From NCBI RefSeq assembly GCF_029457495.1, contig NZ_CP120361.1:2248001-2312000 (forward strand): a stretch of 64,000 nucleotides of DNA, in the 5' to 3' direction. Within the stretch, counting starts at the first letter, position 1, and each line of letters starts with the position of its first letter. The stretch comes from Chelativorans sp. AA-79 (GTDB taxonomy: Bacteria; Pseudomonadota; Alphaproteobacteria; Rhizobiales; Rhizobiaceae). Positions 1 through 64,000 of the stretch are shown here, in pieces. Below the pieces are notes generated by a model that saw only the letters and a program-made list of their open reading frames with translations, was not told the DNA's origin and did no database searches. The translations under genes and the position numbers were made by a program.

Positions 1-51
1 TGCAGGACGCGGGCAATCTTCCGCTTTCGATTAACCTCCTGTAAGGAGCCT

Positions 52-156
52 ATGGAACAACTAGCGGATGTAAATTGCGTGGTGGGGGCATGCGTTTTCA
101 TAAAGCGGAATCCGCTTTCTTCGTCTTTATTGCAATGGTTTTCGGGGCGGGGGTGA
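52..156 (+). CDS. Possible 34-aa upstream ORF
   Basis: A small ORF starts at an ATG preceded at good spacing by a strong Shine-Dalgarno (taaggagccta). It runs out of frame into the start of the GGDEF gene that begins at 90. The peptide (begins MEQLADVNCVVG) matches no family I know. It could be an upstream ORF that couples or tempers translation of the cyclase, or the ribosome-binding site could be chance. Low confidence. Confidence 0.2.
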   Translation: MEQLADVNCVVGACVFIKRNPLSSSLLQWFSGRG

Positions 157-869
157 CACTCCTTGCATCCTATGGCGTCATGCGCAGGAACACGCATCTC
201 CTGCATTCCGGCGGGTTCGATGAATTCACCCTGCTCCTGTTCGTAACCGGTGTCCTGCTCGCCACCGCCATCACGTTCGGGATGTTCTTCATCTACCCGC
301 TCATTCGCACGCAGGTCGAGGAGGAGGGGAAGCTCAGGGCGATGACGGAATCGCTCAGCGCACGGTCGGAAACGCTGGAATATGCCGCCTATACGGACAG
401 CCTGACCGGCACGCATAATCGCCGCTATTTCGATGATGCACTCGAGGAGTATCTGCGCGAGTTCGGCCGCATCCAAAGGCCGGTGGGGCTGATCGTGCTC
501 GACCTCGACCATTTCAAGCAAATCAATGACGGATATGGCCACGATGTGGGCGACGAGGTGTTGCGCCAGGTGGCCGCTTGCCTGCAGGAGCTGATGCGTC
601 ATCACGATGTGGTCGCGCGGCTGGGCGGAGAGGAATTCGCCATCATCGCGCCAAACATGACGGAGCACGGGCTCGCATTCTTGGGCGAGCGCGTCCGGGC
701 TGCCGTTTCCGCGCTTGTCCTCGATATCGGCGATCTGCGGGTCGGCGTCTCCACGAGCGTGGGGGTTGCCATATGGGACGGCGAAGAAAACGCGGAGGCA
801 TTCTACCGCCGTGCCGACCGCATGTTGTACCGGGCGAAGCGGATGGGGCGGAACCGCGTTTGTGCCTAG
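90..869 (+). CDS. Membrane-anchored GGDEF diguanylate cyclase
   Basis: Predicted to make cyclic di-GMP from two GTP at the inner membrane. The 259-aa protein has two N-terminal membrane segments (about residues 9-30 and 46-70), a short coiled linker, and a C-terminal GGDEF domain (about 100-259). The active-site motif is GGEEF at 179-183. An RHHD I-site (170-173) lies five residues before it, so product inhibition is likely. There is no EAL domain and no recognisable sensor domain beyond the short periplasmic loop between the two membrane segments. The ATG at 90 was chosen because the in-frame TTG at 75 only adds a few residues. It appears to be monocistronic. Confidence 0.9.
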   Translation: MRFHKAESAFFVFIAMVFGAGVTLLASYGVMRRNTHLLHSGGFDEFTLLLFVTGVLLATAITFGMFFIYPLIRTQVEEEGKLRAMTESLSARSETLEYAAYTDSLTGTHNRRYFDDALEEYLREFGRIQRPVGLIVLDLDHFKQINDGYGHDVGDEVLRQVAACLQELMRHHDVVARLGGEEFAIIAPNMTEHGLAFLGERVRAAVSALVLDIGDLRVGVSTSVGVAIWDGEENAEAFYRRADRMLYRAKRMGRNRVCA

Positions 870-955
870 GCCGGCAGAACCGGTTTGCATTCGCCCTTGA
901 GACATCCCGTCGGATGCGATAGCGGGGCCGGAAGCATCATGGACGGATGGGAGTG

Positions 956-1309
956 ATGGCGGTCACGATCTACGGCATCAAGAACTGCGATACGATGAAG
1001 AAGGCCCGCGCCTGGCTGGACACGCAGGGGGTCGCCTACGCGTTCCATGACTACAAGGCGGAGGGCATCGATCGCACCCGGCTGGAAGGCTGGGCGCGCA
1101 AAGTCGGCTGGGAGGTCCTGCTGAACCGGGCGGGCACGACCTTCCGCAAGCTTCCGGAGGGCGAGAAGGACGGCCTCACGGAAAGCAGGGTGATCGCCTT
1201 GATGCTCGCACACCCGACCGCGATCAAACGGCCCGTGCTCGAAGCGGAAGGCATCCTTCTCGTCGGCTTCAAGCCGGCCGAATACGAGGCCCGGCTGGGC
1301 GCGCACTGA
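956..1309 (+). CDS. ArsC/Spx-like reductase family protein (YffB type)
   Basis: A 117-aa thioredoxin-fold protein of the ArsC/Spx family. The N-terminal motif GIKNCDTMKKA places a single redox cysteine at residue 11. The family's small alpha/beta fold fits the whole length. YffB-type members are thought to act as glutathione-dependent thiol reductases, and arsenate reduction is not assured. No ars genes lie nearby. The start at 956 gives the usual MxxTIYGIKNC beginning, while the ATG at 947 would add three residues. It converges with the HerA-type ATPase gene, leaving only 16 bp between them. Confidence 0.85.
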   Translation: MAVTIYGIKNCDTMKKARAWLDTQGVAYAFHDYKAEGIDRTRLEGWARKVGWEVLLNRAGTTFRKLPEGEKDGLTESRVIALMLAHPTAIKRPVLEAEGILLVGFKPAEYEARLGAH

Positions 1310-1325
1310 GCCGCGGCGGGTTCGC

Positions 1326-3122
1326 TCAGCGGAAAAGGCGGCTGGCGGGCGTGGCCGAGGAGGTATCGCTCTCCCGTATGGGGCTGAGCGCCTCGCCCGG
1401 TATGCTGCTTGCCGTACCGAACAGGGAGGATGCCCGGCCGCGGCGGCCGGTATCCCGCATGCGATCCACGACCGAGGCAAGATCGACGTCGCCGGCGGAA
1501 GCCCCGGCATCGCCGCCCCAGCCGGCGTCCTCCTTGAGGCCTGGAAGAAGCTCGCTCGGCAATTGCTCGAATTTCATGCGCATGGTGGTGGCGACGCCGT
1601 CGCCGAAGGCGATCGCCTCGCGCTGGCCGATGGCCGAGAGGAAATTGAGGATGGAAGCGGAGGAATCGGGGATGGCCGAGCGGATGATTGCCTGATCCTG
1701 CTCGTTGGCAAGCCGCATGGCGAAGACGGTCGAACACTGTGACAGCACGGTCGGGTCGAGGTCGCCCGGGCGCTGCGTGACCACGCCGAGATAGCAGCCA
1801 TATTTGCGGCCTTCCTTGGCGATGCGTGAAAGGGCGTGACGGGTCGGTGCGAAGCCCAGCCGGGGATCGGCCGGCATGTAGCGGTGCGCCTCCTCGCAGA
1901 GGAGGAGCAGCTTGAGCTTTCCCTCGCTCCACAGCGCCAGGTCGAAGGCAAGGCGGGCGAGAACGGAGCAGACGGAATTGACCACTTCCGAAGGCAGTCC
2001 GGCCATCTCGAAGCAGGTCACCGGCCGGCCTTCGCTGGGGATCCGGAAGATGCGGCCGATGGTCTCGTGGATCGAATCCTCGATCAGGCGCGAGGCGAAC
2101 ATGAAGCGATAGCGCGGGTCGTTGACGGCTGCGTCGATGCGCGCGCGCAGCTGGCGGTAGAAAGGGCGCTCGTTCTTGGCTTCGAGCTGGCCCATGCGGT
2201 CGTCGATCTCGCGGATAACATCGGCCACGCGGTAGGGGACCGGCGTGTCGGCCGTGATGCCGCCGGCATCGGCTGCCCGTTTCAGAACGCCGCCGCCGGG
2301 ATTGCGGTAAAGATGCTTGGCCGAGGCGACCAGATCCCGCAGGAGGTCCACCTCTTCCGCCACCGCCTCGCGCCCGCGATAGAGCACCTCCACGAGCTCT
2401 TCCAGCCGGAAAAGCCAGAAAGGCAGGTCGAGCGCGTTCGTATCGATGCGTACGGAATATTCCGGCAGGGACGGAGCGAACTCGTTGTGCGGGTCGAGGA
2501 TGAGAACGCGCAGGTCCGGGCGGACCGCGATCATCTTGCGCAGCAACAGGGAGACCGCGGTCGACTTGCCCACGCCCGTGGTGCCCACCACGGCGAAGTG
2601 GCGGTTGAGCGTCTCGTCCACCGCCAGGCAGGCTTCTATGGAACTGTCCTGCGACAGGCGCCCGATGGCGGCGGAGCGGCGGCCGCCGAGATCGTAGATG
2701 GCGCGCAGGTCACTGGCGCGGATACGATGGGCGATCGCGCCCACATGCGGATATTCGGTGATGCCGCGATCGAAAACCGAGCCGCCCTCCTGGTCGCGCA
2801 CCTCGCCGATGAGCTCGACGGAGATCGCGAGGGGATTGTCCTCCTGTTCCTCCCAGCGGCGCTGCGGACGCTCGATGGCATAGACGAGGCCCACGGTCCG
2901 GATGGCTCCGAGATTGATGGAGATCAGCTTCCCGACGGTCCAAGTCCCGGCGAGGGAGGCTTCCTCCTTGCCGATCCTGGCGGCGATGACGGCACGGGCG
3001 CCGTCGCACTGGACGACATGGCCGAGCGCGCGGGACCGCGGCTGCTCCGCCGCCCGCCGCTCCTGCGGCGTCGTCTCACCCGGAACGCTGTTTCCGCCAG
3101 CATACATGTCAAAGACCCCCAT
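1326..3122 (-). CDS. HerA-like DNA-translocating ATPase (DUF87)
   Basis: A 598-aa ATPase of the HerA/FtsK-like hexameric translocase group. An N-terminal HAS-barrel-like region (about 35-150) is followed by the RecA-type core. Walker A is GTTGVGKST at about 180-188, the LDPHNE motif follows, and Walker B is LLLLCEEAHRYMP in the C-terminal half. HerA proteins normally pair with NurA nuclease in archaea; bacterial homologues of this type are often encoded alone, as here, with roles in DNA end processing that are poorly defined. The start at 3122 (MGVFDMYAGG) was chosen because the upstream extension to 3452 is low-complexity and overlaps the neighbouring gene on the other strand. Confidence 0.85.
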   Translation of the reverse strand: MGVFDMYAGGNSVPGETTPQERRAAEQPRSRALGHVVQCDGARAVIAARIGKEEASLAGTWTVGKLISINLGAIRTVGLVYAIERPQRRWEEQEDNPLAISVELIGEVRDQEGGSVFDRGITEYPHVGAIAHRIRASDLRAIYDLGGRRSAAIGRLSQDSSIEACLAVDETLNRHFAVVGTTGVGKSTAVSLLLRKMIAVRPDLRVLILDPHNEFAPSLPEYSVRIDTNALDLPFWLFRLEELVEVLYRGREAVAEEVDLLRDLVASAKHLYRNPGGGVLKRAADAGGITADTPVPYRVADVIREIDDRMGQLEAKNERPFYRQLRARIDAAVNDPRYRFMFASRLIEDSIHETIGRIFRIPSEGRPVTCFEMAGLPSEVVNSVCSVLARLAFDLALWSEGKLKLLLLCEEAHRYMPADPRLGFAPTRHALSRIAKEGRKYGCYLGVVTQRPGDLDPTVLSQCSTVFAMRLANEQDQAIIRSAIPDSSASILNFLSAIGQREAIAFGDGVATTMRMKFEQLPSELLPGLKEDAGWGGDAGASAGDVDLASVVDRMRDTGRRGRASSLFGTASSIPGEALSPIRESDTSSATPASRLFR

Positions 3123-3264
3123 TGCCGCAGCGATGCACGCTATCGCGGGTGGAGTTAAGGGGGGGTGAGATGGGAGGGTTGAGGAACGGTTAACGGATTC
3201 CACGTCGACGATGCCGGTGGCGGTGAAACCTGCTAAAATCCCCGCTTCAGGTGGGAGAGCGGTT

Positions 3265-3945
3265 ATGTCCCCTATGGATGCCTCGACGGACGGCGCATCG
3301 GCCGCCCTGCGCGAATGGGATGTGGTGCTGGATTTCTGGTTTCCGGAGGGGCGCGACCTTAGCATCGATGCCACGATCCATAACGAATACTGGATGTGGA
3401 GGATGCGCGGCGGCGCGGATGCCGAGATCATCGCTCGCTTTCCGGAAGTCACGGAGAGTGCGGTACGTGGAGATTTCGAACACTGGGCGGACGATCCCTA
3501 CGGCAGGCTCGCCCTCATTATCGTGCTGGACCAGTTTCCTCGCTCGCTCTGGCGCGATACGCCGCGCGCCTTCGCACAGGACGGGAAGGCGCTCACCTTG
3601 GCCTTGGAGGGATATGAAAACGGCCACTACGGCGCGCTGGAGACGCCCTGGCACAAGACGGTCTACAACCTGCCTCTGGTCCATTGCGAAGGGCCGGATC
3701 ATCTGGAGCGAGTCGCCAGGGCGATCGGGCTTGCGCAGGAAATTCTTTCCGACGCCCCGGCGCATCTCAAGCCGGGCTACCAATTCGCTGCCGAACAGCC
3801 GGTGGAAGCGGGCAAGGTGATTGCCGCCTTCGGTCGTCATCCGCACCGCAACGCGGTGCTCGGCAGGGAGTCTACCCCTGAGGAAGCGGCTTATATCGCT
3901 AAAGGTCGCTTTCCCCATCTCCGCATGCCGCAGGCCCTATCCTAA
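3265..3945 (+). CDS. DUF924 family protein
   Basis: A 226-aa, largely helical DUF924 protein. Typical features are the early motif VLDFWFPEG, then DQFPR in the middle and the late LPLVHCEG and GRHPHRN motifs. The biochemical function of the family is unknown. The start at 3265 is supported by an upstream AGGTGGGAG ribosome-binding site. An in-frame ATG at 3211 lies inside the promoter region shared with the divergent ATPase gene. It converges with the acetyltransferase gene. Confidence 0.85.
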   Translation: MSPMDASTDGASAALREWDVVLDFWFPEGRDLSIDATIHNEYWMWRMRGGADAEIIARFPEVTESAVRGDFEHWADDPYGRLALIIVLDQFPRSLWRDTPRAFAQDGKALTLALEGYENGHYGALETPWHKTVYNLPLVHCEGPDHLERVARAIGLAQEILSDAPAHLKPGYQFAAEQPVEAGKVIAAFGRHPHRNAVLGRESTPEEAAYIAKGRFPHLRMPQALS

Positions 3946-3954
3946 GGGCGACGG

Positions 3955-4509
3955 TCACCCACGGAGCGATGGATTCCGAATGCGGTAGACCACGTGCGGG
4001 CGCAGCGGGTGGCCTTCCGGAATCCTTGGATGGCGATAGTCGTCGTCCGGATCGTAGGTCATCCCGATCTTCTGCATCACACGCTGGCTGGGAAGATTGA
4101 GGCGCGCGGTGAAGGCGACCACTTCAGGCAGGCCGATGGACCAGGCATAATCGAGCCATGCCCGTGCACCCTCGGGCGCCAGTCCGCGCCCCCAGAACTC
4201 CTTGCCGATCACCCAGCCGATCTCGACCTCGGGATTGCTTAGGATGGCCGCTCGGATCACATCGGGCGCGAAGCCCGTTCCGATCAGGCCGATGAGCCTG
4301 CCGTCCTCCTTCAGTTCGGCCGCCTGGAAATGAAAGCCGTTGGTGCGGGCACGCTCGATCGCAAGGTCGATATCCGCGTTCACCTCCTGCGGCGTCAGCA
4401 CCCTGGGATAGAAGCGCCGCACGTGGGGATCGCCGTGGATCCTGGCCATCGGCGCGCGGTCGCGGTCCTCCCAGGGGCGCAGGATCAGACGTTCCGTGAC
4501 GATCTTCAT
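3955..4509 (-). CDS. GNAT family N-acetyltransferase (RimJ/RimL type)
   Basis: A 184-aa acetyltransferase of the Acetyltransf_3 type. It begins with the classic TERLILRPW strand and shows the acetyl-CoA region EIGWVIGKEFWGRGLAPEG, followed by a C-terminal motif NLPSQRVMQKIGM that is standard for RimJ/RimL/SpeG relatives. The natural substrate cannot be told from sequence. The ATG at 4509 has a GGAG eight bases upstream; an ATG at 4518 would add MRP. Confidence 0.85.
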   Translation of the reverse strand: MKIVTERLILRPWEDRDRAPMARIHGDPHVRRFYPRVLTPQEVNADIDLAIERARTNGFHFQAAELKEDGRLIGLIGTGFAPDVIRAAILSNPEVEIGWVIGKEFWGRGLAPEGARAWLDYAWSIGLPEVVAFTARLNLPSQRVMQKIGMTYDPDDDYRHPRIPEGHPLRPHVVYRIRNPSLRG

Positions 4510-4584
4510 CGGCCTCATCTCCGAATTGCGGAAAGTTTATTAGACGCGGAGGCGGAGGAAGGCCAGCCGCTTGAGAGAATGGCG

Positions 4585-4613
4585 TTGACACCGGCTACCA
4601 TACCCCCTTATTG
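4585..4613 (+). promoter_or_regulatory. Putative sigma-70 promoter of the ilvIH operon
   Basis: A perfect -35 hexamer TTGACA (4585-4590) is followed after 17 bp by a weak -10 (TTATTG, or CTTATT one base earlier). It lies just ahead of the ilv leader peptide at 4623, where a promoter is expected. The -10 is poor, so the assignment rests mostly on the -35 and on position. Confidence 0.45.
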
Positions 4614-4622
4614 TCCGCGCCC

Positions 4623-4676
4623 ATGATGATCAGGATCATTCTCGTAGTAGGAAGGCACATGGGCAGGGCGGCGTAG
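4623..4676 (+). CDS. ilv operon leader peptide (17 aa, Ile/Val/Leu rich)
   Basis: The ATG at 4623 opens a 17-codon frame, MMIRIILVVGRHMGRAA, ending at TAG 4674. Six of residues 3-9 are regulatory amino acids in the order Ile, Ile, Ile, Leu, Val, Val, interrupted by one Arg. It is followed 34 bp later by an intrinsic terminator and then the acetolactate synthase gene. This is the architecture of transcription attenuation by ribosome stalling on charged tRNA-Ile/Val/Leu. The stop codon sits in a GGCGGC/GCCGCC hairpin, which may be the pause or anti-antiterminator stem. Confidence 0.75.
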   Translation: MMIRIILVVGRHMGRAA

Positions 4677-4710
4677 CCGCCGGGCGACAGCCACTCATGT
4701 GCGAATGTCA

Positions 4711-4733
4711 GGCTCCCTCCGGGGGCCTTTTTT
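4711..4733 (+). terminator. Attenuator terminator before ilvI
   Basis: A GC-rich stem GGCTCCC/GGGGGCC (one G-U pair) with a TCC loop is followed at once by a run of six T. It stands between the leader peptide and the acetolactate synthase start, so it should terminate transcription when branched-chain amino acids are plentiful. Confidence 0.75.
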
Positions 4734-4771
4734 ATTGGCCGGAAACGATACAGCAGCACGGGAAAAGAACG

Positions 4772-6574
4772 ATGGAACAGCGGGCGGCAGAGCCGAAGGC
4801 ACGCGAAGCGGGCAGGCAGGAGATGACGGGTGCCGAGATGGTGGTGCAGGCGCTGAAGGACAACGGCGTCGAGCACATTTTCGGCTATCCGGGCGGTGCG
4901 GTGCTTCCCATCTATGACGAACTGTTCCAGCAGGAGGAGGTCCAGCACATCCTCGTTCGCCACGAGCAGGGCGCCGGCCATGCGGCGGAGGGCTATGCGC
5001 GCTCCACCGGCAAGGCGGGCGTCATGCTGGTGACCTCCGGTCCGGGCGCCACCAACGCCGTCACGCCGCTGCAGGACGCGCTCATGGATTCCATCCCGCT
5101 CGTCTGCATCACCGGTCAGGTGCCGACGTCGCTGATCGGCTCCGATGCGTTCCAGGAGTGCGATACGGTCGGCATCACGCGGCCCTGCACCAAGCACAAC
5201 TGGCTGGTGCGGGACGTGAACGAGCTCGCCGCCGTCCTGCACGAGGCATTCCACATCGCCCAGACCGGGCGGCCGGGGCCGGTGGTGGTCGACATCCCGA
5301 AGGATGTCCAGTTCGCCAAGGGCATCTACACGCCGCCACAGACGGCGCCCCGCACGAGCTATCATCCGGCCGTCGCCGGCGACCAGGAGAAGATCCGCGC
5401 GGCGATCGCCCTGATGGCCGGCGCGAAGCGGCCCGTCATCTACTCGGGCGGCGGGGTCGTCAATGCCGGGCCGGAGGCCAGCCACTTGCTGCGCGAACTG
5501 GTGGAACTCACCGGCTTTCCGATCACGTCCACGCTGATGGGGCTCGGTGCTTATCCCGCTTCGGGCAAGAACTGGCTCGGCATGCTGGGGATGCACGGCA
5601 CCTACGAGGCCAACATGGCCATGCACGACTGCGACGTGATGGTCTGCATCGGCGCGCGTTTCGACGACCGCATCACCGGCCGGCTCGATGCCTTCTCGCC
5701 TGACTCGCGCAAGATCCATGTCGATGTCGACCCGTCCTCGATCAACAAGAACGTGCATGTGGACATCCCTATCATCGGCGATGCCGGCCGCGTGCTGGAG
5801 GATATGGTGCGGCTGTGGCGCGCGAACGCCAGGACGGACAAGGCCGCGCTTGCACCCTGGTGGGGGCAGATCGAGAAGTGGCGCGCGCGCCATTCGCTGG
5901 CCTACAAGCCCAGCAACGACGTGATCATGCCGCAATATGCGATCCACAGGCTCTACGAGCTGACCAGGGACCGCGATGTCTACATCACCACCGAGGTGGG
6001 GCAGCACCAGATGTGGGCGGCCCAGCATTTCGGCTTCGAGGAGCCCAACCGCTGGATGACCTCCGGCGGCCTCGGCACGATGGGATATGGCCTGCCGGCC
6101 GCCCTTGGCGTGCAGATCGCGCATCCGGACGCGCTGGTCATCGACATTGCCGGGGACGCTTCGGTGCTCATGACGATGCAGGAGATGAGCTCGGCGGTGC
6201 AGCACAATGCGCCGATCAAGATCTTCATTCTCAACAACCAGTATATGGGCATGGTGCGCCAGTGGCAGCAGCTTCTGCACGGCAACCGGCTGTCGCATTC
6301 CTACACCGAGGCGCTGCCGGATTTCGTGAAGCTGGCGGAAGCCTACGGCTGCCACGGCATACGCTGCGAGAAGCCGGGCGATCTGGATGATGCGATCCGC
6401 GAGATGATCGAGGTGAAGCAGCCCGTCATCTTCGACTGCCGGGTCGCCAATCTCGCCAATTGCTTCCCCATGATCCCGTCGGGGAAGGCGCACAACGAGA
6501 TGCTGCTTCCGGACGAGGCGACCGACGAGGCGGTGGCGAACGCCATCGACGCGAAGGGAAGGGCGCTGGTGTAG
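4772..6574 (+). CDS. ilvI: Acetolactate synthase, large (catalytic) subunit
   Basis: Catalyses the thiamine-diphosphate step that condenses pyruvate with pyruvate or 2-oxobutyrate, the first common step to valine, leucine and isoleucine. The 600-aa length is normal. The catalytic glutamate lies in the motif RHEQGAGHAAEGYAR (E65). The ThDP/metal-binding segment is GDASVL followed by the NN pair at about residues 460-490. The FGYPGGAVLPIYDEL signature is intact. The start at 4772 was chosen because the longer in-frame start at 4697 overlaps the attenuator terminator. The gene is first in an operon with ilvH 60 bp downstream and is controlled by the leader-peptide attenuator. It might also be named ilvB. 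Confidence 0.97.
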   Translation: MEQRAAEPKAREAGRQEMTGAEMVVQALKDNGVEHIFGYPGGAVLPIYDELFQQEEVQHILVRHEQGAGHAAEGYARSTGKAGVMLVTSGPGATNAVTPLQDALMDSIPLVCITGQVPTSLIGSDAFQECDTVGITRPCTKHNWLVRDVNELAAVLHEAFHIAQTGRPGPVVVDIPKDVQFAKGIYTPPQTAPRTSYHPAVAGDQEKIRAAIALMAGAKRPVIYSGGGVVNAGPEASHLLRELVELTGFPITSTLMGLGAYPASGKNWLGMLGMHGTYEANMAMHDCDVMVCIGARFDDRITGRLDAFSPDSRKIHVDVDPSSINKNVHVDIPIIGDAGRVLEDMVRLWRANARTDKAALAPWWGQIEKWRARHSLAYKPSNDVIMPQYAIHRLYELTRDRDVYITTEVGQHQMWAAQHFGFEEPNRWMTSGGLGTMGYGLPAALGVQIAHPDALVIDIAGDASVLMTMQEMSSAVQHNAPIKIFILNNQYMGMVRQWQQLLHGNRLSHSYTEALPDFVKLAEAYGCHGIRCEKPGDLDDAIREMIEVKQPVIFDCRVANLANCFPMIPSGKAHNEMLLPDEATDEAVANAIDAKGRALV

Positions 6575-6634
6575 GTTGCAGAACCTGTTTGCAATCAGAG
6601 TTTAAGACAAAAGAGTTCGCAAAGAGATTCATCC

Positions 6635-7207
6635 ATGAACGCCCAGCTTCAGCCGACCGGTTCGGCCTATTTCATCACCAAGGAAACGGAAAAGGCCGAG
6701 ACGCGCACGCTCGCGGTGCTCGTCGACAACGAGCCGGGGGTACTCGCCCGCGTCATCGGCCTGTTCTCCGGCCGCGGCTACAATATCGACAGTCTCACCG
6801 TCTCGGAAACGGAGCACGAGCGGCATCTCTCGCGCATCACCATCGTCACGCGCGGCACGCCGCATGTGCTCGAACAGATCAAGCATCAGGTCGAGCGCAT
6901 CGTGCCGGTTCACCGGGTAGTGGACCTGACCACGACGGCGCATGAACGCGGCCAGGAGCGCCCGCTGGAGCGTGAGCTTGCCATGGTGAAGGTGCGCGGA
7001 ACGGGCAATAACCGCGTCGAGGCCCTCCGCCTTGCGGATGCCTTCCGCGCGCAGGTGATCGACGCCAATACCGAGCACTTCATCTTCGAGATCACCGGGC
7101 GCGTGTCGAAGATCGAGCAATTCATCGCCATCATGAAACCGCTCGGGCTGGTGGAGGTCTGCCGCACGGGCGCTGCCGCGATGAATCGCGGGCCGGAGGG
7201 GATGTAG
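6635..7207 (+). CDS. ilvH: Acetolactate synthase, small (regulatory) subunit
   Basis: Regulatory subunit that activates the catalytic subunit and confers valine feedback inhibition. The 190-aa protein has an N-terminal ACT domain (about 20-95; motif LVDNEPGVLARVIGLFSGRG) and the C-terminal AHAS small-subunit domain. It lies 60 bp downstream of ilvI on the same strand with no terminator between. The spacer contains no other ORF. Confidence 0.97.
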   Translation: MNAQLQPTGSAYFITKETEKAETRTLAVLVDNEPGVLARVIGLFSGRGYNIDSLTVSETEHERHLSRITIVTRGTPHVLEQIKHQVERIVPVHRVVDLTTTAHERGQERPLERELAMVKVRGTGNNRVEALRLADAFRAQVIDANTEHFIFEITGRVSKIEQFIAIMKPLGLVEVCRTGAAAMNRGPEGM

Positions 7208-7330
7208 GCTCCCCTTGAAGTGGTGTCCGCGGCGATATACTTCGTGTACGGAGGCGGGATAGCGCCCGCACTCCTGCAGATCGGCTGAGCCAGTCGCCGG
7301 CACATCCTGGCTCTTGGAAGCGGCGCTATA

Positions 7331-7351
7331 TAGGTCAATCTTATTGACCTA
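7331..7351. promoter_or_regulatory. Palindromic operator candidate upstream of lysE-type gene
   Basis: Perfect 9-bp arms TAGGTCAAT / ATTGACCTA are separated by CTT. The site sits 24 bp before the start of the LysE-type exporter and next to a TATA-like hexamer, a typical place for a repressor site. No adjacent regulator gene is present, so the regulator is unknown. Confidence 0.5.
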
Positions 7352-7375
7352 AGATGTTTCGAATGGAGTTGAGCC

Positions 7376-7972
7376 ATGCCGCTCGACGTCTTTGCCGCCC
7401 TCCTGGTCTTTTCCTTCGTGTCCTCGATCACGCCGGGGCCGAACAATTTCATGCTGCTCGCTTCGGGCGTGAATTTCGGCTTCGTGCGCACGATCCCGCA
7501 CATGCTGGGCATCGGCGCGGGCTTCGTTTCACTCCTGCTCGCGGTGGGATTTGGCCTCGGCGCTCTGCTGACCGCCTATCCGCAACTGGGCTTCGCCCTT
7601 AAAATCCTGGGTGGCGCCTATCTTCTTTATCTCGCCTGGAAAATCGCCACGTCGCGCGCCCTGGCGGACGACCGGGAGGACGGCGCAAGGCCCATGAGCT
7701 TCGTGCAGGCCGCGCTCTTCCAATGGGTCAACCCCAAGGGCTGGGTCATGGCGGTCACGGCCATGGCGGTCTACACGGACCCGCGTTCTCCGTTTCTCTC
7801 CGTCCTGCTGGTGGCGTTCGCCTTTGCCCTGGTGAACCTTCCCAGCGTTTCGGCCTGGGCCGGCTTCGGCGTGGCGCTACGCAGTTTCCTGGCCGATCCG
7901 GTGCGGCTCAAATGGTTCAACATCGCGATGGGGCTGGCGCTCGCCGTCACGCTCTGGCCGATGATGCGTTGA
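7376..7972 (+). CDS. LysE/RhtB family amino-acid exporter
   Basis: A 198-aa inner-membrane protein with about six hydrophobic segments. It carries the family signature SSITPGPNNFMLLASGV at its first loop and the conserved FQWVNPKGW motif midway. The family exports amino acids or homoserine lactone-type compounds; the substrate here is not evident. It is transcribed alone behind a palindromic operator. Nothing links it to the ilv genes except position. Confidence 0.88.
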   Translation: MPLDVFAALLVFSFVSSITPGPNNFMLLASGVNFGFVRTIPHMLGIGAGFVSLLLAVGFGLGALLTAYPQLGFALKILGGAYLLYLAWKIATSRALADDREDGARPMSFVQAALFQWVNPKGWVMAVTAMAVYTDPRSPFLSVLLVAFAFALVNLPSVSAWAGFGVALRSFLADPVRLKWFNIAMGLALAVTLWPMMR

Positions 7973-8061
7973 CCTTCCGGCAGGTGCCGGCGGCATCGTG
8001 CTTTGACGGGAATGGACGAAGCGGCTCTGTTCAGCCCGCCCAGAATCTGGTTTCTGGGCGC

Positions 8062-9189
8062 ATGGAGTTTTCACCGCAACAGGACGAGGCCCTGAAGGCC
8101 GTCGCGCGCTGGCTGAAGAGCGGCCACTCGCCGCTTTTCCGTCTCTTCGGCTATGCCGGAACCGGCAAGACGACGCTTGCCCGGCACTTCGCCGAGCATG
8201 TGGACGGCGACGTGCAGTTCGCCGCCTTCACCGGCAAGGCGGCGCAGGTCCTGCGCTCCAAGGGGGCGTCCAACGCGCGCACCATCCATTCGCTCATCTA
8301 CCGTCCGCGCGGCGAGGAGCAGGTGGAGGACGAGGCGACCGGCAAGACGCTCATCTCCCCCACCTTCTCTATCAACCGGCAGAGCCCGATCGCCAAGGCG
8401 AAGCTCGTCATCATCGACGAATGCTCGATGGTGGACGAGGAGCTTGGCCGCGACCTCATGTCGTTCGGCACGCCGATCCTCGTGCTGGGCGATCCCGGCC
8501 AGCTTCCGCCGATCTCCGGAGGCGGCTTCTTCACGGAGCATGAGCCGGACTTCCTGCTCACCGAAATTCACCGGCAGGCCCGCGACAACCCGATCGTCCG
8601 CCTCGCGCTCGACGTGCGGGAGGGCCGGGAATTCATCTATGGCGATTACGGCACGGCCAAGGTGATCTCGAAAGGCGAGGTGAACAGCGATATGGTCCTG
8701 GCCGCCGATCAGGTTCTCCTGGGCGTGAACCGCACCCGGCGGCGCTACAATCAGCGCCTGCGGGAACTGAAGGGGTTCGAGGCGCTCTTTCCGCAGGCCG
8801 GCGACAAGCTCGTGTGCCTGCGCAACGATCCGGCCAAGGGCCTGCTCAACGGTTCGCTGTGGAAGGTGATGACCTCGTCGCGCGAGACGGTGAAGCCCGG
8901 CATCAATCTCCTCGTCTCGCCCGAGGAGGACGATCCCGACCGGGGCGTGGCCAAGATCAAGCTCCTGAAGGCCGCCTTCGAGGATCCGGAGACCGAAATC
9001 CCCTGGCAGACGAAGAAGCGATACGACGACTTCGATTTCGGCTATGCGCTCACCGTGCACAAGGCGCAGGGCTCGCAATGGAACGAGATCGTCCTGTTCG
9101 ACGAAAGCTACGCCTTCCGCGACACGCGCCAGCGCTGGCTCTATACCGCCATCACGCGAGCGGCCGAGCGGCTCACCATCGTCCGCTGA
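8062..9189 (+). CDS. RecD-like superfamily 1 DNA helicase/ATPase
   Basis: A 375-aa SF1 helicase consisting only of the motor. Walker A is GYAGTGKT at 30-37, Walker B is IIDECSMVDEE, motif III is LGDPGQLPPI, and the C-terminal UvrD_C_2 motif is ALTVHKAQGSQW followed by YTAITRA. It lacks the N-terminal domains of RecD2, so it resembles the short AAA_30-type ATPases common in Rhizobiales. The substrate is presumably DNA 5' ends, but this is inferred. The ATG at 8062 gives a standard beginning; the open frame extends upstream through the lysE gene with no plausible start. Confidence 0.87.
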   Translation: MEFSPQQDEALKAVARWLKSGHSPLFRLFGYAGTGKTTLARHFAEHVDGDVQFAAFTGKAAQVLRSKGASNARTIHSLIYRPRGEEQVEDEATGKTLISPTFSINRQSPIAKAKLVIIDECSMVDEELGRDLMSFGTPILVLGDPGQLPPISGGGFFTEHEPDFLLTEIHRQARDNPIVRLALDVREGREFIYGDYGTAKVISKGEVNSDMVLAADQVLLGVNRTRRRYNQRLRELKGFEALFPQAGDKLVCLRNDPAKGLLNGSLWKVMTSSRETVKPGINLLVSPEEDDPDRGVAKIKLLKAAFEDPETEIPWQTKKRYDDFDFGYALTVHKAQGSQWNEIVLFDESYAFRDTRQRWLYTAITRAAERLTIVR

Positions 9190-9198
9190 AGGTTTCGC

Positions 9199-9609
9199 TT
9201 AGGCGGGGCCGGGCAGGGGCCGTGCGCCGATCCAGGTCCACGCGGCATCCGCCTCCTCCAGGTCGAAATGTTTCATCTGCACCGAGAAGAAGAACGGCTT
9301 CGCGAGGCTGATCGTCGCTTTCATCCAGGTGGGAGCGCCCACAACGGCATATTTGCGGATATGCTTGAGCGTACGCGTTCTGCCGAGGAGGTTCTGCCCG
9401 CGTAGCGCTGCGCTCCAGTCGGCGCCTTCGTAATCATGGATGAGAACGATCACGTCGATTTTGTCATGCAACGCGTAAGCGCCTTCCAGGAGCCCGTACA
9501 TGTTCTCGATATCGGCGCTTGCGATGTGCCCGGTAATCTCGAAGGCGAGGGCGTCGGCGCGATCCGTGTCGATACGGCGAACGCTGGGCGGTGTCTCATT
9601 GATGAGCAT
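9199..9609 (-). CDS. SpoIIAA-like (STAS-related) protein
   Basis: A 136-aa protein of the SpoIIAA-like family (alpha/beta, related to STAS domains and the CRAL-TRIO fold). It contains alternating hydrophobic strands such as [10 protein letters not shown] and a C-terminal Trp-rich end. No kinase or phosphatase partner is nearby. The family function is unclear; some members bind lipids. It is convergent with the helicase gene (9 bp apart). Confidence 0.75.
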
Positions 9610-9717
9610 TTTTCTTGCCCGTCATGGCTGTTCATCACGACAACACCGATTGGCCCTGTCGGTTCCCGGCGAAAGCATATAGGGAAAGTCAGGTGCAAGT
9701 CGTCGCAGGGTATCAAC

Positions 9718-10470
9718 ATGCCGGCCGAGCTCTCCGTCAACCTGAACGCCATCGCAATGCTGCGCAACAGGCGGGACCTGCCGTGGCCGAGCGTCACCGG
9801 GCTCGGGCGCATCGCCCTTGCTGCCGGCGCGCACGGGCTTACCGTCCATCCAAGGCCCGACCAGCGGCACATCCGCTTTTCCGACCTGCCGGACCTGCGT
9901 GCGCTGCTCGACGACGAGTTCCCCGACCGCGAGTTCAACATCGAAGGCTACCCGTCCGAGGCCTTCCTGCGGCTGGTGGAGGAGGCCGAGCCGGAGCAGG
10001 TGACGCTCGTGCCCGACGACCCGTCCCAGGCCACGTCCGACCACGGATGGCGGTTCGAGGAGCACGTGCATTTCCTGACCGCAGTCGTTGCGCGCCTGAA
10101 GCGGCTCGGCACACGCGTATCGCTCTTTGCGGATCCGGATGCGGACGAGGCAGCGCTTGCGATCGCCGGGGATGTGGGGGCCGACCGGGTGGAGCTTTAT
10201 ACCGGTCCCTACGGCGCTTGCCACGACGATTCCGAAAAAGCCGCCAAGGAGCTGGAAAAGCTCAAGAAGACCGCCGAATGTGCAGCCCGCCTCGGGCTCG
10301 GTGTGAATGCCGGCCACGATCTGACGGTCGCCAATCTGCGCGCCGTCGCGGCGAGCATCCCGGCGCTCGCGGAAGTCTCCATCGGCCATGCGCTGACGGC
10401 CGATGCCCTGGAGTTCGGTATGGCCGAGACCGTGCGGCGTTATCTGGCCGCGCTCGGGCGGCCGGCCTGA
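9718..10470 (+). CDS. pdxJ: Pyridoxine 5'-phosphate synthase
   Basis: Closes the pyridine ring of vitamin B6 from 1-deoxyxylulose 5-phosphate and 3-amino-2-oxopropyl phosphate. At 250 aa it has the family's normal length. Signatures include [13 protein letters not shown] at the N-terminus, the HPRPDQRHI phosphate-binding motif, the VTLVPDDP motif and the C-terminal [14 protein letters not shown]. The ATG at 9718 matches the family start. It is a single gene that needs PdxA, which is not in the window. Confidence 0.96.
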
Positions 10471-10500
10471 CGCAGGCTCCATTCGCCTCGCTTCGTCGGC

Positions 10501-11391
10501 TCAGCCGAGGAGCGCTGCCTTGTTCGCCTCCAGGAAGGCCCCGAGCGGCTGCGGCATGCGCCCCGTGAGCCTTTCCACGTCACCGGTCACCTCCGCGAGG
10601 CCGCCGGCACGGGTATTCGCATCGAAGGAAACGAGGAGCGGGACGACCGACTCCGGCACGGCGGCGGCCTTCATTCCCTCCGCAAGCGCATCGTCCGAAA
10701 GGTCTATCACCTCGATCGGCTTGCCGGTGATTTCGCTGGCGAGAGCAGCGATTTCGCCATTGGTCAGTGCCTCCGGGCCCGTCAGGGTGTAGGTGGCGCT
10801 TTCGCCGGTTCCCGAGGCGAGCGAAGCCGCTATGGCGCGGGCGACGTCGTCGCGCGCGATATGTGCCGTGCGCCCGCTGCCTGCCGACGTGTACCACTTG
10901 CCCGTCTTCAGCGCCTGAGGCAGCGCCATCATCAGGTTTTCCTGGTACCAGTTGTTGCGGAAGATCGTGTGGGCAAGCCCGCTCTCCTCGATCGCCTGTT
11001 CGGTGCGGTAGTGATCGGGGGAGAAGAGGACAGGATTGCCCGGTTCGGGCTTCGGCATGGAGGTGTATGCCACGTGCCCGGCGCCGGCTTTCACCGCCGC
11101 CGACACCGCCGTTTCGTGCTGGCGGATGCGCTTGCCCGGCACGTCCGTGGAGTCGGTGGAGATGACCAGCACGCGGTCCGCGCCTTCGAAAGCCTTTGCG
11201 AGTGCTGCTTCGTCATCGAAACTCGCCGCACGTATGGCTACGCCCTTGGCCGACAGATCATCGAGCTTCGAGGGCTCGCGAGTGGTCGCAACAAGGCGTC
11301 CCGCCGGCACTTTTTCCGTTTCGAGGAGGTGATGGAGCACGCGGCGGCCGAGATGTCCCGAGGCGCCGGTGACGAGAATCTTGTCGGTCAT
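10501..11391 (-). CDS. ytfG: NAD(P)H-binding quinone reductase-like protein (QOR2/YtfG family)
   Basis: A 296-aa atypical short-chain dehydrogenase of the NmrA/QOR2 family. The dinucleotide site is ILVTGASGHLGRRVL at the N-terminus. The FRNNWYQENL motif typical of YtfG is present. E. coli YtfG reduces quinones with NADPH. It is divergent from an HxlR regulator, the same arrangement as E. coli ytfG/ytfH, so repression by that regulator is likely. The start at 11391 (MTDKILVTG) was chosen over 11400. Confidence 0.88.
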   Translation of the reverse strand: MTDKILVTGASGHLGRRVLHHLLETEKVPAGRLVATTREPSKLDDLSAKGVAIRAASFDDEAALAKAFEGADRVLVISTDSTDVPGKRIRQHETAVSAAVKAGAGHVAYTSMPKPEPGNPVLFSPDHYRTEQAIEESGLAHTIFRNNWYQENLMMALPQALKTGKWYTSAGSGRTAHIARDDVARAIAASLASGTGESATYTLTGPEALTNGEIAALASEITGKPIEVIDLSDDALAEGMKAAAVPESVVPLLVSFDANTRAGGLAEVTGDVERLTGRMPQPLGAFLEANKAALLG

Positions 11392-11425
11392 TGATTTCAA
11401 TCCCTAAATTCTGCCGGAAATATGC

Positions 11426-11504
11426 TCTCAAAATGAGACCAGCGCTAAAATAGGAATTGACCGACATGCGTAAAGAAGGCAGTTTTTCAGCCGCTGGTTA
11501 CGCA
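11426..11504. promoter_or_regulatory. Operator region between ytfG and hxlR-type gene
   Basis: Two inverted repeats lie in the divergent intergenic region. One is TCTCA-AAA-TGAGA (11426-11438). The other has 7-bp arms TGCGTAA (11467-11473) and TTACGCA (11498-11504). Either could be the HxlR dimer site. Which one is used cannot be decided from sequence. Confidence 0.4.
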
Positions 11505-11530
11505 AAGGGAACCACCAGGGAGACGACATC

Positions 11531-11944
11531 ATGGATGTGCGGCCCATCGATCTGAGGCGCAAGCTCGAGATCTACCGTGCCGCGGGCGGCGAGGGCAGAA
11601 ATCTGGCCGACTGCCCGGTGCGCGACGTGATCGCCAACATCAACGGCAAGTGGAACTCGCTGATGATGATTGCGCTGGCGGAACGGCCGCACCGTTTTGG
11701 GGAATTGCGGCGCATGATGCCCGACATCTCCCAGCGCATGCTGACCCAGACCCTGCGCGACCTGCAGCGTGACGGCTATGTGCACCGCGAGGTGTTTCCC
11801 ACCAAGCCGCCGAGTGTGGAATACAGCCTGACCGATCTCGGCCGCTCCATGTTCGAGGCGCTGAACCATCTCTTAGGCTGGGCGGAGCGCAACCACCCGG
11901 CCGTGCGCGAGGCGCGGCAAAGATTTGATGACGGCGAGATGTGA
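11531..11944 (+). CDS. HxlR family transcriptional regulator
   Basis: A 137-aa winged-helix regulator with the HxlR hallmarks: CPVRDVIANINGKWN at the start of the DNA-binding domain, RFGELRRMMPDISQRMLTQ in the recognition region, and the wing VEYSLTDLG. Family members respond to aldehydes, quinones or hypochlorite, often through the conserved N-terminal Cys (here C28). It is divergent from ytfG and probably its repressor, as YtfH is in enterobacteria. Confidence 0.9.
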   Translation: MDVRPIDLRRKLEIYRAAGGEGRNLADCPVRDVIANINGKWNSLMMIALAERPHRFGELRRMMPDISQRMLTQTLRDLQRDGYVHREVFPTKPPSVEYSLTDLGRSMFEALNHLLGWAERNHPAVREARQRFDDGEM

Positions 11945-11970
11945 TTTGCGCCATTTGAGCCTAGGGCGGA

Positions 11971-12624
11971 TCAGCCCTTCGATGCGGCGGTGAAAACCGC
12001 CAACTGAGCGTCGAAAGCGCGCTTGTATGCGGGCCGTGCTTCGCCGCGGGCAACATAGACGGAGAGGTTCGGATACTCGTCCAGAATTTCCGATGATGCT
12101 TTCAACCTGAGCAGTACCGACACCATCAGAAGGTCACCGGCGCTGAACCCGCCGTCGAGCCACTCGGCATCGCCGAGGCGAGCGGAAAGGGCGCCCAGCC
12201 GTTTCCGGATGCTGTCCTCGAGGAAACGCAGGCGCTGCTCGTACCAAGGCTCGTCGCGCTCAAGGATCTTGGCGAGGCTGCGGTCGAAGATCGGCGGCTC
12301 CACAGTATTGAGCGCGGCAAACATCCACGCGACCGCGCGCGCCCGGGCATTCGCGTCGTCCGGCAGCAGGCCAGTGTGACGCTCCGCGATATGGAACACG
12401 ATCGCCCCCGACTCGAACAGGGCGAGATCGCCTTCTTCATACGTCGGAATCTGCCCGAAAGGGTTGAGCGCGAGATGCGCGGGCTCCTTCATCGCTTTGA
12501 ACGAAAGAAGACGAACGTCGTAGGGCTGGCGCACTTCTTCGAGCGCCCAGCGAATGCGCATGTCACGCGCCAGACCCTTGCCGCGATCGGGCGACCGTTC
12601 AAAGGCGGTAATGGTTGGGGTCAT
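11971..12624 (-). CDS. Glutathione S-transferase family protein
   Basis: A 217-aa cytosolic GST with an N-terminal thioredoxin-like half (residues about 5-85, with NPFGQIPTYEEGDLALFESGA-type glutathione-binding region) and an all-helical C-terminal half (about 95-205). The SPDRGKGLARDMRIRWALEE segment resembles GSTs annotated as YfcG/GstB-like. The substrate is unknown. The start at 12624 was chosen because the longer frame upstream crosses into the divergent TetR gene. It shares a 240-bp upstream region with that regulator. Confidence 0.88.
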   Translation of the reverse strand: MTPTITAFERSPDRGKGLARDMRIRWALEEVRQPYDVRLLSFKAMKEPAHLALNPFGQIPTYEEGDLALFESGAIVFHIAERHTGLLPDDANARARAVAWMFAALNTVEPPIFDRSLAKILERDEPWYEQRLRFLEDSIRKRLGALSARLGDAEWLDGGFSAGDLLMVSVLLRLKASSEILDEYPNLSVYVARGEARPAYKRAFDAQLAVFTAASKG

Positions 12625-12875
12625 TGGATGGCTCCGGGTGATCGCGTGACGCCGTTCAGCGGGACTTGAGAAATTGCGATAAACCGTCTCACGGTCTCTC
12701 TCCAGCTTGCGTTTTGCTTCCAGGACGGATGACCGGCGCGTCTCCCGACAATCCACCTCGTTTCCTTTTGGCGACTTCGTTCCTCTGGCTGCCCCTGATC
12801 CGGCAGGCACCGCCGCCGAAATCGCAACCTTGCGAGAACGATAGCTTGAAAAAAGTCGGCGCTCGTGACAGAACC

Positions 12876-12889
12876 GTACCGTACGGTAC
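12876..12889. promoter_or_regulatory. 14-bp perfect palindrome at the start of the TetR gene
   Basis: GTACCGTACGGTAC is a perfect palindrome ending 2 bp before the ATG at 12892. It contains two overlapping CCGTA/TACGG half-sites. TetR-family repressors usually bind such sites and repress their own genes. Its position suggests that the ATG at 12892, not the GTG at 12865, is the true start. Confidence 0.5.
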
Positions 12890-12891
12890 TG

Positions 12892-14602
<1,711 letters not shown>

Positions 14603-14624
14603 AGCCGGGTCTTCCCGAAAAGAA

Positions 14625-14650
14625 ACGGCGGCGCTGGCTGGCGCCGCCGT
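14625..14650 (-). terminator. Hairpin terminator between ilvC and the BA14K gene
   Basis: A perfect 10-bp stem (ACGGCGGCGC / GCGCCGCCGT) with a six-base loop lies between these convergent genes. On the minus strand it is followed by TTCTTTTC, so it looks like the terminator of the BA14K gene. It may also stop ilvC transcripts from the other side, but no T-run follows on the plus strand. Confidence 0.6.
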
Positions 14651-14661
14651 TGCCGGACTTC

Positions 14662-15138
14662 CTAGCGCCAGTAGGGCGAGATGCAGGCCCGGCGTGGTCC
14701 GTGATAGGGCTGGAAGCTGTTGTCCGAGGCCCGGTAGGACCGGTATTTGGCATGACACCAGTTCACATGGGCTGCCGGCAGGCCGTAGGCCCGGCGCGGC
14801 ACCACATAGCGGGGCCGTGCGTAATAGGGCGGCGGGCCGTAGCGGTAGCCGCCCGTGCCGAATTCCAAGGTAAAGCCGGATCTGGGCGCGCGGCGCCAAT
14901 GATGGCGCCGGTCCCAGTTGCGGTGGTGACGCCAGTGACGGCGATCATGGCCGCGACGCCAATGGCGGCGGTCACGGTGATCCACCTGGACCAGATCCGC
15001 CGGCTGTGCCGTGGTCACGGGGGCCGCGTTCGCGGCGGCGCCGGCCGAAAGGGCGGCGGCTTGGGCGGCAGGTGCCGTTGCGCTCAGGCCCAAGGCGGCG
15101 AAGGCGCAGAAGGCGAGGGTGGTGAGTGCTCGTTTCAT
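14662..15138 (-). CDS. BA14K family secreted protein
   Basis: A 158-aa exported protein. It has a cleavable signal peptide (about 1-28, ending AAQAAA), a His/Arg-rich middle (repeats of HWRR/DRRHW), a Tyr/Pro-rich stretch, and a C-terminal BA14K domain with [19 protein letters not shown] and a second Cys near the end. BA14K proteins were first described as Brucella antigens and are typical of Rhizobiales; lectin-like activity and cell-envelope integrity roles have been reported for relatives. The two C-terminal cysteines probably form a disulfide. Confidence 0.9.
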
Positions 15139-15311
15139 CAGTGCAACTCCAGTACTTCAGACAAGCAAGCCGAGATGCGGCCGAGCTTGGATGGTGAAAA
15201 TAGTGCTTCATCGCGCATGAATGCGGCATGAACGGGGGCGTTCCCCGCAACTGACGTCACTTGCGCGTGAGACCGCTTGTGTTTACCGCCTATGCGGGGC
15301 AAAAGAACGCC

Positions 15312-16424
15312 ATGTCGATCCGGATCGCCACGTTCAACGTCGAGAACCTCATGAACCGGTTCGATTTCTCCGGTTTCCGCAACCAGTTGCAGCAGGATCG
15401 CTCGCTGGCGCTCTTCGAGATCAAGGGCGAGGAGGAGTATCAGGAGCTGGAACGGGCGCGCACCATCGCCCATACCGATGACACGCGCCAGCTCACGGCG
15501 CTGGCCATCGCGGCCGCCCGCGCGGACATCCTGTGCCTTCAGGAAGTGGACAACCAGGCGGCGCTGAACGCCTTCGAATACGGTTATCTCTACAAGATGG
15601 TCGGGGCCGGCTACCGCGACAAATACTCCTCCGCCGGCAACGACGTGCGCGGCATCGACGTGGCGGTCATGATGCGGCGCGAAACGGCCGACGGGGAGCC
15701 GATCGAATTTCAGCGCATGACCACGCATGCGCACGTCACATTCAGGGATTTCGGGCTCCACACGCCGGAACTGGCGGAATTGGGCGTGGGGCCGGACGAG
15801 CGGATCTTCCGGCGCGACTGCCTGGAGATCGACGTTCTCGTGGGCGGCAAGCCGCTCACGCTCTACACCGTGCATTTCAAGGCGATGACCTCTCCGCGCA
15901 ACGGGCGCGACGGGCGGCTTGCCTCCATGCCGATCCGCGCGGCCGAGGCTGCCGCCGTCAGGCGGATCATCACGGACCGTTTCGGGGCGCAGGGCGCGCC
16001 GCGAAAGCGCTGGGCCGTCTGCGGGGACCTCAACGACTACAGGGAGCGGGTGATCATCGCGGGCGACGCCCATGCCGGCTATCACTTCAAGCCCGTCCGC
16101 GAGGCACAGTCGAGCGTCGATGTTCTCACGAACGGCGGCTTCTGCGAGAATGTCGTGGAGCGCCGGCCGGAACTCGACCGCTGGACCCTCTATCACACGC
16201 GCGGGCCGGAGGAGAGGCATCTCTGCCAGCTCGACTATATACTGCTTTCGCCGGCGCTCGCGCAGGGGAACACAAAGGCGGTGCCGGAGATCGTCCGCAA
16301 CGGACAGCCCTGGCGGACGATCTTTCCGCCCGGCCAGGAGGTGGAGCGGTATCCGCGCACGGGCTGGGACCGGCCCAAGGCGTCGGACCACTGCCCGGTG
16401 GCGGTATCGCTCGACCTTGTCTGA
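15312..16424 (+). CDS. Endonuclease/exonuclease/phosphatase (EEP) family protein
   Basis: A 370-aa cytoplasmic member of the EEP (DNase I-like) fold. The metal-binding and catalytic motifs are ATFNVENL near residue 10, LCLQEVDN (Glu ligand), the internal VCGDLNDY, and SDHCPVAV at the C-terminus (catalytic Asp-His). The substrate could be nucleic acid or a phosphodiester/phosphoinositide-like compound; no signal peptide is visible. The ATG at 15312 was chosen over an upstream TTG at 15261. Confidence 0.87.
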   Translation: MSIRIATFNVENLMNRFDFSGFRNQLQQDRSLALFEIKGEEEYQELERARTIAHTDDTRQLTALAIAAARADILCLQEVDNQAALNAFEYGYLYKMVGAGYRDKYSSAGNDVRGIDVAVMMRRETADGEPIEFQRMTTHAHVTFRDFGLHTPELAELGVGPDERIFRRDCLEIDVLVGGKPLTLYTVHFKAMTSPRNGRDGRLASMPIRAAEAAAVRRIITDRFGAQGAPRKRWAVCGDLNDYRERVIIAGDAHAGYHFKPVREAQSSVDVLTNGGFCENVVERRPELDRWTLYHTRGPEERHLCQLDYILLSPALAQGNTKAVPEIVRNGQPWRTIFPPGQEVERYPRTGWDRPKASDHCPVAVSLDLV

Positions 16425-16505
16425 GCGCCCGGCCGCAATACGCTATCATGAGGAGCTTCGGAGCGCCTCGGCGCCGACTCCACCGAAAACCGGGAGAACG
16501 CAGCG

Positions 16506-17423
16506 ATGAACGGAAGGCGATATCTCATCTATGACGTCTTCACGGAGACCGGCCTTGCGGGAAATCCGCTTGCCATCGTCCTCGATGCGGATGGTCTCGA
16601 CCAGACACGCATGCAGAAGATTGCCGGCGAGTTCAACCTGTCCGAGACGGTCTTCGTGCTGCCGCCGGAAAATCCCCTGCACACGGCACGCGTGCGGATT
16701 TTCACCCCCGGTCGCGAACTGCCCTTTGCCGGCCATCCGACGGTGGGCACCGCCATCGCCCTGTTGGAGCGGACGGGAGAGATCGGCGGCAGAGGCAGCG
16801 CCTCGATCGTGGTCCTGGAGGAGGATGTCGGCCCGGTACGCTGCGCCGTCTCGGTGAACAGGGGCTCGGTCTTCGCCGAATTCGACCTGCCGCGTCTGCC
16901 CAAGCGGATCCCCTTCGAAGCACCCGCGGAAGCCGTGGCGGCCGCGCTCGGCATCTCGCATCACGAGATCGGTTTCGAGAATCATCTCGTCAGCGCCTGG
17001 TCGGCCGGCGTGCCCTTCGCCTGCGTTCCCGTCGCCAATCTGGATGTCGCCGGCCGGGTGCGGCTCGATGCGGGGCTCTGGGACGAGATCGTCCTGCAGA
17101 ACGAGGCGGCGATCGGCGATCCCTATGTCTATTGCCGTGAGACGGTGAACCACGATTGCTCGTTCCACACGCGCATGTTCGCGCCCGGCCAGGGCATCCC
17201 CGAAGACCCGGCCACCGGCTCCGCCGCGGCGGCCTTCGCCGGCGCGATCCTGACCCATGACGAGCCGGTGGACGGCGTGCACAGCTACTGGATCGAGCAG
17301 GGAATCGAGATGGGAAGGCCATCGCGCATCCGGCTCGAGATCGAGGCGGCGGGCGGCGCCATCGAGGCAGCCCGTATAGGCGGCGCAGCGGTGAAGCTCG
17401 CCGAGGGCAGGCTCCTTCTTTGA
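16506..17423 (+). CDS. PhzF family isomerase/epimerase-like protein
   Basis: A 305-aa PhzF-fold protein related to diaminopimelate epimerase. The N-terminal motif VFTETGLAGNPLAIV contains the region of the catalytic Glu seen in PhzF, and the C-terminal half has FAPGQGIPEDPATGSAA, which binds substrate. No phenazine genes are nearby, so it is one of the many orphan PhzF-like proteins of unknown substrate. It lies 81 bp after the EEP gene on the same strand. Confidence 0.88.
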   Translation: MNGRRYLIYDVFTETGLAGNPLAIVLDADGLDQTRMQKIAGEFNLSETVFVLPPENPLHTARVRIFTPGRELPFAGHPTVGTAIALLERTGEIGGRGSASIVVLEEDVGPVRCAVSVNRGSVFAEFDLPRLPKRIPFEAPAEAVAAALGISHHEIGFENHLVSAWSAGVPFACVPVANLDVAGRVRLDAGLWDEIVLQNEAAIGDPYVYCRETVNHDCSFHTRMFAPGQGIPEDPATGSAAAAFAGAILTHDEPVDGVHSYWIEQGIEMGRPSRIRLEIEAAGGAIEAARIGGAAVKLAEGRLLL

Positions 17424-17507
17424 AAATCGCACAAGCGGGTCCCATCTCCGATATTGCGAAACGGCGATCTGTGGTGGCGGCATCCTTCATTCCTGACTTC
17501 GAAGGGG

Positions 17508-17536
17508 TTGCATGCCCGTGTCAAACAGGCTAATGA
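17508..17536 (+). promoter_or_regulatory. Putative promoter of tRNA-Lys
   Basis: -35 TTGCAT and -10 TAATGA are separated by 17 bp. They lie 84 bp before the tRNA gene, with no ORF between. A small TCCGCTT/AAGCGGA hairpin lies in the leader. Confidence 0.5.
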
Positions 17537-17620
17537 GCGCCGCATTCCGAAGGTGATCGCCTAGGGGTTCCGGGATCCGCTTCCCTAAGCGGACGCAGAG
17601 TCCTGAATTCACTTCGGGTC

Positions 17621-17696
<76 letters not shown>

Positions 17697-17951
17697 GCAT
17701 TTCAGGGCTTAGTGAAAGACGCAGGGCAGGGCGGTTAACGTGAGTTACCGCGGCCGCATATATCTGTCCCGTCGGCCATTGCTTTTCATTTCAAGCGCCC
17801 CATATGTGTATCCATCAGCCGCCATGGCGGTGAGGGCGTCCTTTCAGATGGTTTGTGAGGCTCCACCGGCAGGCGGGCTGTATTTGGCCGATTGATGCTG
17901 CGCTGACCACGGATGTACTGGCAGTGCGAGAGTGTCTCGGTAGCGAAGGAG
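17697..17951. other. Non-coding stretch after tRNA-Lys
   Basis: About 255 bp with no convincing ORF on either strand. It ends in the strong plus-strand terminator at 17952. It may be the tRNA precursor trailer or a small RNA of unknown start. Open frames here on the minus strand lack ribosome-binding sites and family signals. Confidence 0.4.
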
Positions 17952-17979
17952 AAGCGGGCGCACAGGCCCGCTTTTTTTT
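17952..17979 (+). terminator. Intrinsic terminator
   Basis: A 7-bp GC stem AGCGGGC/GCCCGCT with a GCACAG loop is followed by eight T. It is the first plus-strand terminator after tRNA-Lys, 256 bp from the tRNA, and may belong to an unrecognised small RNA. Confidence 0.8.
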
Positions 17980-18108
17980 GTGCGGATGAAAACCCGCGCG
18001 CTGCCGACCCAAGCTGTGACGCAGCGATTGTGCAATGCAGCAAACGCAGGTCAGGTATGCGCAAATCGACATTGCGCTTTAGGTCAGCACGTCTTACCTT
18101 TTGAATTG

Positions 18109-18222
18109 TCGGCCATCTACTCCTCCCAGATGCGATGCCGACGCCGAATGCGGAGCACCTCCTCCCGCTCTGCATGTCGAATCAGCCCGCTGCCTCTCCT
18201 CCTCCCGGCAGCGGGCTTTTTC
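18109..18222 (+). ncRNA. alpha-r14-type small RNA (three anti-Shine-Dalgarno hairpins)
   Basis: Three consecutive hairpins each expose a CTCCTCCC loop. Hairpin 1 (18109-18141) has stem TCGGC+CATCT / AGATG+GCCGA. Hairpin 2 (18148-18175) has stem ATGCGGAGC/GCTCTGCAT with one G-U pair. Hairpin 3 (18185-18218) has a perfect 11-bp stem AGCCCGCTGCC/GGCAGCGGGCT followed by TTTTT, which is the terminator. This length (about 115 nt) and loop sequence are the hallmarks of the alpha-r14 family of Rhizobiales trans-acting small RNAs, whose loops pair with ribosome-binding sites of target mRNAs. The 5' end and promoter are not certain. Confidence 0.8.
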
Positions 18223-18241
18223 GTTTCAGGGCCGTGTGGGC

Positions 18242-19099
18242 TCACCCGTTGCGCAGCACGATACAGGCGGCGCCGGCGCTTTTCAGCTTCTGGCAGATCC
18301 GGTCCGCCTGCTCCCGCGTGTCTGCGCCCAGTCGGACGGCGTAGAGGCCACGGCGCCCGCGCGGCGAGCGCACGCGCGAGACCACGGGCTTCTCACCCGC
18401 AACGACATCCCCCACCTGCTTGCGGATGCGCTCCCATTTGCGGATTGCCACGCTGCGTTGGAAATGCCCGGCAACCTGGATGCCCCATGGCTTGATCGGA
18501 ACACGCGCCATGGCGAGCGTGGCCGCGGCGGAGACGGGCAGGTTGCGGCATGCGCTGCCGAAGGGCTTTCCGGGTTCTAGGGGCGGTATGGTGACCTCGC
18601 GGCCCTTCTCGATGAATTCGTCCACCGGAGCGCCGAGAATGTCGAGGACGTAGTTCTCGGTCTCCAGAGGCAGGAAACCGCCTCTCGAAAGCCAGCGCGA
18701 TATCCGCCCCTCTCCCGCATTGTAGGCAGCCGCCGCCAGCCCGAGATTACCGAATTTCCTTTTCAGGTCCGAGAGATACTTCGCGGAGGCGGGAATGGCT
18801 TTTTCCACGTCGAAAGCATCGTCCAGGCCGCGTAGGGATGCCGTCGCCGGCATGAACTGCGCCACGCCTTCGGCTCCTTTCGGGCTCACCGCGTTCGGGT
18901 CGAACCGGCTTTCCTTCCATAGAAGGCGCGCGAGAAAATGGGGGGAAAGCCCGTTAGTGGTGCCGTGCTGCTCGATGAGCCGGCAGATCGTCTCGAGGTG
19001 ATCCGCCTTCGCATCCGGCTCCGCGTGGCCCGGAAATGCGTTGAAAACCGGCAGCACAATCATCAAAGCGCCGACGGCCCTGGCTCGGTGAATGCCCAT
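18242..19099 (-). CDS. Lytic murein transglycosylase (SLT domain) with SPOR-like tail
   Basis: A 285-aa periplasmic enzyme predicted to cleave the glycan strand of peptidoglycan. A signal peptide (1-27, ending HAEP) is followed by an SLT_1 domain (about 30-150). The domain contains the catalytic Glu in LLWKESRFDP, then GAEGVAQFMPATA and AAAYNAGEGRI, the three standard motifs. The C-terminal 75 residues look like an SPOR-type fold (ending RICQKLKSAGAACIVLRNG), which binds denuded glycan. The start at 19099 gives the cleaner signal sequence; an ATG at 19120 would add seven residues. Its end lies 20 bp from the terminator of the small RNA on the other strand. Confidence 0.87.
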   Translation of the reverse strand: MGIHRARAVGALMIVLPVFNAFPGHAEPDAKADHLETICRLIEQHGTTNGLSPHFLARLLWKESRFDPNAVSPKGAEGVAQFMPATASLRGLDDAFDVEKAIPASAKYLSDLKRKFGNLGLAAAAYNAGEGRISRWLSRGGFLPLETENYVLDILGAPVDEFIEKGREVTIPPLEPGKPFGSACRNLPVSAAATLAMARVPIKPWGIQVAGHFQRSVAIRKWERIRKQVGDVVAGEKPVVSRVRSPRGRRGLYAVRLGADTREQADRICQKLKSAGAACIVLRNG

Positions 19100-19303
19100 C
19101 TGCTCTCTGGATCGCACCATTCAGCCCAAGCGGCCTCCACCCGGACCGCCTGCCAGTCTACCGCATTTTGCGGCCTTGGCCATCCGTCAGGGCTGCTGCT
19201 TCCTCCGGTGGATAGCGGAGCGTTGATGAATTCTGCCGGCTTCTCGTTCCGCCGTTAAACGGTCAGGAACTGACCAACCTGCAGGAATGCGGCGCCGTCT
19301 TTC

Positions 19304-19633
19304 TCATCCGCCGTGCTTCACCGGGTCCGGGCGCGCGAGGCCGCTCAGGATCGCCCGCGGCCCTTCCGCCGGAAATGCCGCGCCGTCCTCCTCGATCACG
19401 CGATAAAGCTTCTCGTCCCGGAAGGCGCTTGCAAAGCTGGTCGACACGCCGTCGCCGGGCTTGGCCGCGGTATCGAGGAAGTCGACCTCGGCTTCCGCTG
19501 CCACGATACGCGCATCGGCGGCCGATCGGGCACGGACCACCACTTCGCCCGCGGGCTGCGCCAGATCCCAATTGGGATCGGTCGCCGCCGCATCGGGAAC
19601 CAGGCGGAAGATTTTCAATGGCTCCTCAGGCAT
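19304..19633 (-). CDS. Conserved hypothetical protein (109 aa)
   Basis: A soluble, acidic 109-aa protein starting MPEEPLKIFRLVPDAAATDPNWD. I cannot assign a domain. The pattern of an early FRLVP strand, a central VRARSAADARIVAAEAE helix and a late LYRVIEEDG strand resembles small uncharacterised proteins of Rhizobiales. Codon use looks like that of its neighbours. No operon partner: the transglycosylase gene lies 204 bp further on in the same direction. Confidence 0.65.
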   Translation of the reverse strand: MPEEPLKIFRLVPDAAATDPNWDLAQPAGEVVVRARSAADARIVAAEAEVDFLDTAAKPGDGVSTSFASAFRDEKLYRVIEEDGAAFPAEGPRAILSGLARPDPVKHGG

Positions 19634-19743
19634 TTATGTTCTCCGTCTCGCATGTCTTCGAACACGCGACGGGGCAGGGCGGTTCCCCCGCCGTGACGGG
19701 GCAAAATATTTTCGCTTCGAGGACGTTTTTTTCCGACCTTGCG

Positions 19744-19768
19744 GGAACCTTCGGGCGTGCGGGACATT
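19744..19768 (+). promoter_or_regulatory. Putative EcfG/RpoE2-type promoter
   Basis: GGAAC (19744-19748) is followed by 16 bp and CATT (19765-19768). It fits the published Sinorhizobium RpoE2 consensus GGAAC-N18/19-TT. It lies eight bases before the candidate small RNA at 19776. By chance alone about 10-20 such matches are expected in a window of this size, so position is the main support. Confidence 0.4.
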
Positions 19769-19775
19769 AGTACCG

Positions 19776-19854
19776 TCGACGACACGCACTCCCCCCGCCC
19801 CCCAACCCCACAATTGCGTGTCGTTTGCCGGCGTTAACGCGCCGGCATTTTTTT
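19776..19854 (+). ncRNA. Candidate stress small RNA with C-rich loop
   Basis: A perfect 9-bp stem CGACACGCA (19780-19788) / TGCGTGTCG (19815-19823) closes a 26-nt loop made almost only of C and A (CTCCCCCCGCCCCCC and CCCC blocks). An intrinsic terminator follows directly, with stem TGCCGGCG/CGCCGGCA at 19826-19847 and seven T. A GGAAC-type general-stress promoter sits just upstream. The design recalls Caulobacter GsrN, a sigma-T-dependent small RNA with an exposed C-rich loop. Homology is not established. No protein is encoded here. Confidence 0.6.
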
Positions 19855-19887
19855 GTCCGCAGGGTGGAGAGCTCCGTTGCCGGAGGC

Positions 19888-22800
19888 TCAGTAATCTCTC
19901 TCATAGAAGATGCCGAGATCGGACTCTCCTCCAGATCCCACGCCGCCGCGCACCTTCAGATTGTCGGTGATGTCGAGATTGATGGTGCCGCGCGTCGTCC
20001 CGCCGGCACCGGCCTCGACGCCGAGATAGACGTTTTCCTGAATATAGCGCCCGGCGCGCACGGCGGCATTGCCCTCCTCATTCGTGATGATGTCGAGCTC
20101 GTCGAGCCCCGTCGCATTCCTGAGCGAGCCGAGCAGAGAGGTGTCGCCGCCGGCAAGCTCGGCGGCTGCCGCTGCAAGCTGCGCCAGCTGAAGCGGCGAC
20201 AGCTCCTCGACGCCGCGGTTGAAGATCAGCCGCGCGAGCACCTCGTCCTCCGGAAGCTCGGGCTGGGAGGAGAAATTGATCGCGAGATCCGAAACCCGGC
20301 CGCGGACGGTGATGAAGACCGTGATGTCGGTGCCCTCCGACCGGGCGATGAAGTCGAGGAACGGATCGAGGTCGCCGACAAGGCTCACCGTGCCCTCGTC
20401 GAACGTGATGCGCTGGCCGAGAATGGACAGGCGCCCGCGGATCAGGCGGAAGGCGCCGACCGGCTGGACGGAGGTCACCGGCCCGGTGACCGTCACCGAA
20501 CCGCCGAGCTCCGCGTCGAGCCCCCGGCCGCGCACGAAGATGCGGGCAGGGGCGTTGACGGTCACGTCGAGGCGCATGACGCTCGGCCGCTGGCTGGGCA
20601 TGGGGGTGCCGTCATCCGCGCGGGCGCGCTCGAGCGTCCTTTCCACCGCCGGCGGTGGCGCCACGTGCTGCACGTTGATGGCGGCCGCGCCGCCGCCGAG
20701 GCTGTCGGGAACCAGGATCTCGGCCCGGCTGATCTCGACGGTGCCCGATAGCAGCGGGTCGCGGGTGACCGGTCCCGTCAGGCGCAGGTTGCCGCTCACG
20801 GTGGCGGTCACCATCTCGCCATCGGCATACCGCGCTTCGTTCAGGCGGATCGCCAGATCGGCGGGAAAGCCCGCCGCCGGACTGGTGGAGACCGTTCCCG
20901 AGAGCGAGACGGAGCCACCCTCGGCGAAGGCCGCGGATGCCGAGCGGATCGTGATGGTGTCGGCCGACAGCGCGGCATCGACATTGATGTTGGTGAGCCG
21001 CAGGTTCGACATCGGATCGATGAAGGTGGCCCCCGACGTCGAAAGGCTTCCCGAGACGGCCGGGTTGGCTAGGCTGCCGGTGACCCGCAGGTCCGCAACG
21101 GCCGTGCCGGCAAGCTGCGCGCCGCGACCGGCGAGGAGCCGGTTTGCGAGCGAAAGGGGCGCGCTGCCGCGGATATCCAGCGCCAGACCGCTGCCGGCCA
21201 GCGGGATCTGCCCGCTTGCGGTGACGGACAGGCCGGAGGGACCCGTGGCCTCCAGGGAGCGCAGCATGACGGCGCGCCCGGCATAGTTTCCGGACGCGGT
21301 GACATTGAGCGGCCCGGCACCGACGGAAGCGAGTGCGCTGGCGGTGAGGCCCGTGGCTTGCGCCGTGAACGTCACTGCCGAATCGGCCGGTGTGCCGGTC
21401 ACGCGGGCCGAGCCCGTGAGCGTGCCGCCGAGATCCTGGCCCGGAACGCGCGCGTTCAGAAGGGAAAGCGGGAAGGACCCGAGGTCGACGGTGACATCCA
21501 TCTGCCCCTGGCCAAGAGGTATGTCGCCTTGAACCGTGGCGCTGAGGCCGCCGGGGCTCGTCACGCGGGCATCGACATTCAGCGTCTCGCCGCGCGTCAC
21601 GCCGGTCGCTTCGACGGCGAGCGAGGCGATCCCCGCCTCCCGCAGGGCCGTGGCAGTGATGTCACGGCCGGTGAGGCTGAAATTCGCCTGCGGCGTCTGC
21701 CGCGTGCCGGTTATCCTCGCCTGCCCGTCCAGCACCCCGCCCAGGGCGAGGTCTGGCCGGATCGTGTTGGCGATCGAAAGGGGAACGCGCTGCAACTCCG
21801 CCGTCACGTCCAATGTCTGGCCGATTTCTCCCTCGGCGGTGATCTGCCCGCCGCCCACGTCGAGCCGCACCGGCTCGAAATCGATCGTGTCGCCGCGCAC
21901 CGAAATCGTCGCGGGCTGTAAAAGCCGCGCCGAAACGCCCGCCTGGGTGAGGGACGCTTCCTCCAGTGTGAGGGAATAGCCGCCGCCCTCCTGCGGGGCG
22001 AGCGAGCCGCGCGTGACGATGTCGGTGCGGTTCCTCAGCGTCGCTTCCCCCGAGAAGGAGGTCGCTTCGCCCTGCGTCTGCGCGCGTGCGGCAAGCGTCG
22101 CCACCTCGATGCCGGCCGCGCTCACGCCGCTTGCCTGCAGGGTGCCCTCGACCGCCGGCACGCCGAACAGGTCGTCGACCTCCGCCCGCGCCTCGCCGCT
22201 TTCCAGCGAGAATTGATCGGTCGAAAGGCCGGAAGCGGTGGCGTTCAGGCTCGCATGCTGTTCGTCCTCGCGGGGCTCCAGCGAAAGCCGGGCGTTCACT
22301 GCGCCTTGGGCCTCGACCAGGAACAGCGCCGCGGCGGTTGAAATGTCGGATGCGTCGAGGGTGATGTCACCGGTCAGAAGCCCGTCGCGGTCCGAGGCGA
22401 TCCCGCCCGTGAGACGGACGCCCTGCGTGGAGAATTCCAGATCGCTCACCCGCCTTTCGCCGTCCGCGACGGCGATCTCGGCCTGCAGGTCCGCCCGCGC
22501 GCCCTCGATGAACGCCTCGCCCGAGACACGCCCCGTCAGTCTTTCGTCCTGCAGCGTGCCGTCGAAGCTGACGCGGGCGTCGTTGAGCTGCTTCTCCAGG
22601 ACGCTGCCATTCGGCACCTGTGCCAGCAGGGACAGGCTCAGATCGCCGGCGCTGCCGAAGGCGCGGCCGTTCGCCGTCAGCCGTCCCTCGGCGCGGTCGG
22701 TGACGAGCGACAGATCCTCGATGGCGGTGTCGAAGCGGAAATCGGCCGCCTCGCTGGAGAACATGCCGCCGGCCGTGAACTGCATCTGGTCGCTGGCGAT

Positions 22801-24501
22801 GCGGAAATCGTCGGCCGAGAAGCCCTCAGTCGTGCGCGCTACCCCGCCCGTCAACCGGGTCGTGCCGGCAAGCAGCGGGTCCAGTGCCTCGATCCCGAGG
22901 CTGAGGTCCTGCGCCGTGCCATCGAGCGTGAGGTCGAAGGCGCCGCTGATCGGCCTCACCTCGCCATTGGCGGTGAGGTCCACGCTACCGCCGAGTTCGC
23001 GCTGCGCCAGCCCGGAAAAGGGCGCGATGTTCGCTGCCCTGAGGCCGATATCGCCGCGGAAGGCATAGTCGCGGACGGTGCCGGACAGGGTTGCCGCAAG
23101 ATCGTTTCCGACAAGCTCCGCGTTGTCGATGGCGAGCGGCTCACCCGCTTCCCAGCCGCCGTTGGCGGTGAAGCGGAGCGACTCGCCCAGCGCCTGGGCG
23201 ACATCGGCCCGCTCCGCGGTGATGTCCGTCACGGCGCCGTCGACTTCATAGGTGATGCGGCGCTGGTCGGGCATGGAAAGATTGGCCGCGATGCCGCCCA
23301 TCGTCAGGGTCGCGTTCCCGGCGGCGAAGCTGCCGGTCTGCAGGTTCTCCACGTCGAGCGAGGCGTTCCACGTCTCTCCGCCGGCTTCGCCGTATTGCGC
23401 GGTGAGTTGGGCGCTGCGCACCGAGGTCTCGCCGCCGCTCACGGGCAGAAGCACCTGGCCGCCCGCCGCCTCGGAAATGTCCGCGTCGAGGGAGAGAGCG
23501 GTCAGGAAGCCGTCCGAAGACGTTTCCGCGCTCGCCTCGAGAGACAGAGCCGCGCTGGAAAGGCTCAAATTGTCGAGCAGCAGGCCGCCGCCGCTTTTCG
23601 CCACGCCCGCCGCCTGCAGGCTGGTCTCTTCGCCGAAAAAGCCACGGAAGCGGGCCGGGATCAGCCGCGCGATGGGGCCGCCCACATCCACGGTGAAGCC
23701 GATCCCCTCCTGCCTCTGGCGGAAACGCGCCGTGCCCGAAAGGGCCGGCTCGCCGGCCGCGGCGAGTTCCATCGCCAGGTCCAGATTGTCGATCGGCCCG
23801 GAACCGGAAAGCGTCAGCGAGAGCGGCGGGCGCCCCTCGATATTGAGAAGGTTGGCCACGACGCCGTCTTGCGGCTCGGAAAGAGCGAATTCGAGATCGA
23901 GTTGGTCTGTCGCGTTCTCGTAGGCGGCCTGGAGGGACAACTGACCACCGGGGCCGTCCAGGCGGGTGATGTCGAGCGCGGTGTCGAGCGAGCCGCCTTC
24001 CAGCCGCAGCCGGCCCTCGACGGAAAGAACCGACTCGAGACCGAACACCTCCTGCGCGAAGGAAACCGACGGCACCTCGAGACTGCCGAGATCGATGGCA
24101 ATCGGCAGTTCGGGAATGGAGAAGGAGCGCGCTTCCGGCGAGGGCAGGGCGTTTTCGTCAGGCAGCGGCCGCCGGAGCACCTCGATCGAATCCGCCGCCA
24201 GCCGGGAGATCTCCAGCCTCTGGCGCAGGATCAGAGTCGAGCGGCTCCAGTCGATCGTGGCGTTTGTGATCCGCAGCCACACGCCCTCACGGTCGGCCAC
24301 CGTGATCTCGCGGATCGTCGCCTCGGATGAAAGCACGCCTTCTATGCCGCTGATACGGATCTGCCGGTTGGGCGTGGAGAGCCGGTTCTCGATGAAGGAC
24401 AGGAAGAACGATTGTTCCTCTTCCGGCGTCTGCTGCGCCGGGCCCTGTGCAAGTGCCGGCAGCGCGGTGAGAAGCAGCAAGAGAGCGACCAGAAAGCGCA
24501 T
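19888..24501 (-). CDS. tamB: TamB: translocation and assembly module inner-membrane protein
   Basis: A 1537-aa AsmA-like/DUF490 protein that spans the periplasm, partners the outer-membrane protein TamA and is implicated in outer-membrane protein assembly and phospholipid transport. An N-terminal signal anchor (about 1-20, LVALLLLLTALPALAQ) is followed by more than 1100 residues of repetitive beta-strand sequence rich in T, S, G and D that forms the taco-shaped hydrophobic groove. The conserved DUF490/TamB domain is at the C-terminus (about 1180-1537), with motifs such as RLSILGQRITFDEGTVSL and DNLKVRGGVGSGGESDLG. Its ATG overlaps the tamA stop by one base, so translation is coupled. Confidence 0.95.
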   Translation of the reverse strand: MRFLVALLLLLTALPALAQGPAQQTPEEEQSFFLSFIENRLSTPNRQIRISGIEGVLSSEATIREITVADREGVWLRITNATIDWSRSTLILRQRLEISRLAADSIEVLRRPLPDENALPSPEARSFSIPELPIAIDLGSLEVPSVSFAQEVFGLESVLSVEGRLRLEGGSLDTALDITRLDGPGGQLSLQAAYENATDQLDLEFALSEPQDGVVANLLNIEGRPPLSLTLSGSGPIDNLDLAMELAAAGEPALSGTARFRQRQEGIGFTVDVGGPIARLIPARFRGFFGEETSLQAAGVAKSGGGLLLDNLSLSSAALSLEASAETSSDGFLTALSLDADISEAAGGQVLLPVSGGETSVRSAQLTAQYGEAGGETWNASLDVENLQTGSFAAGNATLTMGGIAANLSMPDQRRITYEVDGAVTDITAERADVAQALGESLRFTANGGWEAGEPLAIDNAELVGNDLAATLSGTVRDYAFRGDIGLRAANIAPFSGLAQRELGGSVDLTANGEVRPISGAFDLTLDGTAQDLSLGIEALDPLLAGTTRLTGGVARTTEGFSADDFRIASDQMQFTAGGMFSSEAADFRFDTAIEDLSLVTDRAEGRLTANGRAFGSAGDLSLSLLAQVPNGSVLEKQLNDARVSFDGTLQDERLTGRVSGEAFIEGARADLQAEIAVADGERRVSDLEFSTQGVRLTGGIASDRDGLLTGDITLDASDISTAAALFLVEAQGAVNARLSLEPREDEQHASLNATASGLSTDQFSLESGEARAEVDDLFGVPAVEGTLQASGVSAAGIEVATLAARAQTQGEATSFSGEATLRNRTDIVTRGSLAPQEGGGYSLTLEEASLTQAGVSARLLQPATISVRGDTIDFEPVRLDVGGGQITAEGEIGQTLDVTAELQRVPLSIANTIRPDLALGGVLDGQARITGTRQTPQANFSLTGRDITATALREAGIASLAVEATGVTRGETLNVDARVTSPGGLSATVQGDIPLGQGQMDVTVDLGSFPLSLLNARVPGQDLGGTLTGSARVTGTPADSAVTFTAQATGLTASALASVGAGPLNVTASGNYAGRAVMLRSLEATGPSGLSVTASGQIPLAGSGLALDIRGSAPLSLANRLLAGRGAQLAGTAVADLRVTGSLANPAVSGSLSTSGATFIDPMSNLRLTNINVDAALSADTITIRSASAAFAEGGSVSLSGTVSTSPAAGFPADLAIRLNEARYADGEMVTATVSGNLRLTGPVTRDPLLSGTVEISRAEILVPDSLGGGAAAINVQHVAPPPAVERTLERARADDGTPMPSQRPSVMRLDVTVNAPARIFVRGRGLDAELGGSVTVTGPVTSVQPVGAFRLIRGRLSILGQRITFDEGTVSLVGDLDPFLDFIARSEGTDITVFITVRGRVSDLAINFSSQPELPEDEVLARLIFNRGVEELSPLQLAQLAAAAAELAGGDTSLLGSLRNATGLDELDIITNEEGNAAVRAGRYIQENVYLGVEAGAGGTTRGTINLDITDNLKVRGGVGSGGESDLGIFYERDY

Positions 24502-26432
24502 CAGAATGCCTGTCCTATGCCGACATAGAAGGCCACGTCCGGATCCTCCTCGCGCGGGTCGAGCGGCACGGCCACGTCGAGCCGGATCGGGCCGAAGCCG
24601 GTAAGATAGCGCAGCCCCGCGCCCACGCCGATCCGCAAGTCTTCCGAGAAATCGGGCACCGCATTTTCGCTCACATAGCCCGCGTCCACAAAGCCGACGA
24701 GGCCGATCGTCGGGGTGACGCGCACGCGCAACTCCGCCGAGCCTTCGATGAGCGAGCGTCCGCCCGCCGTGCCTTCCGGCGTTTCCACGCCGATGCTGCG
24801 ATAGGCGTAGCCGCGCACCGAGCCCCCTCCGCCGGCGAAGAACAGCTTGTCGGGAGCTGTCTCCTCCAGGGGCGGGTCGACGATGGCTCCGAGCTTCAGG
24901 CGCCCGGCGACCACGAAACGGTTCTCCTCGTCGAAGCCGTAATAGGCCCTGCCCTCGGCCGTGACCCGCGCGGCGGCATTGCCGTAGTTGAACTCGTAGA
25001 AAGGTTCCACGACCAGCTCGGCGAAGACGCCCTCGGTGGCATCGGCGGGATTGTCACGGGAATCATAGGCGATTCCACCCAGGAAGCCGGCGGTGACGAA
25101 GTCACGGGTGCCGAAATCGTCCTCGAATTCGGCATAGCCTCCACTGGCGAAAAGCCGGCCCGTGATGCGGTCGGTGAAGCGGTGAGTGAAGCCCGCCTGT
25201 GCCGTCACGCCCGTCCTTGTGTAGATATCCAGCACTTCGCGGTCGCCGATGAGCGATGCCACGAAGTCGGTCCGCGGCGTATAGATGCCGGGCTTCGTGA
25301 AGGTCACGCCTGCGCGATAGGTGAGGTCCGCGGGATCGATCGTTTCCCCGATGCCCGCCACCTTGCCTTCGATGCGCAGACGCTCGGCGCGGCCGAACAG
25401 ATTGCGGTGCAGCCAGAAGGCGTCGAGCCCCAGCCCGTCGACGGTCGAATAGGACCCCCCGACCCCGAAGCGCCGCGGCAGGCGCTCCTGCACGATCACC
25501 TGGATGGGCAGGCTTCCGTCGGGGCCGATCGTCTCGGCCTCCTGGATGCGGGCCGAGCGGAAGACGTCCAGCCTCGAAAGGTTGTCGCGCGCCTCCTGAA
25601 TCTCGTCGGGATCGTACTCCACACCCGGCTCGATCCCGGTCTGACGGGCGACGAAGGCCGCGTCCATGCGCTCGGTGCCGGTAACGGTGACCGGTCCGAA
25701 CACCGCGTGGCGCCCCGGCTCCACGGTCAGCTCCGCATCGATCGTGTTCGTGGTGTGGGCGGCGATCACGCGCCGTTCGATCACCTCCGCCTTGGCATAG
25801 CCCTGGTGCCGCCACGCCTCCTCGGCAAGCCGGCCGGCCTCGATGATGACACCGCTGCGCGCCGGTTCGCCGGGGCGGAAGCCCGCATGCGCCGGGCTTT
25901 CCACCACGTCGCGGCGGTTCGTGGCCGGCGGCGCCTGATTGACGACTTCGGCTTCCGCGAAGTGGAAAAGAGGGCCGGGATCGATCGCGACGCGCACCGC
26001 GGCCGGGCTCGCCAGTTCCGCGTCGGGAAGCAGGCTTGCTGCCTCGCGCCCGTCGATGGTGATGGAGATCGTGCCTCCGTAACGCGCCTGCGCGTAAAGG
26101 GCGTTGAGCAGGCGCCGATAGTCACCGCGCGCCTTGGCGATGAGGCCGGCGGCTCCCGAAGCGGGCTCCTCACGGTCACCCCAGAGCTGGGAAGCGCGCT
26201 GCAGCGTGCGCTCGATATCCGCATCGCCGCCCGCCACCACAAAATCCACCGTGTAGGGCTGCGGTGTGCCGATCACCTCCTCCTCGGGCCTGTCGCGCTC
26301 GAAAAGGCGCAGCCCGAAGATCTCCAGCGCAGCGGCCGGCGCCGGCATGGCAAGAGCCGCCGCGCAAAGAAGAAGCGCGGTCTTCAGGCGCAGTGATCGT
26401 CGCCAGGTCTCGGCAGTGCGGTTGCTCAACAT
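24501..26432 (-). CDS. tamA: TamA: BamA/Omp85-family outer-membrane protein
   Basis: A 643-aa outer-membrane protein with a signal peptide (about 1-37, cleavage near APAAALE), three POTRA-type repeats (about 50-280; e.g. PYTVDFVVAGG and VEPGRHAVFGPVTVTG) and a 16-strand Omp85 barrel to the end. The barrel includes the conserved VRGYAYRS loop motif and ends in aromatic Phe (GIGQAF), the signal for barrel assembly. It is upstream of tamB in a two-gene operon. The ATG at 26432 follows GGGAGGG with almost no spacer, so the exact start is uncertain; an ATG at 26546 also exists. Confidence 0.95.
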   Translation of the reverse strand: MLSNRTAETWRRSLRLKTALLLCAAALAMPAPAAALEIFGLRLFERDRPEEEVIGTPQPYTVDFVVAGGDADIERTLQRASQLWGDREEPASGAAGLIAKARGDYRRLLNALYAQARYGGTISITIDGREAASLLPDAELASPAAVRVAIDPGPLFHFAEAEVVNQAPPATNRRDVVESPAHAGFRPGEPARSGVIIEAGRLAEEAWRHQGYAKAEVIERRVIAAHTTNTIDAELTVEPGRHAVFGPVTVTGTERMDAAFVARQTGIEPGVEYDPDEIQEARDNLSRLDVFRSARIQEAETIGPDGSLPIQVIVQERLPRRFGVGGSYSTVDGLGLDAFWLHRNLFGRAERLRIEGKVAGIGETIDPADLTYRAGVTFTKPGIYTPRTDFVASLIGDREVLDIYTRTGVTAQAGFTHRFTDRITGRLFASGGYAEFEDDFGTRDFVTAGFLGGIAYDSRDNPADATEGVFAELVVEPFYEFNYGNAAARVTAEGRAYYGFDEENRFVVAGRLKLGAIVDPPLEETAPDKLFFAGGGGSVRGYAYRSIGVETPEGTAGGRSLIEGSAELRVRVTPTIGLVGFVDAGYVSENAVPDFSEDLRIGVGAGLRYLTGFGPIRLDVAVPLDPREEDPDVAFYVGIGQAF

Positions 26433-26627
26433 CCCTCCCGACCGCGCGAAGACACCGCGCTGTCCAAGTTCCCTCGAAATCCCCGCCTGCCGCACCGCCA
26501 CATGCAGCAACAGCGACAAGCTGGCTGCAAATGGCAGGCAGGGCAAGCTCTATCTCAAGAGATGGGAGGCCATCAAGCGGGTAAGATGCAGTTCTGCCGA
26601 GGTTTTTCCGGCGTGGTTGCCATAAGG

Positions 26628-27140
26628 TCACTGTCCGGTCGGGCAGCGGTTCAGCGCTACCTCGGTCGGCTGGCTCCCGGCGGTGACGGTGAGGGCGAGG
26701 GTGTCTTCCCCCGTTTCGCGAAGCTCAAAAGTGCGGTCCTCGCGCCCCCCGCCGACCGTGCAATGGGCGTATATCTTGGCCTCTCCGTCAAAGACCTCGA
26801 TGTCGCGAATGCTGCAGGTGGTGCCTTCCCAGCGGATGAGGGTGTCGGTGAGGTAGAGCCCGCTGCCGCCGTCGTCGTCGACGGAAGCGCAGGCCGCCCG
26901 GTCGCTGGCCCAGGCTCCCTGGATCTGGGCGAAGGCGTCCCGCTCCGATTCGAGAATCTGCCGGTCCTCCACCGGGCCGGCACCGGGAGTGCGCTCGATG
27001 ATCACCGGGGATTCGTCCTCATCGATGTCCTCGGCGCGCCCCAGCGCACCGCCGCGGTCGTCCTCGTCCTGCGCAAGGCCGGGGAGGATGGGCAGGGCGA
27101 GGCCCAGGACGAGCGAAAGCGCGAAGGCGGCCGGCTTCAT
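26628..27140 (-). CDS. Secreted protein of unknown function (170 aa)
   Basis: An exported protein with a clear signal peptide (1-23, ending LPGLAQ) and an acidic linker. A C-terminal region of about 90 residues follows (IQGAWASDRAACAS onward) with four cysteines and repeated strands (RWEGTTCSIRDIEVF, IYAHCTVGGG). That pattern is a lipocalin-like or inhibitor-like beta fold in which the cysteines could pair. I recognise no characterised family. It is translationally coupled to the gene before it (ATGA overlap). Confidence 0.75.
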   Translation of the reverse strand: MKPAAFALSLVLGLALPILPGLAQDEDDRGGALGRAEDIDEDESPVIIERTPGAGPVEDRQILESERDAFAQIQGAWASDRAACASVDDDGGSGLYLTDTLIRWEGTTCSIRDIEVFDGEAKIYAHCTVGGGREDRTFELRETGEDTLALTVTAGSQPTEVALNRCPTGQ

Positions 27141-27394
27141 TTTCCGCTCCTGTTGCCCTTGCCGAGATCGCTGCGGGCGCGCTTGTCCTTGTCCATCTTG
27201 GTGAAGCTCTCCATCACCTCGTCGGGGTGCGTCCGGTTGTCGGGCTGGGCGTGCCGCTCGTTGCGGACGCTTTCCTGGTCGTCGCCCTGCAGGCTGTTCC
27301 TGCCCATACGGTCGTTGGCGAGATCCGTCTCCTTCACCTTGGTGGAATCGTTGGGCTTGCGCCCCTGGCCCTGGCTGGCTTTCTCTGCCGGCAT
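27137..27394 (-). CDS. Small hydrophilic protein of unknown function (85 aa)
   Basis: An 85-aa, highly charged protein without hydrophobic segments, rich in K, D, N, Q and R, and probably disordered. It begins MPAEKASQGQGRKPNDSTK. A strong ribosome-binding site (AAAGGAG) precedes the ATG. A weak EcfG-like promoter, GGAAA-N16-CGGTT, is visible about 30 bp further upstream, and the composition resembles small stress proteins of Rhizobiales. It overlaps the start of the secreted-protein gene by four bases, so the two form an operon. Confidence 0.65.
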   Translation of the reverse strand: MPAEKASQGQGRKPNDSTKVKETDLANDRMGRNSLQGDDQESVRNERHAQPDNRTHPDEVMESFTKMDKDKRARSDLGKGNRSGK

Positions 27395-27568
27395 CTCGTT
27401 CTCCTTTTCTGCGAGGTCTTTTCCTAACCGCCGGGCGGCCAACTGGTTTCCTGGACGAGGGATTTTCCTTGAGGAGAGGCGTCTGCACTGCTCGGCGGTG
27501 GGCAAACGCGGCAAAGGTCTCTATTCTTTTTGTCTGAGGGCCCTGTCGCAACGATAAACGGGTGAAGA

Positions 27569-28956
<1,388 letters not shown>

Positions 28957-28957
<1 letters not shown>

Positions 28958-31083
28958 TGGGTATCTCACGCAAGGTCTGGCAGGTGCTGGAGCACCGCAA
29001 TGACGACTTCGGCCCCGGTGGGGAGCCGACGCGGGTTCTCGCCAACTGGCGCTACACCAAGGACGAGGACGGCATCGTCTGGCTCATCCTCGACCGGGCG
29101 GGCGAGAGCGCCAACACGCTGTCGGAAGTGGTGATGACGGAGCTCTATACCGTGCTCGAGGATCTCCGGACCCTCAACGCGAAGGGCCTGGTCATTCGTT
29201 CCGCCAAGAAGGGCGGCTTCGCCGCCGGCGCGGATATCCGTGATTTCCGGGGAAGCCGCGATGCGGGCGAAGTGGAAAAACGCATCCAGCGCGCGCATGA
29301 CATCATCGACCGGCTGGCCGCGCTTTCCATGCCCACCGTCGCCGTCATCCACGGTCATTGCCTGGGCGGCGGCCTGGAACTGGCGCTCGCCTGCAAGTAC
29401 CGCATCGCAGTCGACGGCGCGAGCTTCGGCTTACCGGAAATCCTGCTGGGGCTCCATCCGGGGCTTGGCGGCACTTTCCGGCTCACCTCGCTCATCGATC
29501 CCGTCGAGGCCATGACCATGATGCTCACGGGTCGCACGGTGCACACCAGGAAGGCGAAAGCACTCGGGCTCGTCGATCAAGTGGTGGAGGAGCGGCATGT
29601 GCGCGGGGCGGTCAAGGCGGCAGTGGCCGGAGAGCTAGAGCGCTCCTCCGGCGGCGGCTGGAAGGCCGGTGTCCTCGGCCTCGGCCCGGCGCGGCGCGTG
29701 GCGGCTGGCCGGATGCGGGCGGAAGCGGAGAGGAATGCGCCGAAGAAGCACTATCCGGCGCCGTATCGCCTGATCGACCTGTGGGAGCAGCATGGCGGCG
29801 ACCCGCGGGCGATGCAGCGGGCAGAGATCCGCTCTTTCTCCGAACTTCTGGTCGGCGACACGGCGCAGCATCTGATCCGCGTCTTCTTCCTGCGTGAGCG
29901 CCTGAAGTCGCTTGCCAAGGGCGAAAGCGGCATTTCACGCGTGCATGTGATCGGTGCGGGCACGATGGGCGGCGATATCGCCGCTTGGTGCGCGGCGCGC
30001 GGCATGCGGGTGACGCTGACGGATCTCGATCCCAAAGCGATCGCTCGTGCCGTCGGTCGCGCCTCGGCCTTCTTCGACAAGCGGCTCCATTCCAGCCTGG
30101 AGCGCCGCGACGCGCTCGACCGGCTGATGCCCGATTTCGACGGCGCGGGCGTGGCCAAGGCCGACCTCGTCATCGAGGCGGTCGCGGAGACGGAGGATAT
30201 AAAGCAGAAAGTCTACGGGACGATCGCGCCGCGTATGAAGCCGGGGGCGATCCTCGCCACGAACACGTCCAGCATTCCCCTGGAAACCCTGCGCGAGGGG
30301 CTGCCTTTCCCCGACCGTTTCCTGGGCCTGCATTTCTTCAACCCGGTCACGCGGATGGAACTCGTCGAGATCGTCGCCCACGACGGCGCGAGCGAGGAGA
30401 CGCTGGCCCGGGCGCGCGCCTTCTGCGGCGACATCTCCCGCCTGCCGGCGCCGGTGAAAAGCGCGCCGGGCTTCCTCGTCAACCGGGCGCTCACGCCATA
30501 TCTGGTGGAAGCCTTCATCATGTTCGACGAGGGTGCTCCGAAGGAGGTCATCGACCGGGCGGCCAGGGATTTCGGCATGCCGATGGGGCCGCTCGAGCTC
30601 GCGGACCGGGTGGGCCTCGACATCTGTCTGGAGGTGGCGCGGATGCTGCAGGAAGGGTCGTCCGATCCGATGCCGGACGTGCCGTCCTGGCTCGTGCAGA
30701 AGGTGGAGGCCGGAGAGACCGGCCGAAAGGCGGGCAGGGGCTTCTACGTCTATGACGAGAAGGGAAAGCTTAAGAAGGAGGACGAGGTGAAGGTGGCCGA
30801 GGGGGCCGAAGCTCCCCGCGCCGATGCCGACATGGCCGACCGGCTGATCCTGCCCATGCTGAACACGCTGGTGCGCTGCCTGCGCGAGGGGATCGTGGCG
30901 GAGGAGGAGGTCGCAGACGGCGCCATGATCTTCGGCACCGGCTTTGCACCCTTCCGGGGCGGCCCGCTTCTTTATGCCCGGGAGCGCGGCGTCGATGGGA
31001 TCGTCGCCAAGCTGCGGCAGTTCGAGGAGAAGCATGGCGAACGGTTCACGCCGGATGAAGGGTGGGAGGCTCTGAAACGTTGA
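28957..31083 (+). CDS. fadJ: Multifunctional fatty-acid oxidation protein (enoyl-CoA hydratase / 3-hydroxyacyl-CoA dehydrogenase)
   Basis: A 708-aa fusion. The N-terminal crotonase domain (about 20-220) carries the oxyanion-hole motif HGHCLGGGLELALACKY. The NAD-binding 3-hydroxyacyl-CoA dehydrogenase domain (about 325-510) begins HVIGAGTMGGDIAAWC and contains NTSSIPLETL and GLHFFNPVTRMELVE. The two C-terminal HAD domains extend to the end. It is the alpha subunit partner of the thiolase encoded immediately upstream. It could equally be called FadB. Confidence 0.93.
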
Positions 31084-31102
31084 TGTTCAGCGCCTGCCTA
31101 CG

Positions 31103-31142
31103 ATCGTCATCCCGGCTCTCCCTTCGGGCGGCCGGGACGACG
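31103..31142. terminator. Hairpin between convergent fadJ and SDR genes
   Basis: A 10-bp stem (GTCATCCCGG / CCGGGACGAC, one G-U pair) with a 16-base loop sits in the 66-bp convergent gap. There is no T-run, so it may act as an mRNA 3' end or be one of the short palindromic repeats with CGTCATCCCGG that are common in these genomes. Confidence 0.4.
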
Positions 31143-31149
31143 TAGAAAT

Positions 31150-32001
31150 TCATCCACCCACCAGCGTTCCGCCGTTCGGATGCAGCGTCTGGCCGGTCAT
31201 GTAGGAGGAGTCCTCGCAGGCGAGGAACAGCATGCAGGGCGCCACCTCGTTCGGCTGTCCGGGGCGGCCGAGCGGCACATTCGCGCCGAAGCTCTCCACG
31301 CTGTCGGCGGGGAAGGAAGCCGGGATCAGCGGCGTCCAGATCGGACCGGGCGCCACCGCGTTCACGCGGATGCCCTTGGAGGCGAGATTGCCCGACAGCG
31401 CACGCACGAAGGCGAGGATGGCTCCCTTGGTGGAAGCGTAGTCCATCAGCACCTCCTGCCCCTTGAAGGCGGTGATCGAGGTCGTGCAGATGATCGAGGC
31501 GCCTTTCTTCAGGTGAGGCAGGGCGGCGCGCGTGACGTGGAACATGCCGAAGATGTTGGTCTGGTAGGTGCGGTAGAGCTGCTCGTCTGAGATGTCCGTC
31601 AACTCCTTCTGATAGTGCTGCTCTCCCGCATTGTTGACCAGCACGTCGATCTGCCCGAACCGCTCGATGACGGTGTTGATGAAATCCTCTGCGACCTTGT
31701 GGTCGCCGATGTCGCCCGCCCTGGAGAACACCTCCGCGCCTTCTTCCTCCACCAGGCGCTCGGTCTCGGCGGCGTCCTGCTCTTCATCCTTGTAGAGGAA
31801 GGCAATCTTCGCCCCCTCCCGGGCGAACAGCACCGCCGTTGCCCGGCCGATCCCGGAATCACCGCCGGTGATCACTGCCACTTTGCCCTTGAGGCGGTCC
31901 GAGCCCTTGTAGCGCGGCGTGTGCTCGGGGCGCGGGCGCATCTCGTGCTCCTTGCCCGGCTGGTGCTCCTGGTGCTGCTTGGGAAGTGCGTGTTCGGACA
32001 T
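31150..32001 (-). CDS. SDR family oxidoreductase (YhdG/GRP-type general stress)
   Basis: A 283-aa short-chain dehydrogenase. An N-terminal tail of about 40 hydrophilic residues rich in H, Q, E, K and P (LPKQHQEHQPGKEHEMRP) is typical of the glucose/ribitol-dehydrogenase-like stress SDRs. The cofactor motif GGDSGIGRA follows, then NNAGEQHY, catalytic Ser in STTSITAFKG, and YASTKGA (catalytic Tyr and Lys). The substrate is unknown. A GGAAC-N16-TGTT promoter at 32034-32058 (minus strand) lies about 30 bp upstream, suggesting control by EcfG. The start at 32001 was chosen over 32097. Confidence 0.88.
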   Translation of the reverse strand: MSEHALPKQHQEHQPGKEHEMRPRPEHTPRYKGSDRLKGKVAVITGGDSGIGRATAVLFAREGAKIAFLYKDEEQDAAETERLVEEEGAEVFSRAGDIGDHKVAEDFINTVIERFGQIDVLVNNAGEQHYQKELTDISDEQLYRTYQTNIFGMFHVTRAALPHLKKGASIICTTSITAFKGQEVLMDYASTKGAILAFVRALSGNLASKGIRVNAVAPGPIWTPLIPASFPADSVESFGANVPLGRPGQPNEVAPCMLFLACEDSSYMTGQTLHPNGGTLVGG

Positions 32002-32031
32002 GGTTCTGCCTCGCTGTTCTCGTTCGGCCAA

Positions 32032-32058
32032 AGAACATCGGACGCGGCCGCATGTTCC
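32032..32058. promoter_or_regulatory. Symmetric divergent EcfG-type promoter pair
   Basis: On the minus strand GGAAC (32058-32054), 16 bp and TGTT (32037-32034) serve the SDR gene. On the plus strand AGAAC (32032-32036), 16 bp and TGTT (32053-32056) point to the DUF3008 gene. The -35 of one is the reverse complement of the -10 of the other, so both share one 25-27 bp element. Both match GGAAC-N18-TT (one mismatch on the plus strand). Confidence 0.45.
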
Positions 32059-32121
32059 CGGCCCAGGTGGAACTTTCGCGCGGCCGGGCGAATTCAAAGA
32101 AGATCAGCAATGGAGGCGAAC

Positions 32122-32304
32122 ATGCCTGCGAAATCCAAAGCGCAGCAGAAGGCCGCCGGCGCGGCCCTTGCGGCCAAGCACGGCGACATGCCGAAGTCCA
32201 AGTTGAAGGGCGCCTCGCGCGACATGGAGGGATCCATGAGCGAGAAGGAACTCGAGGAGCTTGCCGAAACGAAGCGGAAGAACCTGCCGAAGAAGAAGGA
32301 TTGA
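32122..32304 (+). CDS. DUF3008 family small protein
   Basis: A 60-aa, strongly basic and hydrophilic protein (begins MPAKSKAQQKAAGAALAAKHG; SMSEKELEELAETKRKNLPKKK at the end). DUF3008 proteins are small stress-inducible proteins of alpha- and gammaproteobacteria with no known biochemical role. A GGAGG ribosome-binding site lies five bases before the ATG. It shares a divergent promoter with a stress SDR. Confidence 0.85.
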   Translation: MPAKSKAQQKAAGAALAAKHGDMPKSKLKGASRDMEGSMSEKELEELAETKRKNLPKKKD

Positions 32305-32394
32305 CGCCGTCTCTTTCGAGAAGGTTCGGGAAAGCGGCCGTCCTGAGCGTGCCGCCCTTGGCTCGGGGCGCGCGGCTGACGACGGCCCCTGCTA

Positions 32395-33440
32395 GAGCCT
32401 TTCAGGTTTTGACGGAAGCGTATCCTGCATTGACGAAGTAGTTGCTGCATTCACTGGGCTGGATTAAGGAGACGAGGCCGCCGATGTGCCGCCATGTCTC
32501 CTCGATGGTCCGCTTCTGAGCCGCGCGCATCCAATGCTTGATCTTGGCGAAGGCCTGCTCGATCGGATTGAGGTCGGGCGAGTATGGGGGCAGATACCAG
32601 AGCCTTGCGCCGGCGGCTTTGATCATCTGCCGGACGGCGGCCGACTTGTGCGAGCCGAGATTGTCCATGACGACGATGTCGCCCGGTTCAAGCACCGGCA
32701 CGAGCTGCTGCTCGACATAGGCGCGGAAGCACTGGCCGTTGATCGGTCCATCGAAGACGCAAGGCGCCGTCAGCCGGTCATGGCGCAAAGCGCCGAGGAA
32801 GGTCAGCGTGCGCCAGTGGCCGTGCGGGGCAAAGCCGCGCAGGCGCTTGCCGCGTGGTCCCCAGCCCCGCAGCGGCGCCATGTTGGTCTTGATCCAGGTC
32901 TCGTCGATGAACACCAGCCGTGTCGGATCGAGACCGGACTGCCAAGAACGCCAGCGTTGCCGCCGGCGGGCGATGTCGGCACGAGCCTGCTCAAGGGCGA
33001 ACAGCGTTTTTTGAACCGAAGCCCCTCGCGGCGCAGGAACCGCCACACCGTATCGTGCGACACCTTCACGCCGCGCGCCGCCAGCTCTTCCTTCAGCTTG
33101 TGCAGCGACAGATGCGGCGTCTGGCTGATCCGCTCGGCGATGAAGGCACGGTGCGGCTCCAGCACGCGCTTGCGGTGCCCGCCCATCTTGCCCGGCGCCA
33201 CAGACCCGCTCGCACGGTAGCGCTGAGACCACTTCACCGCCGACGAGACGGCAACGCCGAAACGAGCCGCCACCGACCGGCAGCTCTCGCCGGCCTCGAC
33301 CGCCCCAACAACACGTTCACGCAGATCATTCGAAAGAGGTCGCGTCATCCCATGCTGGCCTCCACTCCAGCCAGCATCTTGAATCACAAAACCTCCGAAA
33401 TCGGAATCCCCCTTCGATTCAGACACAACCGGAACCGCTC
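32395..33440 (-). mobile_element. IS630-family insertion sequence
   Basis: A 1046-bp element flanked by TA dinucleotides at 32393-32394 and 33441-33442, the target-site duplication expected for IS630. The ends match as imperfect inverted repeats beginning GAGC: outward-in, the left end reads GAGCCTTTCAGGTTTTGAC and the right end GAGCGGTTCCGGTTGTGTC. It encodes one transposase split by a -1 frameshift. Its right end abuts the otsA gene exactly at the stop codon. It looks complete and potentially active. Confidence 0.9.
32402..33348 (-). CDS. IS630-family transposase (two frames, -1 frameshift)
   Basis: Two overlapping frames make one DDE transposase of about 314 aa. The first (33348 down to about 32800) holds the helix-turn-helix ([40 protein letters not shown]). 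The second (entered near 33010 and ending at 32402) holds the catalytic DDE domain: [13 protein letters not shown] (first Asp), [13 protein letters not shown] (second Asp) and [12 protein letters not shown] (Glu). The switch occurs at TTCAAAAAACG, where the zero-frame codons AAA-AAA are followed by a -1 step. This is a normal expression mode for many IS630 elements, so it is not necessarily a mutation. Confidence 0.87.
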
Positions 33441-34834
33441 TAGTGCTCCTCCTCCTTCTTCGCCTCGCCCTTTTCGAGCGCGGCCATGAAGGAGTTCAGC
33501 CAATGGGCGGCGTCGTGCTTGCGGATGCGCGCCATGAGAGCCTGTTGCCGCTCCTGCCGCTCGTCCAGCGACATCGTCAGCGCCCGGCACAGATTGCGCG
33601 CCATGTCGTCCACATCATAGGGATTGACGATCAGCGCCTCGTGCAGATCTTCGGCAGCGCCGGCGAACTTGGAAAGGACGAGCACGCCGGGATCGTCCAT
33701 GGATTGCGCCGCCACATATTCCTTGGCAACGAGATTCATGCCGTCGCGCAGCGGGGTCACGAACCCCACTTGGCTCGCACGGTAGAGGGCGGCCAGAGCA
33801 TCGCGCGGCACCGTACCGTGGATATAGCGCACCGGCGTCCAGTTGAAATCGGCGAAGCGGCCGTTGATGGCGCCCGAGAGTGCTTCGAGCTCCTTGCGGA
33901 TGTCCACATAGGCCTCCACCTCCTCGCGCGTCGGCGTGGCGATCTGCATCAACGCCACGGACTTGCGCATCTCCGGGTAGAGCTCCAGGAGGCGGGCGAA
34001 GGCGCGCAGACGGTCGGGCAATCCCTTGGTGTAGTCCAGCCGGTCGACGCCGATGATCTGCCGCCGGCCCAGGATCTCGCGCCGCTTGGTCTCGATCTGC
34101 ACCTCGTCGTTGGGCTTCTCGGCCATGGCGACGAAGGCGTCGACATCGATACCGATCGGGTAACAGCCGGCGATCACCTCCCGCTCGCGCGTCTTGATGC
34201 GGCCATCGGGCTTCAGTTCGCAGCCCAGATGGTCCTCCACATAGCGCAGCAGGTTGTTCAGGTCGGTAAGCGTCTGGAAGCCGATGACGTCGAACTTCAG
34301 GAGGCACTCCACCAGCCAACGGTGGCGTGGCACCGCGGCGAGGATTTCGGGCGGCGGGAAGGGGATGTGGAGGAAGAAGCCGATGCGCTGCTTGCAGCCG
34401 CGCTCGCGCAGTTCCGCCGCGAGCGGGATCAGGTGATAGTCGTGGATCCAAATGATGTCGTCGGGCTTGAGGACCGAGACCAGCGCGTTGGCGAATTTCG
34501 CATTGACGCGCCGATAGCCGTCCAGGAATGCGGTCTTGTATTCCACCAGGTCCAGCCGATAGTGGAAGAGCGGCCACAGCACGCTGTTGGCGAAGCCCAG
34601 GTAATATTCGGTATAGTCCTGTTCGGTCAGCGGGATGGTCGCCTGGGTCACCTCGCCGATCTTGCGGATGCGCGGCTCGGGCTCTTCCTCGTATTTCAGC
34701 GTCTGGCCGTCCCAGCCCATCCATACGCCGCCCCGCTGGCGCAGCGAATCGGCGAGGCCGACGGCCAGGCCGCCGGCCTGGGAAGTCCTCGTCAGATCGG
34801 CGACGCGGTTGGAGACGACGACAAGCCTGTTCAC
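33440..34834 (-). CDS. otsA: Alpha,alpha-trehalose-phosphate synthase (UDP-forming)
   Basis: Makes trehalose 6-phosphate from UDP-glucose and glucose 6-phosphate. It is a 464-aa GT20 enzyme. Motifs are LVVVSNRV at the N-terminus, GGLAVGL (nucleotide-sugar loop), WIHDYHL, the acceptor-pocket HIPFPPPE, and [15 protein letters not shown] plus [13 protein letters not shown] in the C-terminal Rossmann domain. The GTG start at 34834 overlaps the stop of the GH15 gene (GTGA) and has GGGAG upstream; an ATG at 34849 lacks one. The C-terminal tail is Lys/Glu-rich. The stop codon TAG is shared with the IS630 end. Confidence 0.94.
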
Positions 34835-36612
34835 ACCACTGTCTCCCATGGTTTGGAAAGCCGGCGGGCGCCGTTGATGATGCCCACCATCGAATAGGTC
34901 TGCGGATAGTTGCCCCACATCTCGCCGGTCACGGGGTGCGTGTCCTCCGAAAGGAGGCCGAGCGGGTTGCGCGCCTTGAGCAGCGCCTCGAAGATCTCGC
35001 GGGCTTCGTCGCGCCTGCCGATGCGGGCAAGCGCGTCGAGTCGCCAGAAGGCGCAGATATTGAAGGCCACTTCGGGCTTGCCGAAATCGTCGGCCGCCTC
35101 GTAGCGCATCATGTGGGCGCCGATCGCCAAGGCTTTCTCGAGTTGGTCCACGGTGCTGACAAAGCGCGGATCCCGCGGATCGATGAAGCCCACCTCGGCC
35201 ATCAGAAGTACGCTCGCATCGAGCGTCTCGCCTCCGAAACTCTCCACGAAAGCCTTCCGCTTTTCCGACCAAGCTTCCGCGAGGATGCGCTCCTTGATCT
35301 CGTCTGCACGTTCTCTCCAATGCCGAACACGCGCACTTTCTCCCAGTTGCGCGGCGATATGGGCCAGCCTGTCGCAAGCCGCCCAACACATGAGGCTGGA
35401 AGATGTATGAACGCGCGAACGGGAACGGAGTTCCCACATGCCGGCATCCGGAGTGTTGTGCAGCCGGTAGGCCTGCTCGCCCGCCTGCTCGAGAAGCCGG
35501 AAATGCGTGATGGAGGGTTTCATCTCGATGCGGCGGTCGAAGAAGATCTGCGCGGCGCCGAGGATCACATTGCCGTAGACGTCGTGCTGATAATGCTCAT
35601 ACGCTTGATTGCCGCATCGCACCGGCCCCATGCCGCGATAGCCGGCGAAGTTGTCGAGGATCTCTTCGGTCAGATGCCTCTCCCGGCCGATGCCGAAGAC
35701 GGGTTGCAGATGGCCTCCGTCCGCATCTGCGACGATATCCATCAAATAGCGGAAATAGTTCTCCATCGTCTGCACGGTGCCGAGGCTGTTGATCGCCCGC
35801 ACGACGAAGAAGGCGTCCCTCAGCCAGCAGAAGCGGTAGTCCCAGTTCCGTCCGCTGTCAGGCGCTTCGGGGATGCTCGTGGTGATGGCGGCGATGATCG
35901 CGCCCGTGGGCTCGTAGGTGCACAGCTTCAGCGTGATGGCGGCGCGGATCACGGCGTCCTGCCATTCGAAGGGCAAAGCGAGATTGGCCACCCACTGGCG
36001 CCAGTAGGACGCGGTTCGCTCCTCGAACTCGCGGGCTGTGTGCGCCAGACCCCCATCGATCGTCTCGTCCGGCCCCAGAATGAAATCCATCGGGGCGGAG
36101 AGATTGAAGAAGGTCTCGTCGAGCACGTAGTCGATCGGCGCGCCGGTGGTGAGCCGCAGCGTCATCTCTGGACCCACATAGCGCACGTGATTCGAACCGC
36201 GCGTGATCTGCGGGCGCACGGTGCCGTTGCTGAAGGTGGGCCGCACGCGAATGGAAACGCGCGGCGTGCCGGAGATCGGGCGGATGCGGCGGACCAGGGT
36301 CTGCGGACGGAAGATGCGGTCGCGCCAGAAGAACCGCGGCGCGGAATCGGTGATTTCGAGAGAGCCCGACGTGCCATGCAGCCGTGTGGTCAGGACGGCG
36401 GTGTTCTGGTCATAGCTCTGCTCGGTTTCCACCAGGCCTTCGAGCTCGATCGAGAAGAGCCCTTCGGTCGGCTCGTCCTCCCCCGCCAGGAGCGCGTTGA
36501 ACACCGGATCGCCATCGAAACGGGGCAGGCAGCACCAGACGACCCGACCCCTGGGATCGATCAGCGCGGAGAATGTGCAATTGCCGACAACGCCGAGATT
36601 GAGTGTGGTCAC
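34831..36612 (-). CDS. Glycoside hydrolase family 15 protein (glucoamylase/trehalase-like)
   Basis: A 593-aa GH15 protein. The N-terminal beta-sandwich (about 1-240) precedes an (alpha/alpha)6 barrel with GH15 hallmarks: NWDYRFCWLRDAFFV and the late GEMWGNYPQTYSMVG, which carries a catalytic Glu region. Bacterial GH15 members include glucoamylases, glucodextranases and, in mycobacteria and archaea, trehalases. Its place between otsB and otsA, coupled to otsA by a 4-bp overlap, makes a trehalose-related role plausible but unproven. The GTG at 36612 is preceded by AAGGA; no signal peptide, so it acts in the cytoplasm. Confidence 0.9.
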   Translation of the reverse strand: MTTLNLGVVGNCTFSALIDPRGRVVWCCLPRFDGDPVFNALLAGEDEPTEGLFSIELEGLVETEQSYDQNTAVLTTRLHGTSGSLEITDSAPRFFWRDRIFRPQTLVRRIRPISGTPRVSIRVRPTFSNGTVRPQITRGSNHVRYVGPEMTLRLTTGAPIDYVLDETFFNLSAPMDFILGPDETIDGGLAHTAREFEERTASYWRQWVANLALPFEWQDAVIRAAITLKLCTYEPTGAIIAAITTSIPEAPDSGRNWDYRFCWLRDAFFVVRAINSLGTVQTMENYFRYLMDIVADADGGHLQPVFGIGRERHLTEEILDNFAGYRGMGPVRCGNQAYEHYQHDVYGNVILGAAQIFFDRRIEMKPSITHFRLLEQAGEQAYRLHNTPDAGMWELRSRSRVHTSSSLMCWAACDRLAHIAAQLGESARVRHWRERADEIKERILAEAWSEKRKAFVESFGGETLDASVLLMAEVGFIDPRDPRFVSTVDQLEKALAIGAHMMRYEAADDFGKPEVAFNICAFWRLDALARIGRRDEAREIFEALLKARNPLGLLSEDTHPVTGEMWGNYPQTYSMVGIINGARRLSKPWETVV

Positions 36613-36629
36613 GATAAAAATCCTTATCT

Positions 36630-37406
36630 TCAATAGTCCCGGGAATCGAAGCTGTCGGCCAACTGCCCCAGCCATTCGCGAAAACTCGCAGTCCCTTCCG
36701 TTCGAAACAGGGCGGCGGTCGAGCCGCCGCCGATCTTGATCGAAATCCCTTTTATAACCGCAATTCGGCGAAAAGCATCCTCGTCCGTGACGTCGTCGCC
36801 GGCAAAGACCGGCACGCGGCCGCAGAACGGCTCCTCCTGCATGAAGGCCGCAAGCGCGTCTGCCTTCGTGGCTTTCCCACCCTTCACTTCGATCACCATC
36901 TTGCCGTGAAGGAGGTGAAAGCCCTTCGATCCGTTCACGGCCTCGTGCACGGCGGCGATCGAGGCGTCGCCGAGTTCCGGCCGCTGGCGGTAGTGAAGCG
37001 CCATCGAGCCTCGCTTGGTCTCCAGCAGCAGCCCCGGATGGGCATCGACGAAGGCCTGGAGCCTGCCGCGGACCGAGGCGAATTTCTCCTCATCCACCGC
37101 AGCCGTCATGCGCGCACCTGCGGCCGTCCGCCGCTCCAGCCCGTGCACCCCCGCCACCGGCAGGCGCAACGGCGCCAGATAGTGGTCGATGTCATCGATC
37201 GGGCGCCCGGTGACGATGGCGAGCGCCCCTTGGGTCGCCTCCACGAGCCGCTCCAGCGCGGCGCGCGTAGCGGCGGGGACGGAAACCTCGTCGGGCCGCT
37301 CGGCCAGATCGGCCAGGGTGCCGTCGAAGTCCAGGAAAATCGCCGTAGCCGCCGGTTTCAATCCGGCGTAGTCAAGGGAGGAGAGAGGTGCTGCTTCGCC
37401 GGCCAT
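36630..37406 (-). CDS. otsB: Trehalose-6-phosphate phosphatase
   Basis: Dephosphorylates trehalose 6-phosphate to trehalose. It is a 258-aa HAD phosphatase. Motif I is FLDFDGTLADL (nucleophile Asp), motif II lies in IVTGRPIDD, and the C-terminal VFAGDDVTDEDAF carries the metal-binding Asp pair. The GVHGLE substrate motif is present. It is the first gene of otsB-GH15-otsA; the GH15 start follows its stop by 17 bp. The start at 37406 was chosen; an ATG at 37448 would add 14 residues, and neither has a good ribosome-binding site. Confidence 0.92.
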   Translation of the reverse strand: MAGEAAPLSSLDYAGLKPAATAIFLDFDGTLADLAERPDEVSVPAATRAALERLVEATQGALAIVTGRPIDDIDHYLAPLRLPVAGVHGLERRTAAGARMTAAVDEEKFASVRGRLQAFVDAHPGLLLETKRGSMALHYRQRPELGDASIAAVHEAVNGSKGFHLLHGKMVIEVKGGKATKADALAAFMQEEPFCGRVPVFAGDDVTDEDAFRRIAVIKGISIKIGGGSTAALFRTEGTASFREWLGQLADSFDSRDY

Positions 37407-37555
37407 GGTGTCACGGTGGATCAGAGTGCGGAAGGCGGCCACTATCATGCCATCGTGGCCGCAGATTCGTAAGCGGCTGCCGGCAGGACGCCGGACAGCC
37501 ACGCTGCGAGGCAGATAAAGGGATTTTGGCGGTTCGACAAGGTTGAGGACAGGAC

Positions 37556-37888
37556 ATGCAAGGACCTGACAGATATATCGCCGGCGCGGCGGCGGCATTT
37601 GCTCTGCTGGCGTTTACGGCCGGCCCGGCGCTCGCGCAGGGGCGTATCGATGCGCGCAGGCTTTCCTGCGGCGAGGCGCGCGCAATCGTGGCGCAGAATG
37701 GCGCGGTCGTCTTCACCACGGGCCGCTACACCTATGACCGCTACGTGGCGGGCGAACGTTTTTGTCCGATCGGGCACATCGTCGAGGATGCATGGATCCC
37801 GACCACGGATACCGAATCCTGCAATGTCGGCTATAAATGCGTGCTCAAACCCTGGGACGACGAGCCCCGGTGGCGCATGCACCGCTGA
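37556..37888 (+). CDS. Small secreted protein of unknown function (110 aa)
   Basis: An exported protein with signal peptide 1-28 (ending GPALAQG). The mature part of about 80 residues has four Cys (SCGEARA, RFCPIGH, SCNVGYKC), which could form two disulfides. The TTGRYTYDRYV and PTTDTESCNVGYKC motifs recur in small Rhizobiales periplasmic proteins of unknown role. The ribosome-binding site is GAGGACAGGAC. It is transcribed alone. Confidence 0.8.
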   Translation: MQGPDRYIAGAAAAFALLAFTAGPALAQGRIDARRLSCGEARAIVAQNGAVVFTTGRYTYDRYVAGERFCPIGHIVEDAWIPTTDTESCNVGYKCVLKPWDDEPRWRMHR

Positions 37889-37900
37889 GGCAACGGGCGG

Positions 37901-39094
37901 TCATTCGGCCGCCTGCTGCTTCTCGGTCTGCGCGGCGATGTAGCGGCGGATGCGCCCGGCCGCCTCACGCAGCACCGGCTCGTCCTGGCACATGGAGACG
38001 CGGATATGGCCCTCGGCCGCGGTGCCGAAGCTCGGCCCCGGCATGACGGCCACCTTCTCCGCTTCTAGCAGACCCCAGGCGAAGGCCTCGGCATCCGGGC
38101 TCACCTGCGAGATGTCGAGCATTACATACATCCCGCCCTCCGAGCCGCGCACCACGGCGCCGTCGAGACCTCGGATCGCGTCCAGAAAGGCCTTCCTGCG
38201 CCCGGCGTAGCGCGCTGCGATATCCGCCACGCCGAAGCCGTTCTCCACCGCCGCGATCGCGGCGCGGGAGACGAAATCGACCATGCCGTAGCTCGAGACG
38301 ATGTTGAGGCTGACGAGGTGCCGCACGATCTCGGTGGGGGCGGTGAGCCAGCCGACGCGCCATCCCGTCATCCCATGGCTCTTGGACAGCGAATTGACGA
38401 CCAGCGTGCGCTCCTTCATGCCGGACAGGGAGCGCGGCGAGACATGCGCGCGATCGGCGCGCAGGGTCCAGTAGACCTCGTCGGAAAGGAGCCACAGATC
38501 GTGCCGGCGGCAGATCTCCGCGATCGCCTCCATCGTCGCACGCGAATAGACCGCACCGGTGGGATTGTTCGGCGAGTTGACGAGGATCATCCGCGTCTCG
38601 GGGCGGATGGCCTCCGCGATCGCCTCCACATCCGGCTCGAAGCCGTTTCGTGACCGCGTCTCGATCTCGGTGAAGCGCCCGCCCGCCGCGCGGACGGTGC
38701 CGGGATAGGTGGCGTAATAGGGCGAGATGATGATCGCGTGGCTTCCGGGGTCGAGCACCGCCTGGCAGGCGGCGAAGAGCGCCCCTTGGCCGCCTTGCGT
38801 GACGATCACCTCTTCGGGCGCGGTGTCGATGCCCGTGCAAGCCGTCGAAAGGCCGGCGAGACCTTCGCGAAGCCGCGGCAGGCCGGGAAGCTGGATGTAA
38901 TGGTGATAGCCGTTCTGCACCGCCTCCACGCAGGCCGCGACGGTCTCGACGGGCGTGTCGAAATCGTGGTCCCCCACCGAGAGCATCAGGATGTCCTCGC
39001 CCGCCTGCTTGCGCGTCATGGCTGCGAAATGGACCTCCCATCCGTCCTTGCCGGAGGGCATGATTCCGAGGATGCGTTCTGAGGTCTTGGGCAT
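37901..39094 (-). CDS. Class I/II pyridoxal-phosphate aminotransferase
   Basis: A 397-aa fold-type I aminotransferase. The PLP lysine is in VVNSLSKSHGMTGWRVGW. The cofactor-binding motif is NSPNNPTGAVYSR, with SDEVYWTL and SPYYATYPG also diagnostic of the aspartate aminotransferase superfamily. Substrate specificity cannot be told. It is divergent from nothing obvious; the XRE-cupin regulator is encoded just upstream in the same direction (109 bp), which suggests a possible functional link. Confidence 0.9.
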   Translation of the reverse strand: MPKTSERILGIMPSGKDGWEVHFAAMTRKQAGEDILMLSVGDHDFDTPVETVAACVEAVQNGYHHYIQLPGLPRLREGLAGLSTACTGIDTAPEEVIVTQGGQGALFAACQAVLDPGSHAIIISPYYATYPGTVRAAGGRFTEIETRSRNGFEPDVEAIAEAIRPETRMILVNSPNNPTGAVYSRATMEAIAEICRRHDLWLLSDEVYWTLRADRAHVSPRSLSGMKERTLVVNSLSKSHGMTGWRVGWLTAPTEIVRHLVSLNIVSSYGMVDFVSRAAIAAVENGFGVADIAARYAGRRKAFLDAIRGLDGAVVRGSEGGMYVMLDISQVSPDAEAFAWGLLEAEKVAVMPGPSFGTAAEGHIRVSMCQDEPVLREAAGRIRRYIAAQTEKQQAAE

Positions 39095-39202
39095 GGAACT
39101 TCTCTTTCCCGCGCGGCGCCTGCGCCGTTTTCTCGGCCAAGGCGTCGTCTCCACGGCGGAAATTGTCAAGCCCCGCGCGACCGCATTGCCGTCACGCTTG
39201 TG

Positions 39203-39802
39203 TCAGCAGACCGGCGGTGAAATGACCCACAGAACGACCGCGGTTTCATCTTCCGGATTGCGCCATCGGAAGGTCTCGCCCCGCACACAGAAACTGTCGC
39301 CCGCGGCGAGGCTGTACCACTTGCCCGCGATTTCCACTTCAAACGTGCCGGAGACCACATAGCCCGCCTCCTCCGCCGCGCGCCTTCTCGGCTGGGGGAG
39401 GGAGGTGCCGCCGGCGAGCTCGCAGCGGATCATCTCGAAGCGACCGCCGAGATCGGGTGAGAGAAGTTCTTCCTGCACGCCCATCTGGGTCGCTGCGAGC
39501 TTGCGGCGCTGCTCGGCGCGCACGACCACCTGCGATTCCTTCTCGTCCGGCGCGGCCGGGCTGAGGAAGAAGCTCACCGGCACCTTGAAATGATTGGCAA
39601 GCGCGCGCAGGTCGGCGAGGCTCGGCAGGGATATCCCACGCTCGACCTGGCTCAGCCAGCCGACGGACCTTCCAAGCTGCGAGGCAAGGCCGGCGAGCGT
39701 GAGCCCGCGCGCCTTGCGCAACTGGCGGATATCGCCGGCCAGAAGCCGCAGCGCCTTCGTTTTCAGGTCGGTTTCCGCGCTTTCGGACGGAGACGTGGAC
39801 AT
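39203..39802 (-). CDS. XRE-family regulator with C-terminal cupin domain
   Basis: A 199-aa regulator. The N-terminal Xre helix-turn-helix (about 17-75) reads RKARGLTLAGLASQLGRSVGWLSQVERG. The C-terminal cupin (about 120-195) has the metal/ligand barrel motif SGTFEVEIAGKWYSLAAGDSF. Such regulators (MocR/PuuR-like in domain make-up) often sense a polyamine, amino acid or sugar acid and repress nearby catabolic genes. The divergent nitroreductase and the aminotransferase downstream are the likely targets. Confidence 0.9.
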   Translation of the reverse strand: MSTSPSESAETDLKTKALRLLAGDIRQLRKARGLTLAGLASQLGRSVGWLSQVERGISLPSLADLRALANHFKVPVSFFLSPAAPDEKESQVVVRAEQRRKLAATQMGVQEELLSPDLGGRFEMIRCELAGGTSLPQPRRRAAEEAGYVVSGTFEVEIAGKWYSLAAGDSFCVRGETFRWRNPEDETAVVLWVISPPVC

Positions 39803-39803
39803 C

Positions 39804-39866
39804 GTGAAATTTTCCTCTGGAAATTCATCAAACCTGCCTGTATGAAAAAATCAAGTTAAATTTCAC
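39804..39866. promoter_or_regulatory. Inverted repeat in XRE/nitroreductase divergent promoter
   Basis: Exact 9-nt arms GTGAAATTT (39804-39812) and AAATTTCAC (39858-39866) bracket the AT-rich start region of the regulator gene. Inside lies a second imperfect dyad around TTTTCC-TCT-GGAAA. They may be operator half-sites for the XRE-cupin regulator. Confidence 0.4.
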
Positions 39867-39929
39867 GCGCGCCGGCCACGACGACAGCCTCCGGCGACCG
39901 GTCGATCCCAGCCTCCGAAGGACGGCGAA

Positions 39930-40640
39930 ATGTTGGCACCGGACCAGAAATCAGCGGATGCGGACGCCATAGCCGCGGTCGATCACGCCATCACCTCGCG
40001 CCGTTCCGTGCGGGCCTTCCTGCCCGATCCAGTGGACGAGGAGACGATCGGCGACATTCTTCGCGTCGCTTCACGGGCGCCTTCCGGCACGAACATGCAG
40101 CCCTGGAAGGTCTATGTGACGGCCGGAGAAACCAAGCGCAGGATGGGGGAGGCCATCCTTTCCTCCGGCATCCGCGCCGAGAAAGCGGACTGGGACGAGT
40201 ACAAGTATTATCCCGACAGCTTCTTCGAGCCCTATCTCTCGCGCCGCCGTGCGGTCGGCTACGCGCTTTACGGCCTGCTCGGCATCGGCCGGCGCGAGGT
40301 CGACCGGATGCGCGCCCAGCACGACCGCAACTTCGTCTTCTTCGACGCGCCCGTCGGCATGATCTTCACCGTCGACCGCCGGCTCAACAAGGGCTCGTGG
40401 ATCGACCACGGCATGTTCCTGCAGTCGATCATGGTCGCGGCGCGGGCGAGGGGGCTGCACACCTGCCCGCAGGCTGCATTCGCCCCCTATCACCGCTTCA
40501 TCCGGCCGATCCTCGGCATCCCGGAGGAGGAGGTGGTGGTGTGCGGGATGGCGCTCGGCTACGAGGACACCTCCAAGCCCGAGAACCGGCTCCGGACCGA
40601 GCGCGCGCCGCTTGAGGAATGGGCTGCATTCTTCCGCTGA
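39930..40640 (+). CDS. Nitroreductase family protein (FMN)
   Basis: A 236-aa FMN-dependent oxidoreductase of the nitroreductase (NfnB/PnbA) fold. The FMN phosphate-binding region is ITSRRSVRAFLPDPV, followed by ASRAPSGTNMQPWKVYV and the C-terminal GMALGYEDTSKPENRLRTER. Its physiological acceptor is unknown. It is divergent from the XRE-cupin regulator. Confidence 0.88.
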   Translation: MLAPDQKSADADAIAAVDHAITSRRSVRAFLPDPVDEETIGDILRVASRAPSGTNMQPWKVYVTAGETKRRMGEAILSSGIRAEKADWDEYKYYPDSFFEPYLSRRRAVGYALYGLLGIGRREVDRMRAQHDRNFVFFDAPVGMIFTVDRRLNKGSWIDHGMFLQSIMVAARARGLHTCPQAAFAPYHRFIRPILGIPEEEVVVCGMALGYEDTSKPENRLRTERAPLEEWAAFFR

Positions 40641-40765
40641 ACGGCGGTTCGCCGTCCACCTTACCAAAATGTAATTCTGCCGAAAGCATGCCGTAATGTG
40701 CTGCGTGGCAGAAAAGATGCGTTCCCTGGCGCCGCCTCCTGCGGCATGAAATGAGGAGTGAACGC

Positions 40766-41353
40766 ATGTTTCGCAAAATTCTCGTCTCCGCGCTCGCGCT
40801 GTCGGTGGCTGCCGGCGCGGTGAGCCTTGCCGAAGCCCAGCAGGCGGACAACGACGCGCCGGCCGCCGCCCAGCCGGCCCCGAATGCGCCGAAGGGGATT
40901 TTCGGCCGCCTGGACGCCGATGGCGACGGCTCGATTTCCCAGGACGAGTTCGGCGGCACCCGGATGGACATGCTGCAGGCCGCCGACGAGAACCAGGACG
41001 GCACGCTCTCGCAGGAGGAACTCACCAATTACGTCATGCTGCGCGAGTTCCAGCGCCGCGCCGAGCGGCTTGCGAACCGGCTCGACATCGATGGCGACGG
41101 CACGGTGACCGTTGCCGAGATCGAGGACCATCAGGGCAAGCGCTTCGCGCTGCTCGACCGCAACAGTGACGGCATGCTGAGCCAGGATGAACTCCGCCGC
41201 GGCGAGTTCGGCAAGCGCGCGATGCACATGCGCGGCATGGACAGGGACGGGCCGCGCTTCTCCATGCGCCATGGCGAGGGCCATCATCGCAAGTTCATGC
41301 ATCATCGCATGGAACCTGCCGGCCCCGCCGGACAGGAGCCGTCTCAGCAGTAG
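40766..41353 (+). CDS. Exported EF-hand protein (four EF-hands)
   Basis: A 195-aa periplasmic protein. The signal peptide (1-24, ending SLAEAQQ) is followed by four EF-hand loops: DADGDGSISQDEF, DENQDGTLSQEEL, DIDGDGTVTVAEI and DRNSDGMLSQDEL. These have Asp/Asn at positions 1, 3 and 5 and Glu at 12, so they probably bind Ca2+. The tail is His/Met-rich (GEGHHRKFMHHRM) and could bind transition metals. The start at 40766 follows a GAGGAG ribosome-binding site. Confidence 0.88.
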   Translation: MFRKILVSALALSVAAGAVSLAEAQQADNDAPAAAQPAPNAPKGIFGRLDADGDGSISQDEFGGTRMDMLQAADENQDGTLSQEELTNYVMLREFQRRAERLANRLDIDGDGTVTVAEIEDHQGKRFALLDRNSDGMLSQDELRRGEFGKRAMHMRGMDRDGPRFSMRHGEGHHRKFMHHRMEPAGPAGQEPSQQ

Positions 41354-41385
41354 GCAGCACCGCCGCATCGGTGCCTGCTTGAACA

Positions 41386-41413
41386 GGGCTCGGCCGTAGC
41401 GCCGGGCCCTTTT
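41386..41413 (+). terminator. Intrinsic terminator of the EF-hand gene
   Basis: Stem GGGCTCGGC/GCCGGGCCC (one G-U pair), a six-base loop CGTAGC, then TTTT. It lies 32 bp after the stop codon. Confidence 0.7.
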
Positions 41414-41441
41414 GCGTTCGCAAGTCGCGCGCCGCTTTGGC

Positions 41442-41456
41442 GATGTCGCAAACAGG
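41442..41456 (+). promoter_or_regulatory. GTCGC(A/T)AA motif upstream of the dehydrogenase
   Basis: GATGTCGCAAACAGG lies 73 bp before the ATG of the dimethylglycine/sarcosine dehydrogenase. A closely similar sequence (GATGTCGCTAACGG) lies 33 bp upstream of glxA, and GTCGCAAA with a following GG occurs in the mttB/corrinoid promoter region. Possibly the binding site of GlxA. Confidence 0.4.
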
Positions 41457-41528
41457 CCGGACGCGGTATCGCATCAGGCATAATTCTGCTCTATCCGGCT
41501 GTCGCCGGACGGTGTGAGGGAGCAGTGC

Positions 41529-44045
41529 ATGAAGAGCGAGGCGCGCGCGGTCGTCATCGGGGGAGGGGTGGTCGGCGTCTCCACCCTCTATCATCTCGCG
41601 AAGAAGGGTTGGTCGGATGCCGTGCTCGTCGAGCGAAGGGAATTGACTTCCGGCTCCACCTGGCACGCGGCAGGCCTCCTGCCGCTCTTCAACATGAGCT
41701 ACTCGGTCGGCCAGATCCACAAATATTCGGTGAAGTTCTACCAGGAGCTTCAGCGCGAGACCGGCATGAATGTCGGCTTCACCCAATGCTCGAACATCCG
41801 CCTCGCCCGCACCAGGGACCGCTGGGACGAATATATGTATTACGCGGGCATCGCAGAGACGATCGGCGTCCCGGTCAACATCCTCACGCCCGAACAGGTG
41901 AAGGAGATCTGGCCGCTCTGCGAGACCGACGGCCTCCTGGGAGCGATCCAGCATCCCGATGACGGCTATATCCAACCGGCCGATCTGACGCAGGCATTGG
42001 CGAAGGGCGCGCGCGACCTGGGTGCTGTGATCCAGCGCAACACCACGGTCACGGCGATCGAGCAGCAGCCGGATGGACGGTGGCTGGTGAAGACCGACAA
42101 GGGCGACATCCTCACCGAGCACGTGGTTTCCGCCACCGGCAACTTCGCCAGGCTGACGGGAAGGATGGTCGGGCTCGACGTGCCGGTGATTCCCGTCGAG
42201 CACCAGTATATCGTCACCGAGCCGCACCCGGCGATCCTGGAGCGCAAGCGCCAGGGCATGCCGGAGATGGGCGTGCTGCGCGAAAGCGATTGCTCCTGGT
42301 ACATGCGCGAGGAGAATGGCGGGCTGCTGCTCGGTCCCTATGAGAAGGGCGCGCCGTGCTGCTATGTCGACGGGCCGTCCGAGGACAGCGAGTACGAGCT
42401 GTTCCAGGAGGATCTCGAGCGGCTCATGCCGCATGTCGAGACGGCCATCGCGCGCGTGCCGGCCTTCGGCGAGGTCGGCATCAAGAAGATCTATAACGGT
42501 GCCATCGCCTATACGCCCGACGGTTCGCCCATCATCGGGCCGGCGCCGGGGCTCAAGAACTTCTGGCTCAACGAGGGCCACTCCTTCGGCATCACGGCCG
42601 CCGGCGGGGCCGGCTGGCAGCTCGCCGAATGGATCGTCGAAGGTGAACCGTCCATCGACATGATGGGTGTCGACCCGCGCCGCTTCGGCCCTTACGCGAC
42701 GGAAGGCTACCTCCGCGAGAAGAACGAGGAGGCCTATGCCAACGTCTTCACCGTGCACTATCCGGATGAGGAGCGGGCGGCGGCGAGGCCGCTCAGGACC
42801 ACGCCCTGCCACGGCCGCATGAAGAGGCTCGGTGCGGTCTTCGGCTCCGTCTACGGCTGGGAGCGGCCCAACTGGTTCGCGCCCGAAGGATACGAGGTGC
42901 CGGAGGAGGAACTGGGCGTCGGAGCGGACGTGCTCATGAAGCACAACCACGCTGCTCCGCTTGAAGATGGCCGCATCGTGGAAAAGTGGTCGTTCCGCCG
43001 CTCGAACTATTTCGAGCATGTCGGGAACGAGGTGAGGAACACCCACGAGAATGTCGGCCTGCTCGACATGTCGGCCTTCGCAAAATGCTGGGTGAGCGGA
43101 CCGGGTGCCGAAGCCTGGCTCAACCGCATCTTCGCCAACCGCATCCCGAAGAAGGACGGCCGCATCGCGCTCTGCCATTTGCTCACCAAGGATGGCGGCG
43201 TGCGGTCCGAATTCACCGTCTATCGGCAGCCGACAGGGTTCTATCTCGTCTCGGCCGGCGCCTATGAGGCGCATGACCACGACGTCCTGAACAAGCTCCT
43301 GCCAAAGGACGGTACTGTCGCCATGTTCCCCTTCACCACGCATTGGGGCGTCCTGGTGCTGGCGGGGCCGAAGAGCCGGGATTTGTTGAGGAAGCTCACC
43401 CGCGCCGACCTCTCCAACGCTGCCTTCCCGTGGCTTTCCGGCAGGCGCATCGATGTCGGACCCGCCACGGCGCATGCGCTGCGCGTCAACTTCGTCGGTG
43501 AACTCGGCTGGGAACTGCACCATCCGATCGAGATGCAGAACGCCATCTTCGATCACCTGATGGAAGCCGGCGCGGAGTTCGGGATAAAGCCCTTCGGCAT
43601 CCGTGCCATGACCTCGATGGCGATCGAGAAGAGCTACCGGCTCATCCCGCGCGAACTGTCCATCGAATATTCCGCTTGGGAAAGCGGCCTCGACCGCTTC
43701 GTGAACCTCGACAAGGGGGACTTCATCGGCCGGGAGGCTTTGGTCCGCCAGAGGCAGGAGGGGCTCGGCCGGAATTATGTGACGCTCGAGGTCCATGACG
43801 TGGCCGACGCGGATGCGCGCGGCTCGGAGGCGGTCTACCGCGACGGCAGGCTCGTCGGCCGCGCCACCCATGGCGGCTATGGCTGGCGCGTGGGAAAGAG
43901 CCTCGCGCTCGCCATGGTGCGGCCCGATTGCGCGACCGAGGGCACAGGGCTCGAGATCAGGATCCTCGGAAAGCTCCACCCGGCCACCGTGATCGGCGAG
44001 AGCCCGTTCGATCCGCAGAACGCTGCTCTGCGGGCGGATGGCTGA
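41529..44045 (+). CDS. FAD-dependent dimethylglycine/sarcosine dehydrogenase with GcvT domain
   Basis: An 838-aa N-methyl-amine dehydrogenase predicted to oxidise dimethylglycine or sarcosine, passing the one-carbon unit to tetrahydrofolate. The N-terminal FAD/DAO domain (1-400) has GGGVVG at 11-16 and TSGSTWHAAGLLPL, whose His46 corresponds to the covalent FAD histidine of mammalian DMGDH. The C-terminal half (about 430-838) is the folate-binding GcvT domain plus its barrel. The start at 41529 was chosen (MKSEARAVVIGGG). It is the obvious downstream partner of a betaine demethylation system; a sarcosine dehydrogenase is an equal possibility. Confidence 0.9.
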   Translation: MKSEARAVVIGGGVVGVSTLYHLAKKGWSDAVLVERRELTSGSTWHAAGLLPLFNMSYSVGQIHKYSVKFYQELQRETGMNVGFTQCSNIRLARTRDRWDEYMYYAGIAETIGVPVNILTPEQVKEIWPLCETDGLLGAIQHPDDGYIQPADLTQALAKGARDLGAVIQRNTTVTAIEQQPDGRWLVKTDKGDILTEHVVSATGNFARLTGRMVGLDVPVIPVEHQYIVTEPHPAILERKRQGMPEMGVLRESDCSWYMREENGGLLLGPYEKGAPCCYVDGPSEDSEYELFQEDLERLMPHVETAIARVPAFGEVGIKKIYNGAIAYTPDGSPIIGPAPGLKNFWLNEGHSFGITAAGGAGWQLAEWIVEGEPSIDMMGVDPRRFGPYATEGYLREKNEEAYANVFTVHYPDEERAAARPLRTTPCHGRMKRLGAVFGSVYGWERPNWFAPEGYEVPEEELGVGADVLMKHNHAAPLEDGRIVEKWSFRRSNYFEHVGNEVRNTHENVGLLDMSAFAKCWVSGPGAEAWLNRIFANRIPKKDGRIALCHLLTKDGGVRSEFTVYRQPTGFYLVSAGAYEAHDHDVLNKLLPKDGTVAMFPFTTHWGVLVLAGPKSRDLLRKLTRADLSNAAFPWLSGRRIDVGPATAHALRVNFVGELGWELHHPIEMQNAIFDHLMEAGAEFGIKPFGIRAMTSMAIEKSYRLIPRELSIEYSAWESGLDRFVNLDKGDFIGREALVRQRQEGLGRNYVTLEVHDVADADARGSEAVYRDGRLVGRATHGGYGWRVGKSLALAMVRPDCATEGTGLEIRILGKLHPATVIGESPFDPQNAALRADG

Positions 44046-44142
44046 CATCCTCCCGGCTGCAATCGCGCAAATGTGAACGGAGCCGAGCGGTTTGTCACAC
44101 GCCGTGAATTGCCGCCGGCTCCGCCTCACGTAAACTCCTCCC

Positions 44143-44964
44143 ATGTCCACGGGTCGAAAACGGGGCTGGTATCTCTATGGCGCGCTCGCCGCGCTGATGC
44201 TGAATGCAGGCCCGGCGCAAGCGCAGGAGGCCGTGGATGTGGAGCTGGTGCTGGCGGTGGACGTCTCACTCTCCATGTCCCCGGGCGAGCTCGAAATCCA
44301 GCGTCACGGCTATGCCGCGGCTCTTACGCACCAATCGGTCATCGACGCGATCGAGGACGGGCTGCACGGCCGCATCGCGTTGGCCCTCTTCGAATGGGCT
44401 GGCGATTTCTCCCAGCGCGTGCTCGTGCCCTGGACGGTGATCGCCTCCGCGGACGATGCAGCGGAGGTGGCCGGCATGCTGACGGCGAGTCCGTCCCAGA
44501 GCGCGCGGCGCACCTCGATTTCGGGTGCCATCAATTTTGCCGCCGACCTCTTCGCCGAAAGCCCCTACAGGGGCGTGCGCCGGGTGCTCGACATCTCCGG
44601 CGACGGGCCGAACAACCAGGGGCCGCCGGTGACGGGCGCGCGCGACGCCCTGGTCGCCAACAGCATCACCATCAACGGCTTGCCGCTGATGACGAACGAG
44701 GGCTTCACGTCCTCCTACGACGTCTCCGACCTCGATGACTATTATACGAATTGCGTGATCGGCGGGCTCGGCGCCTTCATGATCCCGGTCAACGACTGGT
44801 CCCAATTCCCGGAAGCCATTCGCCGCAAGCTCGTGATCGAGCTTGCGGGCCGCGCGCCGGACGAGGTGCCGCACATCGTACTCGCCCAGGCAGGGCCGGC
44901 CTATGATTGCCTCATCGGCGAGAAGATGTGGCGCAACCGCTCGTGGATGTGGCAGGACCGCTGA
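44143..44964 (+). CDS. DUF1194 (VWA-like) secreted protein
   Basis: A 273-aa exported protein. A signal peptide (ending AGPAQAQE) is followed by a von Willebrand A-like domain whose MIDAS-type motif is LAVDVSLSMSPGE. It includes the LDISGDGPNNQG and YYTNCVIGGLGAF motifs of the DUF1194 family, which is common in Rhizobiales and Rhodobacterales, with no known function. Two Cys flank the C-terminal part. It lies 97 bp after the dehydrogenase gene, on the same strand; a GC-rich hairpin in that gap may separate them. Confidence 0.87.
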   Translation: MSTGRKRGWYLYGALAALMLNAGPAQAQEAVDVELVLAVDVSLSMSPGELEIQRHGYAAALTHQSVIDAIEDGLHGRIALALFEWAGDFSQRVLVPWTVIASADDAAEVAGMLTASPSQSARRTSISGAINFAADLFAESPYRGVRRVLDISGDGPNNQGPPVTGARDALVANSITINGLPLMTNEGFTSSYDVSDLDDYYTNCVIGGLGAFMIPVNDWSQFPEAIRRKLVIELAGRAPDEVPHIVLAQAGPAYDCLIGEKMWRNRSWMWQDR

Positions 44965-44979
44965 GCCGCGACCACGGCT

Positions 44980-45978
44980 CTACGCGGCCACCAGGTGCTT
45001 GCGGTCGTGACGTTCCTGCTGGGGCGAGCGCGCATAGACCTCGCGATAGCATTTGGAGAAATGCGAGGCGGAAACGAAGCCGCAGGCGACCGCCACTTCC
45101 ACCACCGGCATGGTGGACTGGATCAGGAGGTGCCGCGCCCGGTCGAGCCGGATTTCCAGATAGTAGCGGGCGGGCGAGCGGCCCATCTCCTGGCGGAAGA
45201 GGCGCTCGATCTGGCGGCGCGAAAGCCCCACGGCAGCGGCGATCTCCACCAGCGAGAGAGGTTCCGCCAGATTGGCCTCCATCAGTTCGATAATGGTGAG
45301 CACCTTCGAATTCTGCACGCCGAGCCGCGCCCTGAGCGGCAGGCGCTGGCGGTCGGAGGGGCTTCTGACGCGATCCGTCAGCATCTGCTCGCAAACGCGG
45401 TTGACGAGACCGTCGTCGAAATCCTCGCCGATCAGGCGGAACATCATGTCCATGGCCGCCGTGCCGCCGGCGCAGGTGTAGATGTTGGAATCGATCTCGA
45501 AGAGATCGGCAAAGACGTTGACTTTCGGAAACGCCTCGGCGAAGCCCGGCAGGTTCTCCCAATGGATCGCGCAGCGCTTGTCGGCAAGCAGGCCGGCGGC
45601 GGCGAGAATGTGTGCCCCGGTGCACAGGCCGCCGAGCGCCACGCCGCGGTTATACTCCTCGCGCAGCCAGGCGAAGGCCGACCTGTTGCCATAGGATTCC
45701 ACGTCGAGCCCGCTGCAGACGATCACCATGGTCGGCCGGTCGCTGCCGATCATCTTCTGCCGCTCTTCCGCGAGCGAGGTGTGGACCGTGAGTTCGACCC
45801 CGTTCGAGGCGCGCACCGGATTGCCGTCGGCGCTCGCCAGGCGCCAGCGATAGGCCTCGTAGCCCAGCATCCGGTTGGCCGAGCGCAGCGGCTCCAGCGC
45901 TGTCGCAAAGGCGATCATGGTGAAATCCGGGACCAGGAAGAAAACCAGTGACCGCTTGAGCTGCCGTTCGTCCCGCAT
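44980..45978 (-). CDS. glxA: GlxA-type AraC transcriptional regulator
   Basis: A 332-aa activator with an N-terminal DJ-1/PfpI-like amidotransferase-fold domain (about 10-190; motifs FFLVPDFTMIAFATALEPLR and GGLCTGAHILAAAG) and a C-terminal AraC helix-turn-helix pair (about 225-325; LAEPLSLVEIAAAVGLSRR and VACGFVSASHFSKCYR). Related proteins (GbdR, CdhR) control betaine, carnitine and dimethylglycine catabolism in Pseudomonas. Its location next to the DMG/sarcosine dehydrogenase fits such a role. A GTCGC(T)AAC motif upstream may be autoregulatory. Confidence 0.9.
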   Translation of the reverse strand: MRDERQLKRSLVFFLVPDFTMIAFATALEPLRSANRMLGYEAYRWRLASADGNPVRASNGVELTVHTSLAEERQKMIGSDRPTMVIVCSGLDVESYGNRSAFAWLREEYNRGVALGGLCTGAHILAAAGLLADKRCAIHWENLPGFAEAFPKVNVFADLFEIDSNIYTCAGGTAAMDMMFRLIGEDFDDGLVNRVCEQMLTDRVRSPSDRQRLPLRARLGVQNSKVLTIIELMEANLAEPLSLVEIAAAVGLSRRQIERLFRQEMGRSPARYYLEIRLDRARHLLIQSTMPVVEVAVACGFVSASHFSKCYREVYARSPQQERHDRKHLVAA

Positions 45979-46010
45979 GCCAGGCCTCCGCGCGCTTCCG
46001 CCCGCCGATC

Positions 46011-46024
46011 GATGTCGCTAACGG
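46011..46024 (-). promoter_or_regulatory. GTCGC(A/T)AA motif upstream of glxA
   Basis: GATGTCGCTAACGG on the plus strand, 33 bp upstream of the minus-strand glxA start. It differs at two positions from the sequence ahead of the dehydrogenase gene (GATGTCGCAAACAGG). Confidence 0.35.
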
Positions 46025-46130
46025 ACAAGGCTTCGCCGGAAAGCCCTTGCCTGTCAATCGGCTGGGGCTGCGCCAACGGAAAAATTTCAGCGGCCGGAGC
46101 CCTGGCGCAATCGCGGGCAATCGGGGGCGG

Positions 46131-46271
46131 CTATCGCCGCCCGCCGCTCCCTGCTTGCGGCCGGGAACCTGCTCGCGGGGCGCGCGTCACCGGCCGTCTG
46201 CCGGTGCGACCCTGGTCCAGCATCGCGTCGAACTCGCGCAGGAACGCGCGGATTTCTTTCCAGAGTGTCAT
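46131..46271 (-). CDS. Small basic protein of unknown function (46 aa)
   Basis: A 46-aa frame beginning MTLWKEIRAFLREFDAM. It has an amphipathic helix at the N-terminus and a C-terminal tail rich in Arg, Pro and Gly. GGGCAGG sits ahead of the ATG. It starts 11 bp after the DUF1127 gene on the same strand and its stop codon lies in a GGGCGGC/GCCGCCC hairpin. It is too short for normal gene calling. It resembles other small proteins paired with DUF1127 proteins but has no firm homologue I can name. Confidence 0.5.
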   Translation of the reverse strand: MTLWKEIRAFLREFDAMLDQGRTGRRPVTRAPRAGSRPQAGSGGRR

Positions 46272-46282
46272 GGCCTGCCCTT

Positions 46283-46480
46283 TCAGCGCTGCTGCCACTG
46301 CGGCTCCAGATCCGGGTGGAAGGTGCGGCCCGCGCCGCGACCGGCCGAGCCGTTGCCTGGCCAGCCGATATCCTTGCGGATTTCGATCGGCAGGCTGCTG
46401 ATGTAGCGTTCCGTCCGGCGGCGCCTCCAGATCGCGGCGCGACGACGCAGATATTCCGTCACCGATGCACGAATGGACAT
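46283..46480 (-). CDS. DUF1127 family small protein
   Basis: A 65-aa protein with the DUF1127 signature RTERYISSLPIEIRKDIGWP. It is Arg-rich at the start (YLRRRAAIWRRRRTERY). DUF1127 proteins are implicated in RNA binding and carbon/phosphate stress adaptation in Agrobacterium and Brucella, where some are controlled by LysR regulators. A LysR gene is divergent from it, 130 bp away. Confidence 0.85.
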   Translation of the reverse strand: MSIRASVTEYLRRRAAIWRRRRTERYISSLPIEIRKDIGWPGNGSAGRGAGRTFHPDLEPQWQQR

Positions 46481-46580
46481 GATCTCGCTCCTTCTGCTTC
46501 CGGCCGCCATGGCCGGTCGATCAAGCTTGGGATTGACTATGGCGCCCTTTTCATGTTCAATCAAACGCAATGGAATGATG

Positions 46581-46597
46581 ATTACATTCAATGTAAT
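46581..46597. promoter_or_regulatory. LysR-type dyad between DUF1127 and lysR-type gene
   Basis: A 7-bp inverted repeat ATTACAT-TCA-ATGTAAT (T-N11-A type) lies 13 bp before the LysR ATG. It is the expected auto-regulatory site of a LysR regulator. Confidence 0.6.
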
Positions 46598-46610
46598 TGA
46601 AGGATCGGCG

Positions 46611-47510
46611 ATGAACGCTCCCCTGAACCATCCTCTGCCGCTCTTGGAACTGGACGTGCTGCGCACCTTCGTGGCCATCGCGGAGACCGGCAGCTTCACG
46701 GCCGCGGCCAACGCCGTATTCCGCACGCCTTCCGCGGTTTCCATGCAGATCAAGAAGCTGGAGGACCAGCTCGGCCGGCCCGTCTTCGTGCGCGATGCGC
46801 GTTCGGTTTCGCTCACCTCGGATGGCGATATGCTGCTCAGCTATGCGCGGCGGCTGCTTGCCCTCAACCGGGAGGCGGTCTCCAAATTCGTGATGCCCGA
46901 TATCAGCGGCATCGTCCGGCTCGGATCGCCCGACGATTTCGGCGAGCGCGTGCTGCCGAGCGTGCTCAAGCGCTTCGCACAGACGCATCCGGCGATCGCG
47001 GTGGACGTGGTGATCGACCAGAGCGTCAATCTCCGCAAGCGCATGGCCGCGCGCCAGCTCGACATCACGCTGATGACCTGCTCGGACGAACTGATGCAGT
47101 CGGGGGTCGAGATCCTTCTTTCCGAGCCCATCGTGTGGGCGGGCGCGAAGGGCGGGTGCGCGTATATGCGAGAGCCGCTTCCCGTCTCGTTGTGGGAGGA
47201 AGGGTGCGCTTGGCGCGCCGCCGCAGTGACGGCGCTTTCGAAGTACAACCGGGAGCACCGCATCGCCTATATGAGCGCACACACGGCCGGCCAGCGGGCG
47301 GCGATCCTGTCCGATCTCGCCATCGCGCCCCTGCCCAAGTCCTTCATCGGCGGGGATCTCGTGGAGCTCGGGCCGAAGGACGGGCTGCCCGAACTGGGCA
47401 ATTATCATATCGGCATGGTCGTGGCCCCCGATGCCTCGGCGCCGGTGCGGGCGGCGGCCGACCATATCCGCGCGGCTTTCGACATGTTCAACGAGACCGG
47501 CCGGTTCTAA
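46611..47510 (+). CDS. LysR family transcriptional regulator
   Basis: A 299-aa LysR regulator. The N-terminal helix-turn-helix (about 14-72) contains FVAIAETGSFTAAANAVFRTPSAVSMQIKKLE, and the substrate-binding domain spans about 95-295. The start at 46611 was chosen over 46473. It is divergent from a DUF1127 gene and behind a LysR-type dyad, so the DUF1127 gene is its most likely target. The inducer is unknown. Confidence 0.9.
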   Translation: MNAPLNHPLPLLELDVLRTFVAIAETGSFTAAANAVFRTPSAVSMQIKKLEDQLGRPVFVRDARSVSLTSDGDMLLSYARRLLALNREAVSKFVMPDISGIVRLGSPDDFGERVLPSVLKRFAQTHPAIAVDVVIDQSVNLRKRMAARQLDITLMTCSDELMQSGVEILLSEPIVWAGAKGGCAYMREPLPVSLWEEGCAWRAAAVTALSKYNREHRIAYMSAHTAGQRAAILSDLAIAPLPKSFIGGDLVELGPKDGLPELGNYHIGMVVAPDASAPVRAAADHIRAAFDMFNETGRF

Positions 47511-47519
47511 GCGCCGGAA

Positions 47520-47544
47520 GGAACCTCGCCGCAACTGCTCCATT
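47520..47544 (+). promoter_or_regulatory. Putative EcfG/RpoE2-type promoter of ligD polymerase gene
   Basis: GGAAC (47520-47524), 16 bp, then CATT (47541-47544), the same GGAAC-N16-CATT pattern as before the stress small RNA at 19776. The ATG follows 36 bp later. In Sinorhizobium, DNA end-joining genes are known to be RpoE2-dependent. Confidence 0.4.
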
Positions 47545-47580
47545 GTTGTATGGTGTCCGGGGCGGCTCGAGGAGGCGGCC

Positions 47581-48498
47581 ATGCAGCGCGAAAACCGCGA
47601 GACCATTGCCGGCATTTCCCTTTCGCACCCGGACAAGGTGCTTTTCGACGCGCAGGGACTGACCAAGGCCGACATCGCCAGGCACTATGTGCGCGTGGCG
47701 GAGCGGATGCTTCCGGCGGTGAGGAACCGCCTCATCAGCCTCGTGCGTTGCCCGGACGGCCGCAGCAAGGAGTGCTTTTTCCAGAAGCATGCGGGCAGGG
47801 GCTTTCCCAAGGCCGTGAGGCGGCAGGAAATCACCGAGAAGGACGGCGGCACCGCCGAATATCTTTATGTCGGCGATCTCGCGGGCATTGTCGCCGGCGT
47901 GCAGATGAACACGCTGGAATTCCACATCTGGGGTTCGCGGATCGACTCGCTGGAGAAGCCCGACCGTCTGGTCTTCGACCTCGATCCCGCCGAGGGGCTC
48001 GCTTTCGGCGATGTGCGGCAGGCCGCCCTCGATCTGCGCGACCGGCTGGAAGGTCTCGGCCTCAAATCCCTGCCACTGGTGACGGGCGGCAAGGGCGTGC
48101 ATGTGGTGGCGCCGCTTGCCCGCCGCACCGAATGGCCGCAGGTGAAGGCCTTCGCCCGCGCGGTCGCAAACCGCATGGGCGAGGAGGAGCCGGAGCGCTT
48201 CCTCGCGCAGGCCTCGAAGGAAAAGCGCAAGGGCCGGATCTTCATTGACTGGCTAAGGAACGAGCGTGGAGCGACCGCCATTGCGCCCTATTCGACGCGC
48301 GCGCGGCAGGGCGCCCCGATCGCCATGCCCGTTTCCTGGGAGGAATTTGGCGGGCTTTCGGCCGCCAACACATTCCGCATCCAAGACATGGGAGCGCGAA
48401 TGACGGCGCCCGATCCCTGGGCGGAGGCGGAAGGCTGGCGCCAGGGGATCACGAAGACGATGCTGGAGAAGATCGGGGCGGATGCCTATGGGGGGTGA
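47581..48498 (+). CDS. Stand-alone LigD-type polymerase/primase domain
   Basis: A 305-aa archaeo-eukaryotic primase-type polymerase corresponding to the PolDom of bacterial LigD, with no ligase or phosphoesterase domain. The catalytic metal pair is in RLVFDLDPAEGL, the nucleotide-binding TGGKGVHVVAPL follows, and IDWLRNERGATAIAPYS carries the third acidic region. It would add ribonucleotides or fill gaps at double-strand breaks. No ku or ligase gene is in the window. A general-stress-type promoter lies upstream. Confidence 0.9.
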   Translation: MQRENRETIAGISLSHPDKVLFDAQGLTKADIARHYVRVAERMLPAVRNRLISLVRCPDGRSKECFFQKHAGRGFPKAVRRQEITEKDGGTAEYLYVGDLAGIVAGVQMNTLEFHIWGSRIDSLEKPDRLVFDLDPAEGLAFGDVRQAALDLRDRLEGLGLKSLPLVTGGKGVHVVAPLARRTEWPQVKAFARAVANRMGEEEPERFLAQASKEKRKGRIFIDWLRNERGATAIAPYSTRARQGAPIAMPVSWEEFGGLSAANTFRIQDMGARMTAPDPWAEAEGWRQGITKTMLEKIGADAYGG

Positions 48499-48562
48499 TC
48501 CGGCAGACCGAGCTCCACGGCCCAGCGTCCGGAATGCCTGCTTTTGCCCACATCATACTGAT

Positions 48563-50620
48563 CTATCGCCTTCGCCTCGCCTCCCGCTCCTCGCGCGAGC
48601 GGCGGCGGGGGGCTTGCGTGCCGCCTTCGGCCAGCACCTTCCGGCGCGGCAGCTCGACCTGCCGGCTGAGCTTCGGGAAGGGATCCACCTTGTTGGGGAG
48701 CGCCATCGCGTGGACGAAATGCTCCTGGAATTTCGGCTCCAGAGCGGTCTCGATCTTCTCGATACGGCGAACCGTCTCCTCGATCTCGCGGCGGTGATTG
48801 CGGTTCAGGAGCGCCATGCGCGCGCCGGTGCCGGCGGCGTTGCCGACGGCGGAGACATTCTCCAGCTCGCAATCGGGGATCAGCCCCAGCACCATCGCAT
48901 AGGTCGGGTCGATGAAGGAGCCGAAGGCCCCGGCGAAGCGGATCACATCCACCGTCTCGATGCCCTGCTTCTCCATGAGCAGCCTCGTGCCGGCATAGAG
49001 CGCCGCCTTGGCGAGCTGGATGGCGCGCACGTCGTTCTGCGTGACGGTGATGCGCGGCTCTTCCTCGCGGAGCACATAGGAGAAGGTGCGGCCCTGTTCG
49101 ATGATGCGCGGGCTCCTCGCGGCCAGGGCGCCGTCAATCACGCCGTCCTCGGAGATGAGGCCGCAAAGATACATCTCCGCCACCACCTCGATGATACCGG
49201 AGCCGCAAATGCCGGTGACGCCGGTGGTGGCAACGGCCTCCGCGAAGCCCGGATCGTCGGACCAGAGCTCCGAGCCGATGACGCGGAAGCGGGGCTCCAG
49301 CGTTGCCCGATCGATGCGCACACGCTCGATGGCGCCGGGGGCCGCGCGCTGGCCGGAAGAGATTTCCGCGCCCTCGAAAGCCGGACCGGTGGGCGAGGAG
49401 GCGGCGACGACGCGCTGCCGGTTGCCCAGGACGATCTCGGCATTGGTGCCGACGTCGACGATGAGCATCATCCTGTCCTGACGATGCGGGCCTTCCGACA
49501 ATGTCACCGCGGCGGCATCCGCACCCACATGGCCGGCGATGCAGGGGAGCATGTAGAGCCGGGCGCCCGGATTGAGCGCGAGCCGCAAATCGTCCGTCCG
49601 CGCCTTCACCGCGCCGGAGACGGCGAGCGCAAAGGGCGCGCCGCCCAGCTCCGTCGGGTCGATGCCGAGGAAAAGGTGGTGCATGATGGGATTGCCGACG
49701 AAGACGGCGTCGAGAATGTCGGCGCGCTCGACGCCACCCTCCGTCGCCACCCGGTCGACGAGCTTCGATATCTCCAGCCGCACGGCCTTGGTCATCGCCT
49801 GCCGTCCGTCCGGGTTCATCATCACATAGGAGACGCGGCTCATCAGGTCTTCGCCGAAGCGGATCTGCGGGTTCGACGCCCCCGCCGAGGCCACCACGCG
49901 CCCGGAAAGCAGCGAGACCAGATGCATCGCAATGGTCGTGGAGCCGATGTCGCAGGCAAGCCCGTAGGCCTCGTTCTTCAGCCCCGGCCAGAGCGCGATG
50001 ATGCGCGCGGCATCTTCATCCTGGTCGTGATGGACGGCGGCGGTGACGGCCCATTCGCCTTCGCGCAGGATCTTCTGGACTTCGGGCAGGAGGTGGAGCT
50101 CCACCTCCAGGCGATCGTATCCCCAGTCCTTCTGGAGCTGGACCTTCAGTCGGTCGACATCGCCCAGCGGGTGATGCATGTCGGGTTCGGGCACCTCGAC
50201 ATAGCGCAGATTCACCGCCGGATGCCGCTCGATCACACGGCTGTCGGCGTCCTTGCGCACCACTTGCGCGTTGATGATGGCATCCTGCGGCACGTCGACG
50301 ACGAGGTCGCCTTCGATGGTGGCCGAGCAGGAAAGACGGCGCCCGGGAAGAAGCTCACGCTTCTCCGCATAGCGCGCTTCCCTGGGGCCGGGCGAGGAGA
50401 TGTGCTCTTTCGCGGATGAAATCTTATGCTTGGCGAAATGGCCTTCCTGCACCTCGATCTGGCATCGCCCGCAGGTGGCCCGCCCGCCGCACACGCTCTC
50501 CACATAGACGCCGAGCTGACGCGCGGCATCGAGGACGGTCGTGCCTTTCGGGAAACGCCCGCGTTTGCCCGAGGGCATGAAGAGAACGAGGGGGTCCGAC
50601 ATATTGGGCGGGGCGTTCAT
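48563..50620 (-). CDS. RACo-type corrinoid activator (ASKHA, 2Fe-2S; DUF4445)
   Basis: A 685-aa ATP-dependent activator that re-reduces Co(II) corrinoid to Co(I) so methyltransferases can resume. The N-terminal 2Fe-2S domain (1-105) has Cys44, Cys50, Cys53 and Cys98 (motif VCGGRATCGRCQIEV). A linker is followed by an ASKHA ATPase domain (about 200-640) with DIGSTTIAMHLVSL and MLIVDVGTNAEIVLGN (phosphate motifs). The C-terminus ends in a polybasic tail (RRRSREEREARRRR). Related proteins are RamA/RACo. Here it would serve the MttB/corrinoid system encoded nearby. The plus-strand ligD gene converges with it. Confidence 0.92.
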   Translation of the reverse strand: MNAPPNMSDPLVLFMPSGKRGRFPKGTTVLDAARQLGVYVESVCGGRATCGRCQIEVQEGHFAKHKISSAKEHISSPGPREARYAEKRELLPGRRLSCSATIEGDLVVDVPQDAIINAQVVRKDADSRVIERHPAVNLRYVEVPEPDMHHPLGDVDRLKVQLQKDWGYDRLEVELHLLPEVQKILREGEWAVTAAVHHDQDEDAARIIALWPGLKNEAYGLACDIGSTTIAMHLVSLLSGRVVASAGASNPQIRFGEDLMSRVSYVMMNPDGRQAMTKAVRLEISKLVDRVATEGGVERADILDAVFVGNPIMHHLFLGIDPTELGGAPFALAVSGAVKARTDDLRLALNPGARLYMLPCIAGHVGADAAAVTLSEGPHRQDRMMLIVDVGTNAEIVLGNRQRVVAASSPTGPAFEGAEISSGQRAAPGAIERVRIDRATLEPRFRVIGSELWSDDPGFAEAVATTGVTGICGSGIIEVVAEMYLCGLISEDGVIDGALAARSPRIIEQGRTFSYVLREEEPRITVTQNDVRAIQLAKAALYAGTRLLMEKQGIETVDVIRFAGAFGSFIDPTYAMVLGLIPDCELENVSAVGNAAGTGARMALLNRNHRREIEETVRRIEKIETALEPKFQEHFVHAMALPNKVDPFPKLSRQVELPRRKVLAEGGTQAPRRRSREEREARRRR

Positions 50621-50663
50621 GGGAGGAAGGGCTCCGACGTGTCATAAAGGGTCGTGCCTTTCA

Positions 50664-50826
50664 GACCCCCCTCTGCCCTGCCGGGCATCTCCCCCTCGAG
50701 GGGGGAGATTGAGCCGGCCGCTTGGCTCGGCGCCTTTCCTACAGCACTGGCGATCGGCGAAAGCACTCGCGATGGCTGATCTCCCCCCTCGAGGGGGAGA
50801 TGGCCGGCAGGCCAGAGGGGGGCGTG
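50664..50826. repeat. Palindromic intergenic repeat element (two inverted 45-bp units)
   Basis: Two copies of an approximately 45-bp unit, CCCCCCTCTGCCCTGCCGGG... and CATCTCCCCCTCGAGGGGGG, lie head-to-head around a 67-bp centre (unit 1: 50664-50709; unit 2: 50778-50826). Each unit has an internal CTCGAG-centred palindrome. Such mosaic elements are frequent in Mesorhizobium-like genomes. The pair folds into a long hairpin between the activator and THF methyltransferase genes and may stabilise or terminate transcripts. Confidence 0.75.
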
Positions 50827-50856
50827 ACGGAGCACTGTCATTTCCGAGCAACCAAT

Positions 50857-51840
50857 CTATCCCCGCCCTATCCGCGCCATGCGTGCCTCGCGGCCGCCGC
50901 GCCGGCGCCCGCCGGCGGAGGCTTGGCCGCCGTTCCCGTTCGAAGACTCCGCCGAAGCGCCGGTGTTCCCCGAGGGCGCGGGCTGATGGTCGCGATAGGT
51001 CATGATCCAGGTCTGGCAGTTGGGGTCCGTACCGTTCAGTACGTTTGCCGCGCGGACCATCTCCATCTCCTGCGGCCGGCAGGGATTCATGATGGCGCTG
51101 GTCATGCCCGCGCCGATGACCATGGGAATGAAGCCCGCATTGATGCCGTGGCGATGCGGCAGCCCGAAGGAGATGTTGGAGAGGCCGCAGGTGGTGTTGA
51201 CCTTCAGCTCCTCGCGCAGGCGGCGCAGCAGTGCGAAGACCTGCTTGCCCGCCGTGCCCATGGCGCCGATGGGCATGACCAGCGGATCCACGACGATATC
51301 GTGTGCGGGTATGCCGTAATCGGCGGCGTGCTGGACGATCTTCTTCGCCACCGCGAAACGCACGTCCGGGTCCTCGGAGATGCCGGTCTCGTCATTGGAA
51401 ATCGCCACCACCGGCACGTCGTATTTCTTGATGAGCGGCAGGATGGCCTCGAGCTTCTCCTCCTCGCCGGTGACGGAGTTCACCAGCGGCCGGCCCTTCG
51501 CCACCTTCAGCGCGGCCTCGATGGCAGCGGAGACCGAGGAATCGATGGAGAGCGGGACGTCGACGAGATCCTGTACGATCTCCAGCGTCTGGACCAGAAG
51601 CGCCGGCTCGGTCGCATTCGGGTCCACCGCCGTCACGCCGGCATTGACGTCGAGCATGGTGGCGCCGGCCGCGACCTGGTCCAGCGCATCCTTCTTCACC
51701 GTCTCGAAATTGCCGGCCACCATCTCCGCCGCAAGCTTCTTGCGGCCGGTGGGGTTGATGCGTTCGCCGATGACGCAAAAGGGCTGGTCGAAGCCGATCA
51801 CGACTTCCCGGGTCGCCGAGGCGACGATTGTGCGGGTCAT
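50857..51840 (-). CDS. mtgA: DHPS-like methyltetrahydrofolate methyltransferase (MtgA type)
   Basis: A 327-aa member of the pterin-binding/dihydropteroate-synthase fold predicted to transfer methyl from the corrinoid protein to tetrahydrofolate. Motifs are GERINPTGRKK, LDVNAG, SIDSS and NTTCGLSNISFGLPHR (pterin-binding). The last 30 residues (HQPAPSGNTGASAESSNG..., then GGRRRGGREARMARIGRG) form an Arg/Gly-rich tail that AcsE/MtgA proteins do not need. A 22-bp palindrome lies 18 bp upstream. The gene is part of the corrinoid methyltransfer set. Confidence 0.87.
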   Translation of the reverse strand: MTRTIVASATREVVIGFDQPFCVIGERINPTGRKKLAAEMVAGNFETVKKDALDQVAAGATMLDVNAGVTAVDPNATEPALLVQTLEIVQDLVDVPLSIDSSVSAAIEAALKVAKGRPLVNSVTGEEEKLEAILPLIKKYDVPVVAISNDETGISEDPDVRFAVAKKIVQHAADYGIPAHDIVVDPLVMPIGAMGTAGKQVFALLRRLREELKVNTTCGLSNISFGLPHRHGINAGFIPMVIGAGMTSAIMNPCRPQEMEMVRAANVLNGTDPNCQTWIMTYRDHQPAPSGNTGASAESSNGNGGQASAGGRRRGGREARMARIGRG

Positions 51841-51857
51841 GCGCAGTCCTCCAAAGG

Positions 51858-51879
51858 GATATAAAGACTTCTTTATGTC
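51858..51879. promoter_or_regulatory. SahR/SamR-like palindrome upstream of mtgA-type gene
   Basis: Arms ATAAAGA and TCTTTAT with centre CT, extended to 10-bp arms GATATAAAGA / TCTTTATGTC with one mismatch. It is nearly identical to the palindrome ahead of the homocysteine methyltransferase gene (59086-59107). The ATAAAGA-type palindrome matches my recollection of ArsR-family SahR/SamR sites on methionine-cycle genes in alphaproteobacteria. It overlaps the mtgA promoter region. Confidence 0.6.
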
Positions 51880-51926
51880 GTTATCTGATCTTTTTCAACC
51901 GGCATCCGCAAGAGGAAGCCGCGCGC

Positions 51927-52229
51927 TCACTCCCCGGCACGGCCGCCCGCCTTGACGAGCGCCTTCAGCTTGTCGTCGGTGAACTCACGTTCGATCGTTT
52001 GCAGCGCCTTGTCGGCTTCCGCTTCCAGATCATCGCTCACGGGCGTGGGATCGCCGCGCCGCCACTCGGCGAGATACGCGTCCGTGTCGCGCGCGCCGAC
52101 GCGCATGGCGCACATGTCGATCGCTTCCGTGAAGCGCAGCGGTAGCTCGCGCTTGGCGCTTGCCCGCCCTTTCTTCACGATGACCTGGGCGGGGATATCG
52201 CGCCAGTAGACGATGATCAGATCGGCCAT
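51927..52229 (-). CDS. 'Virulence factor' family protein (PF13769-like)
   Basis: A 100-aa small protein beginning MADLIIVYWRDIPAQVIVKKG. The conserved WRDIPAQVI segment near the start and AIDMCAMRVGARDTDAYLAEW mark the family named 'virulence factor', whose members are repeatedly encoded beside corrinoid methyltransferases in alphaproteobacteria. No enzymatic function is known. It lies 86 bp upstream of mtgA on the same strand, with the SahR-like palindrome between. Confidence 0.75.
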   Translation of the reverse strand: MADLIIVYWRDIPAQVIVKKGRASAKRELPLRFTEAIDMCAMRVGARDTDAYLAEWRRGDPTPVSDDLEAEADKALQTIEREFTDDKLKALVKAGGRAGE

Positions 52230-52332
52230 GGGAGCTTCTTTCCTTGCTGGTGTGGAGGATGGTCGAGGCGTGGCGCGCCCGCCCGTTATGAAGCGACGCG
52301 CGCCCTTTCAAATGCGACGTAGCAGGACGGCT

Positions 52333-52950
52333 CTAGAAGATGAAGAAGGCGGCGAGTGCGCCGGCGCTGCCGACAAGAAGCGCGATGACGGCGAGAGACA
52401 GGAGCCCGATCACGACCCCAATACCCAGCAGGAGGCCGTCGCGCTCCGACAGTGCGAGACCCAGGATCGCGCAGGAAAGGGCCGGAAACCAGTTGCCGAG
52501 CGGAATGGGCAGGGTGACGATGGTGGCAAGGAGCAGGGCACAGAGGCCGACCGCGCGCTCCACCTGCCCATGGGCAAAGGGCCAGTAGCGCGGCCGGACG
52601 AGACGCTCCAGCCACTTTATTTTCGGAACGACCTTGCCGATCATGTGCCGAAACTGCTCCGCGCCGACGGATTTCGTCAGGATGGGGCGCGGCAGCCAAA
52701 CGGTGCTGCGTCCGAGCACCATCTGCACGGAGACGAGCAGGAGGGGCACGCCCAGGACCAGCGTGCTGCCCGGCGGCAGCGGAAGCATGTTGATAAGGGC
52801 GAAGAAGACGAGGAGCGTCGCGAAGCTGCGGTCGCCCAGCGCATCGCGCAACTGCTCCACGGTGATCGCCGTCTCCGTGCTTCGCGCAAGCTCTTCGAAT
52901 ATCTGCGACAGCCGTCGTGGCGGCACGCCCGAGGACCGGCTGCCCGACAT
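52333..52950 (-). CDS. exoD: ExoD family integral membrane protein
   Basis: A 205-aa inner-membrane protein of the exopolysaccharide-synthesis ExoD family. The N-terminal soluble region has SQIFEELARSTETAITVEQLRDALGDRS, followed by about four hydrophobic segments from residue 45 on (LVFFALINMLPLPPGSTLVLGVPLLLVS). In Sinorhizobium exoD mutants are alkali-sensitive and affect nodule invasion; the molecular function is not known. The start at 52950 was used; an ATG at 52980 adds ten residues. Confidence 0.85.
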   Translation of the reverse strand: MSGSRSSGVPPRRLSQIFEELARSTETAITVEQLRDALGDRSFATLLVFFALINMLPLPPGSTLVLGVPLLLVSVQMVLGRSTVWLPRPILTKSVGAEQFRHMIGKVVPKIKWLERLVRPRYWPFAHGQVERAVGLCALLLATIVTLPIPLGNWFPALSCAILGLALSERDGLLLGIGVVIGLLSLAVIALLVGSAGALAAFFIF

Positions 52951-53045
52951 CGCCTGGATTGCGCCGCCTTCCGCTTTCAACCTGCCCTACTTCCGATCAT
53001 CTGCTTGTTTTCCGTAGCCCGGCGGGCCTGGGTGAATATAAGGAG

Positions 53046-53627
53046 CTAACGCGCGCGGCGAAACTCCAGGATGTCGAGCTTGGATTCCCGGGCGGGCTCG
53101 GGCAGTTCGATGCGCCACCGGTCCTCCCCGTCGCGATAGACATAGCCGACCTGGTCCGTCTCCGGGCCTGCGCCATATTCCGGAGCCTCGTCCTGCTGGA
53201 CGAAGAAGGAGCCGAGATAGATGAGGCGCTTGTCGCCATCGGTGAAGAACCGGCCCTTGGTGCGCTGGGAGCCCGTGAGCTTTTCGAGCATCCAGCCGGA
53301 CCCGTCATCCGTGACGCGGCAGCGGAACCAGTCATAGATCACCAGGGAGGCCAACCCGCCGGCCTTGATGGTGCGGCACTGCCAGTCTCCGGCCATGTCG
53401 AAGCCGTGGAAGGAAAGGGTGGGGCGGGAAAGGATTTCCTCGAAGGTGGCGACGTCCCGGGTCGATCCTCCCGCCTTCGCCTCGGCGATGGCGGCCCTGC
53501 GCGTCTGCTCGAAACGATCGAGCCGGGCGCTGTCCGTTTTCGTGATGATCTTCAACATCTCGCCATCGGCATGGGCAAGGCCGGTGGCGGCGAAAAACAG
53601 TGCGAAGGCAAGAATTCGAATAAACAT
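53046..53627 (-). CDS. DUF4893 family secreted protein
   Basis: A 193-aa periplasmic protein with a signal peptide (1-17, ending GLAHADG) and the DUF4893 domain. Diagnostic motifs are LDRFEQTRRAAIAEA near the N-terminus, GDWQCRTIKAGGLASLVIYDWFRCR in the centre and VGYVYRDGEDRWRIELPEP at the end. The two central Cys (QCRT and FRCR) could be disulfide-linked. Function unknown. It is followed on the same strand by the ExoD gene, 95 bp away. Confidence 0.82.
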   Translation of the reverse strand: MFIRILAFALFFAATGLAHADGEMLKIITKTDSARLDRFEQTRRAAIAEAKAGGSTRDVATFEEILSRPTLSFHGFDMAGDWQCRTIKAGGLASLVIYDWFRCRVTDDGSGWMLEKLTGSQRTKGRFFTDGDKRLIYLGSFFVQQDEAPEYGAGPETDQVGYVYRDGEDRWRIELPEPARESKLDILEFRRAR

Positions 53628-53708
53628 GAAAAGCTCTTCCGAAACGATGAATCGAGCTATAGCAGCAATTCCGGCCATTTCGCGACCCATAGATCGCGTC
53701 GGCGAGAT

Positions 53709-54335
53709 TCAGGCGGCGCGGGCCGCATTGCGCAGGGCGTCGGCAAGTTCGCCATAACCTGTGAACCGGCGTTCATAGCTGAGGCCCAACAGCCGCGCGG
53801 CATCGCGAGCGACCTTCTCCAGCGCCGGGTCGTCCACTTGCGCCAGGTAAACGAGCTTCTCGTAATTGCCGAAGAAATCCCCGATGAGTTCGGGATGCCG
53901 GTCGAGGCCGAGCGGCTTCAGGAAGAACGCGTCGAACTGCCGGCAGAGGAAATCGGTCATGTAGAAGGAGGTCATGTCCGCCTCCTCGCGGTCCGCGAAC
54001 TGCGCCAGTCCCTGGTAGAAGGCGAAGCAGTGCGGCCCGGCGATGCGCTCGACGCCGTGCTTCTCGCATATGCGGTCGAGCCCGCCACCCGTGCCGCAAT
54101 CGGCATAGCCGACGAAGATGTGGCGATAGCCGTCTTTCTTCGCCCGCTCTATCGCAGTGTCGAGGGCAGGGGCGATGCGGTCGGGATAGTAATGGTATTC
54201 CGCCGGAAGGCATGTGAGTTCGAGATGGTCGAGCCCCAACTGCCCGCGCACGGCAAGCACCTCGCGAGCGATCATGCCGCAGGCGATCACCAGAACCTTT
54301 TCCGTTTCAGCGCGTTTCATTCTCGGCGTTTTCAT
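53709..54335 (-). CDS. DUF1638 family protein (corrinoid-system associated)
   Basis: A 208-aa soluble protein of DUF1638. Conserved motifs are VLVIACGMIAREVLAV, LPAEYHYYPDRIAPAL, VGYADCGTGGGLDRICEKHGVERI, and GPHCFAFY. These supply four Cys and several His that could bind a metal or cofactor. DUF1638 genes recur next to RACo and corrinoid methyltransferase genes in bacteria and methanogens, so a chaperone or cofactor-handling role is plausible but unproven. An alternative start is the ATG at 54320. The corrinoid protein gene is 245 bp upstream on the same strand. Confidence 0.8.
   Translation of the reverse strand: MKTPRMKRAETEKVLVIACGMIAREVLAVRGQLGLDHLELTCLPAEYHYYPDRIAPALDTAIERAKKDGYRHIFVGYADCGTGGGLDRICEKHGVERIAGPHCFAFYQGLAQFADREEADMTSFYMTDFLCRQFDAFFLKPLGLDRHPELIGDFFGNYEKLVYLAQVDDPALEKVARDAARLLGLSYERRFTGYGELADALRNAARAA
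54292..54316 (+). promoter_or_regulatory. Putative EcfG-type promoter of the entericidin gene
   Basis: AGAAC (54292-54296), 16 bp, CGTT (54313-54316). One mismatch to GGAAC-N16-CGTT. It lies 64 bp before the entericidin start, within the 5' part of the divergent DUF1638 gene. Entericidin genes are frequent EcfG targets in alphaproteobacteria. Confidence 0.4.
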
Positions 54336-54379
54336 CGCTGTTGCGTATAGCGCACCAGACCAGAACGGGGAAACGGATC

Positions 54380-54544
54380 ATGTCCGCCAGGATCTTTTCA
54401 CGCATCGCTCTTCTTATCGCGGTAATCGGCTTCGTCACCGGCTGCTCCAACACCATTCGCGGGGTGGGGCAGGACACTGCAAACGTGGTCGACGCCACCC
54501 AGGATGCGGGACAGGACGTCGCCGATTCGGCCGATAGTTACTGA
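54380..54544 (+). CDS. Entericidin A/B family lipoprotein
   Basis: A 54-aa lipoprotein. The N-terminal hydrophobic segment ends in a lipobox (GFVTGCSN), so Cys would be lipidated. The mature peptide has the family motif NTIRGVGQDTANVVDATQD. Entericidins are small toxin/antidote-type lipoproteins of Enterobacteria; alphaproteobacterial homologues are stress-induced and of unknown role. The start at 54380 lies right after GGGGAAACGG. It is too short to be called confidently from frame alone, but the motif is clear. Confidence 0.85.
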   Translation: MSARIFSRIALLIAVIGFVTGCSNTIRGVGQDTANVVDATQDAGQDVADSADSY

Positions 54545-54580
54545 CCACGCGGCGCAAGGGCAAGCATGGGGCTGCCGCGG

Positions 54581-55279
54581 CTAAACCGCGGCGCCGATAT
54601 TGTGCTTGCGCTTCATCAGATCCTTGGCGGTCTCGACCGCCACTGCCGCATCTCGGCAATACGCGTCCGCGCCCACGGCCTTGCCGAATTCCTCGTTGAG
54701 CGGCGCGCCGCCGACGAGCACGATGAAATCGTCGCGGATGCCCTTTTCCTTCAAGGTGTCGATGACGACCTTCATATAGGGCATGGTGGTGGTGAGCAGG
54801 GCGGACATGCCGATGATGTCCGGCTGGTGCTTCTCGATGGCGTCGAGATAGTTCTCCACCGGATTGTTGATGCCCAGATCGATGACCTCGAAGCCGGCGC
54901 CTTCCATCATCATGCCAACGAGATTCTTGCCGATGTCGTGGATGTCGCCCTTCACGGTCCCGATGACCATCTTGCCCTGCTTGGGGGCGCCGGTCTCCAC
55001 CAGAAGCGGGCGCAGTATGAACATGCCGGCCTTCATCGCATTGGCCGAGAGCAGCACCTCCGGCACGAAGAGGATGCCGTCGCGGAAATCCTCGCCGACA
55101 ATGCGCATGCCTTCGACCAGGGCCTGGGTCAGCACGTCATAGGGGGCCCAGCCGCGATCCAGCAGAATGCGCGTGCCTTCCTCGATCTCCTCCTTCAGCC
55201 CGTCATAAAGATCGTCGTGCATCTGCTGCACGAGCTCGTCGTCTGGAAGCTCCGAAAGAATGATTTCGTCGTCGGACAT
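54581..55279 (-). CDS. mtgC: Corrinoid methyl-carrier protein (MtgC/MttC type)
   Basis: A 232-aa corrinoid protein. The N-terminal helical domain (about 15-95) caps the B12 site, and the Rossmann B12-binding domain follows. The axial ligand His is H114 in DIHDIG (112-117), the DxHxxG motif. Then come ALLTTTMPYM and VLVGGAPLNEEFG. It carries the methyl group from the MttB-type methyltransferase to mtgA. It is divergent from the mttB-type gene, with an 18-bp palindrome in the shared promoter. Confidence 0.92.
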   Translation of the reverse strand: MSDDEIILSELPDDELVQQMHDDLYDGLKEEIEEGTRILLDRGWAPYDVLTQALVEGMRIVGEDFRDGILFVPEVLLSANAMKAGMFILRPLLVETGAPKQGKMVIGTVKGDIHDIGKNLVGMMMEGAGFEVIDLGINNPVENYLDAIEKHQPDIIGMSALLTTTMPYMKVVIDTLKEKGIRDDFIVLVGGAPLNEEFGKAVGADAYCRDAAVAVETAKDLMKRKHNIGAAV

Positions 55280-55358
55280 TCCTGGCTCCTGCCTTACGCC
55301 GTCCGGCCATTACCGTCTGCACCTAGATAAGCCGTCCCCGGCCGCTTTCCATAGCCGA

Positions 55359-55376
55359 TTTGCGACGCGTTGCAAA
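55359..55376. promoter_or_regulatory. Palindrome between mttB-type and corrinoid-protein genes
   Basis: TTTGCGACG/CGTTGCAAA, 9-bp arms with one mismatch and no spacer. It lies in the 296-bp divergent region. Its reverse strand reads GTCGCAAA followed by TCGG, the motif also seen upstream of the dehydrogenase and glxA genes, so it may be a GlxA-type regulator site. Confidence 0.45.
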
Positions 55377-55575
55377 AGGAAAGCGACTGGAACTGCTAAG
55401 CTTTTCGGACAAGTTCAGCGGAATTCGTCTTCGGCGCGGATACCTTTCATGCGCTCCGCTCTTATTGCGACATGTGCTGGCGCTTGCTGAACGTCCGGCC
55501 GCGCGCCCGCGAATAGGATGCGGCCGAATGAGGCGGCACCATCGGGAAGGTATGCCGCGGCCAGGGATCGGAGCC

Positions 55576-57168
55576 ATGAACCAAATGCCTGCGGACGAAA
55601 ACACGGCAGCCGAAGCCACCGAGGCAAGGCGCGGGCGTGGCGGACGGGGCGAACGTGGCGGTGCCGCCGCGCGGCGCGCGGCGCGCAGCGGCGGAGGCCC
55701 CGGCCAGCAGCTCACCTATGTCACGCGAAAACTGCCTGTCTATGAGGTGCTGGGCGAGGAGGGGATCGCTCTCATCGAAGCCAATGCGGATACGGTGCTC
55801 GAGGAGGTAGGCATCGAGTTCCGCGGAGATGCCGAGGCGCTTGCGCTATGGAAGGAAGCCGGCGCCGAGGTGAAGGGCGAGCGCATCCATTTTCCCAAGG
55901 GACTGTGCCGCAGCCTGCTCAGCACCGCGCCCTCCATCTTCACGCAGCATGCGCGCAATCCGGAGCGTTCCGTTCAGATAGGCGGCGACGCCACGGTGTT
56001 CGCGCCCGTCTACGGTCCGCCCTTCGTGCGCGATCTCGACGGCAACCGCCGCTACGCCACGGTGGAGGATTTCCGCAATTTCGTGAAGCTCGCCTATATG
56101 GCGCCCAACATCCACCATTCCGGGGGCACGGTGTGCGAGCCGGTGGACGTGCCGGTGAACAAGCGCCACCTCGACATGGTCTACGCGCATATGCGCTTTT
56201 CCGACAAGCCGTTCATGGGTTCGGTGACGGCGCCTGAGCGGGCGGAGGACACGGTGGCCATGGCGAAGATCCTCTTCGGCGAGGATTTCGTAGACCAGAA
56301 CACCGTGATCATCAGCCTCATCAACGCCAATTCGCCCATGGTGTTCGACGAGACCATGCTGGGGGCGGCGAAGGTCTACGCCCGCCACAACCAGGCGACC
56401 ATCATCACGCCCTTCATCCTGGCCGGCGCCATGAGCCCGGTGACGGTGGCCGGCACGCTGACGCAGGTATTGGCGGAGGTGCTGGCGGGAGCCGCCTTCA
56501 CCCAGCTCGTGCGGCCGGGCGCGCCGGTCGTCTTCGGCACCTTCGCCTCGTCCATATCCATGCAATCGGGCGCGCCCACGTTCGGGACGCCGGAGCCTTC
56601 GCTCGTCTCCTATGGCGCAGCGCAGCTCGCCCGGCGGCTGGGCCTGCCCTTCCGCACGGGCGGATCGCTTACGGCTTCCAAGGTCTCGGACGCGCAGGCG
56701 GCCTACGAAAGCGCCAACACGCTCAATTCCACCATGCTCGCCGGCACGAATTTCGTGCTGCACGCGGCAGGCTGGCTCGAAGGCGGGCTCGTCTCCTCCT
56801 ACGAGAAATTCATGATGGATGTGGACCAGCTCGGGATGCAGCAGCGCATTGCCGAAGGCGTCGATCTTTCGGAGAACGGCCAGGCTATGGACGCGATCCG
56901 CGAGGTGGGACCCGGCAGCCATTATCTCGGCTGCGCGCATACCCAGGCGAATTTCCAGACCGCCTTCTACCGTTCCGCGATCGCCGACAACAATTCCTAC
57001 GAGCAATGGTCGTCCGAAGGGGAGAAGGCGGCGCATCAGCGCGCCGGCCAGCTCGCCCGGCAGTGGCTCGACACCTACCAGGCACCGGCGCTGGACGAAG
57101 CGATCGACGAGGCTCTCAAGGATTTCGTGGCGCGGAAGAAGGACTCCATGCCCGACGCCTTCTCCTGA
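55576..57168 (+). CDS. MttB-family corrinoid methyltransferase (glycine betaine/trimethylamine type, non-pyrrolysine)
   Basis: A 530-aa member of the trimethylamine methyltransferase (MttB) superfamily. No in-frame TAG is present, so it lacks the pyrrolysine of true MttB and belongs with glycine-betaine/quaternary-amine methyltransferases such as MtgB. The TIM-barrel motifs include FVRDLDGNRRYATVEDFRNF, GSVTAPERAED and SMQSGAPTFGTPEPSLVSYG. The N-terminal 45 residues are Arg/Gly-rich (RRGRGGRGERGG). Substrate not proven. The ATG at 55576 is used; an ATG at 55528 would add 16 residues. It is divergent from its corrinoid protein. Confidence 0.88.
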   Translation: MNQMPADENTAAEATEARRGRGGRGERGGAAARRAARSGGGPGQQLTYVTRKLPVYEVLGEEGIALIEANADTVLEEVGIEFRGDAEALALWKEAGAEVKGERIHFPKGLCRSLLSTAPSIFTQHARNPERSVQIGGDATVFAPVYGPPFVRDLDGNRRYATVEDFRNFVKLAYMAPNIHHSGGTVCEPVDVPVNKRHLDMVYAHMRFSDKPFMGSVTAPERAEDTVAMAKILFGEDFVDQNTVIISLINANSPMVFDETMLGAAKVYARHNQATIITPFILAGAMSPVTVAGTLTQVLAEVLAGAAFTQLVRPGAPVVFGTFASSISMQSGAPTFGTPEPSLVSYGAAQLARRLGLPFRTGGSLTASKVSDAQAAYESANTLNSTMLAGTNFVLHAAGWLEGGLVSSYEKFMMDVDQLGMQQRIAEGVDLSENGQAMDAIREVGPGSHYLGCAHTQANFQTAFYRSAIADNNSYEQWSSEGEKAAHQRAGQLARQWLDTYQAPALDEAIDEALKDFVARKKDSMPDAFS

Positions 57169-57343
57169 AGGGAGCCCGCGACAGGCCGGGCTATAGTGGC
57201 CGAAATCATCCGCGAAGAGGTCTGGCGCTCCATCATGCGCCAGATGTGACGCGCCTCCGCGTGGACGCCCGCATTCCATTCCTTTGTGATCGGCTGGCCT
57301 CCGGCTCTGCCCGGCCGGAGGCACCTGGCGCTTGATAAAAGAT

Positions 57344-57361
57344 ATATCTCTTGATAGATAT
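57344..57361. promoter_or_regulatory. PadR-type operator candidate
   Basis: Inverted repeat ATATCT-CTTGAT-AGATAT, 33 bp before the PadR start. It also overlaps a palindrome AGATATATCT. This AT-rich element fits a PadR/NfeR-type auto-operator. Confidence 0.5.
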
Positions 57362-57393
57362 GTCGTATCAAAGTTATTACGCAGGAGAATCCG

Positions 57394-57996
57394 ATGCGTG
57401 GAATGCATTCACACAGGCATCATGGATGCCGGCACGACTGGGCCATTGCCGCCGCGCGCGGCTCTTTCGGTGGTGGTGGTTTCCGCGGCGGGCGCGGCGG
57501 AGGCGGTCCGTTCGGCCGTCATCGCGGCGGGCCTTTCGGCGGCCGCGGCGGGCGGATGTTCGATTCGGGCGCGCTGCGCCTGGTCGTGCTCGGTCTGATC
57601 GCGGAAGAGCCACGCCACGGCTACGACATCATCAAGGCGCTGGAGGCCCGGTTCCAGGGCGCCTATAGCCCGAGCCCCGGCGCCATCTATCCGATGCTCC
57701 AGATGATGGAGGAAGCGGATCTTCTTTCTTCCGAGACCACCGGGAACAAGCGGCTCTTCTCGATCACCGAAGAGGGGCGGGTCTATCTCGACGAGCACCG
57801 GGAGGAACTCGACCGCATCAACGCGCAGCTCGACGCGGCCTCATCGGAGATGCAGGATGTGGCGCTGGGGGAGGCGCTGGGCGCTCTGCGCCACGAGCTT
57901 TTCCGCAAGATGCGCAGCGGCGAGCTGGATGCCGAGCAGGCGCGCAAGGCTCTGGAGATCCTGAGGCGGGCGCTTGACGAGCTGAACAGGTTGTAA
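57394..57996 (+). CDS. NfeR/YqjI-like PadR family metal-responsive regulator
   Basis: A 200-aa PadR regulator. The N-terminal 50 residues are His- and Gly-rich (HSHRHHGCRHDW, then RGGRGGGGPFGRHRGG). The PadR winged helix (about 58-135) has LRLVVLGLIAEEPRHGYDIIKALE and SPSPGAIYPMLQMMEEADL. The make-up is that of E. coli YqjI/NfeR, a nickel-responsive repressor of a siderophore-interacting reductase. No such reductase gene is adjacent; the mttB gene precedes it by 225 bp. AGGAG ribosome-binding site before the ATG. Confidence 0.85.
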   Translation: MRGMHSHRHHGCRHDWAIAAARGSFGGGGFRGGRGGGGPFGRHRGGPFGGRGGRMFDSGALRLVVLGLIAEEPRHGYDIIKALEARFQGAYSPSPGAIYPMLQMMEEADLLSSETTGNKRLFSITEEGRVYLDEHREELDRINAQLDAASSEMQDVALGEALGALRHELFRKMRSGELDAEQARKALEILRRALDELNRL

Positions 57997-58024
57997 GACC
58001 AGACCACTCGCCAGTGGCGGGCCT

Positions 58025-59044
58025 TCAGCCGCGCGAACGGCGGCGTTCGCGGCGGCCGGCACCGGCACTTTCGGCGCCGCTCTGGTTCGCCGCCTTGTTG
58101 CGCATCGGGCCGACGCGGGCTTCGATCTCCTGCACGCTGGGGCGGTGCGCCTTGGCGTGACTGTCGAGCGCCTTGCGCATCGCGGCAAGATGCTCGAAGG
58201 ACGTGCCGCAGCAGCCGCCGACGATCCTCGCCCCGCCGTCGATGGCGAGGCGTACATAATCGGCCATCAGCTCCGGCGTGCCGGAATAATGGATTTCGGT
58301 CCCGCGGAATTCCGGAATGCCGCAATTGCCCTTCACGATGATGGTGCTATCGGGCTTCGCTTCGGACATGTCGAGCAGGGCCGCCAGGATGTCGGGCGCA
58401 CCGACGCCGCAATTGGCGCCGACGGCGAGCGGCTTCTCCTCGATATCGTCCACCACGCCGTGGATGTCCTTCGGCGCCAGGCCCATCATCGTGCGGCCGG
58501 CGGTGTCGAACGATCCCGTATAAGTGTAGGGGAGGCCGACGCGCACGGCGGCTTCCGCCGCGGCGTGAATCTCCTCCGGCGCAGACATGGTCTCGATCCA
58601 GGCCACGTCCGCGCCGCCTGCCTTGAGCCCCTCCATCTGCTCGACAAAGGCTTCCACGGCCTCCTCGTAGGTCATCGCACCGAGCGGCTGCAAAAGCTCG
58701 CCCGTTGGGCCGACGGAGCCTGCCACGATGACGCGCCGGCCGGCACGATCGGCCACGCCGCGGGCAATCTCGGCGGCCTTCTTGTTCAGTTCGAACACAC
58801 GGTCCTGCGCGTGATGCAGCTTCAGCCGCTGGCGCGTGCCGCCGAAGGAGTTTGTGAGGATGATGTCGGCGCCCGCATCGACGAAACCCTGATGCAGCGC
58901 CTCGATCTTCTGCGGCTCGGTCTCATTCCAGAGCTCTGGCGCCTCGCCGGACTGGAGGCCCATCGCGAAAAGATTCGTTCCCGTCGCGCCATCGGCGAGG
59001 AGAACGCCTTTTTCCGCCAGCAGCGCGTCAATCGGATTGTGCAT
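58025..59044 (-). CDS. bmt: Homocysteine/betaine-homocysteine S-methyltransferase family
   Basis: A 339-aa Zn-dependent homocysteine methyltransferase domain without cobalamin domains. The Zn ligands are Cys212 (GANCGVG) and Cys278/Cys279 (GGCCGT). The N-terminal motif is LLADGATGTNLFAMG. It belongs with the rhizobial Bmt group, in which methyl donors include glycine betaine. It ends in a basic tail (GAGRRERRRSRG). A perfect SahR-like 22-bp palindrome lies 42 bp upstream, linking it to methionine-cycle control. Convergent with the PadR gene. Confidence 0.9.
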   Translation of the reverse strand: MHNPIDALLAEKGVLLADGATGTNLFAMGLQSGEAPELWNETEPQKIEALHQGFVDAGADIILTNSFGGTRQRLKLHHAQDRVFELNKKAAEIARGVADRAGRRVIVAGSVGPTGELLQPLGAMTYEEAVEAFVEQMEGLKAGGADVAWIETMSAPEEIHAAAEAAVRVGLPYTYTGSFDTAGRTMMGLAPKDIHGVVDDIEEKPLAVGANCGVGAPDILAALLDMSEAKPDSTIIVKGNCGIPEFRGTEIHYSGTPELMADYVRLAIDGGARIVGGCCGTSFEHLAAMRKALDSHAKAHRPSVQEIEARVGPMRNKAANQSGAESAGAGRRERRRSRG

Positions 59045-59085
59045 GGAAAAACCTTCGCAGCTGATGCGGTCGTCATTGGAATAAC

Positions 59086-59107
59086 GATATAAAGAAGTCT
59101 TTATATC
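59086..59107. promoter_or_regulatory. SahR/SamR-like palindrome upstream of bmt
   Basis: A perfect 22-bp palindrome with 10-bp arms GATATAAAGA / TCTTTATATC and centre AG. The same element with one arm mismatch occurs upstream of the THF methyltransferase gene at 51858-51879. Confidence 0.65.
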
Positions 59108-59194
59108 AGGTCAAACGAAATGCAGCCGCAGCGCCGCCTGAGCGGCGAACCGGTCAGGTCTGACCTAGGGTGATTTGAAAGGGATCGGATTTCC
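59108..59194. other. Intergenic stretch with a second dyad
   Basis: No ORF is visible. It contains GGTCAG-GT-CTGACC (59152-59165), a 6-bp-armed palindrome of unknown use, lying between the bmt operator and the minus-strand ncRNA terminator. Confidence 0.3.
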
Positions 59195-59375
59195 AAAAAA
59201 GGCAAAACCGCGTTCTCCGGTGAAGAGGAACGCGGTCTTAAACGCACTACTCTGCGCCCGCCGCTTACCGATACGCTGCGAGGGCGGCCGCTCCGGTACG
59301 CGAGACCTTTTCCGGAGTCGGGGAGGCTTCGATGTCCGCCTCGTCTGCTGTTTTAGCCGGACATCGTTACCGGGA
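59195..59375 (-). ncRNA. Candidate structured ncRNA with intrinsic terminator
   Basis: A 345-bp gap between mmsB and bmt has no ORF but contains successive stems that suit the minus strand. They are GATGTCCG/CGGACATC (59331-59365), CTCCGG/CCGGAG (59291-59317) and finally ACCGCGTTC/GAACGCGGT (59207-59236). On the minus strand the last is followed by TTT-GCC-TTTTTT, an intrinsic terminator. The unit is about 180 nt and is of a size and structure typical of a small RNA. The family is not recognised. The 5' end is unknown. Confidence 0.45.
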
Positions 59376-59452
59376 GGTTAGCAAGTGCTTGCACAATCCT
59401 TAATTCCGGATTTTTTGCGGCAGAAAGTTGCTCTGCCGGGCTTTTCGGGAGC

Positions 59453-60349
59453 TCAACTCTTCTCCACGGCCGCCTTGCCGCGCAGGAATTCGATGATGCC
59501 CGAGAAATCCTTGCCTCCTTGGCCCATGGCTTCGAAGATCGCGTAGATCTGTGCGGCCTCCGCTCCGAGCGGGGTCGCCGCGCCCGCGCCTTGCGCGGCC
59601 TCCTGGGCCAGTCGCAGATCCTTCAGCATCAGGCTCGCGGCGAATCCCGGCTGGTAGCCGCGATTGGCGGGGGAGGCGGGCACCGGCCCCGGCACCGGGC
59701 AGTAGGTGGTGAGCGACCAGCACTGGCCGGAGGAGGTGGAGGCCACGTCGAAAAGGGCCTGGTGCGAAAGCCCCAGCTTTTCCGCCAGCACGAAGGCTTC
59801 GCCGACGGCGATCATCGAGACGCCGAGAATCATGTTGTTGCAGATCTTTGCGGCCTGACCGGCGCCATCCCCGCCGCAATGGACGATGCGGCCGGCCATG
59901 GGCTGAAGCACCGGTTCCGCAATGGCGAAGGCTTCGTCGGAGCCGCCGGCCATGAAGGTGAGCGTGCCCGCTTCCGCGCCGCCCACGCCGCCCGAGACGG
60001 GCGCGTCGATCGACAACAGGCCGTGCTCGGCGGCAATCGCGTGCGCCTTGCGTGCCGACGCCACGTCGATGGTCGAGGAATCGATGAAGAGCGTGCCCTT
60101 AGCCGCCTTCGGCACCAGGTGCTCGTAGACGGAGAGCACATGCTTGCCCGCGGGAAGCATGGTGATCACCACCTCCGCCCCCTCGATCGCCGCCTCGGCG
60201 CTCGTGGCCACATCCACCCCGTTGCCGGCGGCCTTGTCCAGGCTTTCGGGAACGAGGTCGAAGCCCTGCACCTGGTGCCCGGCCTTGACGAGGTTGGCGG
60301 CCATCGGGTTTCCCATATTGCCGAGGCCGATAAAGGCGATGGTGGTCAT
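59453..60349 (-). CDS. mmsB: 3-hydroxyisobutyrate dehydrogenase
   Basis: Valine catabolism: oxidises 3-hydroxyisobutyrate to methylmalonate semialdehyde with NAD+. It is a 298-aa beta-hydroxyacid dehydrogenase. The dinucleotide motif is FIGLGNMGNPMAANLVKAGH, followed by the family signature DAPVSGGVGGAEAGTL and the catalytic Lys in GAGQAAKICNNM. It lies 128 bp downstream of an acyl-CoA dehydrogenase on the same strand, a common valine-degradation pair. Confidence 0.93.
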   Translation of the reverse strand: MTTIAFIGLGNMGNPMAANLVKAGHQVQGFDLVPESLDKAAGNGVDVATSAEAAIEGAEVVITMLPAGKHVLSVYEHLVPKAAKGTLFIDSSTIDVASARKAHAIAAEHGLLSIDAPVSGGVGGAEAGTLTFMAGGSDEAFAIAEPVLQPMAGRIVHCGGDGAGQAAKICNNMILGVSMIAVGEAFVLAEKLGLSHQALFDVASTSSGQCWSLTTYCPVPGPVPASPANRGYQPGFAASLMLKDLRLAQEAAQGAGAATPLGAEAAQIYAIFEAMGQGGKDFSGIIEFLRGKAAVEKS

Positions 60350-60477
60350 GTGTCTCCTCCGAGCTGAGGCGGTAGGGGAATAGGGTGGTGAGGCAGAGAA
60401 TGAGCGAGGGCCGCCGAGGCGTGTCGATGTTCAGGCATGGAGCGCCAGCGCAGCAATCGAAACGACTGTCCCAAACC

Positions 60478-61641
60478 CTACCGCCCTCCAACCAAATGCC
60501 GCGCGATGATGACGCGCATGATCTCGTTCGTGCCTTCCAGGATCTGGTGCACGCGCAGGTCGCGCACCAGCTTCTCCAGTCCGTAGTCGTGCAGGTAGCC
60601 ATAGCCGCCGTGAAGCTGGAGCGCATCGTTGGCCACCTCGAAGCAGGTGTCGGTGACGAAGCGCTTGGCCATGGCCGACCATTTGGGGGCATCCGGCTCC
60701 CTGGCGTCCAGCTTGGCGGCGGCGGCGTAGAGGAGCTGGCGCGCGGCAGCGAGGCCGGTCTCCATGTCGGCGAGCTTGAACTGCAGTGCCTGGAAGCGGT
60801 TGACCGGCTGCCCGAATGCCCTTCGCTCGGCCGTATAGGCGAGCGCCTTCTCATGCGCGGCCTGGGCGCCGCCCAGGGAGCAGGCGGCGATGTTGAGCCG
60901 GCCGCCGTCGAGGCCGGCCATGGCGATGCGGAAGCCGTCGCCCTCGCTGCCGAGCAGGTTTTCCGCCGGCACCCGGCAATCCTCGAAGATCACCTGCCGG
61001 GTCGGCTGCATGTGCCAGCCCATCTTCTTCTCGAGCGGGCCGAAGGAGAGACCCGGCGCATCCTTTGACACCACGAGCGCGGAAATGCCCTTCGGGCCTT
61101 CCTCGCCCGTGCGCGCCATGACCACGTAGAGGTCCGACACGCCGGCGCCGGAGATGAACTGCTTCGTGCCGTTGAGGACGTAGTGACCGCCGGACTTCTG
61201 CGCCCGCGTCTTGAGTGCCGCGGCATCGGAGCCGGAGCCGGGCTCCGTCAGGCAGTAGCTCGCGAGCCATTCCATGGATGTGAGCTTCGGCAGGAGCCGG
61301 CCGCGGAGCTCCCCGTCGCCGAATGTATCGATCATCCAGGCGGCCATGTTGTGGATGGAGACGAAGGAGGAGAAGCCGGGGCAGGCGGCGGCCAGCGCCT
61401 CGAAGATCAGCACTGCGTCGAGCCGCTTCAGCCCGGAGCCGCCATATTCCTCCGAGCAGTAGATGCCGCCGAAGCCGAGCGGCCCGGTCTCACGAATGAC
61501 ATCGACGGGAAAGTGGCGCTCCCGGTCCCATTCGAGCGCGAAGGGCGCCACGCGGTCGGCCGCGAAGCTTCGCGTCATCTCGTAAATGGCGCGCTGATCG
61601 GAATTGAGCTCGAATTGACCGGATTCCTCCCCGGCTGTCAT
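60478..61641 (-). CDS. Acyl-CoA dehydrogenase (isobutyryl-CoA type)
   Basis: A 387-aa flavoprotein. Motifs are [15 protein letters not shown] near the N-terminus, the FAD-binding [17 protein letters not shown], and the C-terminal [19 protein letters not shown] with catalytic-loop [19 protein letters not shown]. Residues GGYG and EGTNEIMRV mark the isobutyryl-CoA dehydrogenase group (ACAD8), consistent with mmsB downstream. Other short-branched acyl-CoA substrates cannot be excluded. It is divergent from cobQ. Confidence 0.9.
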
Positions 61642-61746
61642 TCTTCTCCTCCCAAGAGTCTTCCTCGGAGTGCGAGTTTAGTGCATTGGGTTGCGCGCGC
61701 AATGCAAGGTTCCGCACAGGGGCTGTGCGCTTCGGAAGGAGGGCGG

Positions 61747-63213
61747 ATGGCGCGTGCCGTCATGCTGCAGGGAACGGGTTCGGACGTGGGCAAGACCGTG
61801 CTCGTCGCGGGGCTCTGCCGCGCCGCGCGTCGGCGCGGGCTGAAGGTGCGCCCGTTCAAGCCGCAGAACATGTCCAACAATGCCGCCGTCGCGGCCATTC
61901 CAGGCGAGGAGGCGGAGGGCGAGATCGGCCGCGCGCAATGGCTGCAGGCGCTCGCCTGTGGCGTGGCGCCGACGGTGCATATGAATCCTGTGCTGCTCAA
62001 ACCGCAGAGCGATATCGGTGCGCAGGTGGTGGTGCAGGGCAGGGTGCATTGCGAGGCGAGGGCAAGGGATTACGGCGCACTCAAGAAGCACCTGCTTTCC
62101 GCAGTGATGGATTCCTGGGAGAAGGTGGGCGAGGGGGCAGACCTCGTGATCGTGGAGGGGGCCGGTTCGCCGGCCGAGATCAACCTGCGCGACCGCGACA
62201 TCGCCAATATGGGCTTTGCCACGCGGGCGGATGTGCCGGTCATCCTCGTGGGCGATATCGACCGGGGCGGGGTGATCGCCGCACTCGCCGGCACGCATCT
62301 CATCCTGCCCGAGGAGGACCGGGCGATGGTGGAAGGCTTCATCATCAACAAGTTCCGCGGCGATCTTTCATTGTTCGATGAGGGGCTTGCAGCCATCACC
62401 CGCTTCACCGGCTGGCGTCCCTTCGGCATCGTCCCCTGGCTCGCCGAGGCGGCGCGGCTGCCGTCCGAGGATTCGGTCGTCCTGGAGCGCTTGAGAGCCG
62501 GAGATGCGCCGGGCCTGAAGGTCGCCGTGCCGATGCTGTCGCGGATCGCGAATTTCGACGACCTCGATCCGCTCAGGGCCGAGCCCGGCGTGGAGGTGGT
62601 GTTCGTGCCCCCCGGCCGTCGGTTGCCTGAAGATGGGTCGCTCGTGATTGTTCCGGGTACCAAGTCGACCATCGCCGATCTCGCCTTCCTGCGCCGGAAC
62701 GGCTGGGACAGGGACATTGCGGCACACCGTGCGCGCGGCGGCGCGGTCGTGGGGCTATGCGGCGGTTACCAGATGCTCGGCCGGCGCGTTCTGGACCCGC
62801 AGGGAATCGAAGGAAATCAGCGCGAGGCTGACGGGCTGGGCTTCCTCGACGTGGAAACGGTGATGGCGCCCGAGAAGGCCGTGCGCAATGTGGAGGCGCG
62901 CTCGGCCCGCTACCCGGTGCCTCTTTCCGGCTACGAGATCCATCTGGGCGAGACCACGGGGCCGGACTGCGGTCGCCCGGTGGCTTTTATCGGCGATAGG
63001 CCCGACGGCGCGATGTCGCCCGACGGCAGGGTGTTCGGCACCTATCTGCACGGACTCTTCGGAGCGGATGCCTTTCGCCGCGCCTTCCTGGCGGAGTTCG
63101 GCGTCAGGTCCACCGGCGGGTATCGCGAGCAGGTGGAAGCCGCCCTCGACGCCATCGCCGGCGATCTGGAGCGGCATCTCGATTGCGACGGGATCTTCGC
63201 CGCGGCGCGGTAG
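61747..63213 (+). CDS. cobQ: Cobyric acid synthase
   Basis: Amidates adenosyl-cobyrinic acid a,c-diamide to cobyric acid with glutamine and ATP in cobalamin synthesis. It is 488 aa. The N-terminal ATP-binding domain has Walker [10 protein letters not shown] (9-17) and [12 protein letters not shown]. The C-terminal glutamine amidotransferase domain contains the Cys nucleophile in [12 protein letters not shown] and the catalytic His in YLHGLFG. The ATG at 61747 follows GGAAGGAGGG. It is the only cob gene in the window and supplies cofactor for the corrinoid proteins. No cobalamin riboswitch precedes it. Confidence 0.95.
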
Positions 63214-63248
63214 TATCTGTCCCGCAAGGGGAGAGGTGCCGCCACGTC

Positions 63249-63680
63249 CTATTCCTCCGCCGCCTCGTGGGCTTTCGGCCAATAGGTGCCGACGGACCAG
63301 ATATTGCCCTCGGGGTCGCGGCAGATGAACTCGCGGCTGCCATAGTCGCGGTCCACCGGGCCCTGGAGGATTTCCGCACCTTCCTTCACCGCGCGCTCAT
63401 GGACGAGGTCGACATCCTCGACCGCGACATAGGTGGATTTGCCGCCGTTCTCACCGGGGCCGCCAACCATCGCGCCATAGGCGTCGTCCGCCACCTGGCC
63501 GAGCATGACGATCGAGGAGCCGAGGGCGAGCTCGGCATGCACGACGGTGTTGCCTTCGCCGTAACGGGCATGGATGGAAAAGCCGAACACCTTGACCAGC
63601 CAGTCGATCATGGCGGCGGGGTCGCGATAGCGGAAGGTCGGGTAGACGCGCGGCGGCTGGATGGCAACGGATTTGCTCAT
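63249..63680 (-). CDS. VOC family (glyoxalase/bleomycin-resistance-like) protein
   Basis: A 143-aa vicinal-oxygen-chelate protein with two beta-alpha-beta-beta-beta units. It begins AIQPPRVYPTFRYRDPAAMIDWL and ends with the motif RDPEGNIWSVGTYWP. It shares the PhnB-like pattern FGFSIHARYGEGN. The substrate is unknown. The start at 63680 (MSKSVAI) was chosen over 63710. Convergent with cobQ. Confidence 0.87.
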   Translation of the reverse strand: MSKSVAIQPPRVYPTFRYRDPAAMIDWLVKVFGFSIHARYGEGNTVVHAELALGSSIVMLGQVADDAYGAMVGGPGENGGKSTYVAVEDVDLVHERAVKEGAEILQGPVDRDYGSREFICRDPEGNIWSVGTYWPKAHEAAEE

Positions 63681-63773
63681 GATGCACTCCTCAGCAGGAA
63701 GAGACGGCACAGGCTGCCTTCCACCAACGGTTTACCGCAGCAATCGTTGCTGCGAGGGCGTAACCGTCGCATC

Positions 63774-64000
63774 CTACACCTCCCTGGCCGGACGGGTCAT
63801 CCGTCCTTGCAGCGCATGCTGCAGGTCGGGTGCAGCGTCGACCAGGGCCCTGGCCGGCTCGGTCTCCGGGCGCGAGAGAACGGTCGCGGTGTTGCCCCGT
63901 TCGACGATCCTGCCTTCGTGCATCACCATCACCGTGTCGGTGACGGCGCGAGCGACGGTCAGGTCGTGGGTGATGAAGAGATAGGCCACGCCGAGCCGGT
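63774..64000 (-). CDS. Peptide-type ABC transporter ATP-binding protein (C-terminal end only)
   Basis: The last 75 codons of an ABC ATPase; the rest lies beyond the right edge. The fragment reads LGVAYLFITHDLTVARAVTDTV, which carries the H-loop histidine of the ABC fold, then VMVMHEGRIVERGNTATVL, typical of DppD/OppF-type subunits. The C-terminal tail is short, without the oligopeptide-transporter Cys motif, although it may be partial. Substrate unknown. Confidence 0.85.
   Translation of the reverse strand, partial: RLGVAYLFITHDLTVARAVTDTVMVMHEGRIVERGNTATVLSRPETEPARALVDAAPDLQHALQGRMTRPAREV

What the first reader, a model, noticed from the sequence alone, without database searches (positions are those of the whole stretch)
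41529..59044. Complete corrinoid-dependent methylated-amine demethylation set spread over 17 kb, coupled to cobamide and methionine-cycle genes
The window contains an MttB-family methyltransferase without pyrrolysine, its corrinoid protein, a DHPS-like THF methyltransferase, a RACo-type activator, a DUF1638 protein, a small 'virulence factor' protein, a homocysteine methyltransferase, a DMG/sarcosine dehydrogenase and a GlxA-type regulator, with cobQ close by. Each part is known from anaerobes or other alphaproteobacteria, but the chain betaine -> dimethylglycine (corrinoid route) -> sarcosine (FAD route) in an aerobic rhizobium-like genome is not, to my knowledge, worked out as a pathway. The substrate is inferred.
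Basis: partly seen in the sequence, partly recalled or inferred. Interest (0 to 1): 0.75.

Follow-up and report, generated by a model that had tools for sequence, protein, structure and literature searches.

The report
Rhizobial betaine-demethylation and methionine-synthase gene cluster
This stretch holds the rhizobial version of a recently described vitamin B12-dependent enzyme set that probably strips methyl groups from glycine betaine and can also make methionine; the system is known, but it carries a small conserved protein, labelled a virulence factor, whose role appears unstudied.

Summary
In detail: all ten named parts are present. The novelty claim does not. Mausz et al. (PNAS 2025, PMC12478193) showed genetically in Ruegeria that MtgC and MtgD serve both betaine demethylation and methionine synthesis, and state that Sinorhizobium meliloti carries mtgBCDE with both reactivation genes. 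Seven window proteins are 57-91% identical to an S. meliloti cluster, and the set recurs in relatives. Two additions. (1) The set is not complete: the MTHFR genes ("metF2") lying between mtgD and the PF13769 gene in most relatives are missing here. (2) The 100-aa PF13769 "virulence factor" tracks the system: in 142 alphaproteobacterial genomes, 26 of 26 with it have RACo and MttB, and 112 of 116 without it lack RACo; in 70 of 71 named loci its nearest recognised downstream gene is metF2. No held paper names PF13769. It is a credible unassigned component, but not universal: J32 and G056 lack it, as does Methanosarcina. The genome has no MetH reactivation domain but a MetE-like gene. Structure prediction could not be run.

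The parts
41514..44042 (+). DMGDH/sarcosine-dehydrogenase-type flavoprotein (DAO-FAO_M-GCV_T-GCV_T_C); likely start ATG 41529
   Evidence: Pfam; 57.8% identical to the flavoprotein near the betaine transport genes in the Azoarcus KH32C cluster. Substrate inferred.
44983..45978 (-). AraC/GlxA-type regulator, closest model GbdR (choline/betaine catabolism)
   Evidence: NF052371 372.5 bits, below the cut-off of 480; same place in several genomes of the genus
48566..50620 (-). RACo/RamA-type corrinoid reactivase
   Evidence: PF14574, PF17651, PF17650, Fer2; C44-C50-C53...C98
50860..51840 (-). mtgD (mtgA-like): methyl-H4F:corrinoid methyltransferase
   Evidence: PF00809, NF005719 above cut-off; 90.6% identical to the S. 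meliloti protein
51930..52229 (-). PF13769 'virulence factor' small protein (virF here); candidate unassigned component
   Evidence: Pfam 87 bits; co-occurrence and position
53712..54335 (-). DUF1638 protein, implicated in corrinoid reactivation
   Evidence: PF07796 89 bits; mutant phenotype of the Phaeobacter homologue (PMC5764234, passages)
54584..55279 (-). mtgC: corrinoid protein
   Evidence: PF02310, PF02607; DIHDIG at residue 112; 89.2% identical to S. meliloti
55576..57165 (+). mtgB: MttB-family non-pyrrolysine methyltransferase, probable glycine betaine:corrinoid methyltransferase
   Evidence: PF06253; start ATG read; 45.2% identical over 467 residues to the glycine betaine methyltransferase chain 9yce; 81.2% to S. 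meliloti
58028..59044 (-). mtgE/bmt: homocysteine S-methyltransferase module
   Evidence: NF005718 above cut-off; 75% identical to S. meliloti bmt; best PDB match is a MetH-type homocysteine methyltransferase, not human BHMT
61738..63210 (+). cobQ-like cobyric acid synthase, nearby; start codon not determined
   Evidence: PF07685, PF01656; no cob gene among the eight ORFs scanned just beyond the window

Best explanation
A rhizobial mtgBCDE system. MtgB moves a methyl group from glycine betaine to cob(I)alamin on MtgC, giving dimethylglycine; MtgD passes it to tetrahydrofolate (and works in reverse for synthesis); MtgE can pass it from MtgC to homocysteine, making methionine; RACo and DUF1638 return oxidised cob(II)alamin to the active state; the DMGDH-type flavoprotein and a GbdR-like regulator serve the next step and the switch. 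Shown here: families, motifs, gene order, orthology to S. meliloti. Inferred from other species: every catalytic step, the substrate and the direction of flow. In this genome the dedicated methyl-H4F oxidising genes are missing from the cluster, so methyl-H4F would have to leave through a MetF encoded elsewhere or through methionine. The PF13769 protein is most likely an accessory of the methyl-H4F/MetF2-MtgD branch or of corrinoid maintenance.
For: All parts identified. MttB matches a glycine betaine methyltransferase of known structure. RACo, MtgD, DUF1638, MtgC and divergent MttB keep the same order in named relatives: MtgC 76, DUF1638 75, MtgD 71, VirF 71, RACo 64, MtgE 62 of 80, some loci being cut by contig ends. 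S. meliloti and Azoarcus clusters, the latter with proV, a betaine permease, a betaine-binding protein, an ETF beta gene and a DMGDH-type flavoprotein. The GbdR-LysR-RACo side is conserved in several genomes of the genus. The own genome has no PF02965 (MetH reactivation domain) match, so a split synthase has a role to fill. Genetics in Ruegeria and Phaeobacter: PMC12478193 (main-text parts 1-4 of 6 read), PMC5764234 (passages).
Against: No assay in this organism. The closest NCBIfam models for MtgC and MttB score below their cut-offs (219.6 against 370; 280.6 against 525), so the substrate cannot be read from models. No betaine transporter was recognised among the window ORFs scanned (not all ORFs were scanned). 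A MetE-like gene is present, so the methionine role may be redundant. The metF2 oxidation arm is missing from the cluster. MtgE could act alone as a betaine-homocysteine methyltransferase: Phaeobacter Bmt does so in vitro (PMC12366255, abstract and passages). A glycine betaine monooxygenase elsewhere in the genome was not looked for.
Confidence: 0.85

Rival explanations
1. Same machinery, different substrate: the MttB protein demethylates another quaternary amine (carnitine, gamma-butyrobetaine, proline betaine, choline) and betaine is not the main donor.
For: MttB-family members in Eubacterium use such substrates (abstracts in the listings; PMC12478193 discussion). Identity to 9yce is only 45.2%; a second MttB type near the cluster in some relatives shows that the family has diversified here.
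Against: This type is nearer to 9yce (45%) than seven sequences of the second type are (37-40%). The Azoarcus cluster carries betaine transport genes, though its mttB lies 11.6 kb outside the stretch read. Only one MttB match in this genome, beside a GbdR-like regulator and a DMGDH-type enzyme.
Confidence: 0.15
2. MtgE is a stand-alone betaine-homocysteine methyltransferase and the corrinoid genes serve a separate reaction.
For: NCBIfam names it betaine--homocysteine S-methyltransferase. Phaeobacter Bmt acted on betaine and DMSP in vitro without THF or cobalamin (PMC12366255, abstract and passages).
Against: The best PDB match is a 5-methyltetrahydrofolate S-homocysteine methyltransferase (144.6 bits); human BHMT scores 46.2 bits (that chain 1lt7 is the human enzyme is recalled). 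Mausz et al. state that the S. meliloti-type protein lacks the betaine-binding residues of human BHMT; those residues were not tested here.
Confidence: 0.2
3. In this lineage the cluster is mainly a methionine synthase and betaine demethylation is vestigial.
For: metF2 is missing from the cluster and the second MttB from the genome; no MetH reactivation domain in the genome.
Against: mtgB, DMGDH and GbdR are kept as open frames; a MetE-like gene may already cover methionine; a clear MetF-type gene exists elsewhere (305 bits).
Confidence: 0.2

Closest known systems
MtgBCDE of Ruegeria pomeroyi DSS-3 (Mausz et al. 2025, PMC12478193)
   Same: Same modules: MttB-type MtgB, corrinoid MtgC, pterin-binding MtgD, homocysteine module MtgE, RamA-like and DUF1638 reactivation proteins
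   Different: Genes scattered in Ruegeria but clustered here; metF2 next to mtgD in Ruegeria but absent from the cluster here; the word 'virulence' does not occur in the main text of that paper
Sinorhizobium meliloti mtgBCDE/bmt cluster (read here in strain Ak57, CP090106)
   Same: Same genes; identity to window proteins: MtgD 90.6, MtgC 89.2, MttB 81.2, RACo 76.6, MtgE 75.2, VirF 73.2, DUF1638 57.2%
   Different: S. meliloti has MTHFR_C and MTHFR between virF and mtgD; the window has neither
Split methionine synthase of Phaeobacter inhibens (Price et al. 2018, PMC5764234)
   Same: Separate homocysteine, pterin and B12 modules with RamA-like and DUF1638 proteins (passages)
   Different: Defined by methionine phenotypes; no MttB in the passages seen
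MtgABC of Desulfitobacterium hafniense (as described in PMC12478193)
   Same: Non-Pyl MttB-type betaine methyltransferase feeding a corrinoid protein and THF
   Different: Anaerobe; MtgB 45.2% identical (that 9yce is the D. hafniense protein is recalled, the listing gives only the molecule name)

Membership tests
Aerobic MtgBCDE betaine demethylase / split methionine synthase | PF06253 MtgB without pyrrolysine | tested here: met
   791 bits, no stop inside 55576-57165
Aerobic MtgBCDE betaine demethylase / split methionine synthase | MtgC with B12-binding cap, B12 domain and DxHxxG | tested here: met
Aerobic MtgBCDE betaine demethylase / split methionine synthase | MtgD pterin-binding methyltransferase | tested here: met
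   NF005719 401.8 bits against 259
Aerobic MtgBCDE betaine demethylase / split methionine synthase | MtgE homocysteine module with zinc cysteines | tested here: met
   PF02574; C212, C278 and C279 present; that these are the zinc ligands is recalled
Aerobic MtgBCDE betaine demethylase / split methionine synthase | RACo/RamA-like reactivase and DUF1638 protein | tested here: met
Aerobic MtgBCDE betaine demethylase / split methionine synthase | metF2 (methyl-H4F oxidation) with mtgD | tested here: not met
   No MTHFR_C/MTHFR in the window. Accessory, not a defining enzyme; 10 of 13 genomes of the genus examined, this one included, keep it
Aerobic MtgBCDE betaine demethylase / split methionine synthase | Absence of MetH in the genome (usual, not obligatory) | tested here: met
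   No match to PF02965, the MetH reactivation domain, in the own genome; other MetH domains not searched genome-wide
Aerobic MtgBCDE betaine demethylase / split methionine synthase | Betaine-dependent growth and demethylation | not testable with these tools
   needs mutants
Classical betaine-homocysteine methyltransferase (BHMT) | Betaine-binding residues of human BHMT | not tested
   Residues not aligned here; only scores compared: 46.2 bits to BHMT chain 1lt7, 144.6 to the best match
Pyrrolysine MttB | In-frame amber codon and Pyl genes | tested here: not met
   open frame without a stop; no tRNA-Pyl in the window; genome not searched for Pyl genes

The most novel reading that the evidence does not exclude
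The small PF13769 protein annotated 'virulence factor' is, in proteobacteria, not a virulence protein but a dedicated, undescribed component of the corrinoid/folate methyl-transfer system, working with MetF2 and MtgD (for example as a docking or electron-transfer adaptor that lets methyl-H4F be oxidised or the corrinoid be kept active). In the alphaproteobacterial sample it is found only in genomes with RACo and MttB; its reading frame overlaps its neighbours' in S. meliloti (MTHFR_C) and Azoarcus (DUF1638 and MTHFR_C); it sits directly upstream of two unlike forms of MetF2; and in a sampled family that I take to be Rhodobacteraceae it stays beside MetF2 and MtgD, 29 to 298 kb from DUF1638.
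Probability: 0.6. Interest if true: 0.5.

Novelty: new member of a known kind. Interest (0 to 1): 0.33.

Why it matters
It adds a clustered, reduced form of the aerobic cobalamin-dependent betaine system in a Chelativorans-like genome, a handy setting to test which parts are needed. The new point is testable: a small protein labelled "virulence factor" that tracks this system about as tightly as DUF1638 does has no assigned role in the papers found, and congeners with and without metF2 offer natural variation to find it.

Tried and rejected
Rejected: that the pathway is unworked (paper found); that the set is complete (metF2 missing); that a cob operon follows the window directly (eight ORFs just beyond the end scanned, none cob); that PF13769 is strictly obligatory (no match in G002, which I equate with J32 from the same MttB contig length, nor in G056; G016 and G052, 85 and 88% complete, also have MttB without a PF13769 match, context not examined); that PF13769 depends on MttB (G043 and G047 have it without an MttB match); that PF13769 depends on DUF1638 (G169, 99% complete, has no DUF1638 match). 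That C1:1047257 in the own genome is a displaced metF2: it is 32-34% identical to five short MetF2 proteins, left open. Searches for solved structures gave no significant match for PF13769 (best E 0.3) and none for DUF1638. A search for CvfC papers listed nothing bearing on this system (10 of 42 listed).

Most of L107-L118 and L121-L136 were picked because of PF13769 or DUF1638 hits, so I do not use them for frequencies; others (83 loci with MtgD; 96 loci with VirF) mix them in, and some genomes occur twice. Fisher values ignore phylogeny, although the 142 genomes are mostly one per family by their labels. The overlap of the 28 and 44 genomes was compared by eye.
Full report
What is there. The window lies in a 5.76 Mb genome whose MttB is closest, among the named records shown, to Chelativorans sp. 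J32 (91%), followed by Mesorhizobium, Phyllobacterium and Aminobacter; the tool says that records of the genome itself or one very near may be left out. Between 41.5 and 59.0 kb there are, in order: a DMGDH/SardH-type flavoprotein, DUF1194, a GbdR-like regulator, a LysR regulator, a LigD primase-polymerase, RACo, MtgD, PF13769, ExoD, DUF4893, DUF1638, MtgC, divergent MttB, PadR and a homocysteine methyltransferase. Motifs expected for working parts are present: DIHDIG in MtgC, four ferredoxin-type cysteines in RACo, C212, C278 and C279 in MtgE, no stop in MttB.

It is the known aerobic mtgBCDE system. Mausz et al. (PMC12478193; I read parts 1 to 4 of 6 of the main text, and passages) show in Ruegeria pomeroyi that mtgC and mtgD mutants lose both betaine growth and methionine prototrophy, and state that in S. 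meliloti mtgBCDE, both reactivation genes and the cobalamin operon are colocated. Price et al. (PMC5764234, passages) had shown the split methionine synthase and its RamA-like and DUF1638 helpers in Phaeobacter. I compared the window with an S. meliloti record: identity is 57 to 91% for seven shared proteins. Of 80 named relatives, MtgC is found near MttB in 76, DUF1638 in 75, MtgD in 71, PF13769 in 71, RACo in 64 and MtgE in 62; some loci are cut by contig ends.

Substrate. The window MttB is 45.2% identical over 467 residues to the glycine betaine methyltransferase chain 9yce, while seven sequences of a second MttB type are 37 to 40% identical to it. That second type lies 8 to 9 kb from the first in 7 of the 80 named loci. 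In Azoarcus sp. KH32C (Betaproteobacteria) the orthologous genes lie among proV, a betaine permease gene, a betaine-binding protein gene, a GlxA regulator, an ETF beta gene and a flavoprotein 57.8% identical to the window's; its MttB gene is 11.6 kb beyond the stretch read. This makes glycine betaine the likeliest substrate, not a proven one.

What is unusual in the window. First, relatives carry methyl-folate reductase genes between mtgD and PF13769: a MTHFR_C plus MTHFR pair, or a short divergent MTHFR. Of the 71 named loci with MtgD, 69 have one of these forms and 2 have none, both titled Chelativorans: J32 (L011) and ZYF759 (L074). In the window's genus, 10 of the 13 genomes looked at, this one included, keep the pair; the window, G002 and G012 do not. 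L113, from another family of the order, also lacks it. The own genome has one clear MTHFR elsewhere (305 bits) and one weak match (33 bits). Mausz et al. report MetF2 as the most differentially made protein on betaine, so its absence here is a real departure. Second, the own genome has no match to the MetH reactivation domain but has a MetE-like gene (PF01717, 518 bits).

The PF13769 protein. In a sample of 142 alphaproteobacterial genomes, PF13769 is in 26, DUF1638 in 25, RACo in 30 and MttB in 30. All 26 PF13769 genomes have RACo and MttB, and 23 have DUF1638; of the 116 without PF13769, 4 have RACo and 4 have MttB (Fisher 1.4e-24 for either, not corrected for phylogeny). The MetH domain shows no positive association (9 of 26 against 68 of 116). 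In a sample of 299 genomes of the phylum, all 28 PF13769 genomes have DUF1638, while 16 DUF1638 genomes lack PF13769. In 61 close relatives, 31 have both PF13769 and MttB, 2 PF13769 alone, 4 MttB alone, 24 neither. Position: within 200 bases of DUF1638 in 16 of 26, and within 10 kb of RACo in 16 of 26; in the 71 named loci that have it, the nearest recognised gene downstream, on the same strand and within 600 bases, is MTHFR_C in 54, short MetF2 in 16 and MtgD in 1. The annotated frames overlap in S. meliloti (with MTHFR_C) and in Azoarcus (with DUF1638 and MTHFR_C). WRDIPxQ, RF..A.D..AM and YL..W motifs are kept in 13 diverse sequences, with variable positions between the named letters and one V for I in the second motif region. 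Papers: 0 hold "PF13769"; "virulence" does not occur in the main text of Mausz or Price and occurs once in PMC12366255, in a passage not shown. This is an argument from a limited library.

Against that reading. J32/G002 and G056 have mtg clusters without PF13769, and both also lack metF2 in the stretch examined; the window, G012, L074 and L113 keep PF13769 without metF2. Methanosarcina acetivorans, a control genome, has RACo, MttB and DUF1638 matches but no PF13769 match, and B. subtilis has a PF13769 match without RACo or MttB (control lines). So the protein is not needed for corrinoid reactivation everywhere, and the domain has other uses. Genomic association does not give a mechanism.

The methionine branch. 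Whether MtgE takes its methyl group from MtgC or straight from betaine is disputed in print: Mausz et al. argue for the first, while purified Phaeobacter Bmt used betaine and DMSP directly (PMC12366255, abstract and passages). The window protein scores higher against MetH-type homocysteine domains than against BHMT chains, which leans to the first.

Verdict. Interest is mainly in the unassigned PF13769 protein and the reduced form of the cluster.

Noticed in passing
window 51840-51927: The MTHFR_C/MTHFR (metF2) genes present between mtgD and the PF13769 gene in most relatives are absent; mtgD's start and the PF13769 stop codon are 86 bases apart.
   Followed up: yes
L019:19687, L026:19542, L040:20529, L114:17767 and others: A second MttB type (41-46% identical to the first) lies 8-9 kb away on the other strand in some relatives, beside another DMGDH-like gene; this genome has only one MttB match.
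   Followed up: partly
window 52336-52980 and 53049-53690: ExoD-like and DUF4893 genes sit inside the cluster in many relatives (ExoD 31 of 80, DUF4893 53 of 80) with no link to methyl transfer known to me.
   Followed up: no
alignment A2 (DUF1638): DUF1638 has invariant cysteines at 19, 42, 80 and 103 and invariant histidines at 37, 48 and 102 in 34 sequences, which would suit a metal or cluster site; no solved structure matches.
   Followed up: partly
G000:C1:1047257 and 1055408 (L105): A divergent MTHFR-like gene and a weak Meth_synt_2 (core-MetE-like) gene lie about 8 kb apart in the own genome.
   Followed up: partly
window 47431-48495: A stand-alone LigD-type primase-polymerase sits beside RACo here and in several congeners.
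   Followed up: no
window 32405-33232: A DDE_3 transposase-like gene, the only mobile-element hit (E 1e-10 or better) among the 20 ORFs of the first 41 kb scanned.
   Followed up: no
CP090106.1 (L119): The record is titled S. meliloti Ak57 pSymB but is 3.7 Mb, more like a chromosome; possibly mislabelled (size comparison recalled).
   Followed up: no
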